Shown here piece by piece: positions 1-64,000 of a stretch of 64,000 bases of DNA. A program made the translations under genes and the position numbers. The stretch lies in NCBI RefSeq assembly GCF_000321415.2, contig NC_019902.2, positions 2,108,001 through 2,172,000 of the forward strand, read 5' to 3'. The DNA is from Thioalkalivibrio nitratireducens DSM 14787. Its GTDB lineage: Bacteria > Pseudomonadota > Gammaproteobacteria > Ectothiorhodospirales > Ectothiorhodospiraceae. How positions within the stretch are numbered: the first letter of the stretch is position 1; each line of letters begins with the position of its first letter. The notes beneath the pieces were generated by a model. It made no database searches, was not told where the DNA came from, and saw only the letters and a program-made list of their open reading frames with translations.

Positions 1-197
1 GGCGTTCAGTGGTTGTTCAGATCACCGCGGATATTCTGGCCTCGACGACGGGAACAACGCTTCCCGAACGTCGCGGGGACCGGGATACCGGACCCGGAAC
101 GGCCGGAAGACTTCGCCCGGTGATGACGCAGAAACCCAGTGGGCGAATCACGACGGCGCAACTGCAACGCACCGTACCAACCAATGAGGATCGCCAC

Positions 198-515
198 ATG
201 AAAAACAACCCCAAGTTCCTGTCCCTGGCCATCGCGGCCACCCTTCTCGCATTCGGTGGTGCCGCATCGGCACAGACGAATTACAACACCACCATCCAGG
301 AAGGCCATATCAACACCAACGATACCTACCAGGCGGGGCGTTACAACGACAACGCGACCTACCAGGAAGGCCGGGACAATGCCAACCGCACCCGCCAGCG
401 CGGTACCGAGAACTGGAACCAGACCGGGCAGTTCGGCCGGTTCAATTACAACGAAACGCACCAGACCGGCCTTTCGAACCGCAGCAGCCTCACGCGCGGA
501 CGGGGCCGCAACTGA
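198..515 (+). CDS. curlin-repeat secreted protein 1
   Basis: 105-residue protein with an N-terminal signal peptide ending near ASAQ (residues 23-26). The rest is a run of 11-residue units of pattern Q-x-G-x-x-N-x-N-x-T-x, with six Q-x-G starts spaced exactly 11 residues apart. Canonical CsgA/CsgB curlin repeats have the same Q-x-G-x2-N-x-A-x3-Q spacing, so a secreted amyloid or beta-solenoid subunit is inferred. The ATG at 198 follows a GAGGATC ribosome site; the longer open frame starting at position 9 has no signal peptide and is not credible. First of three similar genes in one direction; no CsgG/E/F export gene is in the window. The 197 bases upstream hold no gene I can support. Confidence 0.75.
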   Translation: MKNNPKFLSLAIAATLLAFGGAASAQTNYNTTIQEGHINTNDTYQAGRYNDNATYQEGRDNANRTRQRGTENWNQTGQFGRFNYNETHQTGLSNRSSLTRGRGRN

Positions 516-580
516 ACCGTGCGCCGGCGCCCGACCGCGGGTGCCGGCATTTCTGCGAATACCACCGGAGACATCCAACG

Positions 581-874
581 ATGAAAGGCATTCTGATCCC
601 GAGCGGGCTGGCCCTGCTGCTGGCCGCACCGATCGCATTCGGCGACGCCCCGCGCGAACGTACTCATGGACCCTGCTTCAACGTGACCATCCAGGGCGAC
701 CGGGTCAACGATGCCCGGGTACGGCAGGAGTGCGACATGACCTTCAGCCGCACCGTGCAGGCCGGGCAGCACAATTCGGTCGAAACCATCCAGAGGGGGC
801 GCGTGAACGACAACAAGGTTCGCCAGTATCAGCACGACTGGGCCGGTTCCCGGCACCACCGGGCGGGGCGATAA
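581..874 (+). CDS. curlin-repeat secreted protein 2
   Basis: 97 residues. A hydrophobic signal segment (residues 4-21, ending AFGDA) is followed by about four curlin-type units with Q-to-Q spacing of 11 residues (Q-x-G-x-x-N-x-N pattern, e.g. QRGRVNDNKVRQ near residues 70-81). The repeats are more degenerate than in the preceding gene, and two cysteines (near residues 32 and 51) break the pattern. It starts 65 bases after the previous stop, same strand. Probable secreted amyloid-like subunit or nucleator; this role is inferred from the repeat only. Confidence 0.7.
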   Translation: MKGILIPSGLALLLAAPIAFGDAPRERTHGPCFNVTIQGDRVNDARVRQECDMTFSRTVQAGQHNSVETIQRGRVNDNKVRQYQHDWAGSRHHRAGR

Positions 875-1032
875 ACGCGGCAGCGACGCGGCCTGCCGGA
901 AACGCGGGCCGCGTGCCGCCCACCGCACTGCCCTCGGATCCCGAGCCGAGTGCCCCCAGCCGTGGGGTGCACCCCGGGGTCCGGCACCCGGGAGCAATTT
1001 CGCACCCGTTCCCCTAACTTGAGGTACAACCG

Positions 1033-1356
1033 ATGGAAAAGCCAACCGCCCGGAACAGCCTGACCCTGGTCCTGGTCCTGGCACTTCTTCCCGCCCTGCT
1101 CGCGACCGCGTCCGCTCGCGACAACGGTAACACCACCGTCCAAACGGGACAGGTCAATATCAACCGCACCGTGCAGTGCGGCGACACCAACGACAACGTG
1201 ACCCACCAGGACGGCCGCATCAACATCAATCAGACCGTTCAGGGCGGATGCGGCGGCAAGGGCCATGCCTATGGCCGTTCCGGCGACACCCAGCGCGGGC
1301 ACGCGGCTCAGCGCGCCGGGCGCTCCGCGGCTGCCGCCTCCCGGGCACACCGGTGA
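1033..1356 (+). CDS. curlin-repeat secreted protein 3
   Basis: 107 residues: signal peptide (hydrophobic residues 9-25, ATASA cleavage region), then three near-perfect 11-residue curlin-type units (QTGQVNINRTV, QCGDTNDNVTH, QDGRININQTV, about residues 38-70) and a glycine/arginine/alanine-rich basic tail with no repeats. The different tail suggests a specialised role such as anchoring or nucleation beside the longer repeat protein at 198-515, but that is speculation. AGGT-type ribosome site just upstream; same strand and spacing style as its two relatives. Confidence 0.7.
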   Translation: MEKPTARNSLTLVLVLALLPALLATASARDNGNTTVQTGQVNINRTVQCGDTNDNVTHQDGRININQTVQGGCGGKGHAYGRSGDTQRGHAAQRAGRSAAAASRAHR

Positions 1357-1511
1357 ACCGGTCCACCCCCTGGCCCGTCGTCCGGCCGGCTGCACCGCCG
1401 TTGGCAGGCAGGCCAGTGCGCCCCCAGACCCGGCCGCAGTCGATGCACCGGCTTCGGGGCGGCATCGCCCAGACGACGGGCGCGGCCACTACGCACACGA
1501 GAGGAGATCCG

Positions 1512-1901
1512 ATGAACAACCGAAACCAGGCCAGCGCACTCCTCAAACCGGCCCTCGTGATCGCCACGATGCTGGTGGCAGCCAGCGCGAATGCGGGTTG
1601 TGCCACGGCCGACGTGCATACGCCCGGCGGTTCGACGACGGTCATTCACCATGACGCCAGTCCGGGGTTCACCGAATCGCGCGTGATCCGTTATCGCGAC
1701 GGGCATAAGGTCATCACCCGGGACGGGAACAACACCGACATCACGGTACAGCGCAGCACGGCGGGCGGCGCCTTCGGCGGCCACAACCGGTTCGACCGTG
1801 CTCCAGGAGACGGCCGTTTCCGCACCACCGAACCCGCCGACACCCGCGAGTCTTTCCGGCAACGCATGCTCGAGCGGTTGAGGCAGCATCCGGACCCATG
1901 A
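1512..1901 (+). CDS. small exported hypothetical protein
   Basis: 129 residues with an N-terminal signal peptide (hydrophobic residues 11-27, ending ASANA). The mature part is polar and rich in T, R, D and H, with an internal stretch RVIRYRDGHKVITRDG of alternating beta-type residues. There are no curlin units, although it is fourth in the same-direction series. A GAGAGGAGATCCG ribosome site precedes the ATG at 1512. No family recognised; its place suggests an accessory of the curlin-like proteins, but nothing in the sequence demonstrates this. Confidence 0.6.
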   Translation: MNNRNQASALLKPALVIATMLVAASANAGCATADVHTPGGSTTVIHHDASPGFTESRVIRYRDGHKVITRDGNNTDITVQRSTAGGAFGGHNRFDRAPGDGRFRTTEPADTRESFRQRMLERLRQHPDP

Positions 1902-2205
1902 CCGCAGCGACGGCGCCACTGCCGGGGGTGCAGTAGGCACCGGGGCGACCCGAACGCCGAGGGGCGGATGCCACTGCACTCTTCCGCGCCACGGGTCGGG
2001 GAAACGTGAACGTCGGATGGTTTCGCGCTCGGTCAGCATGCCCGGGGTTGCATTGCTGGGCTGCGCGATCCGTACGCCCCGGCGAATCGGTTGAATCCTG
2101 CTTCCGGAAGCGGCCCAAAAGGGGATACAGTGCATGGGGTATCGAAGCGCGGATCTGCGCAACTTCACCCGCAATGCTCAACACCGGCCGACCAAAGAAA
2201 TTACG
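1902..2205. other. intergenic, no gene seen
   Basis: 304 bases between the exported hypothetical protein and the binding lipoprotein. Open frames here have no credible start or composition. It presumably carries the promoter for the following two-gene unit; I see no clear sigma-70 boxes. Confidence 0.4.
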
Positions 2206-3210
2206 ATGATCGGGAAGCGGCACCCGCAGACGTCAGTGAACCGGCAGCGCCGCACCCTGATCGCGGCCTCGACCGCGAGTCTGTTTCTTTCGGTCCTTCC
2301 GGCGGGCTGCGGGCGCCATGATCCGCTGACCATTGCTGCACACACCTGGATCGGCTACGAACCGATGTTCATGGCACGCGATATGGGATTCCTGCACGAC
2401 GCCGGATTGTCGCTGGTCGAGACGGGATCGGCGACCGAGTCGATCGAGGCATTGGCGCACGGCAAGGTTCTCGGGGCCGCCCTGACCATCGACGAAGTCA
2501 TCAGGGCGCGGGCGGACGGACTCCCGCTTACGGTCGTGCTGGTATTCAACGTATCCATCGGAGCCGACGCAGTACTCGCGCGGCCGGGCATCGAATCGCT
2601 GGCCGACCTGGCAGATAAGCGGATCGGGGTCGAGCGCTCGGCGCTCGGGGCGCTGATCCTCCACAAGCTGCTCGACGCGGCCGAGCTGCCGCGATCAGCG
2701 GTCGAGATCGTGCCCATCACCTACGACCAGCATCTCGAGGCTTGGCGCGCCGGCGAAATCGATGCGTTGATCACCTTCGAGCCCATCGTCAGCGAGCTGC
2801 GCGGGGAAGGGTTCACCGCGATCTTCGATAGCCGACAGATGCCGGACACCATCTTCGACGTGCTGGCCGTGCAGGAATCGCGGCTCTCGCGGGGGCAGCG
2901 CAGGGCATTGCGAGAACTGACCCGCGGCCATTTCGAGGCACTGACCCACCTGCGTCGCAACCGGGACGACGCGGCGTTCCGCATGGCCGCCCGGATGGGA
3001 GTTCCGGCGCGACACGTGCTGGACGGATTGCGCGGCCTCGAGTTGCCCAACCGGAACGCGAACGAACGCTATCTTTCGGGGCGCAACCCGCGCATCGCGC
3101 AGGCGGCCGCCACCCTCTCTGAGGTCATGTCCGAATCGGGGCTCCTGACCGAGCCCGCCGATCTGCAGGATCTGTTCACGGCCGCGTACCTTCCCCGGCA
3201 TGAACGATAG
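2206..3210 (+). CDS. NMT1/THI5-like periplasmic substrate-binding lipoprotein
   Basis: 334 residues. Twin-basic N-terminus then a hydrophobic segment and a lipobox-like LPAGC, so probably a membrane-anchored periplasmic lipoprotein. The body matches the SsuA/THI5/NMT1 solute-binding fold: HTWIGYEPMFMARDMGF near the start, an ESIEAL segment, a DLADKRIGVE segment and ITYDQHLEAWRAGEIDALITFEP. No ABC permease or ATPase follows. Instead the stop overlaps by 11 bases the start of a GGDEF-EAL sensor that carries its own PhnD-like binding domain, so the two are translationally coupled and the lipoprotein may act as a ligand-presenting partner in signalling rather than transport (inference). The start at 2206 is chosen for the signal peptide. 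Confidence 0.8.
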   Translation: MIGKRHPQTSVNRQRRTLIAASTASLFLSVLPAGCGRHDPLTIAAHTWIGYEPMFMARDMGFLHDAGLSLVETGSATESIEALAHGKVLGAALTIDEVIRARADGLPLTVVLVFNVSIGADAVLARPGIESLADLADKRIGVERSALGALILHKLLDAAELPRSAVEIVPITYDQHLEAWRAGEIDALITFEPIVSELRGEGFTAIFDSRQMPDTIFDVLAVQESRLSRGQRRALRELTRGHFEALTHLRRNRDDAAFRMAARMGVPARHVLDGLRGLELPNRNANERYLSGRNPRIAQAAATLSEVMSESGLLTEPADLQDLFTAAYLPRHER

Positions 3211-6200
3211 ACCGCGTGCGCCCCGGCCCTGGCTCGTCTTGCTGCTCCTGCTGGTCACGCCCCTGCCCGGATCCCACGCCGAGGAGACGCTGGTGCTTGG
3301 CATCTTCGCCTACCGGCCCGCGGAGGTCGTTGAACGTGCCTACGGACCGCTCGCGGAGTACCTGGACGAACAGCTCCCAAGGCACCGGTTCGAGATCCGC
3401 GTGCTCGACCGGGAGCGGCTGGACGAGGCAGTTCGGTTGCACCAGCTCGATCTGCTGTTGACCAACCCGGTCCACTACGAGCTGCTGCGGCAGTACCACT
3501 CGCTGGCCGGCGCGATCGCCACGGTGATCCGACTCCACCAGGGGGAGCCGGTGGCGTTGCTGGGCGGAACCGTGATCACGCTTCGCACCCGGGACGACAT
3601 CACGAGCCTGCGCGACCTCCGGGACAAGACCGTAGCCATTCCTGGCACCGAGTTTCTAGGTGGTTATCAGGCCATTCAGCGCGAATTGATCGTGGAGGGC
3701 ATGAAGATACCCGACACCTTTCTGGACGTGATCGAACTCACTGACCACGATCACGTAGTGCATGCGGTGCTTGCCGGTCGCGCCGACGCGGGGTTCCTTC
3801 GGAGCGGCGTGCTTGAGCGTCTTCAGGAGACGAATACGCCGGGAATCGACCGCTTGCACGTGCTCCGGCGCCAGGATCTTCCCGGATACCCGTTCCAGGT
3901 CTCGACACGACTGTATCCGGAATGGCCGCTCGTCGCGTTGCCACACCTCGACGAGCGACTGCTCACCGATATCAGCATCGCCCTGCTATCACTCCGGCCC
4001 GAACATCCGGCGGCCCAGGCGGCCGGCCTGTACGGCTTCAAGGTGCCCTCTGATTACCATGTGGTGGACGACCTGCTGCGCGAACTGGGACTGCCCCCCT
4101 ACGACCGCCCTCCCACCATTACGCTGGAAGACCTTTGGCGGCAGCACCAACTGCTGCTGATGACCGGGGCGGCTGCGGCCGCGCTGGTGCTCGCGCTGCT
4201 GATGCTGGCCTGGATCCAGAACCTGCGGCTGCGCGAACAGCGCCGGCGCACCGAAGCCAGCGGCCGCCTGCTGCGCAAAATCACCGCGCAGATCCCGGGC
4301 ATGGTCTATCAGTTTCAGATGCTGCCCGATGGAACCCCCCGTTTCCGCTATCTCAGCGCTGGTGCCCGGGCACTGTTCGGGCACGATACCGAGTCCGTGC
4401 GCGAGGACGCGGAGCAGGCGATCTCCCTGATCCACGCCGAGGATCGTGCGCAGTTCGTCGAATCCGTGCAGCGGTCGGCCCGGGATCTGACCGACTGGCG
4501 CGAGGAACTGCGCCTTCAGAACCCCGACCGGGGCCTGATCTGGGTCGAGACCCACTCGACGCCCGAACGCCTGCCGGACGGCAGCACGGTATGGCACGGG
4601 TACATGAGCGATGTCACGCAGCGAAGGGCCATTCAGGACGCGCTGCGCAGAAGCGAGGCGCTCCTACGCACCACCGGACACATCGCCGGGGTCGGCGGCT
4701 GGGAATTCGACCTCGCGAGCGAGACGCTGGTGTGGACCCCGGAAATGACCCGGATCCTTGGCCTCCCGGACGACCATCGGCCCACTCTCGACGAAACGAC
4801 GCGCTATTGCCACCCGCAGAATCGTCCGGAACTGGAACGGCTGCTGCAGGACGCGATGACCCGCGGGCATTCCTACGATCGCGAATTCCGCTGGATCACC
4901 GCTAAAGGTGAAACGATCTGGGCACGCACGATCTGTGTCCCGGAACAGACAGCAGGCCGGGTGACCCGGCTCAACGGCGTATTCCAGGACATCACCGACC
5001 GCAAGGAAGCCGAAGACGCGCTGCGCCGCGCAGCCATGGTGTTCGAAAACACGCGCGACGGCGTAACCATCACGGATGCGCAAGGGAGCATCATCGCCGT
5101 GAATCAGGCGTTCACGCGAATCACGGGTTACCCGGCCTCCGAAGTACTCGGCAAGAGCCCGGGACTACTGAAGAGCGACCACCAGGACAACGCGTTCTAC
5201 CGGGGGATATGGAGGCAGTTGACCGAAACGGGCCACTGCCAGGGAGAAGTCACGAACCGCCGCCGCAACGGCGAGATCTACCCGGTGCTGCTCACCATCG
5301 ACGCGGTCCCGGGCACCGACGGTTCCCCGGAATTCTACGTGGGGGTGTTCACCGACCTGGCCGAATTGCGCGAGAGCCAGCGACGTGCGGATTACCTGGC
5401 CCACCATGACTCGCTGACCGGGCTCGCCAACCGGGTGCTGCTCGAGTCCAGGCTTACCGAGGTCACCGAGCGGATCCAGCAGCATGGCGGCCATGCCGCT
5501 GTGCTCCTAATCGACATCGACGGCTTCAAGCACGTGAATGACAGTCTCGGGCTGTCCATGGGCGACCGGCTGCTGGTGCGGATCGCCGAGCGGCTGGAAG
5601 CCCGGCTGCCCAGGGGCCACCACCTGGCACGCACCGGCGGCGACGAGTTCGTGATCCTGATGGAACGGACAGACCGGCCCGAGAATGCCGCTGCGATGGC
5701 GCGCGACACACTGGCCTGGATCCGGGAGCCGATGAGTCTGGATCACAGCCGCGAGGTTTTCATGACCGCCAGCATCGGTATCAGCCTGTGCCCGGAGGAC
5801 GGAGTGGACCCCGAGGCCTTGCTGCGCAACGCCGACTCGGCGATGTTCAAGGCCAAGGAACTGGGCCGCAACACGTTCCAGTTCTACACCGAGGCGCTCA
5901 CACACGCAGCCATCCACCGGCTGTCGCTGGAGACACGGCTGCGCCGCGCGGTACAGAACGACGAGTTCGTGCTGCACTACCAGCCCCAGGTGCGAATCTC
6001 GGATGGCCGTGTCGTCGGCGTGGAAGCCCTGCTGCGCTGGCAGGATCCCGACATCGGGCTCGTTTTCCCGGACGAGTTCATTCCTGTTGCGGAAGAAACG
6101 GGTCTGATCACCCGGATCGGGGAATGGGTGCTGCAGACCGCGTGCCGGCAGATGCAGGAATGGCTTTCCAACGGGCACGGCCCGGACACGGTAGCGGTGA

Positions 6201-6712
6201 ACCTCTCGCCACGACAGATCCAGCTGAACGACACGCCGGCGCTGGTGGACGGCATCCTGCAGTCGACCGGCCTGGCAGGCCGGCACCTCGACCTGGAGAT
6301 CACCGAGACGGCACTGATGGAACAAGGCCCGGACGCAGCCCGCATCCTGCACGACCTGAAGGCGCTCGGCGTCCGCATTTCGATCGACGACTTCGGCACC
6401 GGCTATTCCTCGCTCGCCTACCTGCAGCGGTTCCCGGTAGACGAGCTGAAGATCGACCAGAGCTTCGTGCAGAAAATACCCGATACGTCGGGTGCGGCTG
6501 AGATCGCCGCAACCATCATCGCGATGGGCCGCAGCCTGGGGCTGACGGTCGTCGCCGAGGGCGTTGAGACCGACGCGCAGCTCGAGTTCCTGCGCAATCA
6601 CAACTGTGGCGTCTACCAGGGATACCTGGCAAGCCGGCCTGTCCCTGCCTTGGTGCTCCAGCAGTGGCTGACGGTCCGAACCGACTCCGCCATCGGCGAC
6701 CCGACTGGCTGA
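3200..6712 (+). CDS. PhnD-PAS-PAS-PAS-GGDEF-EAL c-di-GMP sensor
   Basis: 1170-residue membrane sensor. Domains in order: signal/anchor (residues 10-25), periplasmic PhnD-like phosphonate-binding domain (about 28-300), one transmembrane helix (about 316-338), three PAS/PAC modules (about 350-480, 485-610, 615-735), GGDEF domain (about 740-900) with an intact RTGGDEF near 811-817, and EAL domain (about 915-1160) with an intact EALLRW near 942, plus ETALM, DDFGTGYSS and DELKIDQ. Both cyclase and phosphodiesterase motifs look complete, so a bifunctional c-di-GMP enzyme is possible. It overlaps the upstream binding lipoprotein by 11 bases. Predicted to turn a periplasmic ligand signal into c-di-GMP change; ligand unknown. 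Confidence 0.9.
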   Translation: MNDRPRAPRPWLVLLLLLVTPLPGSHAEETLVLGIFAYRPAEVVERAYGPLAEYLDEQLPRHRFEIRVLDRERLDEAVRLHQLDLLLTNPVHYELLRQYHSLAGAIATVIRLHQGEPVALLGGTVITLRTRDDITSLRDLRDKTVAIPGTEFLGGYQAIQRELIVEGMKIPDTFLDVIELTDHDHVVHAVLAGRADAGFLRSGVLERLQETNTPGIDRLHVLRRQDLPGYPFQVSTRLYPEWPLVALPHLDERLLTDISIALLSLRPEHPAAQAAGLYGFKVPSDYHVVDDLLRELGLPPYDRPPTITLEDLWRQHQLLLMTGAAAAALVLALLMLAWIQNLRLREQRRRTEASGRLLRKITAQIPGMVYQFQMLPDGTPRFRYLSAGARALFGHDTESVREDAEQAISLIHAEDRAQFVESVQRSARDLTDWREELRLQNPDRGLIWVETHSTPERLPDGSTVWHGYMSDVTQRRAIQDALRRSEALLRTTGHIAGVGGWEFDLASETLVWTPEMTRILGLPDDHRPTLDETTRYCHPQNRPELERLLQDAMTRGHSYDREFRWITAKGETIWARTICVPEQTAGRVTRLNGVFQDITDRKEAEDALRRAAMVFENTRDGVTITDAQGSIIAVNQAFTRITGYPASEVLGKSPGLLKSDHQDNAFYRGIWRQLTETGHCQGEVTNRRRNGEIYPVLLTIDAVPGTDGSPEFYVGVFTDLAELRESQRRADYLAHHDSLTGLANRVLLESRLTEVTERIQQHGGHAAVLLIDIDGFKHVNDSLGLSMGDRLLVRIAERLEARLPRGHHLARTGGDEFVILMERTDRPENAAAMARDTLAWIREPMSLDHSREVFMTASIGISLCPEDGVDPEALLRNADSAMFKAKELGRNTFQFYTEALTHAAIHRLSLETRLRRAVQNDEFVLHYQPQVRISDGRVVGVEALLRWQDPDIGLVFPDEFIPVAEETGLITRIGEWVLQTACRQMQEWLSNGHGPDTVAVNLSPRQIQLNDTPALVDGILQSTGLAGRHLDLEITETALMEQGPDAARILHDLKALGVRISIDDFGTGYSSLAYLQRFPVDELKIDQSFVQKIPDTSGAAEIAATIIAMGRSLGLTVVAEGVETDAQLEFLRNHNCGVYQGYLASRPVPALVLQQWLTVRTDSAIGDPTG

Positions 6713-6713
6713 C

Positions 6714-7673
6714 ATGGAACCGATGGCCCGACCGACAGACGGCAGGCGGACAAGGACGTACTCCCTGATGGTGCACGGGGGCGCAGGCTTGCTGAAACAG
6801 GCCGACGATCCACGGGTCGCCGCGGCCCTGCTCGAGGGCATCCGGGCCGCCCTCGAACACGGCCGAGGAATCCTCGCGCGCGGGGGGAGCGCGGTCGATA
6901 CGGTCGAAGCCTGTGCCGCACACCTCGAGGACGATCCGCTGTTCAACGCTGGTCGCGGGTCGGCTCTGAACGAAGACGGCCGGGTGGAACTCGACGCCGG
7001 GATCATGGACGGTCGCACGCTCGCTGCAGGCGCCATCGCCGCGGTCCGTGGCGTTGCCAACCCGATCCGGCTCGCACGCCGGGTGATGGACGATGGCGAA
7101 CACGTCCTGCTAGCTGGGGACGGCGCTCTGCGCTTCGCACAACGCTGCGGCATCCTGACCAGCCCCGAAGCGTACTTCATTACCGGTGAGCGCCTGCGGG
7201 AACTACAGCGGGCTCGGGTCCGCGGCCGTCGCGTCCCCGAACAGCCGCGGACCGAGGATCCATTTCCTCAGGGAACCATCGGCGCCATCGCACGCGACCA
7301 GCACGGCCATCTGGCGGCAGCGACGTCGACTGGGGGCACCGTGAACAAGCGACTGGGCCGGGTCGGGGACTCACCGATCGTCGGCGCCGGCGTCTATGCG
7401 GATAATGCCACCTGCGCGATTTCCGCGACCGGTCATGGCGAGGATCTCCTGCGCAGCCTGATCGCCGGATCCATCGCGGCCGCAATCGAGTTTCGTGGCC
7501 TCGAGGCCGCCACTGCCGTCGAATACGGCATCGCGCGGCTTGGCACCAAGTTCGCCGGCCAGGGGGGCGTGATCTGCGTCGACGCTCACGGCCGCTGCGC
7601 GGCTGGAACGACCACCCCGCGCATGATCCACGGCTGGATCGAGCACGGGGGCGACGCGGCATGTGCGCTGTGA
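6714..7673 (+). CDS. iaaA: isoaspartyl peptidase / L-asparaginase, Ntn hydrolase
   Basis: 319 residues, cytoplasmic, plant-type asparaginase family. Recognisable parts are MVHGGAG at the N-terminus, NAGRGSALNEDG, the autocleavage site before the nucleophile threonine (GTIGAIA, Thr about 188) and ATSTGGTVNKRLGRVGDSP, which completes the active site. Members self-cleave at the Gly-Thr bond and hydrolyse beta-aspartyl dipeptides and sometimes asparagine. It begins one base after the preceding stop, so it may be co-transcribed with the sensor although functionally unrelated. A second ATG at 6723 is an equally possible start. Confidence 0.88.
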   Translation: MEPMARPTDGRRTRTYSLMVHGGAGLLKQADDPRVAAALLEGIRAALEHGRGILARGGSAVDTVEACAAHLEDDPLFNAGRGSALNEDGRVELDAGIMDGRTLAAGAIAAVRGVANPIRLARRVMDDGEHVLLAGDGALRFAQRCGILTSPEAYFITGERLRELQRARVRGRRVPEQPRTEDPFPQGTIGAIARDQHGHLAAATSTGGTVNKRLGRVGDSPIVGAGVYADNATCAISATGHGEDLLRSLIAGSIAAAIEFRGLEAATAVEYGIARLGTKFAGQGGVICVDAHGRCAAGTTTPRMIHGWIEHGGDAACAL

Positions 7674-7716
7674 GATCTGACGGGCGGGGTCATTCCCGGC
7701 ATCGATCCCGCACCAT

Positions 7717-8586
7717 CTAAAGTCTTTGCTGCTGTCTCCACTCGCGCCGTTTCTGATCGAGGTAGCGGTCGCGGTCCAGCTCGCGCAGTTGTTCCGGGTG
7801 CCGTTCACTCAGGTCGAACCAGCGTTCGAGGCGCGCCTGCAGACGCCGTGCTTGCGGCTCATGCCGGGTTTCCAGATAGGCTTTCAGACCGAGATGGAAA
7901 CGCATCACGTTGCGCTCGATCATCCCGCGCAGGCCACGCACCGGCTCTCCGTCTTCGTCCAGGCTGAAACCGATGCGATGCCGCCCTCCGGTCGCGAAGT
8001 AAACCCTTAGCGCAAAGCGGGTCAGCGCCCCGATTTCCACCGAGTACCGGAACCGAACGAACGTCTCGTCCGCATCGATCGGAAACGCCTCGAGCTGCAT
8101 CCGAAAGTTGCGGGTGCCATGGGGACCCCGGGCGCCACCGACCGATACTTCCAGGTAACCCTCATCGACACGAGTGGCTTCGAAAAGCAACTGCAGCGCC
8201 GCGGCCTCGTCGGGCGCTTCGAAAAACCGGCGACCGACGTAGAGATGCAGCGTCGATGCCCGGTCGACGCCCTCGTCGTGGGTACAGGCCTTGACGTTCG
8301 GATGCAGAAACGCAGTCTCACACCAACTCGCCGCCGAACCGAGCACGCCGGCAACCTCGTCGAAGCCGTAGGGCACCAGCGCATGGATCTTCCCAAGGAT
8401 CTCCCGGTTGCCTTCGGTGGACTCGAGTTCGATGCGTCCGGGGAGCGGCGAGCGCTCGATGCGCTCGAGCATCTCCGCGTGCCGTGCCTGCGGCGCGAAG
8501 TCCTGCCCGAACACGGCCATCCCCGACAGTAGGGACACGGCCAGCAACAAGCTCGCCCACCGAAAAATGTTCCCCTTACGCTTCAT
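7717..8586 (-). CDS. exported hypothetical protein beside the element boundary
   Basis: 289 residues with a signal peptide (hydrophobic residues 9-28). The mature part is a mixed alpha/beta sequence with two cysteines, ending in a charged helix rich in R, E and Q. No family recognised. The start is an ATG at 8586, one codon after an in-frame GTG. The left attachment repeat of the integrated element (8629-8640) lies only ~43 bases upstream. Before integration this gene would have followed tRNA-Ser in the same direction, so integration has replaced its upstream region. Confidence 0.7.
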   Translation of the reverse strand: MKRKGNIFRWASLLLAVSLLSGMAVFGQDFAPQARHAEMLERIERSPLPGRIELESTEGNREILGKIHALVPYGFDEVAGVLGSAASWCETAFLHPNVKACTHDEGVDRASTLHLYVGRRFFEAPDEAAALQLLFEATRVDEGYLEVSVGGARGPHGTRNFRMQLEAFPIDADETFVRFRYSVEIGALTRFALRVYFATGGRHRIGFSLDEDGEPVRGLRGMIERNVMRFHLGLKAYLETRHEPQARRLQARLERWFDLSERHPEQLRELDRDRYLDQKRREWRQQQRL

Positions 8587-8628
8587 CACAGCCGGACAGG
8601 CATTGGTACACTCCTCCCGCCACCACCA

Positions 8629-8640
8629 GCGGAGAAGGTG
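8629..8640. repeat. left attachment site repeat (attL)
   Basis: GCGGAGAAGGTG, identical to 25593-25604, where it is the acceptor-stem 3' end of tRNA-Ser. Only 12 bases are shared, short for an attachment core, but position, orientation and the neighbouring integrase agree. Confidence 0.65.
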
Positions 8641-8689
8641 TCCGCCATACGAGCCAAAAATTCAATAGCTTGAAAGCGGATTTCTGATC

Positions 8690-8713
8690 GTTCCCACAAC
8701 CGTTCCCACAAAG
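8690..8713. repeat. integrase arm-type repeat pair, left end
   Basis: Two tandem TTCCCACAA boxes 11 bases apart. The same 24-base arrangement recurs at 25445-25468 in the same orientation, just upstream of the integrase start. Paired arm sites near both ends are typical for tyrosine-recombinase islands; binding is inferred. Confidence 0.55.
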
Positions 8714-9000
8714 GAAAAACGCTTGGCGGGGCGGACCCCGGGGCTTCCCTGCTGGTATCCGGGGGCCACTGTATCGCCCCGGCTGCGAATTCTGAACCCC
8801 TATACTCAATATCCTCAAAATCCTCAAAACCCCTCTTGGGAAACTCGGGGTTTCCGGAAGCCCGGAACCAGCCCCCCACCCACGAAAAACCCCGGCACAG
8901 CGGTCTCACGGCAGTCTCAGAACGGTCTCATGGTCTCACGGCGGCCCGTCGGTCCCGGCCTGACGAAACGCACCGGAAACGGCACGGAATCCCAGCAGAA

Positions 9001-9015
9001 CCATTACAATAATGG
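9001..9015. promoter_or_regulatory. palindromic operator before the alarmone hydrolase pair
   Basis: Perfect inverted repeat CCATTA-CAA-TAATGG, 29 bases upstream of the ATG at 9044. It contains a TACAAT that could serve as a -10 box, so a repressor bound here would block transcription of the following two genes. The binding protein is unknown. Confidence 0.45.
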
Positions 9016-9043
9016 TGGACAGACCAAACAGACGGAGGCAGCC

Positions 9044-9229
9044 ATGGGCGGCTCGATCGACAGCATGAGCGAAAGCATGGACCGCCGGCTGAAGAAGATC
9101 ATGGGCCAGGTGGACCCTGCGGACTACGGCATCGACGTTGCCGAGGTAGACCGGCGCATCGACGCGGAACTCGCGAAGGTGAAGCAGCCGGCGCCGAAGA
9201 AGGATCCCAAGGCAGGCGCCGATGAATGA
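9044..9229 (+). CDS. small charged protein coupled to alarmone hydrolase
   Basis: 61 residues, highly charged, with a helical first half ([11 protein letters not shown]) and a lysine/proline-rich tail. ACGGAGGCAGCC supplies a good ribosome site before the ATG at 9044. Its last codons overlap the start of the alarmone hydrolase by 8 bases, so the two are translationally coupled. No family recognised; it could modulate or partner the hydrolase. One of the few plus-strand genes of the element, at its distal end where cargo is commonly found. Confidence 0.6.
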
Positions 9230-9746
9230 AGGCCTGATCCTTCGCGCACTCGCCTTCGCAGCCCACAAGCACCGCGACCAGCGGCGGAAGGATGCCGACG
9301 CCTCGCCTTACATCAACCACCCGATCGCGCTGGCCGATATTCTGGCCAACGAGGCCGGCGTCACTGACCCCGCGGTTCTCTGTGCCGCCATCCTGCACGA
9401 TACGATCGAAGACACCGAAACCACCCTGGAAGAACTCGAGGACGCTTTCGGGCCGGAGATTGCGACCATCGTCGCCGAAGTGACCGACGACAAGACCCTG
9501 CCCAAGGACCAGCGGAAGCAATTGCAGGTGGAACACGCAGCCCATGCGTCTCCACGCGCGAAGCTGGTGAAGCTCGCCGACAAGATCGCGAACCTGCGGG
9601 ATATTGCGGCCACCCCACCGGCCGACTGGTCCACCGAGCGCAAGCGCGAATACTTCGACTGGGCCAGGCAGGTCGTGGACCGCACACGGGACGCGAGCCC
9701 CGGGTTGGGACAGTTGTTCGACCAGGTACACCGCCTTCGGCCCTGA
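9222..9746 (+). CDS. HD-domain small alarmone hydrolase (MESH1/SpoT-like)
   Basis: 174 residues, a stand-alone HD domain of the RelA/SpoT hydrolase type. Visible motifs: [21 protein letters not shown], the metal-binding HDTIEDT near residues 58-64, and a second signature [12 protein letters not shown]. There is no synthetase, TGS or ACT domain, so it fits single-domain small alarmone hydrolases that remove the 3'-pyrophosphate of (p)ppGpp. It sits at the outer end of the integrated element with its own operator-like palindrome, opposite to most element genes: a cargo position. Effects on host stringent response or alarmone-based phage defence are plausible but untested. Confidence 0.85.
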
Positions 9747-9784
9747 CTGCCAGCCCCCGCTGGGTTATTCCGGCCGGTAGGCGC

Positions 9785-10351
9785 TCAGACCGGCAGCCGC
9801 CCGGCCGCCAGCGCTGCAAGCTGCTCGTCGGTCATCGAACTCAGATCCACCGGCATATCCAGCCCCCAGGCCTTGCGCTCGCCGTCCTGGATCAGCTTCA
9901 GGGTCTCGACGTGGATCTTCGCGGCCTTCAGGCCCTCGAAGGCGGCACGCTTCATGGCCAGCAGTAACTGCTGCCGCTCCATCGGATCCTTGATGTCCGC
10001 GGGAATCTGATCCCCGACGTTCTGGTGGCTCTCCTTCGCGGCCCGGGCCATCACCCGTGCGGCCTCGAGTTCGTCTCGGTGCCGGTCGATAATCACGGCC
10101 CGCCGACCGGCTTCCTCGTCCAGGGCAGCGGCCCTTTTTTCCGGGGTAGCCTCAGCCGGCACCCTGGCCACCCTGTCGGCCACCGCGCGGTAGATCGTGC
10201 CGGCCGTGGCCTGCTGCCAGCGCTCGCGTTTCGCACGCTTCTGGACCGCCGACCGGCTCACATCATGGCGAGCAGCGACCGCGTTGAGGGACATGCCCAT
10301 CTCGTACTCGGCTCGGGCCGTTCCCCATTGGTCCAGGGTCAGTGCCGGCAT
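9785..10351 (-). CDS. small-terminase-like HTH protein
   Basis: 188 residues. The N-terminal third is a helix-turn-helix (ARAEYEMGMSLNAVAARHDV then SRSAVQKRAKRERW), the recognition module typical of phage small terminase subunits. The rest is helical and charged. GGGAGGATGAAC ribosome site. It is last in the minus-strand series, a usual place for packaging functions, but no large terminase accompanies it. Alternative: an ordinary phage DNA-binding regulator. Confidence 0.6.
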   Translation of the reverse strand: MPALTLDQWGTARAEYEMGMSLNAVAARHDVSRSAVQKRAKRERWQQATAGTIYRAVADRVARVPAEATPEKRAAALDEEAGRRAVIIDRHRDELEAARVMARAAKESHQNVGDQIPADIKDPMERQQLLLAMKRAAFEGLKAAKIHVETLKLIQDGERKAWGLDMPVDLSSMTDEQLAALAAGRLPV

Positions 10352-10354
10352 GGT

Positions 10355-10654
10355 TCATCCTCCCTCACGTGCACCTTCACAGGATACTCGTTCGGCCACG
10401 ATGATCTCGGCGGATTGCTCGGGGTTCTGAGCCTTGTTCTTCACGCAGGCAAGCCCAGCATGCCGGCCGTTCGGTAATGAGGCACCGCAGGAGCAGAGCG
10501 CGACATAACCACCCTCTCCCCGGGCGCCGCAGTCGGCACAGCGGGCAACGATGCTGCCGTCGGCCCGCTCGCCTTCCAGGACGCACCCCAGGCAGTACCG
10601 GCACACGTGGTCGGTGACGATCCAGCCTTCCGGGTCCGGCCGGTCATCAGCCAT
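10355..10654 (-). CDS. cysteine-rich zinc-binding phage protein
   Basis: 99 residues with three CxxC-type pairs (CRYCLGC, CADCGARG, CSCG) near residues 18-57, implying one or two zinc ribbons. It overlaps the upstream small gene by 8 bases and ends 3 bases before the terminase-like gene. Function unknown; zinc ribbons of this size in phages often bind nucleic acid. Confidence 0.55.
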   Translation of the reverse strand: MADDRPDPEGWIVTDHVCRYCLGCVLEGERADGSIVARCADCGARGEGGYVALCSCGASLPNGRHAGLACVKNKAQNPEQSAEIIVAERVSCEGAREGG

Positions 10655-10853
10655 CGGCGGGCAGACTACCCGGTCCCGACAGCGTCCGGTCCAGGCACCA
10701 GGCCAGAGCCTGCGTGTCGCCCAGCTTCGCCTGCCGAATCATGGCGTCCACCAGTCCCGGCACCTCGGGCTCCAGGCGATCATGAACCGCCAGACGTGCC
10801 GTGCGCGCCAGGTTCCGCGGTCGGCCAGGCTTGCGTCCAGTAGGGGCGGCCAT
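10647..10853 (-). CDS. DUF5681-like small phage protein
   Basis: 68 residues starting MAAPTGRKPGRPRN, a basic GRP-type N-terminus, followed by a helix ending GDTQALAWCLDRTL. This resembles DUF5681-type proteins beside small terminases (pattern AL.GD..AL..CLDR). It overlaps its downstream neighbour by 8 bases. Start chosen at 10853, just after the preceding stop. Probably part of the packaging or regulatory end of the element. Confidence 0.55.
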   Translation of the reverse strand: MAAPTGRKPGRPRNLARTARLAVHDRLEPEVPGLVDAMIRQAKLGDTQALAWCLDRTLSGPGSLPADG

Positions 10854-10854
10854 G

Positions 10855-11586
10855 TCACCGCACCCACTGCGCCAGACGCGGGTCCATGCGCCTGATACCG
10901 CCAGCATCCCGGTGGGCGGTCGCTGCTGCCATCAGCGCCAGCTCGAGCCTCTGGCAGGTCAGCGCCAGCGCGTGAATGCGAACCTCCTTGACCGCATTGG
11001 TCCAGCCGCGCTCCCACTCCATCAGCGCCTTCGTGATGAGTTCATCGCGGACTGGTGCTTCGGCTTCGACTCGCGCGATCAGATCCTCCAGCGCTTCGGC
11101 ATCGGTCGCCAGCAGGTGTACCCGCTGGGCATCGTCGTCGCGCTCATCGCCGGCAGCCCGTCGCTGCCCGATCTCGGCACGCTCGGCCTTCAGGCGCTCC
11201 AGGCGATCGCGAAGCTCCCCGACCTTGTGTCGGTGCGCCTTGATCGCAGAATCCTCGGCTTGGGCCTTCTGTTGCGCCAGGAGCAGGTCCACCGCGCGCT
11301 CCGGCGGTACTTCGATCTCAGGCTTGGCGATCGCCAGCACCCGGTCCACGATCTCCTGGATCTCGGCGCTGGCCTCAGCAGCGCCCCGGACGGCATCCTG
11401 CGCGGCGGCTGCCGATTCCCGGTTCTCGACGGCTACCTGGTCCTCGAGCCGGTCCATCTCTTCGACGGCAAGGTCCAGGGTCGCACGGATCGCGGTCGTG
11501 TCCTCGCCAGCGGCGACGGCGGCGTCCAGTTCGGATTTCGCTCGGGCCACGCGCTCGCGGGCTTTCTCCAGCATGGTGTTTTGCAT
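10855..11586 (-). CDS. coiled-coil phage protein of unknown function
   Basis: 243 residues, almost entirely helical and heptad-like: long A/E/R-rich segments with no hydrophobic membrane stretch. The ATG at 11586 is supported by GAGGAAAG eight bases upstream; the longer frame to 11652 lacks this. Possible scaffold-like or DNA-associated element protein; no family recognised. Divergent from the toxin gene across a short palindromic region. Confidence 0.5.
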   Translation of the reverse strand: MQNTMLEKARERVARAKSELDAAVAAGEDTTAIRATLDLAVEEMDRLEDQVAVENRESAAAAQDAVRGAAEASAEIQEIVDRVLAIAKPEIEVPPERAVDLLLAQQKAQAEDSAIKAHRHKVGELRDRLERLKAERAEIGQRRAAGDERDDDAQRVHLLATDAEALEDLIARVEAEAPVRDELITKALMEWERGWTNAVKEVRIHALALTCQRLELALMAAATAHRDAGGIRRMDPRLAQWVR

Positions 11587-11675
11587 CTCGGTCTTTCCTC
11601 GGTTGACCGGGTTTCGGTTGATTCCGACCCGGTAGAGGAAGATTGTCATCACGACATATCAGCGCGTGACCAAGA

Positions 11676-11691
11676 GTGAACGATGGTTCAC
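11676..11691. promoter_or_regulatory. operator palindrome of the toxin-antitoxin pair
   Basis: Perfect inverted repeat GTGAAC-GATG-GTTCAC, centred 20 bases upstream of the toxin start and in the gap to the divergent coiled-coil gene. Autoregulated HigBA-type operons usually have such a site; binding by the antitoxin at 12004-12330 is inferred. Confidence 0.5.
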
Positions 11692-11702
11692 AATACGGTC
11701 CA

Positions 11703-11999
11703 ATGGTCACGATCCAGACAACCAGCTCGTTCGATGCGTGGTTCGAGTCCCTGCGGGACCGGCAGGGCAAGGCCCGGATCGAAGCCCGGCTGCGGCGCGT
11801 AGAGATGGGTCACATGGGCGACGTGAAGGCGGTCGGCAAGGGCGTGCAGGAGATGCGGATCGACTGCGGACCCGGATACCGGATCTACTTCACCCAGCGG
11901 GGCATCGAGATCGTGATCTTATTGGCTGGTGGCGACAAGGATTCCCAGCGACGGGACATCCGCGCAGCCACCGAACTGGCCCGGCAGATTGGAGACTAA
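11703..11999 (+). CDS. higB: RelE/HigB-type toxin (PF05973-like)
   Basis: 98 residues. Typical short addiction-module toxin: FDAWFESLRDRQGKARIEARLRR near the start, GVQEMRIDCGPGYRIYF in the middle and an IVILLAGGDKDSQRRDI stretch, the usual order in Gp49/HigB-like toxins. Likely a ribosome-dependent mRNA interferase. The start at 11703 fits the family; an upstream in-frame ATG at 11676 lies in the operator. The antitoxin follows after 4 bases. Confidence 0.82.
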   Translation: MVTIQTTSSFDAWFESLRDRQGKARIEARLRRVEMGHMGDVKAVGKGVQEMRIDCGPGYRIYFTQRGIEIVILLAGGDKDSQRRDIRAATELARQIGD

Positions 12000-12003
12000 C
12001 GAC

Positions 12004-12330
12004 ATGACCAACGTGACGCTGAAGCGCTGGGACGTGGTGGACCATCTCCGCACCGACGAAGAGATGGCGCTCTATCTCGACGCCTGCTTCGCTGAAGATC
12101 CAGGGGACGGGAGCCTGATCCGGGTCGCTCTCGGAGACATTGCCAGAGCACGCGGCATGACCCAACTGGCCCGGGATACCGGCATGGCTCGCGAGGGTCT
12201 GTACAAGGCGCTGTCCGCTGAAGGGAATCCGGAGTTCGCGACGATCATGAAGGTCGTGCGAGCCCTCCGGCTTCGGCTGCATGCCCACAGCGCGAGCGAA
12301 AACCGCGAGCCGAGCATCCTGGCGCAGTAG
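12004..12330 (+). CDS. higA: HTH antitoxin (HigA-like, HI1420 family)
   Basis: 108 residues. N-terminal wrap region, then an Xre-like helix-turn-helix (ALGDIARARGMTQLARDTGM, next GLYKALSAEGNPEF), the signature of putative addiction module antidote proteins. Four bases after the toxin stop. Expected to neutralise the toxin and repress the operon at the GTGAAC/GTTCAC site. Its 3' end abuts a truncated minus-strand gene, so the module may have been inserted there. Confidence 0.82.
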   Translation: MTNVTLKRWDVVDHLRTDEEMALYLDACFAEDPGDGSLIRVALGDIARARGMTQLARDTGMAREGLYKALSAEGNPEFATIMKVVRALRLRLHAHSASENREPSILAQ

Positions 12331-12645
12331 TCCTCCGGCCTCGATCGCCCCCGCGCTCGGCTCCTTGTCCTCTGTGCTCGCGGCCTGGATCTGCTGCATG
12401 AATTCCTCGCCGAACTTGGCGCGGATCTTCTCTACTGCGCGTTCCGGGTCTTGCGGCAGGTAGAGCTGGCGGGCGGCTTGGCGCTGGGATGCCTTCTGCT
12501 TGTGGTTACAATCAATTGATTGTGACACTCGCTGTTGGGTTACCCCGATAGCCTCCGCAATCTCCCTCTGCGTCGCCTCCGGGTTCTGCTCGCGCAACTC
12601 CTGAACCCTCGCCGCGATGTCGGCCTGCTTGGACTTCAGCGCCAC
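12331..12645 (-). pseudogene. truncated HTH phage gene beside the toxin-antitoxin
   Basis: Starts with GTG at 12645, overlapping the stop of the LprI-like gene. About 100 sensible residues include KSKQADIAARV, a helix-turn-helix (TQREIAEAIGVTQQRVSQSI) and a tail IQAASTEDKEPSAGAIEAG. That tail is nearly identical to residues 7-25 of the gene at 18817-18978, and KSKQADIA resembles a segment of the gene at 18962-19639. Beyond position 12331 the frame runs on to 11890 antisense to the antitoxin and loses all similarity. Probably a chimeric remnant whose 3' end was replaced by the toxin-antitoxin module. Confidence 0.55.
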
Positions 12646-13445
12646 CGGTCCGGGATGGCGTACTTTTCTTCAAGCGCCCGAGTGCAATCCTTGAGTGTGC
12701 GGTAGATCACGGTGCGGCGGAACTGCCATGCGTTTACTGGCGTTCTGATCTCTACGGCCGTCAGATTCCCCTTCTCATCAAGCACATCATGCGCCGATGG
12801 ATCCTCTCCATTCTCACGATGGTATTGAAGCCAAAACGCAGGGCTCTGGAAGGGCATACACTCGCGATCTCGGTTTTCAGCGTGCCACGATTCCGACTCA
12901 GCCACATCGACCGCTTCCGTCGGTGGCTCGGCTACCGTCAGCTCTAACCCCAACTGATGAAGAGCGTTAAGACGCTGGGCACGCTGTCCGATTCGTACAA
13001 TCTTGCAGGCCAGCATTCGGTTAGAGCCCGCAGATGCACGCTGCGAGTCGTAAAGGCCGCAGTCAAGTTCAACGAACTTGCGCCAATGGTATTGAATCTC
13101 ATCAAATTCCCTCGCTTGCCTCTCACGCCAATCCTCCGGCGTGTTCAGGTATTCACGAGGATAACGAACGGCGTGATCTCGAGCTTGGGGGAGTAATCTT
13201 CTAAGTAGCTCTTCCTGGCTCGTATGCAGCGCGTGTACGCAATCTGAAAAATGGTAGCTGGACCTGGCGGGCGTGCACTGTGCTTTCGGGTCTTCGTAGA
13301 TGACAAGCGATCGTGCAGTTTCGCCTTCAAGGGCCGTTCGCGTTTGGGCGTACACAACTCCGTGACCGGCAAGAATGATCGCCGCAATGAGCGGCAAGAG
13401 AACAAAGCCAGCCAGGACAAGCCGCAGTACACCCACCTTGAACAT
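12636..13445 (-). CDS. membrane-anchored LprI/DUF1311-like protein
   Basis: 269 residues with one N-terminal transmembrane or signal helix (LVLAGFVLLPLIAAIILAG). The middle matches the LprI lysozyme-inhibitor-like pattern: DCVHALHTSQEELLRRLL followed by RKFVELDCGLYDSQRAS and a conserved late cysteine (ACKIVRIGQ). AT-richer than its neighbours, so probably recently acquired cargo. The ATG at 13445 has GGAG eight bases upstream; a GTG three codons earlier is in frame. A periplasmic role against lysozyme-like activity is only suggested by the family. Confidence 0.5.
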   Translation of the reverse strand: MFKVGVLRLVLAGFVLLPLIAAIILAGHGVVYAQTRTALEGETARSLVIYEDPKAQCTPARSSYHFSDCVHALHTSQEELLRRLLPQARDHAVRYPREYLNTPEDWRERQAREFDEIQYHWRKFVELDCGLYDSQRASAGSNRMLACKIVRIGQRAQRLNALHQLGLELTVAEPPTEAVDVAESESWHAENRDRECMPFQSPAFWLQYHRENGEDPSAHDVLDEKGNLTAVEIRTPVNAWQFRRTVIYRTLKDCTRALEEKYAIPDRWR

Positions 13446-13576
13446 CAACGACACTCCACACCGTTCACGGACATCCTTGAGGCTAGACCACCCGGGCGCC
13501 GGCTTACCAGATCGAGTTCACGGCAGGACGAATGCGCCCCGGACGTGCCGGGGCTCAGATGGGAATGACGGACTGG

Positions 13577-16167
13577 TCAGCCAGACCCGAACGCGAAGTC
13601 GCTGAGATGGTAGGCGCCTTCGCCGACGCTGGTGTCCCGGACGCGGCCATCGACCTCGACCTCAACTTCCGGCGGCCCCTCCGGTTGCGGATGGACGTGC
13701 ACCACCACATTGACCGGATCCGGGTTGTTGCGCTGGTAGGCGCTGAAGTGGCGGTTGAAGCGTTCCCGGTGCTCGGTAGGCTCGCGCCAGTAGTAGGCGC
13801 CTTCGTCCCGGAAGTTGCCGGGGCCGGCGTTGTAGGCCGCCAGGGCATCCTCCAGCGTGTGGATATACGGCTTGTCCCACAGGTGGCGCATGTACTTCCC
13901 GGCCGCCTCGATGGATGCATAGGGGTCGAACGGGTCGTTCAAGCCCATGTCCCGGGCGGTGCCCGGCATGAACTGCGCAATCCCTTGTGCCCCCGCATGG
14001 GAGACCGCGTTCGGATCGTGATTGCTCTCGGTACGGGTCAGCGCCCAGATCGTGCCCGAGGCAGGCTGTAATGGGCGTCCACGCGCTCCATCGCGGCCCG
14101 TGACGGGATTCCATCGGTCGAGCCGATCCCCGGCCCGACCGTGTGCAGGTCAGACCACGGGATGATCCCGGGGCCGATGCGTCCCAGCCCGGACAAGCCG
14201 AATCGTCTGGCGGCCTGTGATTCCGGGGTCTCCCGCTCATCGCCCGGGCCGATGCGCCCCAGCCAGGACAGATCATCCGACGGCTCTGGCTCGATGGGCT
14301 CTGGTTCGGGCAACTCCGGTTCAGGTCGGCGCCGGCGGAAGAACCAGAACGGGCCGCGGTTCTCCCAGCGCTCGCGTTCCTGTCTCAGTTCCTCCTGGCT
14401 CATGCTCGACCTAGGGGTCGGCAGCAAGGGCCGGGCCGCGTCATCGATGGCCTGTCCAACCCCTGCCCCAACCCTACCCCCACGGCGGAACCACGCGAGG
14501 TTTTCGTTGATCTTCTTGAGCTCGTCGATCAAGTCGTTCACTACACCCAGGCCGTCCGCGATGTAGCCCGTCAGGTTGGTAAGCAACGGGCGGGCGTCGC
14601 GCACCAGTTGCTCGAGCTGGTCGGAAAGGCGGGCAGTCTCGCTCTTCCACTTTGTGGATACGGTCGGGATAAGCCCTTCCTCGTCCGCCCTCCGGATGCG
14701 GTCGGCCACGTCCTCGACGTTCACCGGCCCGGCCGCACGCGCTTCCTCGATGATCTTCGCGATCTGCCCCAGGCCCGACGCGTCCATCTCGGACAGGTCG
14801 ACGCCGGACTGCTCCAGCAGCGACTGCATGTTGCCCAGGCCCGACTGGCGCATCTGCTTGTCCACCGCCATCATGGCCTCAGCCTGCCGGCTGGACAGCC
14901 CGAAGAACCCGCCCAGCGCCGAGTACGACGCATACGGGTTGTTCAGGTTCGCGGCATCGCGCCGGAACTGGTCCATCACGATCTGCAGAAGGGTCCGGTT
15001 GTCGTCGCCACCGAAGGCCTGGCCCGGGGTGCCGAACGCGCCGTAGTCGCGCAGGTAGCGCTGCTTGTAGATGTCGCCGGTGACGCCGGACAGCGCCCGG
15101 TACATGAAGAACTCGCCAGCCTCACCGCCACCGATGTTGCGGATCCCGGTATCGGCCGCGGCCAGGATGCGCTCGCCGGCACCGCCCTTCAACGCGGTCT
15201 TGCCGGTCGCGGCCGATACGTCGAACATCGCCGAGTAGGCCTGCATGATCGCCCGCGTGTTGGGCGCCTCAAGCGTCGATTCCCAGATCCGGTCCGCCAT
15301 CCGCGTCACCTGACCCAGGAGTTCATCGCCGCGGGCATACATTCCGGACCGGCCGATCATCTCGGCCAGCAGGGTTGCGAACTCGCGCCGGTCCTGGCGC
15401 TCGAACACGCCCGCGAACTGCAGGGTGCCGAACGAGCGCGTGGTTCCCTCGGCATTCATCCCCAGGCCGCGGGCCAGCGCCACCGAATCCTTGACGGCAT
15501 CGGTGGCGCCTTCCACCTCGCCGGAGGCACGCGCGTAGCCCTCGGTCAGACGGGCGGCCTCGGCATTGGCCAGCCCGAATTGGGTCACCAGCCCGGTCAC
15601 GCTGTCGCGCAGTTCGTCGAAGGTGCGCCCCAGCTCGTCGAAGCGCATCAGGGTATCGGTGGCATCGCTGGTCTGGTCGGCCTCACGCAGGCCTCGCATC
15701 AGGCTGGCGACAAGGCCACCGCCCATTGCGATAGGCAGCGCCGTGCGTGCGAGCGTCCCCAGCGAACCACCCATCGGTGCCGCGAAATCGCCCCCGCCCG
15801 GTGGACGCTGGCCGCCATCGCCACCGTAGGCATGCCCGGATCCCTGCACCAGCCGATGCAGCGCCTTGTCCCGCTGCTGCTGCTCCGGAAACGCCCGCCC
15901 CCAGTCCACCGCCCACGGATCGCGACCCGCCTGGCCCGAATCGCGCAGGCCACGCGTGAACTGGCTTCCAGGCGAGATCCGCTGTAGCGCGAGCATGCTG
16001 GAACGCAGCCGGCTCATATCGCGCTCGAGATCCTTCAGCTCCGGGTGCGACAGGTCCATCTCGGAGAAGGCCTTGCCTTCCTGTCCAGCACGCTGGATGG
16101 CGCGCTGGATGTCCTGCATCGCACGCAGGACGCTGCTGGGATCGGCGCTGAATCGAACGTCACTCAC
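13577..16167 (-). pseudogene. tape-measure-like protein with lytic transglycosylase domain, frameshifted
   Basis: About 863 residues when joined across a one-base deficit near 14064. The 709-codon first part (GTG at 16167, AGGAGG ribosome site) is long, helical and phage tail tape-measure-like, with a glycine/alanine hydrophobic patch (about residues 140-165). It passes into an SLT lytic transglycosylase domain: MERVDAHYSLP, then in the next frame GTIWALTRTESNHDPNAV with the catalytic Glu, AGAQGIAQFMPGTARDMG and LAAYNAGPGNF. The first frame ends at a stop near 14038, just after the junction, so only a fusion by frameshift gives an enzyme. No slippery heptamer is present, which favours mutation or sequencing error. 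Confidence 0.7.
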
Positions 16168-16188
16168 GGGCCACCTCCTGAGCCGCGG

Positions 16189-16521
16189 TTACGCTGCGGA
16201 AACGGTATCACAGGGCGCGCGCATGAAGCGCTCGGGCGCGGCATCGGAGTCGTCCTCGCCAACGCAGCGGATGTTGATCTCGCCCAGGCGCCGGGCCGCG
16301 GTCTCGATCAGCGATAGCAGGGCATCGACTTCGGCATCGGTCATCGGGGTGGCGTCGTTGTCGTGGCGGTCGGACAGATCCCGGCGCAACATCCCCGCGG
16401 CCGTGCGGATCGTGGCGGGAACGTCGCGCAGTTCGTCCCGGTGGGCCAGCGCGCGGCTGGCGATGATGTCCGGCTGGTCGATCAGGCGGGTTGTCGTGCT
16501 GGTATTGTGGTCGGTGCTCAT
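16189..16521 (-). CDS. small phage-type hypothetical protein
   Basis: 110 residues, acidic and helical, no recognisable family; one cysteine. GAGGAAACC ribosome site just upstream. It lies directly before the tape-measure-like gene, where tail chaperone or assembly genes often lie, but no chaperone motif is visible. Confidence 0.5.
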   Translation of the reverse strand: MSTDHNTSTTTRLIDQPDIIASRALAHRDELRDVPATIRTAAGMLRRDLSDRHDNDATPMTDAEVDALLSLIETAARRLGEINIRCVGEDDSDAAPERFMRAPCDTVSAA

Positions 16522-16567
16522 CGTGGTTTCCTCGGTTGGCTGTGGTGAGTCGCCCCGTCTGTCAGGC

Positions 16568-17386
16568 TCATGAGATGGGGCGTTTTTCTTGCTTCGATCG
16601 CGTGCGCAGCGCCTTCAATTCGCCGCGCAGTTCGGCGGCTTCCTGTGCGATCGCCTCGCGGGCTTGCCTCTCGGCTTCCAGGACCTCCCGGAGCCGGTCC
16701 CGGTCGGTGCGGGCTTCGCGAAGATCCTCGCCCAGAGTGTCGGCACGGGTCCGGACTTGCACGAGTTCCCCGCGCAGGGTGGTCATGTCGCCGCTGGCTT
16801 CGGCCCGGGCGGCCTGTTCTCGCTCCAGGGCCTCGCGCAGCCGGGCAACCTCGGCACGGGCTTCCTGCAGGGCCTCGGCCTGTCCCTCGGCACGCAGCCG
16901 GGTTTCCGCTGCCTGGATGCGGGCAGACTCGGCGGCTTCGCGCTCCCGGACCACTTCGGCCTTGAGCGCCATGATTTCCTCGGCCAGCCCCTCGGCGTTC
17001 AGTTGTGCGGTATCCCGCTCGGCACGCATCGCGGCCAGCGCCTCGGTCAGGTCGGCCACCTCGGATTCCAGCGCCTCCCCCGCCCGTGCAAGCTCGTCTG
17101 CCCGAGCCTGCGCCTGCTCCAGCCGGGATTCCGCTTCGGCCTTGGCTTCGGCCGTCTGGCGCTCGATCTCGCGCAGGATCGCGGCCTGGATGGCTTCGGG
17201 TAGCTCCGTGGGCCGTTTCGGTGCCGGTCGCGTGTCTTGCCAGGCGGTCAGGTGCCGGTGAATCGTGTTCGGCGATCCCGTGCCGAGCCGGTCCCGGACG
17301 CGGGCAATGGTCACGTTCTCGCCGGCAGCCGCCAGGGCTTCGGCGGCTTCGGCAACCTGTGCGTAGGTGATCCCTGGGCGGGCCAT
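16568..17386 (-). CDS. kfrA: KfrA-like DNA-binding coiled-coil protein
   Basis: 272 residues. The N-terminal ~70 residues are the KfrA-type DNA-binding domain (GITYAQVAEAAEALAAAGEN, then TIARVRDRLGTGSPNTI). The rest is one long alanine/glutamate/arginine-rich coiled coil, as in plasmid KfrA proteins, which autorepress and help organise or partition plasmid DNA. GGAGAG ribosome site. A GTATCGTAT/ATACGATAC inverted repeat directly upstream is the probable operator. A KfrA on an integrated element hints that it can persist as an episome, or that it descends from a plasmid-phage hybrid (inference). Confidence 0.8.
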   Translation of the reverse strand: MARPGITYAQVAEAAEALAAAGENVTIARVRDRLGTGSPNTIHRHLTAWQDTRPAPKRPTELPEAIQAAILREIERQTAEAKAEAESRLEQAQARADELARAGEALESEVADLTEALAAMRAERDTAQLNAEGLAEEIMALKAEVVREREAAESARIQAAETRLRAEGQAEALQEARAEVARLREALEREQAARAEASGDMTTLRGELVQVRTRADTLGEDLREARTDRDRLREVLEAERQAREAIAQEAAELRGELKALRTRSKQEKRPIS

Positions 17387-17404
17387 GGGTGTCTCTCCCG
17401 GTTC

Positions 17405-17445
17405 GTATCGTATCGTATTGCTTCACGTAATATGATATACGATAC
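17405..17445. promoter_or_regulatory. KfrA operator-like inverted repeat
   Basis: GTATCGTAT (17410-17418) and its complement ATACGATAC (17437-17445) flank an AT-rich centre. The left box is partly repeated at 17405. It lies 24 bases upstream of the kfrA start, as in autoregulated kfrA promoters. Locally very AT-rich compared with the element. Confidence 0.6.
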
Positions 17446-17480
17446 ACTACGAAACGCAACCGAAACCGGGCCGAAAGGGG

Positions 17481-17505
17481 AAAAAGAACCCGGCACATGG
17501 CCGGG
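17481..17505 (-). terminator. intrinsic terminator upstream of kfrA
   Basis: On the minus strand a CCCGGC-CATGT-GCCGGG hairpin is followed by TTCTTTTT. It lies just past the stop at 17538, ending the small-gene transcript before the kfrA promoter starts the next unit. Confidence 0.65.
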
Positions 17506-17537
17506 CAAGTCTGGCAGGAGGCGAACGAGAATTCGGG

Positions 17538-17753
17538 TCAGCGGCGCAGGACCGTCAGGACCGGGGCCGTGTGGTTCAGTGCCGTCTCGGCACGCATGAC
17601 ATCAAGGGGATTCACGTCGGGCCGCTGCAGCATCTCGCCCAGGGCGCGGCGCTGGGCTGCGTGCGCCTTCATCAGCGTGTCCTGCTGGCGCTGATGATCG
17701 CGAACCGTGCGCAGCAGCCCTTCCAGGTGCCTGGGACCGTGGATGCGGGCCAT
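17538..17753 (-). CDS. small helical phage protein with LDVMxxETALN motif
   Basis: 71 residues, helical, ending NPLDVMRAETALNHTAPVL. The same motif ends the upstream neighbour (17753-18112), so the pair are diverged paralogues. Start and upstream stop overlap as TGATG. The P-x-D-x-M...N...V pattern resembles the C-terminal polymerisation helix of FliE and type III inner-rod proteins, a weak but notable likeness for a tail-associated gene. Function unknown. Confidence 0.5.
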   Translation of the reverse strand: MARIHGPRHLEGLLRTVRDHQRQQDTLMKAHAAQRRALGEMLQRPDVNPLDVMRAETALNHTAPVLTVLRR

Positions 17754-18112
17754 CAGTGCGCCTCGCGCTCACGCGGCGTGGCTGCGGCCCCAGCCATGCG
17801 AGCACCAGCAGCGACCAGCGGTGCAACCTTCGTCATGACTGCGGACTCGCGCTGATTCAGCGCCGTCTCCTTCATCATCACGTCCAGCGGTTGCATGCGT
17901 CCGGCCTCGAAGTCCGCCTTCATCTGCTGGCGCTCTCGGCGGATCTGCTCAAGCTGGCGCTGGCGATCGTCGCCATAGTCGCGCAGCTTTCGGCCCGAGT
18001 CCGTGAACTGCCGGCTCGGTGGTCGGCGGTCGGGAAGATCAGGGAGCCCGGCAGCCTTGCCGAAGTCGGAAATCAGGCGGTCGAGTTCCGCGTAGGGATC
18101 GGTGTTCAGCAT
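17753..18112 (-). CDS. phage protein, larger paralogue with LDVMxxETALN motif
   Basis: 119 residues. Helical, with QMKADFEAGRMQPLDVMM then KETALNQRESAVMTKV near residues 70-105, shared with the next gene in a shorter form. The start at 18112 has a GAGGACC ribosome site; the longer frame starts inside the upstream gap. No family recognised. Confidence 0.5.
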   Translation of the reverse strand: MLNTDPYAELDRLISDFGKAAGLPDLPDRRPPSRQFTDSGRKLRDYGDDRQRQLEQIRRERQQMKADFEAGRMQPLDVMMKETALNQRESAVMTKVAPLVAAGARMAGAAATPREREAH

Positions 18113-18175
18113 GTCTCGGTCCTCGGTTGTGGCGCCCGTCGGCACCGTGGTACGTCGTACAGGTTCATGGTCGCA

Positions 18176-18619
18176 TCACGACGCGCGGCGGCGTTCCGCA
18201 AGCTGTGCGCGGCGCTCGGCGAGCGTTTCCCGGGCCAGCACCTCGGCCCAGGCAGGATCGTGGTCGAAGCGATCGGCACGGCGGCGCAGGTCGGCGAGTT
18301 CTTCGGCCAGGCGTTTGCGGTACTCCCGGCGCTGTCTCCGCGTGGGTTCCGGCTCCGGTGTGATCTCCGCAATTCGCACGGCAATCCGGGCCAACCGCGC
18401 TTGCGCGACATCGCCCGCGGGACCGAGGGACCGGATTTGCCGGGCTTCGCGCTCTAGTTCGCGACGTTCCTCGAGTTCCCGGCGCTGCCGGCGGGCAAGG
18501 GGCAACAGGGATTTCGCCAATTCCTCCTGGATGCGCGCCCCGGTCCACACGATCGGTGCCCGGCGGGCCGGGGTATTCAGGGTGCGCAGCGCCTTCGCTA
18601 CGCGGCTTTCGTGGTTCAT
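18176..18619 (-). CDS. arginine-rich coiled-coil phage protein
   Basis: 147 residues, very rich in R, E, A and L, predicted to be helical throughout; no domain recognised. GGGAGA ribosome site before the ATG at 18619. Codon use and composition match neighbouring element genes, and it lies in tight minus-strand order, so it is likely real. Confidence 0.45.
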   Translation of the reverse strand: MNHESRVAKALRTLNTPARRAPIVWTGARIQEELAKSLLPLARRQRRELEERRELEREARQIRSLGPAGDVAQARLARIAVRIAEITPEPEPTRRQRREYRKRLAEELADLRRRADRFDHDPAWAEVLARETLAERRAQLAERRRAS

Positions 18620-18637
18620 GTCTCGTGTCTCCCTTGG

Positions 18638-18820
18638 TCATGCAGCCCGACGGCGGCGCCGGGGCTTTCGTTTCGGTCCGAACTCGCCGATCAGCTTGTC
18701 CACGCAGCTCCAGTCCTCGGACGGCGCCCGGCGGACCATGCGAACCACCAGCCGACCATCAAGCATGCGGGCCTCGGCGACCGCGGCATCGGCTTGCAGC
18801 AGTTTCAGCAGGGCGCTCAC
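18638..18820 (-). CDS. small basic phage protein
   Basis: 60 residues starting with GTG at 18820, overlapping the upstream stop by four bases (GTGA). Hydrophobic-helical first half, then DWSCVDKLIGEFGP and a basic PKRKPRRRRRAA tail. Probably a nucleic-acid-binding accessory; no family recognised. Confidence 0.45.
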   Translation of the reverse strand: MSALLKLLQADAAVAEARMLDGRLVVRMVRRAPSEDWSCVDKLIGEFGPKRKPRRRRRAA

Positions 18821-18978
18821 TGGTCGCCCCCGCTGGCCTGCTTTCCCTGCCACTCCAGGAACGCGCGCAGTTCATCGTCGCTCAGCGCCAGGTACGCTTC
18901 CTTCGCGGCCTCGATCGACCCCGCGCTCGGCTCCTTGTCCTCGGTGATCGCGGCCTGGATCTCAGGCGCCTGGAACAC
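18817..18978 (-). CDS. small phage protein with TEDKEPSAG segment
   Basis: 53 residues from a GTG at 18978, overlapping the end of the gene upstream. Contains IQAAITEDKEPSAGSIEAA followed by LSDDELRAFLEWQGKQ. The first stretch recurs almost unchanged at the end of the truncated gene at 12331-12645, proving shared ancestry of the two sites. Too short for a family call. Confidence 0.45.
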   Translation of the reverse strand: MFQAPEIQAAITEDKEPSAGSIEAAKEAYLALSDDELRAFLEWQGKQASGGDQ

Positions 18979-19639
18979 GCGCAGCAGTGCCCCGGACTGC
19001 GGATTCTGCCGAGTCCACCGGGATGCTCTTGGTAGGCTTCCGGAACCCGGCCTCGATCGCCGCAGCGTTGGCGGTCAGTTCGCCGGCTTCCACCTTGCCC
19101 AGCAGTTCGGGGTTATCGCGGGCCAGGCGGCGGAGGGTGTAGGTCTGGTCATTGCCGCGAGATAAACGGGTTACATTGTCACCCGTTTTATTCCCCCTTC
19201 CCGGTCCTGCCTTGCCTTCCGCTACCGGGTTCGCAGGCAACGGATTCTCCGCAGCCTCCCGGACCTTCGTCGCGATGTCGGCCTGCTTGGACTGCACCAG
19301 CCGGGCCTTCTTGCCGGGGTCGTGCTCGGCGATGTACTCGCGCAGGAATGAGCCCAGGGAGAAGATGTGCCCAAGGTAGCTGTCGGCCCACTCGAAGAAG
19401 TCGGCGGCGCAGGTCCATGTCACCGGCAAATACCCGGGCAATTCCGTTTCCTCGCCCGGTTGGTGCCACTCCACGGATGGGAGTGTCTTGGTCACCAGCC
19501 GGGTGTATTCCTCGAGATCCATCACCCGGCGGGACATCGCGACATACGTCCAGCGCAGTAGCGCTTCAATCGGCGTGATGTCGCCATCCTCAAGCGCGAT
19601 CCGCCAGGTGTTGTAACTACGAGGGTCACGCTGCGACAT
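18962..19639 (-). CDS. phage HTH-like regulator or replication protein
   Basis: 225 residues. The first ~110 residues carry many aromatic residues (W, Y, F). The C-terminal part has TYTLRRLARDNPELLGKVE and GELTANAAAIEAGFRK, a helical signature common in phage and plasmid regulators. The internal SKQADIATKV is shared with the truncated gene at 12331-12645. Its start overlaps the nuclease gene. Function not known. Confidence 0.5.
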   Translation of the reverse strand: MSQRDPRSYNTWRIALEDGDITPIEALLRWTYVAMSRRVMDLEEYTRLVTKTLPSVEWHQPGEETELPGYLPVTWTCAADFFEWADSYLGHIFSLGSFLREYIAEHDPGKKARLVQSKQADIATKVREAAENPLPANPVAEGKAGPGRGNKTGDNVTRLSRGNDQTYTLRRLARDNPELLGKVEAGELTANAAAIEAGFRKPTKSIPVDSAESAVRGTAARVPGA

Positions 19640-20040
19640 CGGTTGCCCTCCCCGTTTCCCGCACCAGCGCAGCGAACGCAGGCAGCGTCACGGCCGCTGT
19701 CCAGTCGATCCCGGGCCACGGTCCTAGCCCCGGTCGCACGTCCTCCAGGAGCACCAGGACACGCCAGGGCGCGCGATCCTCCCTCCAGGCTAGGGCAAGG
19801 ACGTAGACCGGCGGATTCCGCCTGAGCCTCAGCCTGCGTCCACCACGCGGCGAGCAGAGAGGGTGTCGCCCGCTTGTACCGCTTCACCTCGACAGCGCAG
19901 GGACCGACGCCAGCCAGATCGTGCCCGCCATCCCGTGTCTGGGACAGGTTCCGAGCGATCCCCGGCCCAAGCTCGGCCTCGAGCAACCGGCGCAGTTCGC
20001 GTTCACCCGAAGCCCCTTTCGTGCGGCTTGCTGCTCCCAT
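19626..20040 (-). pseudogene. PD-(D/E)XK-like phage nuclease, frameshifted
   Basis: The first part (MGAASRTKGASGERELRRLL, then ARNLSQTRDGGHDLAGVG and CAVEVKRY) has the E...D...ExK arrangement of a resolvase-like PD-(D/E)XK nuclease. Near 19806 the sense moves to another frame (VLALAWREDRAPWRVLVLLE and on to LPAFAALVRETGR), ending at 19626 and overlapping the next start. 415 bases is one base more than a whole number of codons. In the unshifted frame the protein degenerates and runs on to 19522. Either an inactivating indel or a sequencing error. Confidence 0.6.
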
Positions 20041-20198
20041 CACTGACCCTCCTTGCTCGTTGCGGCCGGCTGGAAGTCCTCGGGCATCTCCCAACTCGTG
20101 TCTTTGGGCGTTCTCGGCGGCTCCGCCCGGCGGAATCCACCGGCTCGTCGGGGCTTTCGGCCCGGTTTCGGGCGGTACAGGTCGCGTTGCTGTGTCAT
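20040..20198 (-). CDS. small basic phage protein
   Basis: 52 residues, proline/arginine-rich (YRPKPGRKPRRAGGFRRAEP), unstructured-looking. AAGGAG eight bases upstream of the ATG at 20198 decides the start; the stop overlaps the nuclease start as TGATG. Function unknown. Confidence 0.4.
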   Translation of the reverse strand: MTQQRDLYRPKPGRKPRRAGGFRRAEPPRTPKDTSWEMPEDFQPAATSKEGQ

Positions 20199-20316
20199 GG
20201 TCATCACTCCTTCGGCTTCGGTTTGCGGCGCGGTCGCAGGCGGAACGGGTTTCTCCGGAACGGGGACCATCCCGGGCGCGCGCAGGCAGGCGGGCCGGGT
20301 CGATCGCGATCGGGGT

Positions 20317-20652
20317 TCATGCGGTCGCCCTCCGCTTGCCGGACGGCCGCGCCGATCTCGCGGTCAGCACCGCGTCCGGGATCAGCGTCCAGGACTCCCG
20401 CAGGCTGCCGTCCCGGCCGGTGTAGCGCCCCCGGGTCATGCGCCCTTGGGCTGTGACCATCTCGCCCTTGGCGGCCCGGTCCAGGGCCTCGGCGGCAGCC
20501 CCGAAGGCCAGCAGCGATACCCACACCGGTTCCTCGGCGTTGTGCGGGGTCACGTCGATAGCCACCGACGCGCGAACCATCGGCTTGCCGGTCTTGGTCT
20601 CGCCCGCCACGGGATCGGCGCCCAGGCGGCCATGCACGGATGCGTAGATCAT
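20317..20652 (-). CDS. ssb: single-stranded DNA-binding protein
   Basis: 111 residues with an OB-fold SSB pattern: MIYASVHGRLGADPVAGETK, VRASVAIDV, EPVWVSLLAFG, ALDRAAKGEMVTAQGRMTRGRY. It lacks the long acidic C-terminal tail of chromosomal SSB, as often seen in phage or plasmid versions. The start overlaps the upstream stop as ATGA. Likely works with the DUF3987 replication protein two genes upstream. Confidence 0.75.
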   Translation of the reverse strand: MIYASVHGRLGADPVAGETKTGKPMVRASVAIDVTPHNAEEPVWVSLLAFGAAAEALDRAAKGEMVTAQGRMTRGRYTGRDGSLRESWTLIPDAVLTARSARPSGKRRATA

Positions 20653-21368
20653 CGCGTCACCCCCCGCAGCCATGCGTTCGCGGCGTATCGGCCAGCATTC
20701 GACTTGCGGATTTCCACCGGCTCAGCGTCGGCAGCCTCGCGCCAGCGGCGGGCATATTCGGCCAGCAGGGCGTCCCGGTCGCGTCGAAACCGAGTGCGGG
20801 CATCGACGAACTTCCAGTCCTCGCGCAGCAGCGGCAGTCCGTCCAGCGGGCCGACATCGCGCTCTGTGCGGGCAGCCGGTGCAGGGGGCGGCGCGGGCTG
20901 GGTCTTCCGTTCCCGGGCCAGCCGCTCGGCGACGGCGACGGCGAAGGCGCGCAAGAACCGCGGATGGCAATGGGGCTCGTAGCCCTCCGCCCAGTCGGCG
21001 GCGCCTTCCTCGCCGAATGCCTCCAGCAGCTCAGAAAGCGTGACCGGCAGCCCCTCGGCGGCTCGGGCCAGGGCGATCCGGAGTTCTGTCAGAGTGCGCT
21101 TGGGACCGGCCCGCGACTCGGTGGACGACGGTGGCACTGGCTGCCCAGGTGTCGCACCAGTCGCAAGTGTCGCTGTCGCAGACTGGCCCGGGGCCAGGCG
21201 CGTGATTTCCCGTGGCCTATCCTCAATATCCTCAATATCCTCAAAACCCCCAGTGGCGCGTTCGCGACCGCCATCGGGGCGGAGGTTTTGAGGGTTTTGA
21301 GCGTTTTGAGCATAGGGGGTTAGATTTCGCTCTCCGCCGTCCGTCCTCAGGTATGCGCGCCAGGTCAT
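20649..21368 (-). CDS. phage hypothetical protein carrying internal DNA repeats
   Basis: 239 residues. The N-terminal ~70 residues are low complexity (AQNAQNPQNL and GGFEDIEDIEDRP), encoded by short tandem DNA repeats rather than looking like a domain. The C-terminal ~150 residues form a compact helical region (ELLEAFGEEGAADWAEGYEP, LARERKTQP, RRDRDALLAEYARRWREA). Both ends overlap neighbours by ATGA, so it is coupled between the DUF3987 protein and SSB. Its 5' end may double as a DNA site for replication. Confidence 0.55.
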   Translation of the reverse strand: MTWRAYLRTDGGERNLTPYAQNAQNPQNLRPDGGRERATGGFEDIEDIEDRPREITRLAPGQSATATLATGATPGQPVPPSSTESRAGPKRTLTELRIALARAAEGLPVTLSELLEAFGEEGAADWAEGYEPHCHPRFLRAFAVAVAERLARERKTQPAPPPAPAARTERDVGPLDGLPLLREDWKFVDARTRFRRDRDALLAEYARRWREAADAEPVEIRKSNAGRYAANAWLRGVTR

Positions 21369-22888
21369 CGCCAGCCCTCCGCGATGTCCGGCCGCACCTC
21401 GATCACCGTAGACGGCCTGCCGCCGCCGGGTTGGGCGCGATCGACCGTGCGGACATAGCCCCGTTCCTCGAGTGGCTCGATCGCCTCGGCGAAATGGCGC
21501 GCACGCGGGAACGTCCCGCGGAGCGCCTGGTGGGCGTCGCGCATCGTGACGCGCGCATGCCGGCCCCGCTCGATCCAGTCCCATACCTTTCGGGCCGCGG
21601 CGATGCTGGGATCGGCACCCATCAGATCCAGCGCAGCCAGGCTATGCACGGCGACCGTCGCGACGATCTCCAGCGCGGCAGTCATGGTCAGCGCACTGAT
21701 CTCCGCGTCCCACGGCTTCCCGCGGGCGTACTCGGTCGCATGCAGCACCGCTGCGATCCGTGCCGCTTGCCCCGGGGCTTTCCCGGCCCAGTCCGTGGCG
21801 TGCTCGAACTCACCCCCCGGGCGCATGTCGGCCTCGATCCCGCGTGCGAACTCCAGCCACGCGGCACGGGCATCCGGCGACAGGCGCAGCAGGTATCGCC
21901 GCTCTCGTCCGTCGTCATCCGACAGTGCGGGCCAGTCCAGCATCGCCCGTACGCCAGCAGCATAGGCGTCCCGGGTGCCGTCCTGCAGCGGCGCAGGGGT
22001 CAGCGTGCGGTACCCCAGCGGGGACGGTGGCAGCAGGTACAGGATGCGCCCGAGCAGCCCGCGACCGCGGAAACCGGGCATCGTCGCCAGCCCGCGCAGC
22101 ATGTCGGGCTGCGGAGACAGCCCCAGCGTCAGGGCCGGGGCAGTCAGGTAGACAGGCGGACGGCTGCCGCGGTCCACGCGCTCGGCGTCCCCGCTCCACG
22201 CCTTCAGGACCATGTCGAGGTTCGGGATGCCATTCGAGTAGCGGCCAGCCAGCAGATCGAAGATGCCTCCCTCCGACGACAGCCATGCCATGCACTCCCC
22301 ATGATCGGCGAGCAGCACCCCCATGCGCTCCGGGGTTGCGTCCGATGTCCACAGTTGCGGCGGTCGGGGGATCTCGGGCATTGCTGCCTCGATGTCGGAC
22401 GCCTCATCAGCGGCACCCATGTCACCCTTTTTCGCGGCGCGGGCGCGCAGTTCCTTCACTCGGGCCTGCATCGTTGCGACCGTGGACGTGGTGCGCCGGA
22501 TCTCCGGCTCGATGTCCCGGGCTGCATCCCGCTCCCAGGCCAGCAGCGGCGCAGTCGCCGCCGACTGGACGGCCGACTTGCGGTTTCCGGGCGGCAGGGC
22601 GACCGCGACCCAGAGGTTGGCGGGCTCGATGTGGCCCGGCTGAACCAGCACCCGCAAACGGCGCGCGGCAGCCGCGGAGCAGGTCGCCAGTATCAGCCCG
22701 ATGGCCAGCTCCGGCGGCGTCTCGGTCGATGCGGCCAGCTCAGCCGCGAATGCCCCGGCCCAGCCCGGCAGTACGTCCGGTGCCAGGCGCGGTAGTCGTG
22801 GCGTGTCCAGCGGGATCAGGTCCGGCCACGGCTCGGGCTCCGGCCGCACTCGCGCAATCTCGATCGTCGGAGCGGGGCTATGCGGCAT
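21365..22888 (-). CDS. DUF3987 replication/primase-associated protein
   Basis: 507 residues. Matches the DUF3987 (YfjI-like) phage/plasmid family: ELAIGLILATCSAAAARRL, LWVAVALPPGNRKSAVQSA (P-loop-like), then SDATPERMGVLLADHGECMA and WLSSEGGIFDLLAGRYSNG, a conserved GFRGRGLLGRILYLLP and a C-terminal winged-helix-like tail (MRDAHQALRGTFPRARHF). Proteins of this kind act in element replication, probably as helicase or primase partners. The ATG at 22888 lies in the 3' end of the preceding gene. Expected to act with SSB. Confidence 0.78.
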   Translation of the reverse strand: MPHSPAPTIEIARVRPEPEPWPDLIPLDTPRLPRLAPDVLPGWAGAFAAELAASTETPPELAIGLILATCSAAAARRLRVLVQPGHIEPANLWVAVALPPGNRKSAVQSAATAPLLAWERDAARDIEPEIRRTTSTVATMQARVKELRARAAKKGDMGAADEASDIEAAMPEIPRPPQLWTSDATPERMGVLLADHGECMAWLSSEGGIFDLLAGRYSNGIPNLDMVLKAWSGDAERVDRGSRPPVYLTAPALTLGLSPQPDMLRGLATMPGFRGRGLLGRILYLLPPSPLGYRTLTPAPLQDGTRDAYAAGVRAMLDWPALSDDDGRERRYLLRLSPDARAAWLEFARGIEADMRPGGEFEHATDWAGKAPGQAARIAAVLHATEYARGKPWDAEISALTMTAALEIVATVAVHSLAALDLMGADPSIAAARKVWDWIERGRHARVTMRDAHQALRGTFPRARHFAEAIEPLEERGYVRTVDRAQPGGGRPSTVIEVRPDIAEGWR

Positions 22889-23237
22889 GGGCCACCTCCT
22901 GCGCCACGTACAGCGCCCCGGTCGTCGCATCGAGCACGCGATCAGTGTCGTCGCGGATCAGCGCCTCGATCAGCCCACGCACCTGGTCGCCGTCGGTCGG
23001 ACCGGCGCGGACCAGCAGTACCGGGTCGTGCCCGGCGCAGGGGCGCCAGTCAAACGCCCGCGGATCTTCGCCGGTCGGACAAACGAGCGCCACGAGCCGA
23101 CTCCCCGCACGCTCCCGCGCCCAGCGCCACGCTCCGGGGCCGATCGCGACCCACGCGGTCGCTGATGGATCGGCCCGCAGCCGGTCGGCGTGCCGTCGCA
23201 GGTAGGGCGGCAGGCGGCCGCGCGGCGGACGTAGCAT
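22878..23237 (-). CDS. phage hypothetical protein next to a MITE-like insertion
   Basis: 119 residues with a basic N-terminus (MLRPPRGRLPPYLRRHADRL) and an alpha/beta body; overlaps the DUF3987 start by 11 bases. The start at 23237 lies at the edge of a 266-bp inverted-repeat insertion, so its ribosome site and promoter now come from that insertion or are lost. No family recognised. Confidence 0.5.
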   Translation of the reverse strand: MLRPPRGRLPPYLRRHADRLRADPSATAWVAIGPGAWRWARERAGSRLVALVCPTGEDPRAFDWRPCAGHDPVLLVRAGPTDGDQVRGLIEALIRDDTDRVLDATTGALYVAQEVAHAA

Positions 23238-23238
23238 C

Positions 23239-23504
23239 CCGGTACCTGATTATCACGGAACCTCCGCAGCGAGCACGACAGCGTTCCGTCTCGGTGGTCA
23301 TTGCGAGCGTCGCTTGTCACTCCTGCCCGTAGCGCATTGAACAGCCGCGGGCTGGCCCGCAGGGTGAGCGCAGCGAATAATCCAGGCGGCGCGGGGAGGA
23401 CTAACGCCGTTTGGATCGCCACGTTGCTTCGCGCCTCGCGATGACGGTGGTTTCGATGACGGCCCGTTCCAATTTGCGGAGCTTCCCTGATAATCAGGTC
23501 CCGG
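23239..23504. mobile_element. MITE-like non-coding insertion with terminal inverted repeats
   Basis: About 30-bp imperfect terminal inverted repeats (left 23239-23268, right 23475-23504) share ACCTGATTATCA and CTCCGCA blocks with three or four mismatches. The interior has no gene; it holds inverted motifs of the GCGAGCGTCGCTT / GTTGCTTCGCGCC kind. It separates alpA from the downstream gene by about 360 bases. No transposase is present, so mobilisation would be in trans. Confidence 0.5.
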
Positions 23505-23597
23505 TATGCGCGCGAGTATCATGTGCGTGTCGGTGCTCGCCGATGCTCCCGCCCGATTCCCGGGGTCGCCACCCCGGGCGGGCTCTATCCCCCGTTC

Positions 23598-23822
23598 TCA
23601 TAGCAGCCCCCGAGCGCGGTCATGCGCATCGAGCGCGTCCGCGGGCCAGCGGGTCATCTTCTCGCTGATCCGGACCGGTGGAGGGATGATCCCGTCGCGT
23701 ACCCATCGCCATACGCTCTGGCGCGCGATCCCGTAGCGTGCCGCCACGTCGACATCGCGCAGCAGGCGCAGGCGCGTAGGGGCGGTGGATGGGGTGGTCG
23801 GTACTGCGGTGTGGTCGGTCAT
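23598..23822 (-). CDS. alpA: AlpA-family excisionase/regulator
   Basis: 74 residues with the AlpA/MerR-like winged helix: LLRDVDVAARYGIARQSVW followed by RWVRDGIIPPPVRISEKMTR. AlpA proteins next to P4-type integrases act as transcriptional activators and excision factors. GGAGG ribosome site before the ATG at 23822; the longer frame to 23897 has no such site. Lies just downstream of the integrase, the standard order in P4-like islands and Gram-negative phage satellites. Confidence 0.82.
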   Translation of the reverse strand: MTDHTAVPTTPSTAPTRLRLLRDVDVAARYGIARQSVWRWVRDGIIPPPVRISEKMTRWPADALDAHDRARGLL

Positions 23823-23929
23823 CGGCGCCTCCGTGTTGTTTCGCCGATGCCATCCTATTGTCACGACATGATTCGATGCGCAACTGCGCGGCCGCATCTG
23901 TCGGCAGCCGCTACACCTTCACGTGCCCA

Positions 23930-24072
23930 GGGTTCCCCGGGGTTCCCCGGGATTCAGCCCCGGGGAACCGCTGGGGGAACCGCTGGGGAGCTGACAATTT
24001 CAGTAATTTCAATGAGTAGCATTGAGGGTTCCCCGGGTTCCCCCGGTTCCCCCGGTTCCCCCGGTTCCCCGG
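23930..24072. repeat. GGTTCCCC direct and inverted repeat cluster upstream of alpA
   Basis: About nine copies of GGTTCCCC or its complement GGGGAACC lie between the integrase 3' end and alpA. The last five are tandem with 8-9 bp period (24026-24072). An AT-rich patch (ACAATTTCAGTAATTTCAAT) sits between the two groups. Likely iterons or regulator sites; not a CRISPR, since units are short and have no spacers. Confidence 0.55.
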
Positions 24073-24089
24073 CAAACAATAGTCGACCG

Positions 24090-25373
24090 TTAAATTTTCG
24101 CGCCCCCCTCGCGCCGAATCGGCAGCACTTCCGCCGCCCCGTGTGGCGCGTTCAGGAGCTTCGCCCAGTCCTCCATGAGCCGGCGGCGCTTGGTCAGAAG
24201 ATCGCCCCTGCGGTAGGCGCGCTCGACCGCGTTCGGGATCGTGTGCGCCAGTGCCATTTCCGCCACCTCATGCGGGTAGCTGGTGAACTCGCTACACCAG
24301 TCACGGAACGTGCTCCGGAACCCGTGCGGCACCGCGTCCACTTTCATGCGGCGCAGGACCGCGCTGATGCTCATGTCCGACAGTTGCCCGAGCCGGGGGG
24401 ACGCGAATACCAGATCGCAGCCTTCGTGCTGCGGCAGGGCTTTCAATAACCGGATGGCGTCATCACACAGGGGAACCACGTGCTCGCGGCCGGCCTTCAT
24501 CCGGTCGGCGGGAATCGTCCACGTCCGGGCCTGCAAGTCGATTTCGGCCCAGGTTGCACCGCGAACCTCGCCGGACCGGGCGGCGGTCAGGATCAGGAAT
24601 TCCAGCGCCCGGGCGGCCATGCCTTCGCGCTGGCGCAGGGCCATCATGAAGTCGTGCATTTCCGGGATCGGCAGCGCCTTGTGGTGCCGAACACGCTTCA
24701 GCCTGGTTGGTTTGGGCAGCACGGCGTCCAGGTTTCCCCGCCAGCGGGCCGGGTTGTCGCCGGATCGGTGGCCACTGGCGGTCGCCCAGTTCAGTACCGC
24801 CTCGATTCGGCCGCGGACCCGGGAAGCCGTCTCGGGCTTCGTGGTCCACAAATCGTCCCGGCTCAGAGCCTCGACCACATGCGCCAACTCGATGGCATCC
24901 ACAGGGAGCGCGCCCAGTACTGGGCTGGCGTAGGCGTTCAGCGTCGCCGACCACTGGAGCGCATGCTTCGGGTTGCGGAACTCGCGGGTCTTGGCGGCCA
25001 GGAGCTTGCGGGCCGCCTCGTCGAAGGTCAACGCCTTCGCCTCGGCAGCGGCCCGGGCCGCGCGGGCCTCGCGGCGGGCCTGGACGGGATCAACCCCGCT
25101 CGCGATCTGTTCCCGGAGAGCGCGCGCCTTCTCTCGAGCCTGGGCAAGGGTGACGTCAGGGTAGGCACCGAGGCCGGCATCACGGCGAGCGGCAAACGGC
25201 CGGCCGGTCGAACTCGTGCGCGTGATCGGCAGCGCGTACCGGAAAACCCAGCTTTTCGCCCCCGTCGGCTTCACCACGAGGTAGAGACCGGCGACGCCAC
25301 CGACGGCATAGCGCCCGGGCTCGACCAGGCGCTTGAGTTCGATTGGGGACAACTCCTTCGATCTCAGTGGCAT
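24090..25373 (-). CDS. int: P4-type tyrosine integrase
   Basis: 427 residues. DUF4102-type N-terminal domain (KLYLVVKPTGAKSW-type region, here GVAGLYLVVKPTGAKSWVFR), central core-binding domain, and catalytic domain with the arginine in AARSGEVRGATW, HGFRSTFRDW (H-x-x-R) and AHTIPNAVERAYRRG supplying the His and nucleophile Tyr. Located next to tRNA-Ser, whose 3' end is the inferred attachment site. The ATG at 25373 is preferred; the open frame upstream to 25478 runs through arm-type repeats and is probably non-coding. Confidence 0.92.
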   Translation of the reverse strand: MPLRSKELSPIELKRLVEPGRYAVGGVAGLYLVVKPTGAKSWVFRYALPITRTSSTGRPFAARRDAGLGAYPDVTLAQAREKARALREQIASGVDPVQARREARAARAAAEAKALTFDEAARKLLAAKTREFRNPKHALQWSATLNAYASPVLGALPVDAIELAHVVEALSRDDLWTTKPETASRVRGRIEAVLNWATASGHRSGDNPARWRGNLDAVLPKPTRLKRVRHHKALPIPEMHDFMMALRQREGMAARALEFLILTAARSGEVRGATWAEIDLQARTWTIPADRMKAGREHVVPLCDDAIRLLKALPQHEGCDLVFASPRLGQLSDMSISAVLRRMKVDAVPHGFRSTFRDWCSEFTSYPHEVAEMALAHTIPNAVERAYRRGDLLTKRRRLMEDWAKLLNAPHGAAEVLPIRREGGAKI

Positions 25374-25444
25374 CCGTTCGTCCGCCCCACAACTGGTCCC
25401 ACAAACCGGGTCCGAGACCACCACCCAAGATCGGATGGGGCCAC

Positions 25445-25468
25445 GTTCCCACAACCGTTCCCACAAAG
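25445..25468. repeat. integrase arm-type repeat pair, right end
   Basis: Two TTCCCACAA boxes 11 bases apart, identical in sequence and orientation to 8690-8713. A related TCCCACAAA lies at about 25394. Between the integrase start and attR. Confidence 0.55.
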
Positions 25469-25523
25469 AGGATAGCATTGGACGCGACTTCTTGCGACAA
25501 CCTGTTACAGGACCAGAAAGGGT

Positions 25524-25570
25524 AAAGCCCGTCAGAACAGGCGCTTATGCTCCATATTCTGACGGGCTTT
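25524..25570. terminator. perfect 14-bp-arm hairpin downstream of tRNA-Ser
   Basis: AAAGCCCGTCAGAA (25524-25537) and its exact complement (25557-25570) enclose 19 bases. On the minus strand it follows the tRNA 3' end by about 20 bases and is followed by TTTACCCTTT, so it is the probable terminator of the tRNA transcript, now supplied by the element. The arms would also terminate in the other direction. Confidence 0.6.
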
Positions 25571-25590
25571 GACTTGCTGCTACAGTGAAC

Positions 25591-25680
25591 TGGCGGAGAA
25601 GGTGGGATTCGAACCCACGAGGGGCTTGCACCCCTGCCGGTTTTCAAGACCGGTGCATTCAACCGCTCTGCCACTTCTCC
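25591..25680 (-). tRNA. tRNA-Ser (UGA)
   Basis: 90 bases with a GGAGAAG/CTTCTCC acceptor stem, D-loop, anticodon TGA in the CTTGAAA loop, a long class II variable arm (GCAGGGGTGCAAGCCCC region), T-arm GGTTCGAATCC and an encoded CCA end. The long variable arm and anticodon identify serine. Its 3' end contains the 12-bp attachment core. Confidence 0.95.
25593..25604. repeat. right attachment site repeat (attR, in tRNA)
   Basis: GCGGAGAAGGTG, the complement of the tRNA acceptor-stem 3' side including the discriminator base; identical to 8629-8640. The tRNA stays intact because the element supplies the same bases. Confidence 0.65.
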
Positions 25681-25961
25681 CCGGTGACGTATTGTCGGCA
25701 GTGATCCGCGATTTGGCAACGTCCCAACCGACTGACTGATCGACTGATATCTATGTGTTGCATCACAATTATCCATTGGAGCCATGGGTCTGCAGCCGGA
25801 TATACTTCCGCGGCCATCCATTGACCACGAGTTATGCGTCCCGCCTGGGATGGCGGCCCCGGCGCGGCCCAGCCAACAATCGCCTCGCGTGTGGCGGGCC
25901 GGACGGTGAAATTCCTTGCCCGTTGCAACCAGCGGGCCCCGGCTCGGAGCAAAGATCGCCG
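25681..25961. other. intergenic region before SulP
   Basis: 281 bases between the tRNA 5' end and the SulP start, holding divergent promoters for both. The plus-strand open frame through it lacks a family-consistent N-terminus. No other feature seen. Confidence 0.35.
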
Positions 25962-28064
25962 ATGAATCCGCTTCTGCTGCGTTTCTTCCCGTTCATGCGC
26001 TGGCAACGGCCGAACCAGGATACCCTGAAGGCGGATCTGTCCGCCGGCATCGCGGTGGCCCTGGTGCTGGTGCCGCAGTCCATGGCTTACGCGCAGCTGG
26101 CCGGGCTGCCACCCGTGTACGGACTGTATGCATCGCTGCTGCCGGTGGTCGTGGCCGCGCTGTGGGGCTCGTCGAACCAGCTCTCGACCGGTCCGGTGGC
26201 GGTGGTGTCGTTGCTAACTGCCACCGCGCTGATCCCGCTCGCCTCCCCCGGTTCCGGCGAGTTCATCGTGCTGGCGATCGTCCTCGCGTTCCTGGTCGGG
26301 ATCATCCAGTTGTCGATGGGCCTGTTGAAGATGGGGGCGCTGGTCAGTTTCATCTCGCATCCGGTCATCGTGGGCTTCACCAACGCTGCGGCGCTGATCA
26401 TTGGCCTGTCTCAGCTGAACAAGCTGCTGGGTGTGCCGATCGATACCAGCGGCCATTTCCTGGTCGGGCTGGCGGGCATGCTGGCCGAGATCGGCCGGCT
26501 ACACTGGCCCACGCTTGCCTTCGGACTGGGTGCAATCGCGATCATGGTCGGGTTCAAGCGGATCATGCCGAAGGTGCCGGCGGTGCTCGCCGCGGTTGTG
26601 ATCACCACTGCGTTGAGCTGGATGGTCGGCTTCGAACGCAAGGCCGAGGTGCCGCTGGCCCAGATCGCACCCGAGACGGCCGCGCAACAGATCGAGTCCT
26701 GGTCCGAACTGAAGGACAGAAAGAGCGGGATCGACCGGGAGATCCGCGAGCGCGAGGCGGTAATCGAGCGCGCCGATCCGCGCGATGCCGCTGCCCTGCG
26801 CTACGAAGCGGATCTGCTGCGGATCGAGGCCGAGAAGGTCCGCGAGGCGACCGAACAGGCGCGCCAGGCGCTTCGTGACGTCCACTTCAGGATGATTGCC
26901 GCTGACGACCAACCCCCGCGATTCGTCACCGACGAGGCGCTGGACCCCGAACAGCAGACGGACGGGCGGACCTGGCGCGTCGACGGGATCGACGGCCAGT
27001 CGGTCCAGATGAACGCGGGCGGCAAGGTAGTGGGGGACATCCCCGCCGGGCTGCCCACGTTTGCGGTCCCCGATCTCAGCATCACCACCGTCGCGGCACT
27101 GTTCACGACCGCGTTCGTAATCGCACTGGTCGGATTCACGGAAGCGATCGCGATCGCCCGGGCCATCGCGGGCCGCACCGGGCAGCGCCTGAACCCGAAC
27201 CAGGAACTGATCGGCCAGGGGCTCGGCAACATCGCGGGCAGCTTCACGCAAGCCTATCCGGTCAGCGGCTCGTTCTCGCGCTCGGCGGTGAACCTGAACG
27301 CCGGTGCGCGCACGGGTCTGTCCTCGACCTTCACGGCGGTGCTGATCCTGCTGGTGCTGCTGTTCCTGACCCCGCTGTTCTACCACCTGCCCGAGGCGGT
27401 GCTGGCAGCGATCATCATGATGGCGGTGATCGGGCTGATCAACTTCAAAGCCATTCACCACGCCTGGCTTGCCAGTCGACACGACGGTGCGGCCGCGATC
27501 GTGACTTTCGTCGCGACGCTCGCGGTCGCCCCCCACCTGGACATCGGCATCCTGATCGGCGTGGGGCTCGCGGTCGCGCTGTTCCTGTACCGCAGCATGC
27601 GCCCGCGCGTCTCCGAACTCGCGCGGTATTCCGATGGCACCCTGCGCGAGGCCCAGCGCTACGGCCTGAAGGCTAGCGAGGACATTGGCCTGCTGCGTTT
27701 CGACCGATCCCTGTATTTCGCCAACGTGCCCTACTTCGAGGACGCGGTGCTGGAACTCGCCGCGCGACACCCGAACGCGAAATACCTGGTGGTGGTCACC
27801 AAGGGCATCAACGAGATCGACGCATCCGGCGAAGAGGTTATTCACTCGCTGGTAGACCGTCTGAAAGCCCGGGGCATCACACTCGTCTTCGCCGGCCTGA
27901 AGGCGCAGGTGCTGGAGGTGATGGAGCGCACGGGGCTGGACGAGGTGATCGGCAAGGAGAACATCTTCCGCTCGACCGATGCCTCCATCGCCGCGGTTCA
28001 GGCACGCGTGGCGGCCGAAAAGGAGAAGGAAGCGGCGAAGAACCAAAAGGAGTCTTCGGACTGA
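25962..28064 (+). CDS. SulP-family anion transporter with STAS domain
   Basis: 700 residues. SulP signature LVPQSMAYAQLAGLPPVYGL in the first helices, then many transmembrane helices, and a C-terminal STAS domain (about 570-680: LLRFDRSLYFANVPYFED, IDASGEEVIHSL). Unusually, a ~125-residue soluble, charged, coiled-coil-like segment (about 240-365: SELKDRKSGIDREIRERE, ALRYEADLLRIEAEKVREAT) interrupts the membrane domain before the helix beginning FAVPDLSITTV. Likely a sulfate, bicarbonate or other anion/H+ or Na+ symporter in the inner membrane. Start at 25962 by family N-terminus. Confidence 0.88.
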   Translation: MNPLLLRFFPFMRWQRPNQDTLKADLSAGIAVALVLVPQSMAYAQLAGLPPVYGLYASLLPVVVAALWGSSNQLSTGPVAVVSLLTATALIPLASPGSGEFIVLAIVLAFLVGIIQLSMGLLKMGALVSFISHPVIVGFTNAAALIIGLSQLNKLLGVPIDTSGHFLVGLAGMLAEIGRLHWPTLAFGLGAIAIMVGFKRIMPKVPAVLAAVVITTALSWMVGFERKAEVPLAQIAPETAAQQIESWSELKDRKSGIDREIREREAVIERADPRDAAALRYEADLLRIEAEKVREATEQARQALRDVHFRMIAADDQPPRFVTDEALDPEQQTDGRTWRVDGIDGQSVQMNAGGKVVGDIPAGLPTFAVPDLSITTVAALFTTAFVIALVGFTEAIAIARAIAGRTGQRLNPNQELIGQGLGNIAGSFTQAYPVSGSFSRSAVNLNAGARTGLSSTFTAVLILLVLLFLTPLFYHLPEAVLAAIIMMAVIGLINFKAIHHAWLASRHDGAAAIVTFVATLAVAPHLDIGILIGVGLAVALFLYRSMRPRVSELARYSDGTLREAQRYGLKASEDIGLLRFDRSLYFANVPYFEDAVLELAARHPNAKYLVVVTKGINEIDASGEEVIHSLVDRLKARGITLVFAGLKAQVLEVMERTGLDEVIGKENIFRSTDASIAAVQARVAAEKEKEAAKNQKESSD

Positions 28065-28168
28065 ACCCGCCCCCGGGCGAAACCGTAGTGAACGGCAGGC
28101 AGGCTGCACGCCACGCGTCCTGCCGCTACACTGTGCGGCGTCTGTCGTCTCAACAGGAGAAACCATCC

Positions 28169-28849
28169 GTGTCCGAACAACGCCTCGCTCACGCGCGTAC
28201 CGGCACCACGTCGGTTACCGAAACCATCCGCACCAATAAAGTCATCCGCAGTACCTACCTGCTGCTGTCGCTGACCCTGGCCTTCAGTGCGGTCACCGCC
28301 TTCGTGGCCATGGCGATCAACGCGCCCCCGGTGCACTGGATCGTGATGATCGCGGTGCTGATCGGCGGCCCGTTTGCGATCCATGCCGTGCGCAACTCCG
28401 CTTGGGCATTGCTGCTGACCTTCGCGTTCACGGGCCTGCTGGGCTTCTTTCTCGGTCCGATCCTGACCGCCTACCTCGGCCTGCCGAACGGCCCGCAGAT
28501 CGTCGGCAACGCCCTCGCGACGACCGCCGTCGCGTTCGTCGCGCTGTCCGGCTATGCGCTCGCCACCCGCAAGGACTTCAGCTTCCTGGGCGGCTTCCTG
28601 ATCGTGGGCCTGGTGCTCGCGCTGGTCGCGATCGTCGCGAACATCTTCCTCGCAATCCCAGCACTGTCGCTGGCGATCTCGGCCGCGGTCGTGCTGCTGC
28701 TGTCCGCGGCGATCCTGTTCGACACCAGCCGGATGATCCACGATCCGGACGCGAACTACATCGTGATGACGGTGTCGCTATACGCAAACCTGTACGTAAT
28801 GTTCCTGCACCTGCTCAACCTGTTCCATGCCTTCACCGGCGACAGCTGA
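28169..28849 (+). CDS. Bax inhibitor-1 (TMBIM/YccA) family membrane protein
   Basis: 226 residues with seven hydrophobic helices from residue ~30 on and the BI-1 family pattern (NKVIRSTYLLLSLTLAFSAV; NIFLAIPALSLAISA; ILFDTSRMIHDPDANYI; LYANLYVMFLHLL). YccA-type proteins associate with FtsH; others are pH-sensitive cation leaks. GTG start at 28169 with AGGAG nine bases upstream. A GC-rich hairpin follows at 28870-28890. Confidence 0.85.
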   Translation: MSEQRLAHARTGTTSVTETIRTNKVIRSTYLLLSLTLAFSAVTAFVAMAINAPPVHWIVMIAVLIGGPFAIHAVRNSAWALLLTFAFTGLLGFFLGPILTAYLGLPNGPQIVGNALATTAVAFVALSGYALATRKDFSFLGGFLIVGLVLALVAIVANIFLAIPALSLAISAAVVLLLSAAILFDTSRMIHDPDANYIVMTVSLYANLYVMFLHLLNLFHAFTGDS

Positions 28850-28869
28850 GCCGGCCCACGCTCGCGCAC

Positions 28870-28890
28870 AGGCCCCGCTCCGCGGGGCCT
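28870..28890 (+). terminator. GC-rich hairpin after the BI-1 gene
   Basis: GGCCCCGC-TCC-GCGGGGCC, perfect 8-bp stem, followed by TGTTGTCGTT, a weak U-tract. Lies in the 71-base gap before the dehydrogenase. Confidence 0.5.
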
Positions 28891-28920
28891 GTTGTCGTTC
28901 GGGGCCTGGAGAAACCTGAG

Positions 28921-29883
28921 ATGAAGGGCGTTTTCCTGGATCTGAGTACGGTCGACCGGGGCGACCTCGACCTCGAACCGCTGCACCGGGCGCTGCCAGA
29001 ATGGACCTTGTTCGACACCACCCGGCCGCGGGAGACGGCGGATCGAATCCGTGAGGCCGAGGTGGTGGTCACCAACAAGGTTGCACTGGATCGAAACCTA
29101 CTGGCCCAAGCGCCGCGCCTGCAGCTGATCTGTGCCGCCGCGACCGGCACCAACAACATCGACATCGGTACCGCCGCCGAGCGCGAGATCCCGGTCTGCA
29201 ACGCCCGGGATTACGCGACCGACTCGGTGACCCAACACGTGTTCGCGTTGCTGCTGACGCTGGTGACGCGGATCGATGCCTACCGGGCCGACATCCGGGC
29301 CGGGCGCTGGAGCGCATCCGATCAGTTCTGCCTGCTCGATCACCCGGTCCGCACGCTCGCGGGGATGCATCTTGGGATCGTCGGCCGGGGCGTACTCGGC
29401 GAGGCCACCGGGCGACTCGCGGAAGCCTTCGGCATGCAGGTCAGCTTCGCGCGCAGCCTGCGTCCTGACGTGCCGGCGACGGACAACCGCCCGGAACTCG
29501 ACGACCTGCTTCCGGAAATCGACGTGCTGAGCCTGCACCTGCCGCTGACCGAATCGACCCGGAATCTGATCGACGCCCGCCGGCTCGCCCGGATGCCCGC
29601 CGGAAGCCTGCTGATCAACACCGCCCGCGGGGGCCTAGTCGACCCCGAGGCACTCGCCCAGAGCCTGCGTGCCGGGCACCTCGGCGGTGCCGGCATCGAC
29701 GTACTCGAGCCCGAGCCGCCCCCACCCGGACATCCGCTGCTCGCCCCGGACATCCCCAATCTGGTGCTGACCCCGCACACGGCCTGGGCGGCGCGAGGCG
29801 CCCGCCAGAACGTGCTCGACGAGGTCCGTGCGAACATCGAAGCCTTTCTCGCCGGTCGTCCGCGCAACGTGGTGAAACCGTGA
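28921..29883 (+). CDS. D-2-hydroxyacid dehydrogenase (hydroxypyruvate/glycerate type)
   Basis: 320 residues, NAD(P)-dependent 2-hydroxyacid dehydrogenase fold. N-terminal substrate domain, Rossmann nucleotide site (LGIVGRGVLGEATGRLAE), and catalytic Arg (INTARGGLVD), Glu (DVLEPEPP) and His (LTPHTAWAARGAR). Layout is closest to glycerate dehydrogenase / hydroxypyruvate reductase; the exact substrate cannot be read from sequence. It overlaps slyX by four bases (GTGA), and slyX overlaps rsmJ, forming a three-gene unit. Confidence 0.85.
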   Translation: MKGVFLDLSTVDRGDLDLEPLHRALPEWTLFDTTRPRETADRIREAEVVVTNKVALDRNLLAQAPRLQLICAAATGTNNIDIGTAAEREIPVCNARDYATDSVTQHVFALLLTLVTRIDAYRADIRAGRWSASDQFCLLDHPVRTLAGMHLGIVGRGVLGEATGRLAEAFGMQVSFARSLRPDVPATDNRPELDDLLPEIDVLSLHLPLTESTRNLIDARRLARMPAGSLLINTARGGLVDPEALAQSLRAGHLGGAGIDVLEPEPPPPGHPLLAPDIPNLVLTPHTAWAARGARQNVLDEVRANIEAFLAGRPRNVVKP

Positions 29884-30104
29884 GCGATTCCGGCAGCGAA
29901 CTGCAGCACCGGATCGAGGAACTCGAGATCCGCATGGCTCACCAGGAATACGCATTGGAGCAGCAGGGAGAGGAACTGCGGCTCCTGCAACAGACCAACG
30001 CCCGCCTGCTTCGGCAATTGCAGGAACTGGTCGACCGGGTGCAGGCGCTCGTGGACCGCCCCGCCGCGGACCCTGCCGGCGAGCCGCCTCCACCGCATTA
30101 TTGA
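29880..30104 (+). CDS. slyX: SlyX-like coiled-coil protein
   Basis: 74 residues starting with GTG: a single coiled coil (ELQHRIEELEIRMAHQEYAL) with the C-terminal PPPPHY typical of SlyX. Function still obscure in the family. Overlaps the dehydrogenase stop (GTGA) and runs into the TTG start of rsmJ. Confidence 0.85.
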   Translation: MSDSGSELQHRIEELEIRMAHQEYALEQQGEELRLLQQTNARLLRQLQELVDRVQALVDRPAADPAGEPPPPHY

Positions 30105-30916
30105 GCGTCGGACTGCCCGTGCGACTGGTTCGAAGCCCCGGTTGTGGCGGCCACGCGCAGGCGCTCGCGGAGGCGCTGCTCGCCGACGGCCAGGTGATCG
30201 AAGACCAGGACACCGATCCGGACGGCGTGCAGCTCCATTGCGGCCCGGAGGGCCTGTCCCTGGTCACGCCGGCCCCGCGTCCGCTCGAGCTTCGCATCGA
30301 CTTCACCCGGGGCCGCCAGGCCTACCGGCTGGCACGGGCGGGTCACGCCCGCGAGGATCTGCTGCGCGCGCTGGGTACCCTGCCCGCAGGGAGCCGCATC
30401 CTCGACGCCTCCGCAGGCCTTGGCCGGGACGCGCTGGTGCTCGCGGCAAGGGGCTTCCGCGTGCTGGCGTTCGAACGACACCCCGTGCTTGCCGCCCTGC
30501 TGGAGGATGCGTTACATCGAGCCCAGGCGTCTGCATCACTGCGGCCGATCCTCGATCGCATCGACCTCCGCGCCGAGGACGTGCGCACGGCGCTTGGCGA
30601 CCTGGAACCCGTGGCCGAAGCCGCAATCTTCGACCCGATGTTTCCGGCTCGCGCCAAGGACGCGGCGGTGAAGAAAGAGATGCAGATATTGCAGCAACTG
30701 ATCGGCGCGGACCCGGACCCGGATGCACCGGAAACGCTTGCGGCCCTGCGCCGCCATGTGCGCCGCCGCGTGGTGGTGAAGCGCCCGTTATATGCCCCGC
30801 CCGTGGGGGACGAAACGCCTGCCCACGCGCTGCGCGGGCGCAGCATCCGCTTCGACGTCTACCTGCCGCTCCCCGGCTCCGGCGAATCCGCCGCAGCGAG
30901 TCCGCGGGCGCGCTAG
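30101..30916 (+). CDS. rsmJ: 16S rRNA (guanine-1516-N2) methyltransferase RsmJ
   Basis: 271 residues. SAM-binding motif I ILDASAGLGRDALVLAARG, motif II-like VLAFERHPVLAALLEDAL, catalytic-type AIFDPMFPAR, and family segments RQAYRLARAGH and RRRVVVKRPLYAPPV, all matching RsmJ. TTG start at 30101 coupled to slyX; an in-frame GTG at 30119 is an alternative. The C-terminal ~10 residues are low complexity. Confidence 0.88.
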   Translation: MSVGLPVRLVRSPGCGGHAQALAEALLADGQVIEDQDTDPDGVQLHCGPEGLSLVTPAPRPLELRIDFTRGRQAYRLARAGHAREDLLRALGTLPAGSRILDASAGLGRDALVLAARGFRVLAFERHPVLAALLEDALHRAQASASLRPILDRIDLRAEDVRTALGDLEPVAEAAIFDPMFPARAKDAAVKKEMQILQQLIGADPDPDAPETLAALRRHVRRRVVVKRPLYAPPVGDETPAHALRGRSIRFDVYLPLPGSGESAAASPRAR

Positions 30917-31104
30917 TGGACCGACACGAATACGGCACGGCGGGCGCGTGCGACTGCGATACCCCGGCGGCCAGGCCCCGGGGGCGGAATCCCCGGCAAC
31001 GGTTCCCGACGCCCGTGCACGATGCCGCGCTCGCGCCGCGTATCGCGACACCGCGCACCGGCCCGGCCAGCGACCCCGCCCCGCCCTGCAAGCCCCCGGG
31101 ACGC

Positions 31105-31656
31105 TCAGGACCGCCCGAGGATCAGGCGCTCCCGCTCGATGCGGTGGCGCGGGATCGCGAGGTTGCGCATTGCCGGCTGTCCGCGGTATACGCGGCCGGC
31201 AAAGTCGTAGCGCCCGGCCCGGCACTGGTCACGGAATCCGCCCACCCAATCGGGATCGCTGCCTGGCGGCACCAGTTCCAGCGGACAGCCGAGATCGGTG
31301 CTCTCGGCAAACACCACCAGCCACCGCTCCCGGAAGCCGCGATGCGCCTCGGTCAGCCCGCGAGGCCGCCGATCGAGTCGTGAGGCCGGATCGTACAAGG
31401 CATCGTCCGGGGGCAATGCGTCGAGCATTTCCGGGCTTCGATGGAGAATCAGCACGCGGCGACCCTTCCATTCGATCTCCCGCAGTGCACCGGGCTCGAT
31501 CCCGGCCAGATCGACCTCGAGCGGCAGATCGACGTTGCCCCCGGGTGGCGACAACAGTGCCAGTAGCAGCACCAACGCAAAGGTGCCGAGCGCGAGCAGC
31601 GCCATCAGCTTCAACGCCACCCGCAGCCGAAGCCGCAACAGGTTGTCCTGAGCCAT
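31105..31656 (-). CDS. Rieske-fold membrane protein without cluster ligands
   Basis: 183 residues with one N-terminal membrane helix (MALLALGTFALVLLLALL). The body resembles a bc1-type Rieske subunit: EWKGRRVLILHRSPEML, a box I-like STDLGCPLELV and box II-like QCRAGRYDFAGRVYRGQP, then AMRNLAIPRH. Compared with box I CTHLGC and box II CPCHGS, the four iron ligands (two Cys, two His) are Ser, Asp, Asp and Arg, while the two disulfide cysteines are kept. It therefore cannot bind a Rieske cluster as written. Not next to cytochrome b or c1 genes. Membrane-anchored periplasmic protein of unknown role. Confidence 0.65.
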   Translation of the reverse strand: MAQDNLLRLRLRVALKLMALLALGTFALVLLLALLSPPGGNVDLPLEVDLAGIEPGALREIEWKGRRVLILHRSPEMLDALPPDDALYDPASRLDRRPRGLTEAHRGFRERWLVVFAESTDLGCPLELVPPGSDPDWVGGFRDQCRAGRYDFAGRVYRGQPAMRNLAIPRHRIERERLILGRS

Positions 31657-31991
31657 CGCGCTCCCCGCCGTCACAAATGCTCCGGAGATCCGCCCGCGTG
31701 GCACCGGGCGGGCCCGCTTCACTTGGACACCGAGTGTACTTGTTGTTCGCAAGGCCCGGGTCGCATCGCTTCGTCCGGAAACCGAACTCGTGGAAAAGTC
31801 GCGCCAGTCAGCCCTGCGCCGGGCCGCTGGTGTAACCCAGGGTTCACAACTGCCGGACCGAGGCCGCCATCGCCACGTCCATCCGGGCTCCGCAACGCTC
31901 GGGGTACCGCCATGCGTCGGTGGAGGGCACCCTGGATTCCGGCACCTACTGATATACTGGCGGGCCATCACGAACCCGCAGAAACCGCACC
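31657..31991. other. intergenic, divergent promoter region
   Basis: 335 bases between the Rieske-like gene (minus) and the next plus-strand gene. A TATACT box at 31953-31958, about 34 bases before the ATG, is a possible -10. Nothing else recognised. Confidence 0.35.
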
Positions 31992-32357
31992 ATGAGCCGC
32001 AGACCATCTCCCTCCTCAGGCACCGGCTACGCCGGCATCCACAACGACCTGTACGGTGGCATGACACCGGTCGGTGGCATCATCAAGGATGCCTGGGTCT
32101 TCGGCCTGATCTCCGAGGAGCAAACCTGCGAGGGCTGGCAGACATCGCAGCTGCAGAACCTCCACGACCAGGTCGCCGCCGAGTGGGACAAGTACGGCCT
32201 GCTCGTCGGCAATCTGCCGCCGGAGCTGCGCGAACGCCACAACCGGATCCACGGTGCGGCAATCGAGCGCGCACGCGAACTCGGCTGGCGACCGGGTGCC
32301 GACCTGGACAGCGAGATGCGCGAGGACGACGAACTCGCGCCCGACGCACCACGCTAG
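31992..32357 (+). CDS. conserved hypothetical protein (GMTxxGxIIKDAWVFGLI type)
   Basis: 121 residues, cytoplasmic. Distinct signature YGGMTPVGGIIKDAWVFGLI, then EEQTCEGWQTSQLQNLHD and LPPELRERHNRIHGAAIERA with an ARELGW end. I recognise it only as a conserved hypothetical type. Composition fits host genes. Confidence 0.6.
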   Translation: MSRRPSPSSGTGYAGIHNDLYGGMTPVGGIIKDAWVFGLISEEQTCEGWQTSQLQNLHDQVAAEWDKYGLLVGNLPPELRERHNRIHGAAIERARELGWRPGADLDSEMREDDELAPDAPR

Positions 32358-32587
32358 CTCTCTTGGTGCGCGCCCACCACCCCCGACGATGAAAGCCCCC
32401 TCCCCCGCTTGCGGGGGAGGGTTGGGGTGAGGGAGTGGTACAGCGGCGACCCCGGCCCTCGCCCCCGGCGCAAGCGGGAGAGGGACGGGAGAGGGAGATG
32501 TGGTGCGCGCTGCGCGCGATTTTCGCGCTAACTTCCATGCCCTCGGGCGTGAGGCACCGGTGTTTGTCAACATAGTTGTCCGCTTTT
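32358..32587. repeat. repeat-rich spacer with REP-like palindrome
   Basis: Contains a CCTCCCCCGC-TTGC-GCGGGGGAGG type hairpin (32397-32420) followed by a GGGTTGGGGTGAGGGAG-like tract, and GCGCTAACTTCCATGCCCTCGGGC at about 32527-32550. The last resembles sequences at 44357, 45955 and 46178 around the IS110 element. No gene. Confidence 0.5.
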
Positions 32588-32870
32588 TCATGCGGCCTGA
32601 GCGACCACCGAGCCTGGGGTTTGAGCATGTTCCTTCAGTGGGTTGAGCCAGACGTGATCGATCGGCGTCCAGTTGCGCGTGTGCCGCAACCAGCGTGTCG
32701 GGTGGGCGCGTTGGGCGTCCTGGTAGACCTGGTGCCGGCTGCCTCGGCCAAGGCTGACCTCTCTCGCTTGTCGGGCGAAGGCATTTTGGTCGCTCGGCAA
32801 CGCAGTTGTGCGCCGCCTTTCTTGCCACAGTCGTTGGACGACTCGAGTCACTCCACTGCGCTTTCCCGAA
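32588..32870 (-). pseudogene. 3' fragment of an IS3-like transposase
   Basis: The minus strand encodes a transposase-like tail: SDQNAFARQAREVSLGRGS, VYQDAQRAHPTRWLRHTRNW and PIDHVWLNPLKE before a stop at 32588. The A.P.RW...TRNW.P...V.LNP pattern is that of integrase-core insertion-sequence C-termini. The 5' part is missing, replaced by the end of the regulator gene at 32871. REP-like sequence lies just beyond its stop. Confidence 0.5.
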
Positions 32871-35800
32871 TTAAGCGTTGGCACCTTCGGCGGTGTCCCG
32901 GACGATCTCATACAAGGCAACCAGGGCGCGGTTGGGTGCGCGGTTGTTTTCCAGGCGCAGGGCGTTGCCGTAGCGGTTAAAGGCCTGGGTGGCGACTGCG
33001 TGGTTACCGTGGTCGCGGGCCAATTCAAGGAGCCAGCGGCAGAATGGTTCGTGGGCCGGGTCGACGGCCTGCGCTCTGCGAGCGGCTTCCATGGCGGCTT
33101 TCGGCCGTTGTTCGTTGAGGGCTTGCCGGATCGCATGATCGGCCGCGGCATGAAAGTGTTGGCGCAGGTGAGGCCCCAGGGGGTGTGGCCATTCGGCTGC
33201 GGGAACATCGGACTGTTCGGCGATTCGTAGCGCGGCCTCCCAGGCGGTCGGTTCGTCGCGATTCGCGGCTTCCAGGTGAGTGCCGAGGGCGCCAATGTCG
33301 GTCCAGCAAACCGCCGGATCGAGGGCCAGGCGCTGGTTCTGCAAGCGTATGGCTTCCGCGATGCCGAGTTTGCGGCGCACGCGATGGAGCAGAGTATCGA
33401 AGGCGTGCCGGGCGCGATCGCCTTCGGCATCGGGCCAGAGTGCATCCAGCGCATGCGTCTCGGGAAGCTCGCGACTCCCGGCCGCGGCAATCAAGCGCAG
33501 CAGCGTGGCACTCTTGCCGCTCAGGTAAATCGGACCATCGACACCCGTCACTCGTAACGGGCCTAGAACACGGATGCGCAGGGGCCATGTATCGGGTGGA
33601 GCATGCTCGGGTGGACGCCACAGGGGTAGTCCGTTTCCGCGTGCCAGCAAAGCCACGTAGTCGCCATCTCCGCCGACATCGATCCCCCGCTGGCACAGTT
33701 GGTCGAGCTCGTGGCGGTCGGACCACGGGATCCACCGGTAGCCTCGATCGCGCCCGTCCTGCAGCGTCTGCCCGAGCAACTCATCCGCCCAGATCGTGCG
33801 GCCGATATCGACGAGCGCCTGGCTGGCGACGAGGCGGGCCAGCCAGCGGTACAGAGGCGCGTGCAGTTCGCGCGCCCGTTGGTCGATAGCGATGGCCTTG
33901 TGCAGGGATTTACGGGGCTGCCCCCCATGGCGCAGGGAACGCGCCACCGCGAGTCGAGCCAGAAGCTGGGCATTGGCAGGCCCGCGGCCGGCGATGAGTC
34001 GGTGGGCATCTTCGGCCAAGCTGGCAGCGGCGACCACGTCCCCGGCGCGTAGTCGAATCCAGCCGCATACCCATGCCTGGAAGCTGGCATCCGTGGGCTG
34101 GCTCGGTTGAGTGGAAAGGCGGGTGCGCTCGAGCCATTCTTGCGCGCTGGTGTGGTCGCCGCGCCGCAAGGCCGCACAGGCCCCCAGGGCTTCGAGTTGG
34201 AAGTCCCACAGATGGACGTCGTGTTCCCGAGCGCATTGCAGCGCATCGGCGATACGGCGACCTGCGGTCTCCGGGTCGGGTTCGAACCAAAGTTGATATC
34301 CCGCCACGGCTGCCGACCACATCACTTCCTGCAGGGGGGGGAGCTTGCCTCGGGCTTCGGCGACCCGGCCCTGCTCGAGCGTACGGACGGCGCGCCCGCG
34401 ATGGCCGTACATCCAGGTGTCAATCACCAGGAGACCGTGCAGCGCTCGTATCCGCTGGTGGTCGGGCACGGGCAAACGGGCGACCTGCTCGGCGGTGGCA
34501 AGCCAGACCTCGCAGCGCGGATCGTCGGGGGCAATAACGCCCAGTAACAACACGGCTGCGGCAGCGAGCTGGACGGCGGCGAATGGTTCCAGCTCGTTCA
34601 TCCCGTCCGGCCCCAGTGCGTCGAGTTCCTCGAGCAGCCATTCCAGGCGATCGAAGGTACCCCATTGCAGCCAGGCCTGGTCGACCAGACCGGCCCAGGC
34701 GAGCGCGCTGCCGGAAGTATCACCGTGGTCCCGCAGCGTGGTCAAAGCGGTTTCCAGCAGCCGTTGTGCCGCAGTTCCGTCCCGGGGTGCCAGCGCCAGC
34801 CCATACCACAGGTGCAGACGGGAACCGGGTGGGCGTATGGCAGCGGGCAACTGGCCGATCCAGTCGGCCAGGATTGTGTGTTCGCCTCGTTCGAGCATAG
34901 CGGGTGCCAGCCGGGCAATGGTTTCAGCAGCCGGTTCTCGCGCGTAGGCGGCAAGCCAGTAGCCGATCGCCCGTTCCGGATCCCCGCTCGCGGCGAGGGC
35001 ATCGCCGAGACGTCGGTATCGTTGCCCCGCATCGCCCTGACGGGCCTGCCGCCGCAGGTAGTCCGACAACAGCGGATGCAGCACCAGGGTGCCGTCGTTC
35101 CATTCCAGCAGGCGGTTGCCTCGAGCCAGCTCGTCCAGCCGCTCCTGTTCGGCCGGGTCGGCCAGGGCCCTGGCGACGGCGAGCGGGGTATGTTCCAGCA
35201 GCGCCATGGAGGTCAGAAGATCGCGCACCTGCGGCGGCAGGTCGGAGAGCACCTCGTGTTCCAGGTACTGGTCGAACAGGGCCGGATCCTCGCCGGCCGC
35301 GCGCCGGAGGGTTGCCAGGAACCCAGCCACCCAGCCCTTCGAAACGGTCAGTGCCTGTCGCACCCGCTCGGGCTCGCTGGCGATCTCCGGTACCGTGGTG
35401 AGGGCCAGGGCTTGGGCTTCCGTAGCGGACAGACAAAGGTCACGCGCCGCCATGTGCCCCATCCGCGCCTCCAGCCGCAATCGAGCCAGGCTGCAGGGGG
35501 GTGGTACACGCGCGGTAACCAGGATCGCGTTGTCCACACCGCTCAGGGTCGCCAGTTCCGCCAGCCATGTCCCGAACGCCTTACTGTCGGCAACCGCCTC
35601 AGCACCGTCCAGCACCAGCGTACAGGGTCCCAGTCGTTCGAGCATGCCGGCGATACACTGTCCTGGAGGTACGTCGGCGTAGGGGCGCGGCGCGGGCGGT
35701 GTTGGTCCCTTGGACACCACCGGCATGGCCACCTGCAGATCCTGTTCCAGGCGCTCCAAGTCCCGGTGGGCACCTCTCAGGCGCAGCCAGATCTGCCTGC

Positions 35801-36011
35801 CGCTGCGGGCGTGCAGCAACGCGCTGGCCAAGGCCGACTTGCCGGCTCCGGGCGGACCTTCGAGCCACAGCGTACCGCCTCCGGCGAGCTGCTCCAGCCA
35901 GGTTTCGCAGCGGGTCTGCATCCAGTCGCCAGCGCGGGGCGGAGGTCTGGTCCGTGCTGTGATGGCTGACTGGGTGGACGTGCTCGCAATCTGCTCGTGA
36001 TCTCGTTCCAT
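32871..36011 (-). CDS. large SARP/MalT-like ATPase transcriptional regulator
   Basis: 1046 residues. N-terminal P-loop ATPase (Walker A LEGPPGAGKSALASALL near residue 50; CTLVLDGAEAVAD as Walker B-like), a long helical-repeat (TPR/MalT-like) middle, then an OmpR-type winged helix (about 820-915: RIRVLGPLRVTGVDGPIYL, ATLLRLIAAAGSRELPE, HALDALWPDAEGDRARHAF) and a bacterial transcriptional activator (BTAD) domain at the C-terminus. This is the SARP/STAND layout inverted relative to AfsR, where the DNA-binding part is N-terminal. Divergent from the WG-repeat gene across 186 bases and probably its regulator. Its end is next to the transposase fragment. Confidence 0.8.
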   Translation of the reverse strand: MERDHEQIASTSTQSAITARTRPPPRAGDWMQTRCETWLEQLAGGGTLWLEGPPGAGKSALASALLHARSGRQIWLRLRGAHRDLERLEQDLQVAMPVVSKGPTPPAPRPYADVPPGQCIAGMLERLGPCTLVLDGAEAVADSKAFGTWLAELATLSGVDNAILVTARVPPPCSLARLRLEARMGHMAARDLCLSATEAQALALTTVPEIASEPERVRQALTVSKGWVAGFLATLRRAAGEDPALFDQYLEHEVLSDLPPQVRDLLTSMALLEHTPLAVARALADPAEQERLDELARGNRLLEWNDGTLVLHPLLSDYLRRQARQGDAGQRYRRLGDALAASGDPERAIGYWLAAYAREPAAETIARLAPAMLERGEHTILADWIGQLPAAIRPPGSRLHLWYGLALAPRDGTAAQRLLETALTTLRDHGDTSGSALAWAGLVDQAWLQWGTFDRLEWLLEELDALGPDGMNELEPFAAVQLAAAAVLLLGVIAPDDPRCEVWLATAEQVARLPVPDHQRIRALHGLLVIDTWMYGHRGRAVRTLEQGRVAEARGKLPPLQEVMWSAAVAGYQLWFEPDPETAGRRIADALQCAREHDVHLWDFQLEALGACAALRRGDHTSAQEWLERTRLSTQPSQPTDASFQAWVCGWIRLRAGDVVAAASLAEDAHRLIAGRGPANAQLLARLAVARSLRHGGQPRKSLHKAIAIDQRARELHAPLYRWLARLVASQALVDIGRTIWADELLGQTLQDGRDRGYRWIPWSDRHELDQLCQRGIDVGGDGDYVALLARGNGLPLWRPPEHAPPDTWPLRIRVLGPLRVTGVDGPIYLSGKSATLLRLIAAAGSRELPETHALDALWPDAEGDRARHAFDTLLHRVRRKLGIAEAIRLQNQRLALDPAVCWTDIGALGTHLEAANRDEPTAWEAALRIAEQSDVPAAEWPHPLGPHLRQHFHAAADHAIRQALNEQRPKAAMEAARRAQAVDPAHEPFCRWLLELARDHGNHAVATQAFNRYGNALRLENNRAPNRALVALYEIVRDTAEGANA

Positions 36012-36151
36012 GAACCCTCCAGTCCGCCTCTATGGATGACAGGGGCCGGTCAGCCAATCAAAGCCCGGGCTTTCTGATGCCCCCACCGGGTCATCACGGT
36101 CACCCCTGGCCCCGGGGCGAGATGTGAGATAGATGTAAGAAAGTGTGTCTT

Positions 36152-36157
36152 ATAGTG
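36152..36157 (+). promoter_or_regulatory. possible -10 box of the WG-repeat gene
   Basis: TATAGT within an AT-richer stretch (36121-36160), 40 bases before the ATG; no convincing -35 box, which would fit an activator-dependent promoter controlled by the divergent regulator. Confidence 0.35.
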
Positions 36158-36197
36158 CCCGCAGGATCAGGAAACCTCAAAACGGGAGAACGAGCGG

Positions 36198-37724
36198 ATG
36201 TCAATGAAGCGATATGGCCTCGTAGCGGCCGGCGCCGCGTTGCTGGGCAGCGCGGCTGTGCTTCAATCGGTCGCTGCGGCGCCGGTGGAATGCGCCGATA
36301 GCGCCTGCTTTCTCGAGTCCGTTGCCCAATGTGAGGATGCCGTCTTCGCGCCTCGGGAAGGCGACGCGATCGGAGCCCGTGGGCGCTACCGGATCCTCGG
36401 GCCGACGGAATACGCCTGCCGCCTGGAGTTCACGTTTGTCGAAAACCCCAACCCCGCCTTGGTGGGCAAGTCGTTCACGTTCGTGATCGACCCCAGCGGC
36501 ATGGCCTCAGCGGATGATCTCCGGGACGTGGTCGCGACCTGCCTGATGGGGGGCGAGGCCTGGTACCAGTGCGAGGGTCCTCTGATCGAACAGGCCACCG
36601 GCCGTGCCGGTCCGCCCCGGCTCCTGGAGGGTGGCATCGGTTCACTGCCATGCGGAAGGTCTGTGGATGTCGGAGGCCCCGAACTTTATCCCATGCCCGC
36701 CGACGGCAAGTGGGGATACGTGGATCGTGACGGCACATGGCATATCCCGCCACAGTGGGATCAGGTAAGGGATTTCCACGAGGGGCGTGCGGCCGTGGGC
36801 GGCCCCGCCAACTGGGGCATCATCGACCGCGACAGCCGGGAGGTCGTGCCCCTCCAGTACCAAGGGACTTCTTTTGTCACCGTCGACAACCGGAACTGGT
36901 ACAGCCCGCCCTTTTCGGCGTACTCCGAAGGCTGCACGGTCATGACCCACTTCACCACCGAGACTCAGCCATCCTTCTTCATCGATCGCGATGGCAAAGC
37001 ATGGTGGCGGGGCGAGGCACAGCCCGAGGCCCTGCGGGGCCGCGATATCCAGCGCTTTGGCCGTTTCTCCGAGGGTCTGGCATGGTTCCGGGAAGGCTTC
37101 GGGGAAGAAGCCCGGTTCGGCTGGGTCGATAGCGCCGGCGATATCGCCATCGAGCCCGAGTTCACGCAGGCCGGGCGGTTCTCCGACGGATTGGCCTTTG
37201 CCGCCGTGGCTGACGGGCAGGGCGCGTTCATCTCGCCGGAAGGATCCCCCCTGCTGCCGCGGAAGTGGATGCTCTACAACGCTGGTCCATTCTCCGACGG
37301 CTTGGCCCGAGTCAGCGCCGGAGCCTTCGATCTCGCCTACTGGAGCCACGACGACGTCGTCTTCGAGAAGGTGCGTTTCCCGGACCCGAAAGGCGACCGG
37401 CCCGCCAATGCGGAAATCAGCGAGGCCGGAGATTTCCGCGACGGACGCGCACCGGTCATCACCGGATTCCGGGATGGTAACGAGCTTGTGTACGTCCGCC
37501 GTGACGGAACCGTAGCCTTCGTGCCGGACGACCTCGAGGGCATTCGGGTGTGCAACCGCCGTGCACTCCCCGAATTCCACCAGGGACTGGTCCGCCTGGT
37601 CGTTGCCGACGACGGGGCGAACTGCGGCAACGAGGGCTATACCCGCGGCCTGGCGCGCTACGAAGAAGCCCACTATGTCTACCTTGATACCGGCGGGAAC
37701 GTGATCTTGAGGCAGGAAAAATGA
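36198..37724 (+). CDS. exported WG-repeat protein
   Basis: 508 residues with a signal peptide (hydrophobic residues 7-27). A cysteine-containing N-terminal domain (about 30-150) precedes about six WG-like beta repeats (KWGYVDRDGTWHIPPQWDQV; NWGIIDRDSREVVPLQYQ; RFGWVDSAGDIAIEPEF; and weaker ones to the C-terminus, e.g. YVRRDGTVAFV). WG repeats form beta-rich scaffolds of unknown ligand. Probably periplasmic or outer membrane-associated. The ATG at 36204 (MKRYG) is an alternative start. Confidence 0.78.
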   Translation: MSMKRYGLVAAGAALLGSAAVLQSVAAAPVECADSACFLESVAQCEDAVFAPREGDAIGARGRYRILGPTEYACRLEFTFVENPNPALVGKSFTFVIDPSGMASADDLRDVVATCLMGGEAWYQCEGPLIEQATGRAGPPRLLEGGIGSLPCGRSVDVGGPELYPMPADGKWGYVDRDGTWHIPPQWDQVRDFHEGRAAVGGPANWGIIDRDSREVVPLQYQGTSFVTVDNRNWYSPPFSAYSEGCTVMTHFTTETQPSFFIDRDGKAWWRGEAQPEALRGRDIQRFGRFSEGLAWFREGFGEEARFGWVDSAGDIAIEPEFTQAGRFSDGLAFAAVADGQGAFISPEGSPLLPRKWMLYNAGPFSDGLARVSAGAFDLAYWSHDDVVFEKVRFPDPKGDRPANAEISEAGDFRDGRAPVITGFRDGNELVYVRRDGTVAFVPDDLEGIRVCNRRALPEFHQGLVRLVVADDGANCGNEGYTRGLARYEEAHYVYLDTGGNVILRQEK

Positions 37725-37786
37725 TGTCGGATCCCGCACCGGTTCTGTTTCACCCCACGCGGGAGGAATCACACTGCCGCCCGCGA

Positions 37787-38269
37787 TCAGTCGCGGAAAT
37801 TGATGTATTGCAGTGGCCGGTCGAAGGTCTCCGCACGTAGCAGTGCGATCACCTGCTGCAGGTCGTCGCGCTTCTTTCCGGTCACCCGAACCTGGTCGCC
37901 CTGCAGGCTGGCCTGGACCTTGATCTTCGAGTCCTTGATCAGCCGCTGGATCCTCTTGGCGAGGTCGGCATCGATCCCCTGCCGGATATATACGTCCTGC
38001 TTGACGCCGGTTCCGGCCTTGGTCACCTCCTGCGGATCCATACAGGCCACGTCGATACCGCGCTTGGCCAGTTTCATGCGTACAATATCGAGCACCTGTT
38101 CGAGTTGGAACTCCGCGTCCCCGCGCAACTGGATCGTGGTATCGCTCAGCTCCACCGCGGCGGACGTACCCTTGAAGTCGAAACGGTTGTCGATCTCGCG
38201 GCGCGCCTGGTCGACGGCGTTGCGCAGTTCCGGCAGTTCGACCTCGGACACTACGTCGAAGGACGGCAT
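37787..38269 (-). CDS. yajQ: YajQ family nucleotide-binding protein
   Basis: 160 residues, full length. [20 protein letters not shown] at the start, then [28 protein letters not shown] and the C-terminal [20 protein letters not shown]. YajQ proteins bind c-di-GMP in several gammaproteobacteria and act as co-regulators. The start at 38269 matches the family. Divergent from the DUF423 gene. Confidence 0.92.
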
Positions 38270-38299
38270 GCAAAACCTCCCCTTGAAGGACTGAATCTC

Positions 38300-38677
38300 G
38301 TGGCTATTCCCGCACTGATTGTAACCGGAGCCCTGCTGGCCGCGCTGGCCGTGGGCCTTGGCGCGTTCGGCGCGCACGGTCTGGAGGCCCGGCTGTCGGA
38401 ACGGGCGCTGGCAACCTGGCAGACGGCCGTGCAATACCAGTTCATCCACGCGTTAGCGCTCGTGTTGATCGCAGGCCTGTGGAGTCGCATCGATCCCGGT
38501 TGGGGCATCGCGGCCGCCCTGGCCCTGCTGGCGGGGATCGTGTTCTTCTCCGGCAGCCTCTACGGGTTGGCACTGGGCGCGCCCCGGACCCTCGGTGCCG
38601 TCGCACCGATCGGCGGCACGCTGTTCATTCTTGGCTGGATTGCCCTGGCCATCGCGGCCCTGCGCCAGGGCGTCTGA
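38300..38677 (+). CDS. DUF423 (YgdD-like) inner membrane protein
   Basis: 125 residues, four membrane helices. [39 protein letters not shown] and [19 protein letters not shown] followed by [14 protein letters not shown] are the DUF423 hallmarks. GTG start at 38300 with AAGGA nine bases upstream; the longer frame is antisense to yajQ. Function unknown. Confidence 0.85.
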
Positions 38678-38882
38678 GCATCGGGTCGCGCCTGCGTGCC
38701 CGGGAATCGGGTTCACCGGCGGCCCGTTCGGACGGGCGTCATCCATGCACGATCGCTGCGGTCGCCGCGCCGGGCTTTCAAATTCTGCCGGGTCCACTGC
38801 GTCCGAGAAGGGACACCGCGCGGAGCACGAACCCGGCGCGTCCAGTCGGCAATACAGACTCTCCGGAGCCCCGACTGCTGGC

Positions 38883-39248
38883 TCAGTCGCCAGCCGGGTC
38901 CTTGCCCATGGCATGCAGGTGGGCTTCCAGCTCGGCCATCACGTCGACGGCTCTGCCCTTCTCCAGCGCCTGCTCGACCCGCTTCACCACGGGCAATGCG
39001 ACCGCACGGCCGCGCAGCTGTGCCCGCGCCAGCGCGAACGACAGCGTGCGGAACTGCCGGGAGAACAAGTAGCTCAGCGTGGCGATGATCAGCGCGGCCC
39101 ACATGTTCCCGGCGAACCAGACCCAGATGGCGACCCCGTAGCCCGCGAACGTGGCCACGAAAATCGCGAGTGCGGCCCGGTGGGTTCTCGCGATCAATTC
39201 CTCCACAATGGCCCGATGTTCCACCACGAACTCACGCTCGAAATACAC
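38883..39248 (-). CDS. two-helix membrane protein
   Basis: 121 residues, hypothetical. N-terminal helix EHRAIVEELIARTHRAALAI, two adjacent transmembrane segments (IFVATFAGYGVAIWVWFAG and WAALIIATLSYLFS), then a cytoplasmic helical tail. GTG at 39248 is preceded by CGGAG. Divergent from the methyltransferase remnant at 39344. The wider open frame to 39590 is not supported. Confidence 0.55.
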   Translation of the reverse strand: MYFEREFVVEHRAIVEELIARTHRAALAIFVATFAGYGVAIWVWFAGNMWAALIIATLSYLFSRQFRTLSFALARAQLRGRAVALPVVKRVEQALEKGRAVDVMAELEAHLHAMGKDPAGD

Positions 39249-39343
39249 GCCGCTACTCCGCTGTTCCGCCTTTGGCTCGCGCAGTATAAGCCACCGGGGT
39301 CGGCGGCAATGAGCGCGCACGGCCCTACCCGAATGGCATCGCG

Positions 39344-39514
39344 ATGACCTGGACACCCGACATTGCCGCGCTCGGGAACCGGCTGCGCAAGAATGCCCGA
39401 CACTGGGGCCGCTGGGCCCGGCGCGAGGATACCGAGTGCTGCCGCGTCTACGACCGGGACCTGCCCGACTTTCCCCTGCAGATCGACCGCGACCGCGTGC
39501 AGCTGTTATCTTGA
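39344..39514 (+). pseudogene. N-terminal remnant of an RlmK-type 23S rRNA methyltransferase domain
   Basis: 56 codons: LGNRLRKNARHWGRWARRED, then CCRVYDRDLPDFPLQIDRD, ending at a stop. This closely matches the start of the C-terminal (RlmK) half of RlmKL (NRLRKN...WARRE...CYRLYDADLPEY). The SAM-binding domain that should follow is absent; the next gene lies on the opposite strand 72 bases on. Truncated relic. Confidence 0.65.
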
Positions 39515-39586
39515 GACCCGCGCAGGTTGCACGGACACCAGAACCTGTCCCGGGCGCGCTGCCACGAAGGGTGGTTGCGGCTGCAA

Positions 39587-40630
39587 TCACTCCGCGCCGG
39601 CCGCACGCCAGCGTTCGAAGGTCGGGTATTCCTCGTAGGCACGCGTGAGCACGTAGTTCATCACGTTACGCAGGCGCGTCAGCGCCACCACCGAATCGAT
39701 GCGGATGACTTCCCGGCCCCGCTCGTCGAAGAAGACCATCGTCGGCGCCCAGTGGATATCCAGCGCCCGGCCCCATTCCTCCGCGGTCGTGCGCTCGCCG
39801 TCCGGGGTGATCACCGGGGTCTCGGCATCGAGATCGAGCTGCACCGCATCGAACAACTCGATCAGGTCCAGCACGCTGTCGTCCTGCAGCGGCTCCGAGT
39901 GCAGCACATCGCAGGCATGGCAGGCTCGGCGCTCGAAGAAGACCACCAGCGGTCGCTGCGCCGGGATCCGCGAGCGGTCCAGCATGTGCGGAGGGTTCTG
40001 GAAAAAATCGCGTTCATTGATGTCGTCGACGTCGAACTTGGGCGGAGGATCGGCACGTTCCAGGTACTCCCGGAAACTGCCCTCGCGGTCGTGCCGGTCA
40101 ATCACATACTCGAGTGCTGCGCGGAAACGATACGGCGGGTAGTAGCCGCGGATCCGGTGAATTTCGTTGCCTTCGGCGTCGAAAAAGGTGAACGCCGGGG
40201 TGAAGTTCAGCCGCCGCTGCACCGCGAAGTTGCGCTCGCTCATCACTTCACCGTCCAGGGTTACCACGTCGCGGCTGCCCTGGACATCGAGTGCGATCAC
40301 ATCGAAGTGATCGGAAAAATACTGCTCGATATCGGGCTGCGCGAGGTTCTCGTGGATCATCGCCTCGCAGTAAGGACAGTCGTCCATCCCGAAATAGATC
40401 GACAGGCCGTTCTTGCCCCGTTCGACCGCGCGCTCCAGATCCTCCCCGAAGTCGAGGAAACTCAGTTCGAACCACTCCGGTGTGTGCAGTCCGATCTCCC
40501 GCGGGGTGTCATCGATGCTCGGGAAGTCCGGACCGGTGGCCGCCAGGGCTACGCCCGCGAACAGCAGAAAGCCGGTCGCCAGGATCATCCGGAGGCAGTT
40601 CCCGACCGGAAGACGCTTTGCTCGAGCCAT
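39587..40630 (-). CDS. exported tandem thioredoxin-fold protein
   Basis: 347 residues with a signal peptide (residues 12-30). Two thioredoxin-like domains: the first with GMDDCPYCEAM (CPYC) and cis-proline NFTPAFTFF, the second with RRACHACDVLH (CHAC) and HWAPTMVFF. Resembles SoxW/DsbD-gamma-like periplasmic thioredoxins, but two full copies in one chain are uncommon. Probably reduces or oxidises periplasmic thiols; partner unknown. Confidence 0.75.
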   Translation of the reverse strand: MARAKRLPVGNCLRMILATGFLLFAGVALAATGPDFPSIDDTPREIGLHTPEWFELSFLDFGEDLERAVERGKNGLSIYFGMDDCPYCEAMIHENLAQPDIEQYFSDHFDVIALDVQGSRDVVTLDGEVMSERNFAVQRRLNFTPAFTFFDAEGNEIHRIRGYYPPYRFRAALEYVIDRHDREGSFREYLERADPPPKFDVDDINERDFFQNPPHMLDRSRIPAQRPLVVFFERRACHACDVLHSEPLQDDSVLDLIELFDAVQLDLDAETPVITPDGERTTAEEWGRALDIHWAPTMVFFDERGREVIRIDSVVALTRLRNVMNYVLTRAYEEYPTFERWRAAGAE

Positions 40631-40820
40631 CGTCGAATCTCCACGATTTGCAATACCACGGGGCGAGGCACTGGCCTGCCCGGCGCGTCCGCTGCCAATG
40701 TACCCGCAGCCGCCACACCTTCCGAGCGACGCGCTGCGCCGGACACGTACACTCGCACCGGCACGCGCGGGGCGGCCATGCCCGGGCGCCGGCGGCCACT
40801 CCCGGCCACCGGGTGCACCT

Positions 40821-43486
<2,666 letters not shown>

Positions 43487-44641
43487 GGTTCACGCTCCCA
43501 AGGCGCTCCAAAATGCCCCGATGCTCGATCCCGGCGCCATCGTGCTGGCCTCGCATACGGGGCCGTATGCGAGGCACGGGGCGCCTGGCTCGACGGGGCA
43601 CCGTGACCGGAACGCGATGGTGGCGACGCTGAACCGGGGGTTGGAGGGCCCGCCGGCGACGACGTTCAGATCGTTGGGAGTTTCCGCCGAGCGCCTGGAA
43701 GGGGCTCGGGATCCTCCGTGGTCTGGCCGCCAGCCGCCGGCTCTCCGCCGATGCCGTGTGCGGTATCGCTGCTCTCGCTGCGACTCAGTGCATGTAAGTC
43801 TGTCGGTTTCCCAAGCTTGCACACCCCGTACGGATGGCTTGACGGTGTTCCGTTCAGTTCCGTTCATGCTGACACGTTGCTGTAACAGATCCGCCGCATC
43901 CAGCCGGTAGGCACAATCCTCGGCTCCGCAGTTCCTACTACCACCAGGACAATCTGTTCCCTTCCGCATCACGGACCCTTGCGGGATACACCGCAGAGTG
44001 CCCTTACAGAAGCCTAGGCCCCCGGCATGCAGGATTCAACTGGTCTTCGCGCAATCGCACCACCGGCACCAAGCCTGAATCACCCCGAATCGGCATGGCT
44101 ACCGGAGGTTCCGGTTCCGCCCTGTTCGTCCCACCCGTTGCGATGGCTCAGACCACCACGATGAAAGAAGCGTAGGGCGGAAAAGGCCGAAGGGCGTCAT
44201 CCGCCGACCAGCGCCGGGGTTGCCGCACACTCCTGGGCATTAGATACGCCGCATGGCGAATCACGCTTGCGAGACCGTGAAAGAATGGGCACCGATGCTA
44301 GGGAGCAGGCGTGAAACGCACTGGGACGAACGGAGCCGCGCGTGGACGGTGCGAGCCGCTAACTGTCATGCCGCCGGGCGCGCGGCACCCCCGATGATGA
44401 AAGATAATGGGCGTGCTGTCGCGTCGGGCTGAGGTCGCGATAATTCTTGATGGCGCCTGACCGCGCACGCTAACTCGACCCGCTGCCCTTCACTCGTACC
44501 CCGGATTGCCTGGCATGGCCTGGAAGGGTCATGGACAGCGCACGCTAAAAAGAGCCGTCGAGTCCCGACAGGCCGTTGAAGGACGGCGCCCTTGGCGACA
44601 GCACATCGTGAAGGATAGTGCGTTTGCCCGAGGAGGTCAGC
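43487..44641. other. long non-coding spacer upstream of the IS110 element
   Basis: About 1.15 kb without a supported gene; the open frames have no recognisable protein character. At 44357-44402 it holds the REP-like sequence GCTAACTGTCATGCCG... followed by CACCCCCGATGATGAAAG, similar to copies at 45955 and 46178. CACGCTAA recurs at about 44466 and 44533. The last ~250 bases are presumably the 5' end of the insertion sequence. Confidence 0.45.
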
Positions 44642-45827
<1,186 letters not shown>

Positions 45828-45856
<29 letters not shown>

Positions 45857-46273
45857 GCCGCCACACAGGCTCTTCGAGTCCCGCAAGCAGGCATTTGCGC
45901 ACCGGCATGCGTCACGCCAGAATCTCGCTCGCCCCAACGTCAGGTTCTTTCACGCTAACTTTCATGCCCTCGGCCGCGAGGCACCCCGAAGGATGAAAAT
46001 ACGATTATAAATCAGAGACATACGATTCTAGGGCGGCGTATTTTCACGCTAAAAGCACGGCTATCTCACCGCCACCTGAGCCGCCACACAGGCTCTTCGA
46101 GTCCCGCAAGCAGGCATTTGCGCACCGGCATGCGTCACGCCAGAATCTCGCTCGCCCCAACGTCAGGTTCTTTCACGCTAACTGTCATGCCCTCGGCCGC
46201 GAGGCACCCCGAAGGATGAAAATACGATTATAAATCAGAGACATACGATTCTAGGGCGGCGTATTTTCACGCT
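45828..46273. repeat. 223-bp tandem duplication including IS110 3' end
   Basis: Two head-to-tail units (45828-46050 and 46051-46273) differ at one visible base. Each holds the last codons of the transposase, the IS right end, a REP-like GCTAACT-TCATGCCCTCGG palindrome and an AT-rich GGATGAAAATACG..ATTATAA stretch. The second copy abuts the TPR gene stop at 46272. Recent duplication. Confidence 0.85.
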
Positions 46274-47228
46274 AATCCAGAAGCTCCGCAGCCCTTTCCG
46301 CATACTCGCCCCCGGCGGCCGTCAGCGCGGCCAGCAATTCCTTTGCTTCTTCGGCGTTCCCGGTCTCGCGCAAGGCCAGCGCGAGGTAGAAGCGAACACG
46401 CTCGTTGCCGGCCAGCGCTTCCGACAGCTCTCGCAAGTGCGCGAGCGCGTCGGGCGCCTGCCCCTGGGACAGCAGCAGCACGGCCAGGTCCAGCCGGTTG
46501 TCGAGTTGCCTGGCATCGAGGCGGTACAGCGCATCGAAGGTCTGCAACGCATCGCGCTGCTCGCCACAGGCTAACTGCACCAGCCCCAGGTGCCGCAAGG
46601 CTGAAAGGTCGCTGGGCGCGAGCGCCAACGCCTGCAGCAAGGCCTCCCGGGCACTGCCGAGGTCCTTGCGCAGGAACAGGGTGATGCCAAGCTGCACCCA
46701 GGCGTCGACGTGGCGGGGTTCGACTTCCAGCGCGCTCCGAAAGCGGTCGATTGCCTGATCCAGCAGACCGCACGCGGCCATCGCCGTGCCCAGGCGGGTC
46801 AGCAGCCGGGGATCGCCCGGCACCAGGCGCACGGCCTCCTGCCAAGCCTCGACGGCACCGGCTGCATCACCCAGGTGCAGACGATTGCGCGCGAGGTTGT
46901 CCCAGACCTGCACCTCGCCTGGCGCGAGCTCAGTCGCGCGGTCGAGATGCTTCAGGCCCTGCTCCCCCGCGCCCCGGGCCACCAGGACCTGGCCCAGGTT
47001 GCTGTGGGCCATGGCCATTCCGGGCGCCAGCTCGACCGCCCGATTCAGGTGGCGCAACGCCTCTTCCCAGCGCTGCTGCTGGCCGTAGATGAATCCGAGA
47101 TTGTTATGCGCGGAGGCGTTGTCCGTCTGCAGTTCCAGCGCCGCACGATACGCGCTGGCAGCCGCCTCCAGCTCACCAGCGAGGTGGTGGCGCACACCCT
47201 GCTCGATATGGTCGCGGGGGCCAGTCAT
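46272..47228 (-). CDS. TPR-repeat protein ending the eCIS operon
   Basis: 318 residues made of about eight tetratricopeptide repeats (e.g. ASAHNNLGFIYGQQQRWEEA; AMAHSNLGQVLVARGAG). ATG at 47228 overlaps the stop of the DUF4157 gene as TGATG, so it is translationally coupled. Probable adaptor or chaperone for the injection system or its cargo; TPR proteins are common beside DUF4157 genes. Its stop lies at the edge of the IS110 duplication. Confidence 0.8.
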   Translation of the reverse strand: MTGPRDHIEQGVRHHLAGELEAAASAYRAALELQTDNASAHNNLGFIYGQQQRWEEALRHLNRAVELAPGMAMAHSNLGQVLVARGAGEQGLKHLDRATELAPGEVQVWDNLARNRLHLGDAAGAVEAWQEAVRLVPGDPRLLTRLGTAMAACGLLDQAIDRFRSALEVEPRHVDAWVQLGITLFLRKDLGSAREALLQALALAPSDLSALRHLGLVQLACGEQRDALQTFDALYRLDARQLDNRLDLAVLLLSQGQAPDALAHLRELSEALAGNERVRFYLALALRETGNAEEAKELLAALTAAGGEYAERAAELLD

Positions 47229-50200
47229 CACTTGATCCTCGCAATCAGTCCGCGCACGAGCCGGCGGGTGTCGATATTCGGAACCTCGAACTCGATGTCG
47301 TTCAGGGAAATATCGAATGGCTCGCCCTCAACATAGTGCACCGGCAGGTGGATACCGAAGCGCATGTCGGAGCCGTAACGCAACGATGCCAGCTCCCAGC
47401 GGTTGTAGTAAAGGCTCTTGCCGAGCACCCGCACCCGCACGTAGCCAGAAATGTCGAACGTGAAGCTGGGCTGCGCATGCACGCCCACCCGGGCATTGAG
47501 TTCGAGTCCCCGGCTGGGCATCCAGTCGATGTTCACGCCGGCTTCGGCGGCCCCGGAGACACCCAGCGTACCGCCGATCTCCAGGCCACCGGTGGCGCTG
47601 GCGCCGGTGATGCCCAGACCGATACCGGCGTTGGCCGAAAGCCGCAACCCGGCGCTGGCAGGGATGCTCAGGTGCGCGGCACCGGTGACATGCGTGTCCT
47701 GCTCGCGCGCCGGGTTGTACTCGATTCCCAGTCGCAGCCGGTCGATCACGCCCGGCCCGATCACCGCACTGGCGGAGAGGCCACCGCCGATCTCGGCAAC
47801 GACGCCGGTAATGATCGGCACCTGAACGGAGATGTTGAAGAACGAGCGCTCGAACTCGCGGCGGCCGAAGATGGGCAGTTCGCTCGGTAGCGCGATCTCC
47901 CCGGTGACGGTGACCTCGCCGTCCGGCGCAAATGCGATACCGGCAGTCCCCTGCAGCCAGGGCGCGATCTGCACCGTCACCGACCCACCGCCGTAGACGA
48001 CGATCTCTTCGCCCGGTTCGCCTGTGGGATTGCCGTCGGCATCCAGCGTCCGGTTGGTGGCGCCAGCGCGTATGCTCCCCGCCAGCATCCCGCGCGCATA
48101 CTCCGCCTCGGCCTCCGCGGTGATGGCGCCGTCCTCGTAACTCACGCGCAGGCGTGAGTGGAAACCCGGGATATCCGGCACTGCCTCGCCAGTCGCGCAC
48201 AGCGCATAGCCTTCGCCATCCTCGCGCTCGCGCAGGCTGGCGCGGACGGTACCACTGCGGATGCCCGGCGTCTCCGAAGAGAGGTTGAAGCTGCCGCCGA
48301 CAGTCAAGCCCTCTTCATCCGAGTAGCTCACTGTCATCGTGCCGTTCTCAACCCCCGGCACGTCCAGTTCGGCGTCGCCATTGGCGGCAAAACCATCCTC
48401 GTTGAAACGCGCGGCGATGGTGGCGGAACGAATTCCCGGGACCTTGGAAGCCGGAATGCCGATAATGCCCTCGCCATAGAAGGCGTCGTCGCGGTAACCG
48501 AGGGTAATCCGCGCAGGATCGAAGATCTCGCTGTTGAAATCGAACGAGCCTTCCACACCGAATTTGCGATCGCTTCCGACCAACCCCCGGAGGTAGCCGG
48601 TGCCCAGCTTGTCAACGGCGAAATCCACCTGCCCTTCGGCACGCAGACCACGGGTGCCTCCGGAGACAGTCAGCGTGCAGCCATCTATGGACAGGGGCGC
48701 CGGTACACTGATATCCGTTACGGAGAAGGTCTTGTATAAAATGATATCGTTGCCGGCGATTTCGAAGTGGATGCCGGCATTCCCCAGCATCGGCAGCGCG
48801 GGCAGGATCTCTCCCTGTATCACCAGACCCTGCTCGGTAACCTCCCAGTTGTCCACCGAGATCGGACTGAACGCGTTGTGCTGCAGCACCGAACTGCTTT
48901 CGCCACGAGCGACCCGGTACAGCCCCATGAGCAGCGGGAACCGGGCCATCGGTGCGTAACCGATGCGCTCCGAACCATCCAGCGACTTGATGACCAACGG
49001 ATCTTCGAGATCCTTGGCAGGAAGACCGCCGCGTGGTGGAAGCCGAATGCTGAAGCGCAGAAGATCGTCAGCGTCTTCGTTTTCGATCCTGCTCAGCACG
49101 AACGGCGCCAGCATGTTCCGATAGCTCGCCGGCCCATTCGGATTCACGGTCTTCCGAGTGTTTCCGAACAGAATTAGCCTGCGGTTCGCAGGCACCTGTC
49201 GCTCGAGGTCCTCAGCGGTTCGGAAGAAAATGCGCGCCTGATCGCCCGCATCCGGCCGCAGAGCGTCGATGTGGTCTCCGCGCTCGATCTCACTCTGCGT
49301 CCAGACGTTATTGCCGCTGGCCCCAATCGCATCGCCGCCGGTGGCCCCCATGAACTTCAGACTCAAGCGGCCCATCAGCGCGCGGGTCGCCCATTCACTG
49401 AACTGCTTGCCGCCGTAGACTTCATCGTTGTCCCGACGGAAGCGCTCAAGCGCGCTTTCGATGGCGATATTGAGCTTGTTGACCTTGGTGTTGCGATTGA
49501 TGTTGCCGTCCAACAAGAAGAAGTTGGGCATAGCGTGGATATCGTCGCGCAAGGCAAAATCGCCGGTAGGCACGCGCGCACCGAAGCGCTGTTCAACCTT
49601 GTGGTCAACGTCGTAGCTGCCCATGTTTCCGCCCCGATTGCCGCGCGAGGCATGCGGGTTGCCCTCCTTGTCCCAGCGCGGGATGGCTGCCTGCCTTGCG
49701 GCATCCGCCACTGATGAGGTATTCAGGAATTCGGTCGCCCGACCACGCCCTTCATTGGCACGTGGATACGCACGTGCCGACGGCACCTCGAACAGGAAAT
49801 GGGCCGGGCTGCCACGCACCAGCGCCTGCAACTTCGTTACGGTGGCATCCACCCTGATGGAACGCCTCCAAACGTCCGTCTGGTCGTTGCGCGCCCGCGA
49901 ATAACTCTTATGCAGGATGAACGGCGCAAGCCGCCTGTAGTCGCTGACGAGTTCCTGCGGTACGGCGAGATGCGGAAACTCGATGTAGCCCCGCTTTTTC
50001 TCGCCGAACCGCCCTGCCGCAGTGCTGCCATCTCCGTCTCGCTGCACCTGCCGCCTGGCGCTGCCAGTCTGCTGTACCACGTGTGCGAGTTCGTGTGCGA
50101 GGAGGTTGCGGCCACGCTCGGTGCCCGGATCGAACTCGCCCGGGCCGAAGAAAACATCGCTGCCGACGGTGAAGGCACGGGCCCTGATGCGGGCGCAGAG

Positions 50201-50914
50201 GGCGGCGGCCTCGGCGTCGGTGTGGATGCGCACCTGTTCGAAGCTGCGGCCGAAGCGCGTCTGCATGTCGTGCAGCACGCCTTCCCGCAGCGGGTCGCCG
50301 CGCCCGATCCGCGCCTCGATCGCCGCCTCGGTCTCAGCGTCCAGCGGCTGCCCGGCAACCTCGTCCACTTCTGTCCCGGCCTCGCGCGCGGCTCTGGCCT
50401 GGGCAATCTCTTCCCCTTCCTGGCGCTGGAGCGTTTCCGACTCCTCGAACGCCTCGCGCATCGCCTCTTCGGGCCCGGCGGGCTCGCGCATCGCCTCGTC
50501 GGGCTCAGCCACCTCGCGCATCACGGGTTCGGCTTCCTCCGGCTGGCGCATCGCCGCCGCGAGCTCGTCATCGGCCTGCTCACGCGCCGCGGCCGGCAAC
50601 CCCGAGGAGAGTCGGGAAAGCGCACGCGCTGCCGCAACCACCGGCTGCTGCTCGTCGAGTTCGTGGTTCTCCTGTGGCGAGCCCTCGCTGGCATTGCGCT
50701 GCACGGCGCGCGGTCCGGCGGCTCGCGGGGTGCGGCTGATCTCGTCGGCGACGCGATCCGCTTCCTGCTCCTGCGCATCCTGCGGGTGGCTGACCGCGAG
50801 CTTCGCCTGCAGGTACGCCGGTTTGCGCGCAATCGCCTTGCGCGAAGGCCGTGACGCGGGTTTCGCTTCAACCGTCCTGGCGCCGCTGCGGGGTTTCTGG
50901 ATCATCTGCGCCAT
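47228..50914 (-). CDS. eCIS-associated DUF4157 protein, candidate effector with HNH-like region
   Basis: 1228 residues. The N-terminal disordered part includes acidic MREPAGPEEAMRE repeats (131-154). A DUF4157 domain follows (about 205-285) with the zinc-protease-like HELAHVVQQ (274-282). Then a region with YDVDHKVEQRFGA (434-446) and HAMPNFFLLDGNINRNTKVN (460-479) resembles an HNH-type nuclease core. The C-terminal ~500 residues are glycine-rich beta repeats. DUF4157 proteins are markers and often cargo of extracellular contractile injection systems. Start at 50914; 1 base separates it from the ATPase stop. Effector status and nuclease activity are inferred. Confidence 0.75.
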   Translation of the reverse strand: MAQMIQKPRSGARTVEAKPASRPSRKAIARKPAYLQAKLAVSHPQDAQEQEADRVADEISRTPRAAGPRAVQRNASEGSPQENHELDEQQPVVAAARALSRLSSGLPAAAREQADDELAAAMRQPEEAEPVMREVAEPDEAMREPAGPEEAMREAFEESETLQRQEGEEIAQARAAREAGTEVDEVAGQPLDAETEAAIEARIGRGDPLREGVLHDMQTRFGRSFEQVRIHTDAEAAALCARIRARAFTVGSDVFFGPGEFDPGTERGRNLLAHELAHVVQQTGSARRQVQRDGDGSTAAGRFGEKKRGYIEFPHLAVPQELVSDYRRLAPFILHKSYSRARNDQTDVWRRSIRVDATVTKLQALVRGSPAHFLFEVPSARAYPRANEGRGRATEFLNTSSVADAARQAAIPRWDKEGNPHASRGNRGGNMGSYDVDHKVEQRFGARVPTGDFALRDDIHAMPNFFLLDGNINRNTKVNKLNIAIESALERFRRDNDEVYGGKQFSEWATRALMGRLSLKFMGATGGDAIGASGNNVWTQSEIERGDHIDALRPDAGDQARIFFRTAEDLERQVPANRRLILFGNTRKTVNPNGPASYRNMLAPFVLSRIENEDADDLLRFSIRLPPRGGLPAKDLEDPLVIKSLDGSERIGYAPMARFPLLMGLYRVARGESSSVLQHNAFSPISVDNWEVTEQGLVIQGEILPALPMLGNAGIHFEIAGNDIILYKTFSVTDISVPAPLSIDGCTLTVSGGTRGLRAEGQVDFAVDKLGTGYLRGLVGSDRKFGVEGSFDFNSEIFDPARITLGYRDDAFYGEGIIGIPASKVPGIRSATIAARFNEDGFAANGDAELDVPGVENGTMTVSYSDEEGLTVGGSFNLSSETPGIRSGTVRASLREREDGEGYALCATGEAVPDIPGFHSRLRVSYEDGAITAEAEAEYARGMLAGSIRAGATNRTLDADGNPTGEPGEEIVVYGGGSVTVQIAPWLQGTAGIAFAPDGEVTVTGEIALPSELPIFGRREFERSFFNISVQVPIITGVVAEIGGGLSASAVIGPGVIDRLRLGIEYNPAREQDTHVTGAAHLSIPASAGLRLSANAGIGLGITGASATGGLEIGGTLGVSGAAEAGVNIDWMPSRGLELNARVGVHAQPSFTFDISGYVRVRVLGKSLYYNRWELASLRYGSDMRFGIHLPVHYVEGEPFDISLNDIEFEVPNIDTRRLVRGLIARIK

Positions 50915-50915
50915 G

Positions 50916-52862
50916 TCACCCCCCCAGACGCTCCAGCCGCGTGGGCAGACCGCGCCCCAGCTTGTCGTATTCCTTGCGCAACGCCGCCAGCAGGGCCGGC
51001 ACCGCAATGGGCCCTTGCGCCGCGGTCGCCACCGCCGCATGCAGTACGACATTGCGGATCTGGCCACCGGTCAAATCGCAGTGGCTTGCAAGCTGACGGC
51101 AGACATCGGCACCGGGTACACGGGCGCCGAAATGGCTGTGCCACAACGCCAGCCGCTCGGCAAAACGCGGCAGCGGGAACTCGATCACCGCATCGAGCCT
51201 GCGGTTGAACGCGCCATCGATGCGCTCGCGGCTGTTGCTGGTGAGGATCACCAGCCCCGGGTGGGTCTCGATCCGGCTGAGCAGGAAGTTGGTGAGCATG
51301 TTGGCGTAGCGCTCGCCGGTGTCCTTGCCGTCACTGCGCCGGCCGAACAGCGCGTCGGCTTCGTCGAACAGCAGCGCGGCATCGCAGGCAGCGGCCTGGT
51401 CGAGCAACGCGGCGAGGTTCTTTTCCGACTCGCCGATGTACTTGTTCATTACGGCGGCCAGATCGACCCGGTACAACGGCGCCGCCAGCGCGGTGGCCAC
51501 ATAGCTGGCCGCCAGCGTCTTGCCGGTGCCGCTCTCGCCGACGAACAGCGCGCGCACGCCCGGGGTGCGCGTGGCCGCAAGTGTCTGCCCCAGTCCTTCC
51601 CATACTGCCTCGCGCTGGTGCACTCGGGCAATCAGCGCCTCCAGCGCGAACTGCACCGCCTCCGGCACCACCAGCGCGTCCTTCCCCACCGTGCACTCCA
51701 ACGGCTGCGCCAGCAGCCGCAGCGATGCCGCGCCCAGCTCCCGTCGCGCACGCAGCAGGTGTTCGCGCCCGACCTCAATGCCCGCCTGCGCCGCCTGCAG
51801 CTTCGCGCTGGCGGCAACGCGGGCGATCGCAGGCCCGCTCAGCAGCGCACCGGCGCACTCGTCGGCCAACCCGGCCGGCAGGCATTCGCGCCAGAACCGC
51901 CGGCGCTCGGCCGGTGTGGGCAGAGGCAACTCCAGCTCCAGCCAGCCCTCGCCCTCCACGGTCCCGTCGCGCCCGAGCAGGACGACCAGCGGAACGCCGG
52001 GCTCGACCACACCCTGCCAGGCCTCGCCGGGCCCGACCCGGGGTGACAGCACGGGCAGCCAGCCGGCGAAACGGCTGGCCAGCCGGAACGCCGGCTGTTG
52101 CAGCCAGTGTGCGTCGGTAATCTGCAGCGGCTGCCGGCCCAGTTCGGCCCCGATCAGTGCGGCCAGCTGCGAGCGGCCACTGCCCGGCGCGCCGCGCAAC
52201 ACCAGCCCGGCCGCTGCGCCGCCACCGATCACGGCCGCCAGCCGCGGTGCCTGCTCGCGCGCCGCGCTGGCCAGGAGCGGTGCGCGCAGCGGCGTCAGCA
52301 CCTGCCCCTGCGGCCAATCGACGGCCGAGTCCGTCAGCACGGCCCAGAGCGCGGGCGAGATCCTGAGCTGCTGCAGCGGCAACGGGTCATCGCCCTCGAG
52401 CTCCAGTACCTGGTGCCGCAGCAACGGGCCGGTGCACAGTTTCGGGACGTCGATGACCTCGGCGCCGAACAGGGCCTGCAGCAGCGCCACCGCAAGATGC
52501 ACCGTTGGCCGCGCACTCTGGCCTGGCGTCTGCAGTTCGGCGACCGCCAGTGTGACCGGGTGCGAGGCCTCGCTCTCTCCCGCCAGCGCCAGCAGAACCC
52601 CCTGAGGGAGGTCGAGGCCGAGTTCCTCGACCAGCCGCGCCAAGGCACCGTGGCGCGGGGGCCAGGCACGCAGCGCCAGATCGCGCCGCACGGCCCAGGG
52701 CAGCCTCGCCCCCGAGTCTGAACGCTCGTCCAGCACCAGTGCTCGCAGCGGCTCCTCCGGGCCCAGGCTGCGCGCGATGAATTCGGCAAGTCCCGCCCGC
52801 AGCAGCGCCCTGAGCCCTTCAGGCGCCTGGGGCCATGGAAGCGACTCCACCGGACGGCTCAT
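50916..52862 (-). CDS. AAA+ ATPase of the contractile injection system (Pvc15/Afp15-like)
   Basis: 648 residues. C-terminal AAA+ module: Walker A FVGESGTGKTLAASYVA (about 440-450), Walker B ALLFDEADALFG (about 495), sensor 1 VILTSNSRERIDGAFNRRLD with the arginine finger. An N-terminal half carries a second, degenerate P-loop (RGAPGSGRSQLAAL, about 235). eCIS loci carry one such ATPase needed for assembly. ATG overlaps the upstream stop as ATGA. Confidence 0.85.
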   Translation of the reverse strand: MSRPVESLPWPQAPEGLRALLRAGLAEFIARSLGPEEPLRALVLDERSDSGARLPWAVRRDLALRAWPPRHGALARLVEELGLDLPQGVLLALAGESEASHPVTLAVAELQTPGQSARPTVHLAVALLQALFGAEVIDVPKLCTGPLLRHQVLELEGDDPLPLQQLRISPALWAVLTDSAVDWPQGQVLTPLRAPLLASAAREQAPRLAAVIGGGAAAGLVLRGAPGSGRSQLAALIGAELGRQPLQITDAHWLQQPAFRLASRFAGWLPVLSPRVGPGEAWQGVVEPGVPLVVLLGRDGTVEGEGWLELELPLPTPAERRRFWRECLPAGLADECAGALLSGPAIARVAASAKLQAAQAGIEVGREHLLRARRELGAASLRLLAQPLECTVGKDALVVPEAVQFALEALIARVHQREAVWEGLGQTLAATRTPGVRALFVGESGTGKTLAASYVATALAAPLYRVDLAAVMNKYIGESEKNLAALLDQAAACDAALLFDEADALFGRRSDGKDTGERYANMLTNFLLSRIETHPGLVILTSNSRERIDGAFNRRLDAVIEFPLPRFAERLALWHSHFGARVPGADVCRQLASHCDLTGGQIRNVVLHAAVATAAQGPIAVPALLAALRKEYDKLGRGLPTRLERLGG

Positions 52863-54517
52863 TTTGCCGCCTCCGTATAGATGAAGGTTACCACCCGGCC
52901 CAACCACGGCACCCAGCCCGGATTCACGTCCAGCCCGGCTAGGCGCACGGGCAAGCGTACCGCCTGCAGCGGTAGTTGGAGGTCGAGATGACTTTCGGTA
53001 TATACCAGCCGTCCGGGCACCGCGAGAAGGTCCGGATTCCAGAGCTCACGGTAGACGCGCACGATCTGCGCCAGCAGCTCGCGGCGATGCGGCAGCTCGG
53101 GCGCATTCTCCAGCGCGGCCGGATCGTTCAGGCCCGCCTGCCCGGCGAGGAAGTGCGCGAGTGGGTCTTCCGGGTCAAAGTCCAGCTCGCGACCGAGTCG
53201 AAACATCCACAACCAGCCGTCGGGCAACGCCTGCCAGGCCTGCCGCTGTTCGAGCCAGCGCCTGATCTGCGGGTGTTCGAGCACGTTGACCAGGTAGAAC
53301 AGCCCCCCCTGCCCGGTCTGCAGCGAATTCCGGTTCGGCTCGGGTCCGGCCTCGTCCTGGGTGAACGCATGCGCATCGGGGCGCAGAGTTTCCGCTGCAA
53401 GGGGCGGCGACGGACCCGGCGCCGCCGGGTGCGGCAGAGCCGACCCGCGGGACGCCCGATGCGCGCCGCGCCGTCGCGGCACATCGGCAGCGTCGAGCTC
53501 CGGACGGTCGTCGGACCCGGCCGGAGTACCCGCTGGCGCCCCGGGTCGAGTCGTGTCCGGTTCGGCGATGCGAGGCTCGCCCGACCGACGCTTTGGAGCA
53601 TCCCCGCGCCGCGGTGCCGCACCCGGCTGCTCGGACTGAGCCGGCCCGGTTCCGGCGTGGGGCGCGCCGGCCCCGCTGCGAGCCACATGGGCGCTTCCCG
53701 GTAATCCAGGCTCCGCAGGGGTCGCCCTGTCGTCCGCCGGTGGTGGCGGGGGCGCGAACGGCACAGGCGGACGCAGCGCGCGGCAGACCAATTGCAGGCG
53801 CGCGGCCGGCTGGTTGACGACCCTGATCGGCTGCCATTCCAGCGCGACCAGCAACGCGGCCAGGGTCACGCGCGGATCGCCCGGCGCCCACTCCCGCAGC
53901 ACCGCCATCCAACGCCCGAGCAGGGTCGGCGGCAGGCCGGCGTCGTGGGTAACCTCGGCCTGTGGCGACATATTCGCCGCGGGCGCCAGCGGCACACCCG
54001 CGTGCCGCGCATAGGCCGCGACCAGCCCTTCCGCAGTGCCGGCATCCAGTGCCTGCCAGACGGTGGCCAAGACCCCGCGTTCCGCCAGCCGGGCGGTTAC
54101 CGCCGGAAGATGGGCGATGTCATCCTGCCAGAGTGTCGCCAGCGCGCGCGGCGGTGGACGGCCGAACAGGTGCCGCCAGTGCTGCCAATACCAGCGGGTC
54201 GCCGCGCGCCCCCGGGCCAGATCCTCGCTCAGCCAGGCCAGCAGATCGGCCCGGTCGACGAAGCGGATCGCCGCCGCGCGGTCGGCGCCCGCCGAACCGG
54301 GCGACACCGACTGAGCGATCTGCGCATCGGTCGCCTCACCCAGGCGCCGGGCGAGGCGGCCAAGGGGCGCCCGTACCTCGATCCTGCGCACGATCACCCA
54401 GTCGCGTCGCTGCGGCCAGTCGGCCGCTTCGACCTGCGCCGCCACGGCGCGGAGGTCCGGCGCCTGTCCGCGCAGACGCAGTCGATCAACCACCACGCCC
54501 CAGCGCGGCGCCGGCAT
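52859..54517 (-). CDS. eCIS structural/assembly protein, possibly tape-measure type
   Basis: 552 residues. N-terminal domain (about 1-240), a ~110-residue proline/alanine/arginine-rich linker (about 260-385) and a C-terminal domain starting GQGGLFYLVNVLEHPQIRRWL, which recalls the N-A-G-L-x-L-L-x-P motif of contractile injection tape-measure proteins, and ending WVPWLGRVVTFIYTEA. Lies where the Pvc14-type protein usually sits, directly before the AAA+ ATPase. Assignment by position and a weak motif. Confidence 0.55.
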   Translation of the reverse strand: MPAPRWGVVVDRLRLRGQAPDLRAVAAQVEAADWPQRRDWVIVRRIEVRAPLGRLARRLGEATDAQIAQSVSPGSAGADRAAAIRFVDRADLLAWLSEDLARGRAATRWYWQHWRHLFGRPPPRALATLWQDDIAHLPAVTARLAERGVLATVWQALDAGTAEGLVAAYARHAGVPLAPAANMSPQAEVTHDAGLPPTLLGRWMAVLREWAPGDPRVTLAALLVALEWQPIRVVNQPAARLQLVCRALRPPVPFAPPPPPADDRATPAEPGLPGSAHVARSGAGAPHAGTGPAQSEQPGAAPRRGDAPKRRSGEPRIAEPDTTRPGAPAGTPAGSDDRPELDAADVPRRRGAHRASRGSALPHPAAPGPSPPLAAETLRPDAHAFTQDEAGPEPNRNSLQTGQGGLFYLVNVLEHPQIRRWLEQRQAWQALPDGWLWMFRLGRELDFDPEDPLAHFLAGQAGLNDPAALENAPELPHRRELLAQIVRVYRELWNPDLLAVPGRLVYTESHLDLQLPLQAVRLPVRLAGLDVNPGWVPWLGRVVTFIYTEAAK

Positions 54518-54727
54518 CTAGCGGCCCAGCCCCTTGGTCAGCTTGCTCGCCACCACGGAGAAACCGCTGCCGACCCGGATACCCGGGCGATCTACCTGCA
54601 CGAGATTGGCCACCACGCCATGCGGATCGGCATCGGCGACGCTGAGCAGACCGACCACCTGCTGGCTGCGGTCGAGCAGCTGCAGCAGCGTTCCGGGCGG
54701 CGGCGGCTTGTTCAGAGACAGCCGCAT
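54518..54727 (-). CDS. small eCIS-operon protein
   Basis: 69 residues, beta-rich (LLQLLDRSQQVVGLLSVADAD, HGVVANLVQVDRPGIRVGSGF) ending SKLTKGLGR. It starts 5 bases after the upstream stop and its own stop abuts the next ATG. No family recognised; perhaps a small LysM-like or collar component, unproven. Confidence 0.5.
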   Translation of the reverse strand: MRLSLNKPPPPGTLLQLLDRSQQVVGLLSVADADPHGVVANLVQVDRPGIRVGSGFSVVASKLTKGLGR

Positions 54728-54731
54728 CGGC

Positions 54732-57700
54732 TCACCTACCGCAAGGCGCCGCGGCGGCACCTGCACCTCCCCGTCGCAGGATCTCGGCCGGGTCGCCCAG
54801 CGCAGCGTGAATCACGGCCGCGCGAATCATGTTCCGCAGCGCCGACCGGCCGGCCCCGGAGGCGTCCTGGGCCAGCTGGCGGAACCACCAGTCGACCAAT
54901 TCGACGATGGTGCGCACGGTGTTGAAGTCGTCCTGCTCGGCGCGGTCGAGACCGGGCCAATGACCGGTGCCTGGCAGCGGCAGCCGGTCGTCCTCGGCCA
55001 GCTGCGACCACTCCAGGCGAATGGACGGGTCGAGGCGTTCCAGGTACTCGACCAGGCAGCCGATGCACTGCTCGAGCCGGGTCTGGAGCTGGTTCGCGTC
55101 GTGTCGCGGCCTGCCGGCGCTGCCGGTGAGCAGATCGTGCAGCGACAGCACGCGGGCATTGCCCCGGCTGAAGGCGTTCAGCGACGCGGTCCGGACCGGC
55201 GGCTTCTGACTGGCCAGCGTACCCAGCACGGCGAGGTTCTGCTGGCCCAGGGACGACATTGCCTGCTGCAGCGGGATCCGCGTCGACTGGGTCGGCGCCG
55301 ACTGCCCGAGCCTGGCGAGCCGCAACTCCCGCAGTGCGGCCGCCTGCTCGACACGTACCGCGTTGGCAAGCCGCGGAAGTACCGGTGCCAGCGCCGTCCA
55401 GTCGGCCACCGGCACCTCGCGCACGGTATCGAAGAAGGCCGCCAGGCTGTCCGGCAACTCGTACTCGGCGTCGGCCGGACAGCCGGGAACGATATCGCGC
55501 GCGCTGCCGTGGCGCAGCGTCAGCGGGTCGGCCAGCGGCAGACTCACCGCGGCGGAGTTCACCCGCACGTAGTACAGCCCGGAGAGCCCGGTCGTCAGCA
55601 GGCGGGTGCGCTCCTGGTTGCGCAGGTAGGTCCTGCGCCAGTCTTCATCGAGCAGCCGCTGCGTCACCGCATAATCCCCCAGGCGCTCGAGACGCCGACC
55701 GTCCAGGACATCGAGTTCCTGCCGTTCCTGGACGATCATCGCCGCGAGCTTGACCAGGCGCTGCTGCAGGTCCTGGCGCTCGCGCAAGCGGGCATTGAGG
55801 TCACGTTCAAGGGTATCGAAACGGGCCTCGATGATCGCAATCTGCTGGGTCAGGATCTGCCCCGCCTTGAACAGTTGCTGGTATCGGTGCTGGACCAGCT
55901 CGGCGGTAGAATCACCACAGGGTAGGTTCTCTTCCATCTGGGTCGGGTGCTGCAGCCCCACACGGTCGCGGATGCGCTCGAGCCGGCGCTTGATCGCCCT
56001 GGTTTCCTTCCTGTCGAACAGCCCGTCCAGGTTGGCGAGCAGCGCCTCCATCTCGTCGTAGGCCTTCTTGTACTCGTTGAACTCGGGATGGATGTGGCTC
56101 AGCACACCGACCCGCGGCGTTTCGGCCTGGAAGGCAGGCGGCGCCACCGGATTCCGTGCGGGCGTGGTCATCTGCTCCAGGCGCGCCTTGTTGATGCCGA
56201 ACTCGACCGCAGAGCGGGTCGCCGGCTTCAGCACGGAGAAACGCTGGCTCTGGGCAGTGGTGGAGATCGTCTTGCGGGCCAGCGACGGGATCTGCGTCGG
56301 AATCAGCGGCTGGGTCATTGCGACCCGGTGGGTCGTGTCGGCGGCCGTCATCGAGAGCGTCGTGAACAGCGCTTCCCGCGAGGCGGAGGAGGAACGTAGG
56401 GGCGTCGCATCCTCCTCCGGCGGCGACGGCTGTTCCCGCTCGGCCGCTTCTGCCACCGCCTCGGCCGCCAGCGGCAGCGGATTGAGCCGCGTGTAGGGCA
56501 TCCAGCGCGCGAGTTGCAGCCCCGAGCCATCGCCGGCGACGCCGCCGGCCAGTGCGGCCAGCGACACGGTCTGCGAGTCGAGTTGCTGGCGTTGCAGCAG
56601 CAGGTAGTCCTGGGTCTTGTTCAGTCGCGTCTGCAGGATGCGGATCCGGTTGTCGAGCGCCTCCAGTTCCACCTGGCCGATGGCGTACTGGATGACCAGC
56701 CCGTCGTCCTCCGGCTCAGAGGCCGCGGGCGGTGCGCCGTCATCGAACCATTGCTGATAGCGCTCCGGCGGCTCCGGGAACGCGCGGTCGTAGGGATGCG
56801 GGAGCGGACTCTCCAGCTCCGACCGCGCACGTTCGACGATGGCCTCGAACACCGTCGACGGCACGGCCGGGGGCGGGACCGGCTGCGGCAGCGACAGCGC
56901 GCGCAACTGCTCCGGCGTCAGGGCCGCACCGGCCTCCTCCTGCACGAAATACAGTCGCTCGAACTGGCGCCTCCAGGCAAGCCAGCTGTCGTGCGCGCGC
57001 ATGAAATAGCGGTAGACGTCCTGCTCCAGGCGGCCATCGGTCTGCGGGATGTCGAGCATCTCCGGCCGGTAGTGGCGTTCGGGGACAGCCAGCAGCAGGC
57101 GCAGGTGTTCGCCTGCCGGACGGCGCAGATCCACCACGCGCCGCGGCAAGTGGCGGTCAATGAGCTCATCGACCGCCGTGTCGGGGACTGCCACCGCGTC
57201 GATGCGCAGGTGCGATGGCAGAAACGCCACGCGCGGCGTCACCGACGCAGCATCCTCGAGCAGCGCCAGCGGCAGCTGGCCGGCCGCCGGCAGATAATCC
57301 AGCAGCAGATGCTCCTCGAGATACGCCAGCAAATCGAACTCCGGGTCGCCGGAAAGTTCGCCCGCGCGCCGCGCCCGGGTGATCAGGCGGCGAAACGCCT
57401 CGGTCACCTGGCTGTGCAGCACCCTGTAGCCGCTGTCGGGCTGCGCCAGGTAGCGCCCGACGGTGGCAGAGAACCAGCGGGGCCGAGGCCCCTCGGCCGT
57501 CTCCTCCACCGCCAGCAATCCCAGGGGTACTGCGTGGCCGAGGTCGCCGAGGAATTCTCCGTCCGCACAGTACGCGGCCACCGCGTTCTCGGCCTGCTCC
57601 TGGCTCGCTCCGGCCGCGATGCCGGAGGGCAAGGCAACACGGCGCAGTGCCAGCGCCGCCCCCACCACCCGTCGGGAATCGCGGTTCGGGTCGAGTTCGG

Positions 57701-58145
57701 CACGCTGGCAGGGATCAACGTCGGGATCGGCGTCGATGTGCAAGGGCATGCGCCGCAGAATCAGAAAGTAGATCCCGCCGGCGTCGCTGGCCTCGGTCTC
57801 GGCGAGATAGGTTTCGATCAGGCTGTTCCAGTGCTGGTAAAGCGGGTAGTACACGCCGACGGCCCTGCCGTTGCCGGCCACCGCCATCCCCGGCGCCACC
57901 GAGCAGCCGTCGCCCAGTCGGTACGGGTGTAGCGGGTCACTGTCGTCGGGCACGCGGTCGGCCGCGACTTCCAGGCCGTGGAGGATTCCCGGGGGGTAGC
58001 CCGCCAGCAGCGGTTCCAGCCGCGCATCGGCGTAGGCCTGTAGGCGGTCGAACTCGTCCTCGCCCAGATGGCGGCCCGGGAAAAGATGCAGCCGTTCCAG
58101 GTGGGGTGACGCGGGGATCGGATCGTGCAGCAGAATGCTCGACAT
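54732..58145 (-). CDS. large eCIS protein with FxGxxL-type N-terminal domain
   Basis: 1137 residues, soluble. N-terminal domain (about 10-330) has LFPGRHLGEDEFDRLQ, GILHGLEVAA and CSVAPGMAVAGNGRAVGV, shared in pattern with the next two upstream genes. The rest is mainly helical with long coiled coils (about 740-960). GAGGAGG ribosome site before ATG 58145. Probably a structural or assembly component of the injection particle; specific role unknown. Confidence 0.55.
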   Translation of the reverse strand: MSSILLHDPIPASPHLERLHLFPGRHLGEDEFDRLQAYADARLEPLLAGYPPGILHGLEVAADRVPDDSDPLHPYRLGDGCSVAPGMAVAGNGRAVGVYYPLYQHWNSLIETYLAETEASDAGGIYFLILRRMPLHIDADPDVDPCQRAELDPNRDSRRVVGAALALRRVALPSGIAAGASQEQAENAVAAYCADGEFLGDLGHAVPLGLLAVEETAEGPRPRWFSATVGRYLAQPDSGYRVLHSQVTEAFRRLITRARRAGELSGDPEFDLLAYLEEHLLLDYLPAAGQLPLALLEDAASVTPRVAFLPSHLRIDAVAVPDTAVDELIDRHLPRRVVDLRRPAGEHLRLLLAVPERHYRPEMLDIPQTDGRLEQDVYRYFMRAHDSWLAWRRQFERLYFVQEEAGAALTPEQLRALSLPQPVPPPAVPSTVFEAIVERARSELESPLPHPYDRAFPEPPERYQQWFDDGAPPAASEPEDDGLVIQYAIGQVELEALDNRIRILQTRLNKTQDYLLLQRQQLDSQTVSLAALAGGVAGDGSGLQLARWMPYTRLNPLPLAAEAVAEAAEREQPSPPEEDATPLRSSSASREALFTTLSMTAADTTHRVAMTQPLIPTQIPSLARKTISTTAQSQRFSVLKPATRSAVEFGINKARLEQMTTPARNPVAPPAFQAETPRVGVLSHIHPEFNEYKKAYDEMEALLANLDGLFDRKETRAIKRRLERIRDRVGLQHPTQMEENLPCGDSTAELVQHRYQQLFKAGQILTQQIAIIEARFDTLERDLNARLRERQDLQQRLVKLAAMIVQERQELDVLDGRRLERLGDYAVTQRLLDEDWRRTYLRNQERTRLLTTGLSGLYYVRVNSAAVSLPLADPLTLRHGSARDIVPGCPADAEYELPDSLAAFFDTVREVPVADWTALAPVLPRLANAVRVEQAAALRELRLARLGQSAPTQSTRIPLQQAMSSLGQQNLAVLGTLASQKPPVRTASLNAFSRGNARVLSLHDLLTGSAGRPRHDANQLQTRLEQCIGCLVEYLERLDPSIRLEWSQLAEDDRLPLPGTGHWPGLDRAEQDDFNTVRTIVELVDWWFRQLAQDASGAGRSALRNMIRAAVIHAALGDPAEILRRGGAGAAAAPCGR

Positions 58146-58155
58146 CACGGCCTCC

Positions 58156-59844
58156 TCAGGCTTCCACGGCCCGCCAGGACCGGACCAGGGCGGCTCCAAA
58201 GCCAAACTCTCCGGCCAGGCGGGCGACCGCATCGGCGGTGGTCTCCCCGGATGCCTGCGCCTCCACCAGCCGCTCGCGGAAAGCGGGCACCCGGCCGTCG
58301 TCGGCGAGCTGACGCAGGGTCTGCCAGATCACGCCGTCATAGCGGCGCTCGACCCGCAGCAGGATCGCGAGCATCGCCTGGATGGTGACCGCATCGTCGC
58401 CGTGGTCATGGATCAGCGCCCTGAGCGCGGTCTCGGCGGCACGCCCCCCCGGCGGGCGCAGCGACGCGAGCCACCCGAGGTTGATCCGGTTCAGCAGTAT
58501 CGAGTCTTCGTCCCGCAGCAGTCGGACGCCATCGGCGGGGCTTTGACCGTCGTCCGGCTCCGGCGGAGGGGCGGTGCCCTGGGCCAGCACGATGCCGCTC
58601 AACGCGGTTTCGGCCACCCGCAACGGCCGGCGCACGTAGATGAGCCGGTCGTCGCCGACGCGGTCCCAGATCGCTTCCCAGGTTACCCGGTCGGTATCCA
58701 GTTCGTGCACGGGTCGCATCGGGTAGATGCGCAGCATCAGCGGGTCGGTGAAGGGAAGGCGAGCCGCGTCTGCAGGACTGCGCTCCAGCGCCCGGGCGAA
58801 GCGGCCGTAGTCACGGTTGGCCAGCGGCGCGAGCACGATGATGTCCACCGCCTGGTCGTGGCCGAGGTCGATCGGCTCCAGGCGCAGCGACTCCTGGCGC
58901 ACCAGTTCCAGGTCCGACACGCGCACCGGCGCCACCCAGACCTGGAAGGACTCGGGGAAATAGCTCTGGCGTCCAGCCGATGGATCGATGGCCGCCTTGG
59001 GCAGGGATCCGACCGGGGGCAGCAGCTTGAAATACTGGTCGGCGGCAAACTCGGCGCCCGGGCTGGTGATCCGGCGTTCGCGGAGCACGTCGCGCAGCAG
59101 GGCCTCGTACAGGCGGGCCAGGTCCGACTGCAGGGCGTTGGGCGCGTGCGGTGGCCGCAGCGGCTGGCGCAGCAACTCGCCGTCCAGCCACAGTGGCCGG
59201 TCGCCGGCAACCGCGAGCACCCCAAGCGCCACCGCATCCTCCGGCACCACGCCCGCAGCCGCCCCACCCAGGTATTCGCGCATCAGCAGCGCACGCAGGT
59301 GCAGTTGGCTTTGCTGCGGCAGCGGTTGCGGCAGGGGCGTGAGCGCCAGCTGCACCCCCTCGTTGACGCGATCGTGCTGCACCTCGGCGCGCGCGCCCAG
59401 ATCTCGCGGGAACACCTCGGCCACATCCGTTCGGACCTCGGCGTAGTGCAGCGTCACCGCGTACAGGCCGCGTTCCAGGCGGCCGTGACGGCCGGCGTTC
59501 AACCGTGCAATCAGTGCCCGGTCGTCGAGATGGAGCGACAGCCGACGGTCCAGCTGCAGCACCCGCCCCGCCGAAGAGACCGCCAACCCGGGGCTGACGT
59601 CGAGCATACCCGCGGACAGCGATACCTCGAGCCCGCGCACGACACCCGACCCAAGCGTCTGGCCGACCTCCCGGAGGCGCTGGTCCAGGTATACCTGGTC
59701 GCGGATCAGGTCTTCCGCGGTCAGCAGGCGGCCGTCGAAGTAATGCGTGCGGGTGAGCCTTGCATCGATGTCCGCAACGCGTTCCAGCTCGCGCCCGGCG
59801 GGGACGGCGCTGCCGAGGGGTAGAAAACCGGTAGAGTTGCTCAT
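58156..59844 (-). CDS. eCIS protein with FDGRLLTAEDL domain
   Basis: 562 residues. N-terminal domain: HYFDGRLLTAEDLIRDQ, SGVVRGLEVSL, LDVSPGLAVSSAGRVLQL. The same order of motifs (x-F-x-G-x-x-L, GxxxGLEV, VxPGxAxxxxGR) occurs in 54732-58145 and, more degenerate, in 59864-60769. C-terminal part helical. Start at MSNSTG (59844). Stop lies 10 bases before the next start. Likely accessory baseplate, collar or fibre-linked component. Confidence 0.6.
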   Translation of the reverse strand: MSNSTGFLPLGSAVPAGRELERVADIDARLTRTHYFDGRLLTAEDLIRDQVYLDQRLREVGQTLGSGVVRGLEVSLSAGMLDVSPGLAVSSAGRVLQLDRRLSLHLDDRALIARLNAGRHGRLERGLYAVTLHYAEVRTDVAEVFPRDLGARAEVQHDRVNEGVQLALTPLPQPLPQQSQLHLRALLMREYLGGAAAGVVPEDAVALGVLAVAGDRPLWLDGELLRQPLRPPHAPNALQSDLARLYEALLRDVLRERRITSPGAEFAADQYFKLLPPVGSLPKAAIDPSAGRQSYFPESFQVWVAPVRVSDLELVRQESLRLEPIDLGHDQAVDIIVLAPLANRDYGRFARALERSPADAARLPFTDPLMLRIYPMRPVHELDTDRVTWEAIWDRVGDDRLIYVRRPLRVAETALSGIVLAQGTAPPPEPDDGQSPADGVRLLRDEDSILLNRINLGWLASLRPPGGRAAETALRALIHDHGDDAVTIQAMLAILLRVERRYDGVIWQTLRQLADDGRVPAFRERLVEAQASGETTADAVARLAGEFGFGAALVRSWRAVEA

Positions 59845-59863
59845 GACGACCTCGTGCTCAGGG

Positions 59864-60769
59864 CTAGCGCGCCAGATGGGCGAGCTGGCCGGGCGTGACC
59901 AGGAATGGGCGGACCAGGTTGTTGACGCTGATGCGGGAAGGATTGACCACGATGTGGGACAGGCTGGTGGTCTCGATCGAGATGCGCGCAAGCAGCAGCC
60001 GGGCACTCTCGTGCAGCCGGTCGGCCACGGTCTGGGGGCTGACGCCGTCGTCCAGCGCGTGCAGCAGCCGCGCGTGCAGGTTCATCAGCCGGCCGGCGGC
60101 CTCGCTCTCGGCTTCGGCGGCCGCCAGGGTCGCCTGCTCGGCGTCGGTCAGCCCTTCGGGCGCATCCGCCAGCGGACCGTGTGCCTGCCATGGCCGGTAG
60201 CCGGGCTCCCCGGCTGGCGGCAGTTCCGGCTGGATTTCGAGCAGCACGCCATCGGCGATGCGGCTGGGCTGGACCGGATCGGTACTCATGTTGAGCTTGC
60301 GTGCCAATACCGGCTGTGCGGCCACCGGGCAGTCCTGGTGGCGCACGCTCACGCGCAGCCAGAGGCGGCTTTCGCCGGCATCGAAGCCATCGTGCAGGGC
60401 GGTTTCGCCCTGCGCGGCCAGCCACTCCCCGAGGTTCACGCAGTACGATTCATGCACCAGCACCTCGCGGCCCAGCCCGTCGATGCCGAATCCCGGCCCG
60501 ACCAGCACACGCACCGTCATGTCGGTGTCCGGATCCTCGGCCGCGTCCGGGTCGATACTCACCGCCATTCCGGCCAGTGTGCCGGCCCCGTGCAGCCAGT
60601 ACTGCTGGCGAGTCAGCCGGCGGCGGTGATACCCCTGCTCGTCACGGGTCGCCTCCAGGCCCAGCATCATGCCGGCCTCGTAGGCAACGCGCCGCAGCGG
60701 GCTCTCCAGATCAGCGTCGTGCTCGACGGTTGCGAAGTCTTTGGCCGATGACGTCATGGTGGGCTCCAT
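59864..60769 (-). CDS. eCIS protein, shortest member of the three-paralogue set
   Basis: 301 residues. Contains YHRRRLTRQQYWLHGAGTL, GMAVSIDP and LVGPGFGIDGLGREVLV, a degenerate version of the domain in the two genes downstream. First ATG overlaps the upstream stop (TGATG); the second ATG at 60757 has GGAG eight bases before it and is equally possible. C-terminal helical part. Function unknown. Confidence 0.6.
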   Translation of the reverse strand: MEPTMTSSAKDFATVEHDADLESPLRRVAYEAGMMLGLEATRDEQGYHRRRLTRQQYWLHGAGTLAGMAVSIDPDAAEDPDTDMTVRVLVGPGFGIDGLGREVLVHESYCVNLGEWLAAQGETALHDGFDAGESRLWLRVSVRHQDCPVAAQPVLARKLNMSTDPVQPSRIADGVLLEIQPELPPAGEPGYRPWQAHGPLADAPEGLTDAEQATLAAAEAESEAAGRLMNLHARLLHALDDGVSPQTVADRLHESARLLLARISIETTSLSHIVVNPSRISVNNLVRPFLVTPGQLAHLAR

Positions 60770-63141
60770 CAGGCTCCGGGGGCGCCGGTCCGCGCGTTGA
60801 CGTCGCGCGGCGACAGCGCCGTCGGGTTGTTTAGCAGGCCTTCCCTGCCGAGATAGGTGTCGTTCAGAGTGACGCGGCCTGGCGCCGGCGCGTGCTCGAG
60901 GAAGGTATCCACCGCGAGCAGCGGCGCCAGACCGAGTACGAACGGATGATCGCTTTCGAGTACCCGCCAGCGCACGTGTGCCGGCATCTGCGCGGACAGC
61001 GTCTCCTCCACCTGCGGCCGGCGGGCACGCCCGTCGCCATGCAGCAGCACGCTGACCTGGTGACTGTAGCGGTCGAAGAAGGCCTGCACCGCCTGTTCGC
61101 GTTCCAGCCCGGCCAGCTCCGGCGCGAACAGCGCCAGGAACTCCAGCGCACCGCTTTCGGACAGAATCAGGCTGTCGCCCACGATGCTGTTGCCGGTCAC
61201 GCCGGTGCCCAGGGTCAGCGGGTGGTCACGGTCATCCATGTCGACGCCCAGGATCGTCGCCATCGTCCGGCGCAGGCGGAAATTCTCCACCACGACCACC
61301 TCGCCCCGCTGGACGCCGCCGTCGGTGGCGATATCCAGCGCCAGCTGTACGCCGGCCACGGTGCCGCGGTACTGCTGCAGTCGGGTGGCGTGCCCCAGCA
61401 GGCGCCGCCGGCGCCCTTCGGGCCACCCGGCGGGAATCGGCTGGCCGAGGAGCTCGGCGATCCACGGCAGGTTGTCGGCCGGGGTGGCTTCGGGAGAGAC
61501 GAGCGACTCTGCGGTCGCCACGGTGGCCTCGATGGGTGTCAGCATGCCCTCCAGACTCGCCAGGAAGCGCTCGCGCAGGTCGGCTGCGTTGGCGCTTTGA
61601 GGCTCGCCGCCCGCGGTGGGCAGGTACGCCTCTTCCTGGCGGAAATGCCCGGGCAGGTACGCCTCCTGGTAGCAGAAGCGGGGGCCGTACACCCGCATTG
61701 CGTGGATGGACGGCGTCTGGCGACCATCGCCCTGCATCACGATGCGCAACTGCAGGTAGCGCCCGGAGAGGCGCCGCACATTGCCGCCGGGCCGCTGCAG
61801 CAGAATCTCGAACAATCCGGCCTCGTTCGGTCGGGGTGTGACCGTGCAGGACTGGAACGCAAGCTCCGACCTGCGGGGCGTCCACAGCGGGGCGATCTGG
61901 CGCAGATAGGGAGTCGCGGTACGCGCATCCGGACTGTCGAAGGCCTTCGCGTAAATCGTGATCGCGCCGCTTCGGGGGATCGAAGCCTCCAGGTAGATCC
62001 GGTGCCAAACGCTGCCCGGCTGGCCGGAGTCCAGCGTCTGCCGCAGCGTTGCGGCCGCCGCGGTAGCGTAACGCGGCTGGCGCAACGGATGCAGCTCCCG
62101 CGGCCTGGGGGAGAACTCGGGGAACGCCGGATCCGCTTCGGCCTGGTAGCGCAACCGGCCGTCCAGCGCGCTGACGAACCGCAGCCCGGCCTTGGACTGC
62201 ATCGGGTAGCGTTCCCGGATCAAACTCGCCTTGCCGCTCGCCTGCAGCCGGATCACCGGGCAATCCCTCGGCTGCCGGCTCGCGCCCAGGTCGCGCCGGG
62301 GCAGCCCCGGGAACAGCCCCGGCGGCATCAGCGCCAGCCTGCCAGGACCGGCAACCGTCAGATCCAGCGCGAACGGCACCGCGGGATCCACCCGGTACGG
62401 CTTCAGCGCCCGCTCGGGCTCCGGTGTCCGCGGGCGCACCAGGATCCGTTGCAGGTTCGAGGCGGTGTACGCCAGCACGTACACGTTCGCGTCGTCGGCG
62501 GCAACGGCCAGCGGTGTCAGGCCATCCGGCAACGGCTGCTGCCAGCGCAGGCGCAGCGGCTGCGGCACCTGATGCACCGGTTCGAAGCGCTCGGGCTGCG
62601 CGCGGTACGGCAGCGGCAGGGGCTCGCCCTCGCACAGCGACACGCGATCCTCGCTGAGGCACCAGATCCGGCTGTCCGGGTCCACCACGGCACGCAGCAC
62701 GGGTTGCGGCAGGGGCAGGTGCTGCTGCCAGCGCCGGCGCAGGTGAAACACCACCATGCCTTGCTCGGCATCGTTCCGGTACGGCGCGACGAGGCGGCCA
62801 TCGCCGCCCAGGTGCAGGTCGACGAAGCGTCCGGCCGGCGCCTGCACCGGGGCCAGTTCCCGATCCTCGAGCGGCCAGAACTCGCCGCCCACACTGTATT
62901 CGAGGCGTTGGCCGTCCGGGCTGATGCGGCCGATCTGACCGTGTGGATCGAGCACCAGCGGCGCGGCAGTCTGCCACTGCGCCCGGGCCGCAGCCGGCGC
63001 GTTGCCCGGCAGCTGCAGGGATTGCCGCTGGGCGAGCGTGAGCGCGCCGCCGCAGCCGGCGTTCCATGCATAGAAGGACGAGCCATTGTCGAAGTCGGCT
63101 TCCTCCCTGAACAGAAAGTACGGCGTGTTGTTGACGTCCAT
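60769..63141 (-). CDS. phage tail protein I/TIGR02242-like eCIS baseplate protein
   Basis: 790 residues. The N-terminal two thirds look like a beta-propeller or sheet region (repeated YxLxxDG-type strands, e.g. GRFVDLHLGGDGRLVAPYR). The C-terminal ~230 residues match the phage tail domain TIGR02242: LPWIAELLGQPIPAGWPEG, RRRRLLGHATRLQQYRGTVA and GVQLALDIATDGG. Corresponds to Afp12/gpI-type baseplate wedge components. ATG 63141 has GGGGGTG eight bases upstream; an in-frame GTG lies at 63159. Confidence 0.75.
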   Translation of the reverse strand: MDVNNTPYFLFREEADFDNGSSFYAWNAGCGGALTLAQRQSLQLPGNAPAAARAQWQTAAPLVLDPHGQIGRISPDGQRLEYSVGGEFWPLEDRELAPVQAPAGRFVDLHLGGDGRLVAPYRNDAEQGMVVFHLRRRWQQHLPLPQPVLRAVVDPDSRIWCLSEDRVSLCEGEPLPLPYRAQPERFEPVHQVPQPLRLRWQQPLPDGLTPLAVAADDANVYVLAYTASNLQRILVRPRTPEPERALKPYRVDPAVPFALDLTVAGPGRLALMPPGLFPGLPRRDLGASRQPRDCPVIRLQASGKASLIRERYPMQSKAGLRFVSALDGRLRYQAEADPAFPEFSPRPRELHPLRQPRYATAAAATLRQTLDSGQPGSVWHRIYLEASIPRSGAITIYAKAFDSPDARTATPYLRQIAPLWTPRRSELAFQSCTVTPRPNEAGLFEILLQRPGGNVRRLSGRYLQLRIVMQGDGRQTPSIHAMRVYGPRFCYQEAYLPGHFRQEEAYLPTAGGEPQSANAADLRERFLASLEGMLTPIEATVATAESLVSPEATPADNLPWIAELLGQPIPAGWPEGRRRRLLGHATRLQQYRGTVAGVQLALDIATDGGVQRGEVVVVENFRLRRTMATILGVDMDDRDHPLTLGTGVTGNSIVGDSLILSESGALEFLALFAPELAGLEREQAVQAFFDRYSHQVSVLLHGDGRARRPQVEETLSAQMPAHVRWRVLESDHPFVLGLAPLLAVDTFLEHAPAPGRVTLNDTYLGREGLLNNPTALSPRDVNARTGAPGA

Positions 63142-63306
63142 GATCAGCACCCCCGCCACGGCTGCAGTGGGAGGGGCTTTGGCGCCGGGCGGCTCCGGAA
63201 CGGACCGCCTCGCGACCCGCCCCGCCTGCTGACCGGGGGCGGGGGCTCCACCGCCGGGTACCGGACGAGGCCTGCCTGCCAGTGCGCGGAGTGCATCATC
63301 GAGCTG

Positions 63307-64000
63307 CTAGCACACATCCGGGATCACCGGCGCCGGCACCGGGCGAGCGCCACCGTCGCCCGGTGCCGGTGCGAGCCCTTCGGGCAACTCGGGCGTTCCC
63401 GTTCCGCTGCCGACACCGATGCCGACCAGCTCGGGCAACTGGTAGGCGGCCAGGTCCAGTGGCTCGTCGAACTCCAGGCGCCGCCAATGACCGTCACTGC
63501 GCACGAATACAGCAAGCGCGTTCACCTCCCGCACGCCCGGCGCACGCGCCGCCTGCGTCAGCAGTTCCCTGCCACGCACCGCAGTTCCCAGCGGCCAGCC
63601 CTCGCCCTGCGCGCCGCCCGGTGCCAGCGCCCAGAGGTAGTGCATCAGCACCTCGCGCACCGCCCGCAGGGTCTGCTGCTCGGTCTGCACGTCGTGGACC
63701 GAGATCTTCACGGAGACCGCAACCGGCACAAACTCGGGGCTCAGCACGTACAGCTCGGTCCCGATCAGGATGCGCTGACGCAGGTAGTTGAAGACGTCCT
63801 TCAACAGCCCCTGCGTGGGCCGGGGCGCGGCATCGAGCACCGGCTCGCCAGGCGGCAGCACGACCAGGCTCACGACCCCGGGCACACCCTCCCGCGCCGC
63901 GCGGATGCTGGCCCCGGGAAGGAAGCCCTCCAGCACCTCGCAGCGCGCGACCGGATTGATGGGATTCGCCAGCGTCAGCAGGCGGAAGTCGTCCCGTGTC
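63307..64000 (-). CDS. baseplate J/gp47-like eCIS protein (C-terminal part, cut by window edge)
   Basis: At least 230 residues; the frame continues past 64000 (RDDFRLLTLANPINPVARCE at the edge), so the start is outside. Contains the C-terminal baseplate J pattern: VPGVVSLVVLPPGEPVLD, DVFNYLRQRILIGTELYV, VPVAVSVKISVHDVQTEQQ, ALAPGGAQGEGWPLG, AARAPGVREVNALAV. Equivalent to Afp11/Pvc11. Followed by a 165-base gap before the tail-I gene. Confidence 0.8.
   Translation of the reverse strand, partial: TRDDFRLLTLANPINPVARCEVLEGFLPGASIRAAREGVPGVVSLVVLPPGEPVLDAAPRPTQGLLKDVFNYLRQRILIGTELYVLSPEFVPVAVSVKISVHDVQTEQQTLRAVREVLMHYLWALAPGGAQGEGWPLGTAVRGRELLTQAARAPGVREVNALAVFVRSDGHWRRLEFDEPLDLAAYQLPELVGIGVGSGTGTPELPEGLAPAPGDGGARPVPAPVIPDVC

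Follow-up and report, generated by a model that had tools for sequence, protein, structure and literature searches.

An island of about 17 kb (8629 to 25604) lies at a tRNA-Ser gene in the window, i.e., the whole 64-kb stretch of DNA analysed here, and its gene content raises the question of whether it is a phage satellite that carries a tail tape measure protein (TMP) of its own or the remainder of a phage. The preliminary description proposed that such a satellite could redirect the tails of a helper. Comparison with related elements backs this proposal: the island is probably an integrative phage satellite, whose genes suggest that it would build chimeric tails on a particle stolen from a helper.

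Boundaries and Gene Content of the Island

A 12-bp att core and arm-like repeats are found at both ends of the island. When both strands of the window were searched, the core GCGGAGAAGGTG was present in two copies only, at 8629 and 25593. The repeat TTCCCACAA is present in four copies in the window, one pair inside each island end (8691/8703 and 25446/25458), and these pairs are likely to be the arm-type sites of the integrase. Window positions 6320–8610 and 25590–29658 have their counterparts in the sister genome (G013) only 1.65 kb apart, which indicates that the 17 kb of the window are inserted DNA. The core pair, the end repeats and these flanks thus bear out the island at tRNA-Ser. The TATCCTCAA iterons are, as a guess from the sequence, a candidate replication origin.

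A sister genome carries two related islands, A and B, at other tRNAs; in these, different integrases and mostly different replication genes surround the same block of TMP, small-terminase-like (TerS) and coiled-coil genes, and the window proteins were compared to both by tblastn (as shown in Table 1). The islands of the window, A and B are at tRNA-Ser, tRNA-Phe and tRNA-Met, and their common genes (the TMP, its lytic transglycosylase (SLT) end, TerS, zn99, the DUF5681-like protein, cc244 and small proteins) have 63–93% protein identity to those of the window. The integrases of A and B are only 27–30% identical to that of the window, and the main replication genes differ. The search for a repeat of the tRNA end was negative for island A and for G195, the fourth element discussed below.

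Table 1. Features of the window island, with position, strand and supporting evidence.
Feature	Position	Strand	Evidence
attL core	8629..8640	.	12 bp, GCGGAGAAGGTG; 1 of 2 window copies
Left TTCCCACAA pair	8689..8713	+	Identical 25-bp copy at 25444–25468
Iteron-like repeat	8799..8833	+	94% copy of 21216–21250
Short conserved protein, 61 aa	9044..9229	+	63–73% identity to A and B
HD-domain alarmone-hydrolase-like protein, accessory	9222..9746	+	PF13328 1.2e-22; no match in A/B
TerS (small-terminase-like)	9785..10351	-	phrog_1206 5e-11; related proteins known from phage ST4 and plasmid L068
zn99, cysteine-rich small protein	10355..10654	-	71–72% to A/B; 36% to G195 (E 9e-6)
DUF5681-like small protein	10647..10853	-	PF18932 0.0027, below cut-off; homologues in A, B, G195
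cc244, all-helical coiled-coil protein	10855..11589	-	80–86% to A/B
Toxin-antitoxin pair, Gp49/RelE-like toxin and HI1420-type antidote	11676..12330	+	PF05973 1.6e-5, PF21716 1.2e-26
HTH protein, C-terminal part overlapping the toxin-antitoxin pair	11890..12645	-	HTH matches below Pfam cut-offs; homologous segments in A/B
LprI-like hypothetical protein, accessory	12636..13454	-	PF07007 0.0048, below cut-off; no match in A/B
SLT end of tape measure	13577..13969	-	PF01464 1.4e-7; out of frame with main part
TMP (myophage-type tail tape measure), main part	14038..16167	-	81–82% to B and A; phage synteny
p110, accessory	16189..16521	-	No match in A/B
KfrA-like plasmid protein, accessory	16568..17386	-	PF11740 (KfrA_N) 1.4e-22; no match in A/B
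p71, small protein adjoining TMP	17538..17753	-	79–93% to A/B
p130, small protein	17753..18145	-	73–75% to A/B
p147, conserved small protein	18176..18619	-	84% to A, 63% to B
p71b, conserved small protein	18638..18853	-	83–84% to A/B
p225, hypothetical	18962..19639	-	Part matches a segment placed elsewhere in A/B
PDDEXK/RusA-like nuclease	19522..20094	-	phrog_244 2e-14; PF24608 6.6e-5, below cut-off
SSB	20317..20673	-	PF00436 2.7e-8
9-bp iterons, TATCCTCAA x3	21216..21250	+	94% copy at 8799–8833
DUF3987 replication helicase/primase-like protein	21365..22930	-	PF13148 1.7e-96; phrog_2373 DNA helicase
AlpA-like excisionase/activator	23598..23897	-	PF05930 1.8e-4, barely above cut-off
GGTTCCCC(C) repeat arrays, 9–10 bp	23930..24063	+	Related array near far end of island A
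Tyrosine integrase	24090..25478	-	PF22022 2.2e-27, PF13356 1.6e-20, PF00589 3.6e-14
Right TTCCCACAA arm-like pair	25444..25468	+	Identical to left 25-bp copy
tRNA-Ser(TGA), integration site	25591..25680	-	attR core inside, 25593–25604

The integrase, AlpA, DUF3987/SSB and TerS-like proteins are all matched by profiles. The order of integrase, alpA and replication genes with a TerS at a tRNA, as first described, is present. Small-terminase-like genes had been named in the plural; one TerS-like gene holds, and beside it there is the DUF5681-like gene, which is below its cut-off. The alarmone hydrolase and kfrA, named earlier as parts of the island plan, do exist in the window; having no tblastn match in A or B, they are regarded as accessory together with p110. 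The small protein zn99, without a Pfam match, is possibly a regulator. Relatives of cc244 beyond A and B are found in G195 (E 4.8e-18) and on the plasmids L069 (8e-16) and L068 (9e-11); its AlphaFold model is all helix (pLDDT 79), a structure search with it gave no match at E<=0.001, and our guess is that it is a candidate capsid-size or assembly factor. From its position alone, p71 is a candidate tail assembly chaperone, and p130 may be related to it (22–28% aligned identity). The idea that p71 and p130 are relatives of type III secretion needle or rod proteins was dropped, as Pfam gave it no support.

The Tape Measure Protein and Its Relatives

The tape measure with transglycosylase of the preliminary description is present in the window, in two frames through a one-base length difference, and is a single gene in the relatives. 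Compared with the C-terminus of the intact TMPs in A and B, the SLT end shows 92% identity, and the frameshift means that the window copy may be impaired, while the copies of A and B are intact. The PHROG tail matches of the window TMP are weak, and its relatives occupy the TMP position in myophages by synteny. It is 24% identical to a phage TMP (E 4e-14), and the identity of its family to phage TMPs is just about 22–30%. The island thus has its own TMP in the sense of a homologue of the phage gene at the TMP place, though the window copy is split. The intact satellite TMPs have 707–949 aa and the phage TMPs 830–996 aa, so the satellite ones are not consistently shorter. In a comparison of three sequences, dN/dS was 0.24–0.28 for the TMP, 0.02–0.18 for the SLT end and 0.20–0.23 for cc244; all three are under purifying selection.

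The TMP profile that contained the SLT region matched 44 of 47 genomes, the matches outside the islands lying near the SLT end (profile positions 758–942 of 959); the SLT-region rows were left out, and later TMP searches were made with SLT-free profiles. The TMP profile matches in 47 genomes of the family, 369 of the class and 398 of the phylum (overlapping sets) are these elements only. Neither TMP nor TerS had a match in the genome-contig collection, nor did TerS or the single-sequence TMP in the viral-contig collection, where the TMP alignment query matched L032–L034 (L034 around the SLT only, and left out).

The fourth chromosomal element, G195, belongs to another family and has an integrase gene near tRNA-Met, homologues of cc244, zn99 and the DUF5681-like protein, and an intact TMP of 707 aa. 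It also encodes a homologue of the tail hub, 36% identical to the product of the gene following the TMP in phage contig L032. A hub is found in G195 and plasmid L068 only, and the small proteins adjoining the TMPs are without homology to a known chaperone. Related TMPs or TMP pieces are present in 23 plasmid records, 22 of which are 12.6–30.4 kb in size. These plasmids are from Enterobacterales and are called 'cryptic', and a few of them carry beta-lactamase genes. The TMP is met repeatedly on backbones that are not related to each other, in many cases together with TerS, coiled-coil or hub genes. The TMP tree used (16 rows; an eight-row version was unresolved) requires three or more switches between phage and satellite, and a single change was obtained in 0% of 200 bootstraps; the tree has long branches for G195 and L032, and two of its rows were flagged for odd composition.

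The Small-Terminase-Like Protein and the Probable Helper Phage Group

The phrog_1206 profile matches most of the TerS length in the window, A and B (about 5e-11). With the split point set by eye, the N-terminus of TerS is variable (40–65%) and its C-terminal part is conserved (81–87%). The C-termini of A and B are 62–66% identical to that of phage ST4 over 32–37 aa, and the window TerS is 32% identical to the ST4 protein (7e-12). The TerS of plasmid L068 is 31–47% identical to proteins of ST4, fHe-Yen8-01, phiT5282EW, Touem01 and Mecenats66; all five phages match the hub query, all except Touem01 match the window TMP query, and the large terminase (TerL) of the other four is 51–63% identical to that of ST4. 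A variable N-terminus, a conserved C-terminus and a similar TerL fit changing DNA targets on a shared motor. The TerS-like gene of ST4 adjoins a methyltransferase gene and is separated from TerL by about 20 kb, counted across the record start; its product could therefore bind DNA in some other function. A structure search with TerS gave no match at E<=0.001 in PDB or BFVD, a G195 candidate chosen by eye had no TerS match, and plasmids L064, L071 and L072 had no match to the ST4 TerS-like query.

The TMP, hub and TerS-like genes match one group of myophages of 86–96 kb (ST4/PHB04/fHe-Yen8-01 type). These myophages hold relatives of the three proteins, but differ from the satellite elements in being complete phages, which also have a head, a sheath, a tube and TerL. 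In the window island, the ST4 queries for MCP, portal, TerL, protease, sheath, tube, spike and baseplate J were unmatched at E<=1e-3. As controls, phage loci were matched for MCP, protease, sheath, tube, spike and baseplate J, and TerL and portal were matched in 4/4 other phage records. The statement that capsid, portal and large terminase are lacking therefore stands for ST4-type genes. In nine elements, no match was obtained with the ST4 markers for head, tube, sheath, portal and TerL. The refuting case that had been named, relatives in which such att sites enclose full capsid and packaging genes, was looked for and not found; three related islands and five plasmids carry the TMP, and ST4-type capsid, portal, TerL, sheath and tube had no match in them. 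The elements thus show two general features of phage satellites, i.e., an integrase or replicon with replication genes of their own, and an incomplete head, tail and packaging set.

A co-resident helper prophage had also been suggested, and this was rejected: the TMP profiles matched only satellites in the genomes searched, PF03237 is absent from the window's genome, and a search of G000, G013 and G195 over their whole length gave neither an ST4-type TerL nor an ST4-type portal, which are also absent from four plasmids (L069 not included). A PF04984 sheath gene is present in 6/47 family genomes, and by eye the two loci inspected (in G000 and G013) look like a contractile injection system. The 12 CRISPR spacers beside island A had nothing more than short chance matches to the loci with which they were compared. 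The search thus gave no helper for this host, and it is more likely that the helper comes from outside and is probably virulent.

Probable Function and Alternative Explanations

In the reading that we regard as probable, infection by an 80–96-kb myophage of the ST4/PHB04/L032 type would cause the island to excise and replicate. The island TerS would then take over the helper's large terminase, so that satellite DNA enters helper heads, and the island TMP (plus its own hub in some relatives) would replace the helper TMP during tube building, giving a chimeric tail. The satellite TMP might set tail length, escape a defence aimed at the helper TMP, or adapt the entry of DNA to the host infected next.

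The same genes could in principle be the remnant of a myophage prophage from which the genes for head, tail tube and packaging have disappeared, as the frame-shifted window TMP and the phage-type nature of TMP, TerS and nuclease might suggest. However, the same tail gene is retained, and the same others are lacking, in four chromosomal elements whose integrases and replication genes differ, and the TMP is under purifying selection and intact in A, B and G195, the small plasmids giving a like picture. Decay of a prophage should also be weighed against the restriction of TMP matches to these elements in the genomes searched. With the same TMP-TerS-coiled-coil block beside different integrases in A and B, with TMP and hub in G195 and related TMPs or pieces of them on plasmids, and with the repeated changes in the tree, such an origin is the least probable of those considered. 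It is almost as improbable that the TMP is chance cargo of a plasmid-like element spread by conjugation or general transduction, with no helper-specific hijack. The plasmid-type KfrA and HTH genes, the iteron-like repeats and the existence of related elements as plasmids are in its favour, but all 23 plasmid records were typed non-mobilizable, the Pfam scans of window proteins turned up no relaxase, and the TMP, which sits on unrelated backbones, traces to the same phage group as TerS.

A further alternative, unlikely but less so than these two, is that the island TMP is an anti-phage decoy, which poisons the tail assembly of an infecting phage without becoming a part of satellite particles itself. 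Prophages and satellites are known to use interference with tail assembly as a defence (PMC11364771; PMC10884400). A decoy would presumably need neither the transglycosylase domain that the intact TMPs retain nor the adjoining hub of G195 and L068, and among 10 window proteins (TMP not included) PADLOC gave no model match except a weak coiled-coil one on KfrA.

Beyond the single island, we tentatively suggest, with slightly more doubt than confidence, that unrelated satellites (tRNA islands of two gammaproteobacterial families and plasmids of 12.6–30 kb) repeatedly captured the TMP, and sometimes hub and TerS, of one 80–96-kb myophage group, that the TMP swap is a general convergent step of satellites, and that the plasmids travel in chimeric-tailed particles. 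Since relatives exist in other bacteria and on small plasmids, the use of an own TMP may be widespread. If this is true, satellites of differing descent took the same tail gene several times, which would make the tape measure a central point of control in the relation of satellite and helper. Small plasmids of a class that has no known transfer route would also gain one. A candidate helper group for testing is named as well.

Comparison with Known Satellites

P4-like satellites are marked by Psu, Sid and Delta; no Psu or Ogr/Delta Pfam match was found among the window proteins scanned (p311 and p119 were outside the scan). In Gram-negative PICIs, int, alpA, replication genes and terS follow in that order at a tRNA, and the window island has this order; PICIs are not known to carry a TMP. 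The cf-PICIs have their own capsid, portal and large terminase, whereas the window island is without ST4-type ones; some cf-PICIs, like PLE-like elements, are reported with putative tmp genes (PMC12987554, legend of Extended Data Fig. 10). PICMIs are small satellites of virulent phages, the described one having 6,110 bp and three core proteins, and share alpA with the window island, but the words 'tape measure' and 'terminase' are absent from the main text of the paper (PMC10803314).

The closest likeness is to the PLE satellites of Vibrio, which, according to a report of March 2026, have genes of their own for TMP, tail assembly chaperone and hub and were shown by experiment to build chimeric tails, in one satellite family and one bacterial species (PMC12987554). 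The earlier remark that the arrangement was not recognised from described satellites is therefore outdated. As described there, PLEs resemble the present elements in carrying their own TMP (together with a hub, as do G195 and L068) and in having an incomplete tail set; the remaining tail parts come from a myophage in PLEs and presumably here as well. This likeness is drawn from the published description of PLEs. They differ in that the present elements are in other bacteria, that the window island has a TerS-like gene and the int-alpA-DUF3987 plan, and that function is shown in PLEs and deduced here. The phage group is apparently another one as well, as ICP1 was not among the matches to the window TMP and G195 hub queries, a result that counts only if the collection includes ICP1. 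The principle of the chimeric tail is thus already known, while the lineages, the plasmid forms and the repeated capture appear to be new.

Boundaries and Gene Content of the Island

The island at 8,629–25,604, which the preliminary description had placed at tRNA-Ser, is real, as indicated by its pair of att cores, arm-like repeats, the tRNA-Ser itself and the flanks, which are separated by 1.65 kb at the same tRNA in the sister genome (G013). The 12-bp core occurs only twice in the 64 kb, at 8629 and 25593, and the second copy lies within the 3′ end of tRNA-Ser (25591–25680). In addition, TTCCCACAA has four occurrences in the whole window, that is, one pair just within each end of the island, and these pairs appear to resemble integrase arm sites. 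The GC content of the island is about that of its surroundings, and composition gives no mark of it in the window. The GGTTCCCCC repeat arrays are possible replication or packaging sites. A 57-bp repeat with 95% identical copies is located at 12336–12392 and 18906–18962 of the window, and the segments holding these copies are located elsewhere in the two islands of G013, A and B.

The integrase, AlpA, DUF3987 and SSB of the island have Pfam support, and domain matches were found for KfrA, for the lytic transglycosylase end (SLT) of the tape measure protein (TMP), for the HD hydrolase and for the antidote of a toxin–antitoxin pair. A RusA/PDDEXK nuclease and a helicase were also matched, and the small terminase (TerS)-like protein matched phrog_1206. 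Since the toxin–antitoxin pair overlaps the HTH gene and is present in the window and in island B (94–96% identical), with no match in island A, it is likely to be an insertion.

Coordinates of the toxin–antitoxin pair, repeat arrays and transposons
Feature	Location	Remarks
Toxin–antitoxin pair	window 11676–12330	opposite strand to HTH gene, overlapping it
GGTTCCCCC repeat arrays	window 23930–24063	next to alpA/int
GGTTCCCCC repeat arrays	L012:8657–8750 (G013 locus with island A)	close to far end of island A
Tn3-type transposon interrupting TMP gene	L067:10489–18203 and L070:6071–16352 (plasmids)	one with blaTEM-1, one beside SIR2/ATPase genes

Tape Measure Protein and Its Phage Relatives

On its own, the 709-aa TMP of the window gives weak tail matches; by tblastn it was matched in six phage records, representing five phages (ST4, PHB04, phiT5282EW, fHe-Yen8-01 and Mecenats66). 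In all five, the TMP relative is preceded by the genes for the sheath and a tail/tube protein and by two small genes, and the hub and baseplate genes come after it; the phiT5282EW record is without product names, and its sheath and tube were placed by marker search. Judged by gene order, this is the place of a tape measure, and in the fHe-Yen8-01 record the gene in this position is annotated as 'phage particle associated protein'. Both parts of the tape measure/transglycosylase claimed for the island are present, but in the window copy the transglycosylase end is in a different frame. The TMPs of islands A and B are unbroken (827 and 828 aa).

Related Islands

In the family, TMP was found in two of 47 genomes, with one locus in the window genome and two in G013. 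Island A begins at tRNA-Phe, where a tRNA-end repeat was looked for and not found, and island B begins at tRNA-Met, with the tRNA-end repeat about 17 kb away. TMP, SLT, TerS, the cysteine-rich zn99, a DUF5681-like protein, the all-helical coiled-coil protein cc244, the small proteins p71, p130, p147 and p71b and a 61-aa protein are common to A, B and the window island at 63–93% identity, and dN/dS of TMP, SLT, cc244 and TerS is 0.02–0.45 across three pairs. The integrases of A and B are only 27–30% identical to that of the window, the replication genes encode DUF3987 (window), DUF5906 (A) and an AAA_25 protein (B), and the window shares SSB and its neighbour with B, not A. A CRISPR-like array adjoins island A (L012:9349–10254; G013 336348–337253), and its 12 spacers had no match above chance to the loci compared.

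The TMP and cc244 profiles each matched the same two of 369 class genomes, the window genome and G195, a genome of another family, in which cc244 was found in one of seven genomes, G195 itself. The G195 element lies near tRNA-Met, where an end repeat was looked for and not found; its integrase is 32% identical to the window's, and it carries replication-type genes (judged by eye), homologues of cc244 and the DUF5681-like protein, a zn99 match (9e-6) and an intact 707-aa TMP with SLT. Its 469-aa protein is 36% identical to the gene after TMP both in phage contig L032 (4e-82) and in PHB04.

Plasmid Forms

The window TMP matched eight plasmid records, while the PHB04 TMP core and the TMP of plasmid L072 each matched 23. 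All 23 are typed non-mobilizable, and 22 are 12,565–30,364 bp long; the remaining one, the 112-kb Rhodovastum plasmid (NZ_OW485606.1, 112,258 bp), has its TMP and hub genes separated by about 5 kb and could be a helper-type phage-plasmid. Some plasmids carry the TMP gene in pieces, and in two of nine inspected a Tn3-type transposon lies within it. The single circle pLH84-a-B (L068) holds an integrase, CHC2 primase, TerS-related gene, cc244 homologue, TMP and hub; among the plasmids, only L068 and the Rhodovastum record have the hub. Because the L068 copy of cc244 had no match in the phage collection, cc244 looks satellite-specific; the genes at its position in L071 and L072 are unrelated to it by BLAST.

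Search for Head, Tail and Packaging Genes

The ST4 major capsid, portal, large terminase (TerL), protease, sheath, tube, spike and baseplate J were searched (E ≤ 1e-3) against nine elements, all four islands together with five plasmids from the nine inspected, and matched none, which bears out the preliminary description of the window island as lacking capsid, portal and large terminase. In the same search TMP was matched in all nine, the hub in G195 and L068, and the TerS-like query in the window island, A, B, L068 and L069, with no match in G195, L064, L071 and L072. As positive controls, the major capsid, protease, sheath, tube, spike and baseplate J were all matched in phage loci, and TerL and portal in the whole PHB04 and phiT5282EW records and in the L032 and L033 contigs (51–63% and 55–72%). 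Capsid, portal and large terminase are listed for none of the nine inspected plasmids in the PLSDB tables, which are incomplete.

Just beyond the window end, at L060:1–11181 (G000, the window genome, 2172001–2183181), a contractile injection system was seen by eye, its sheath by PF04984 and its tube-, gp25- and baseplate-like proteins by appearance; it probably extends across this boundary into the final stretch of the window, and G013 has a near copy (L061).

Satellite or Decayed Prophage

A fixed block with changing ends suggests a satellite pattern and not prophage decay. No full prophage with this TMP was found among the family (47), class (369) and phylum (398) genome sets, which overlap, and all TMP matches are these islands; in the phylum set only the window's own genome matched. 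The co-resident prophage with a matching terminase that had been envisaged was not encountered: ST4 TerL and portal had no match in the whole genomes G000, G013 and G195 or in plasmids L064, L068, L071 and L072. Judged by TerL and portal alone, this excludes a resident prophage of the ST4-type group for G000, G013 and G195.

As for the source of the modules, the hub query matched nine phage records (eight phages, 86.2–95.5 kb), and the L068 TerS query matched five, all within this set. With hub, TerS and TMP relatives falling in it, two or three of the modules lead back to a single group of phages. TerS of A and B shares a C-terminal segment with an ST4 protein (62–66% over 32–37 aa), and the window TerS is 32% identical to it over a longer stretch (7e-12). 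Across the islands, the N-terminal part of TerS is variable (40–65%) and the C-terminal part kept (81–87%), with the split point set by eye, which would fit an own DNA target with a shared motor partner. However, the TerS-like gene of ST4 does not adjoin TerL, which counts against the motor reading, and a structure search for TerS gained it no support.

Evolution of the Tape Measure

On the TMP tree (16 rows), three switches between phage and satellite are required, gain and loss being counted alike. This number is imposed by the starred branches, and one change alone sufficed in 0% of 200 bootstraps. In the tree, plasmids L064, L071 and L072 are nested next to phages of Enterobacter and Yersinia, and L068 and L069 lie near ST4. 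The islands cluster together with L032 and L033, a placement that is unsure because of the long branches of G195 and L032. Such repeated capture argues for function. Intact satellite TMPs are 707–949 aa and phage TMPs 830–996 aa, lengths that do not bear out a general shortening in satellites.

Comparison with Known Satellites

As anatomy, a satellite that carries a tape measure of its own is well supported, and as mechanism it is likely. Among the literature matches listed, none deals with the present elements by title or abstract start, bioRxiv and most subscription papers being outside the scope; PMC10448857 and PMC12908700 contain 'satellite' and 'tape measure protein'. According to PMC12987554, PLE satellites of Vibrio cholerae use a tail that comes from the helper except for the TMP, chaperone and hub, which they supply themselves, PLE11 and phage tails differ by about 10 nm, tmp deletion reduces transfer, and putative tmp genes are named in PLE-like elements and cf-PICIs. 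The own-tape-measure principle has been known since March 2026, and what is apparently new is the hosts, the plasmid form and the sign of repeated capture.
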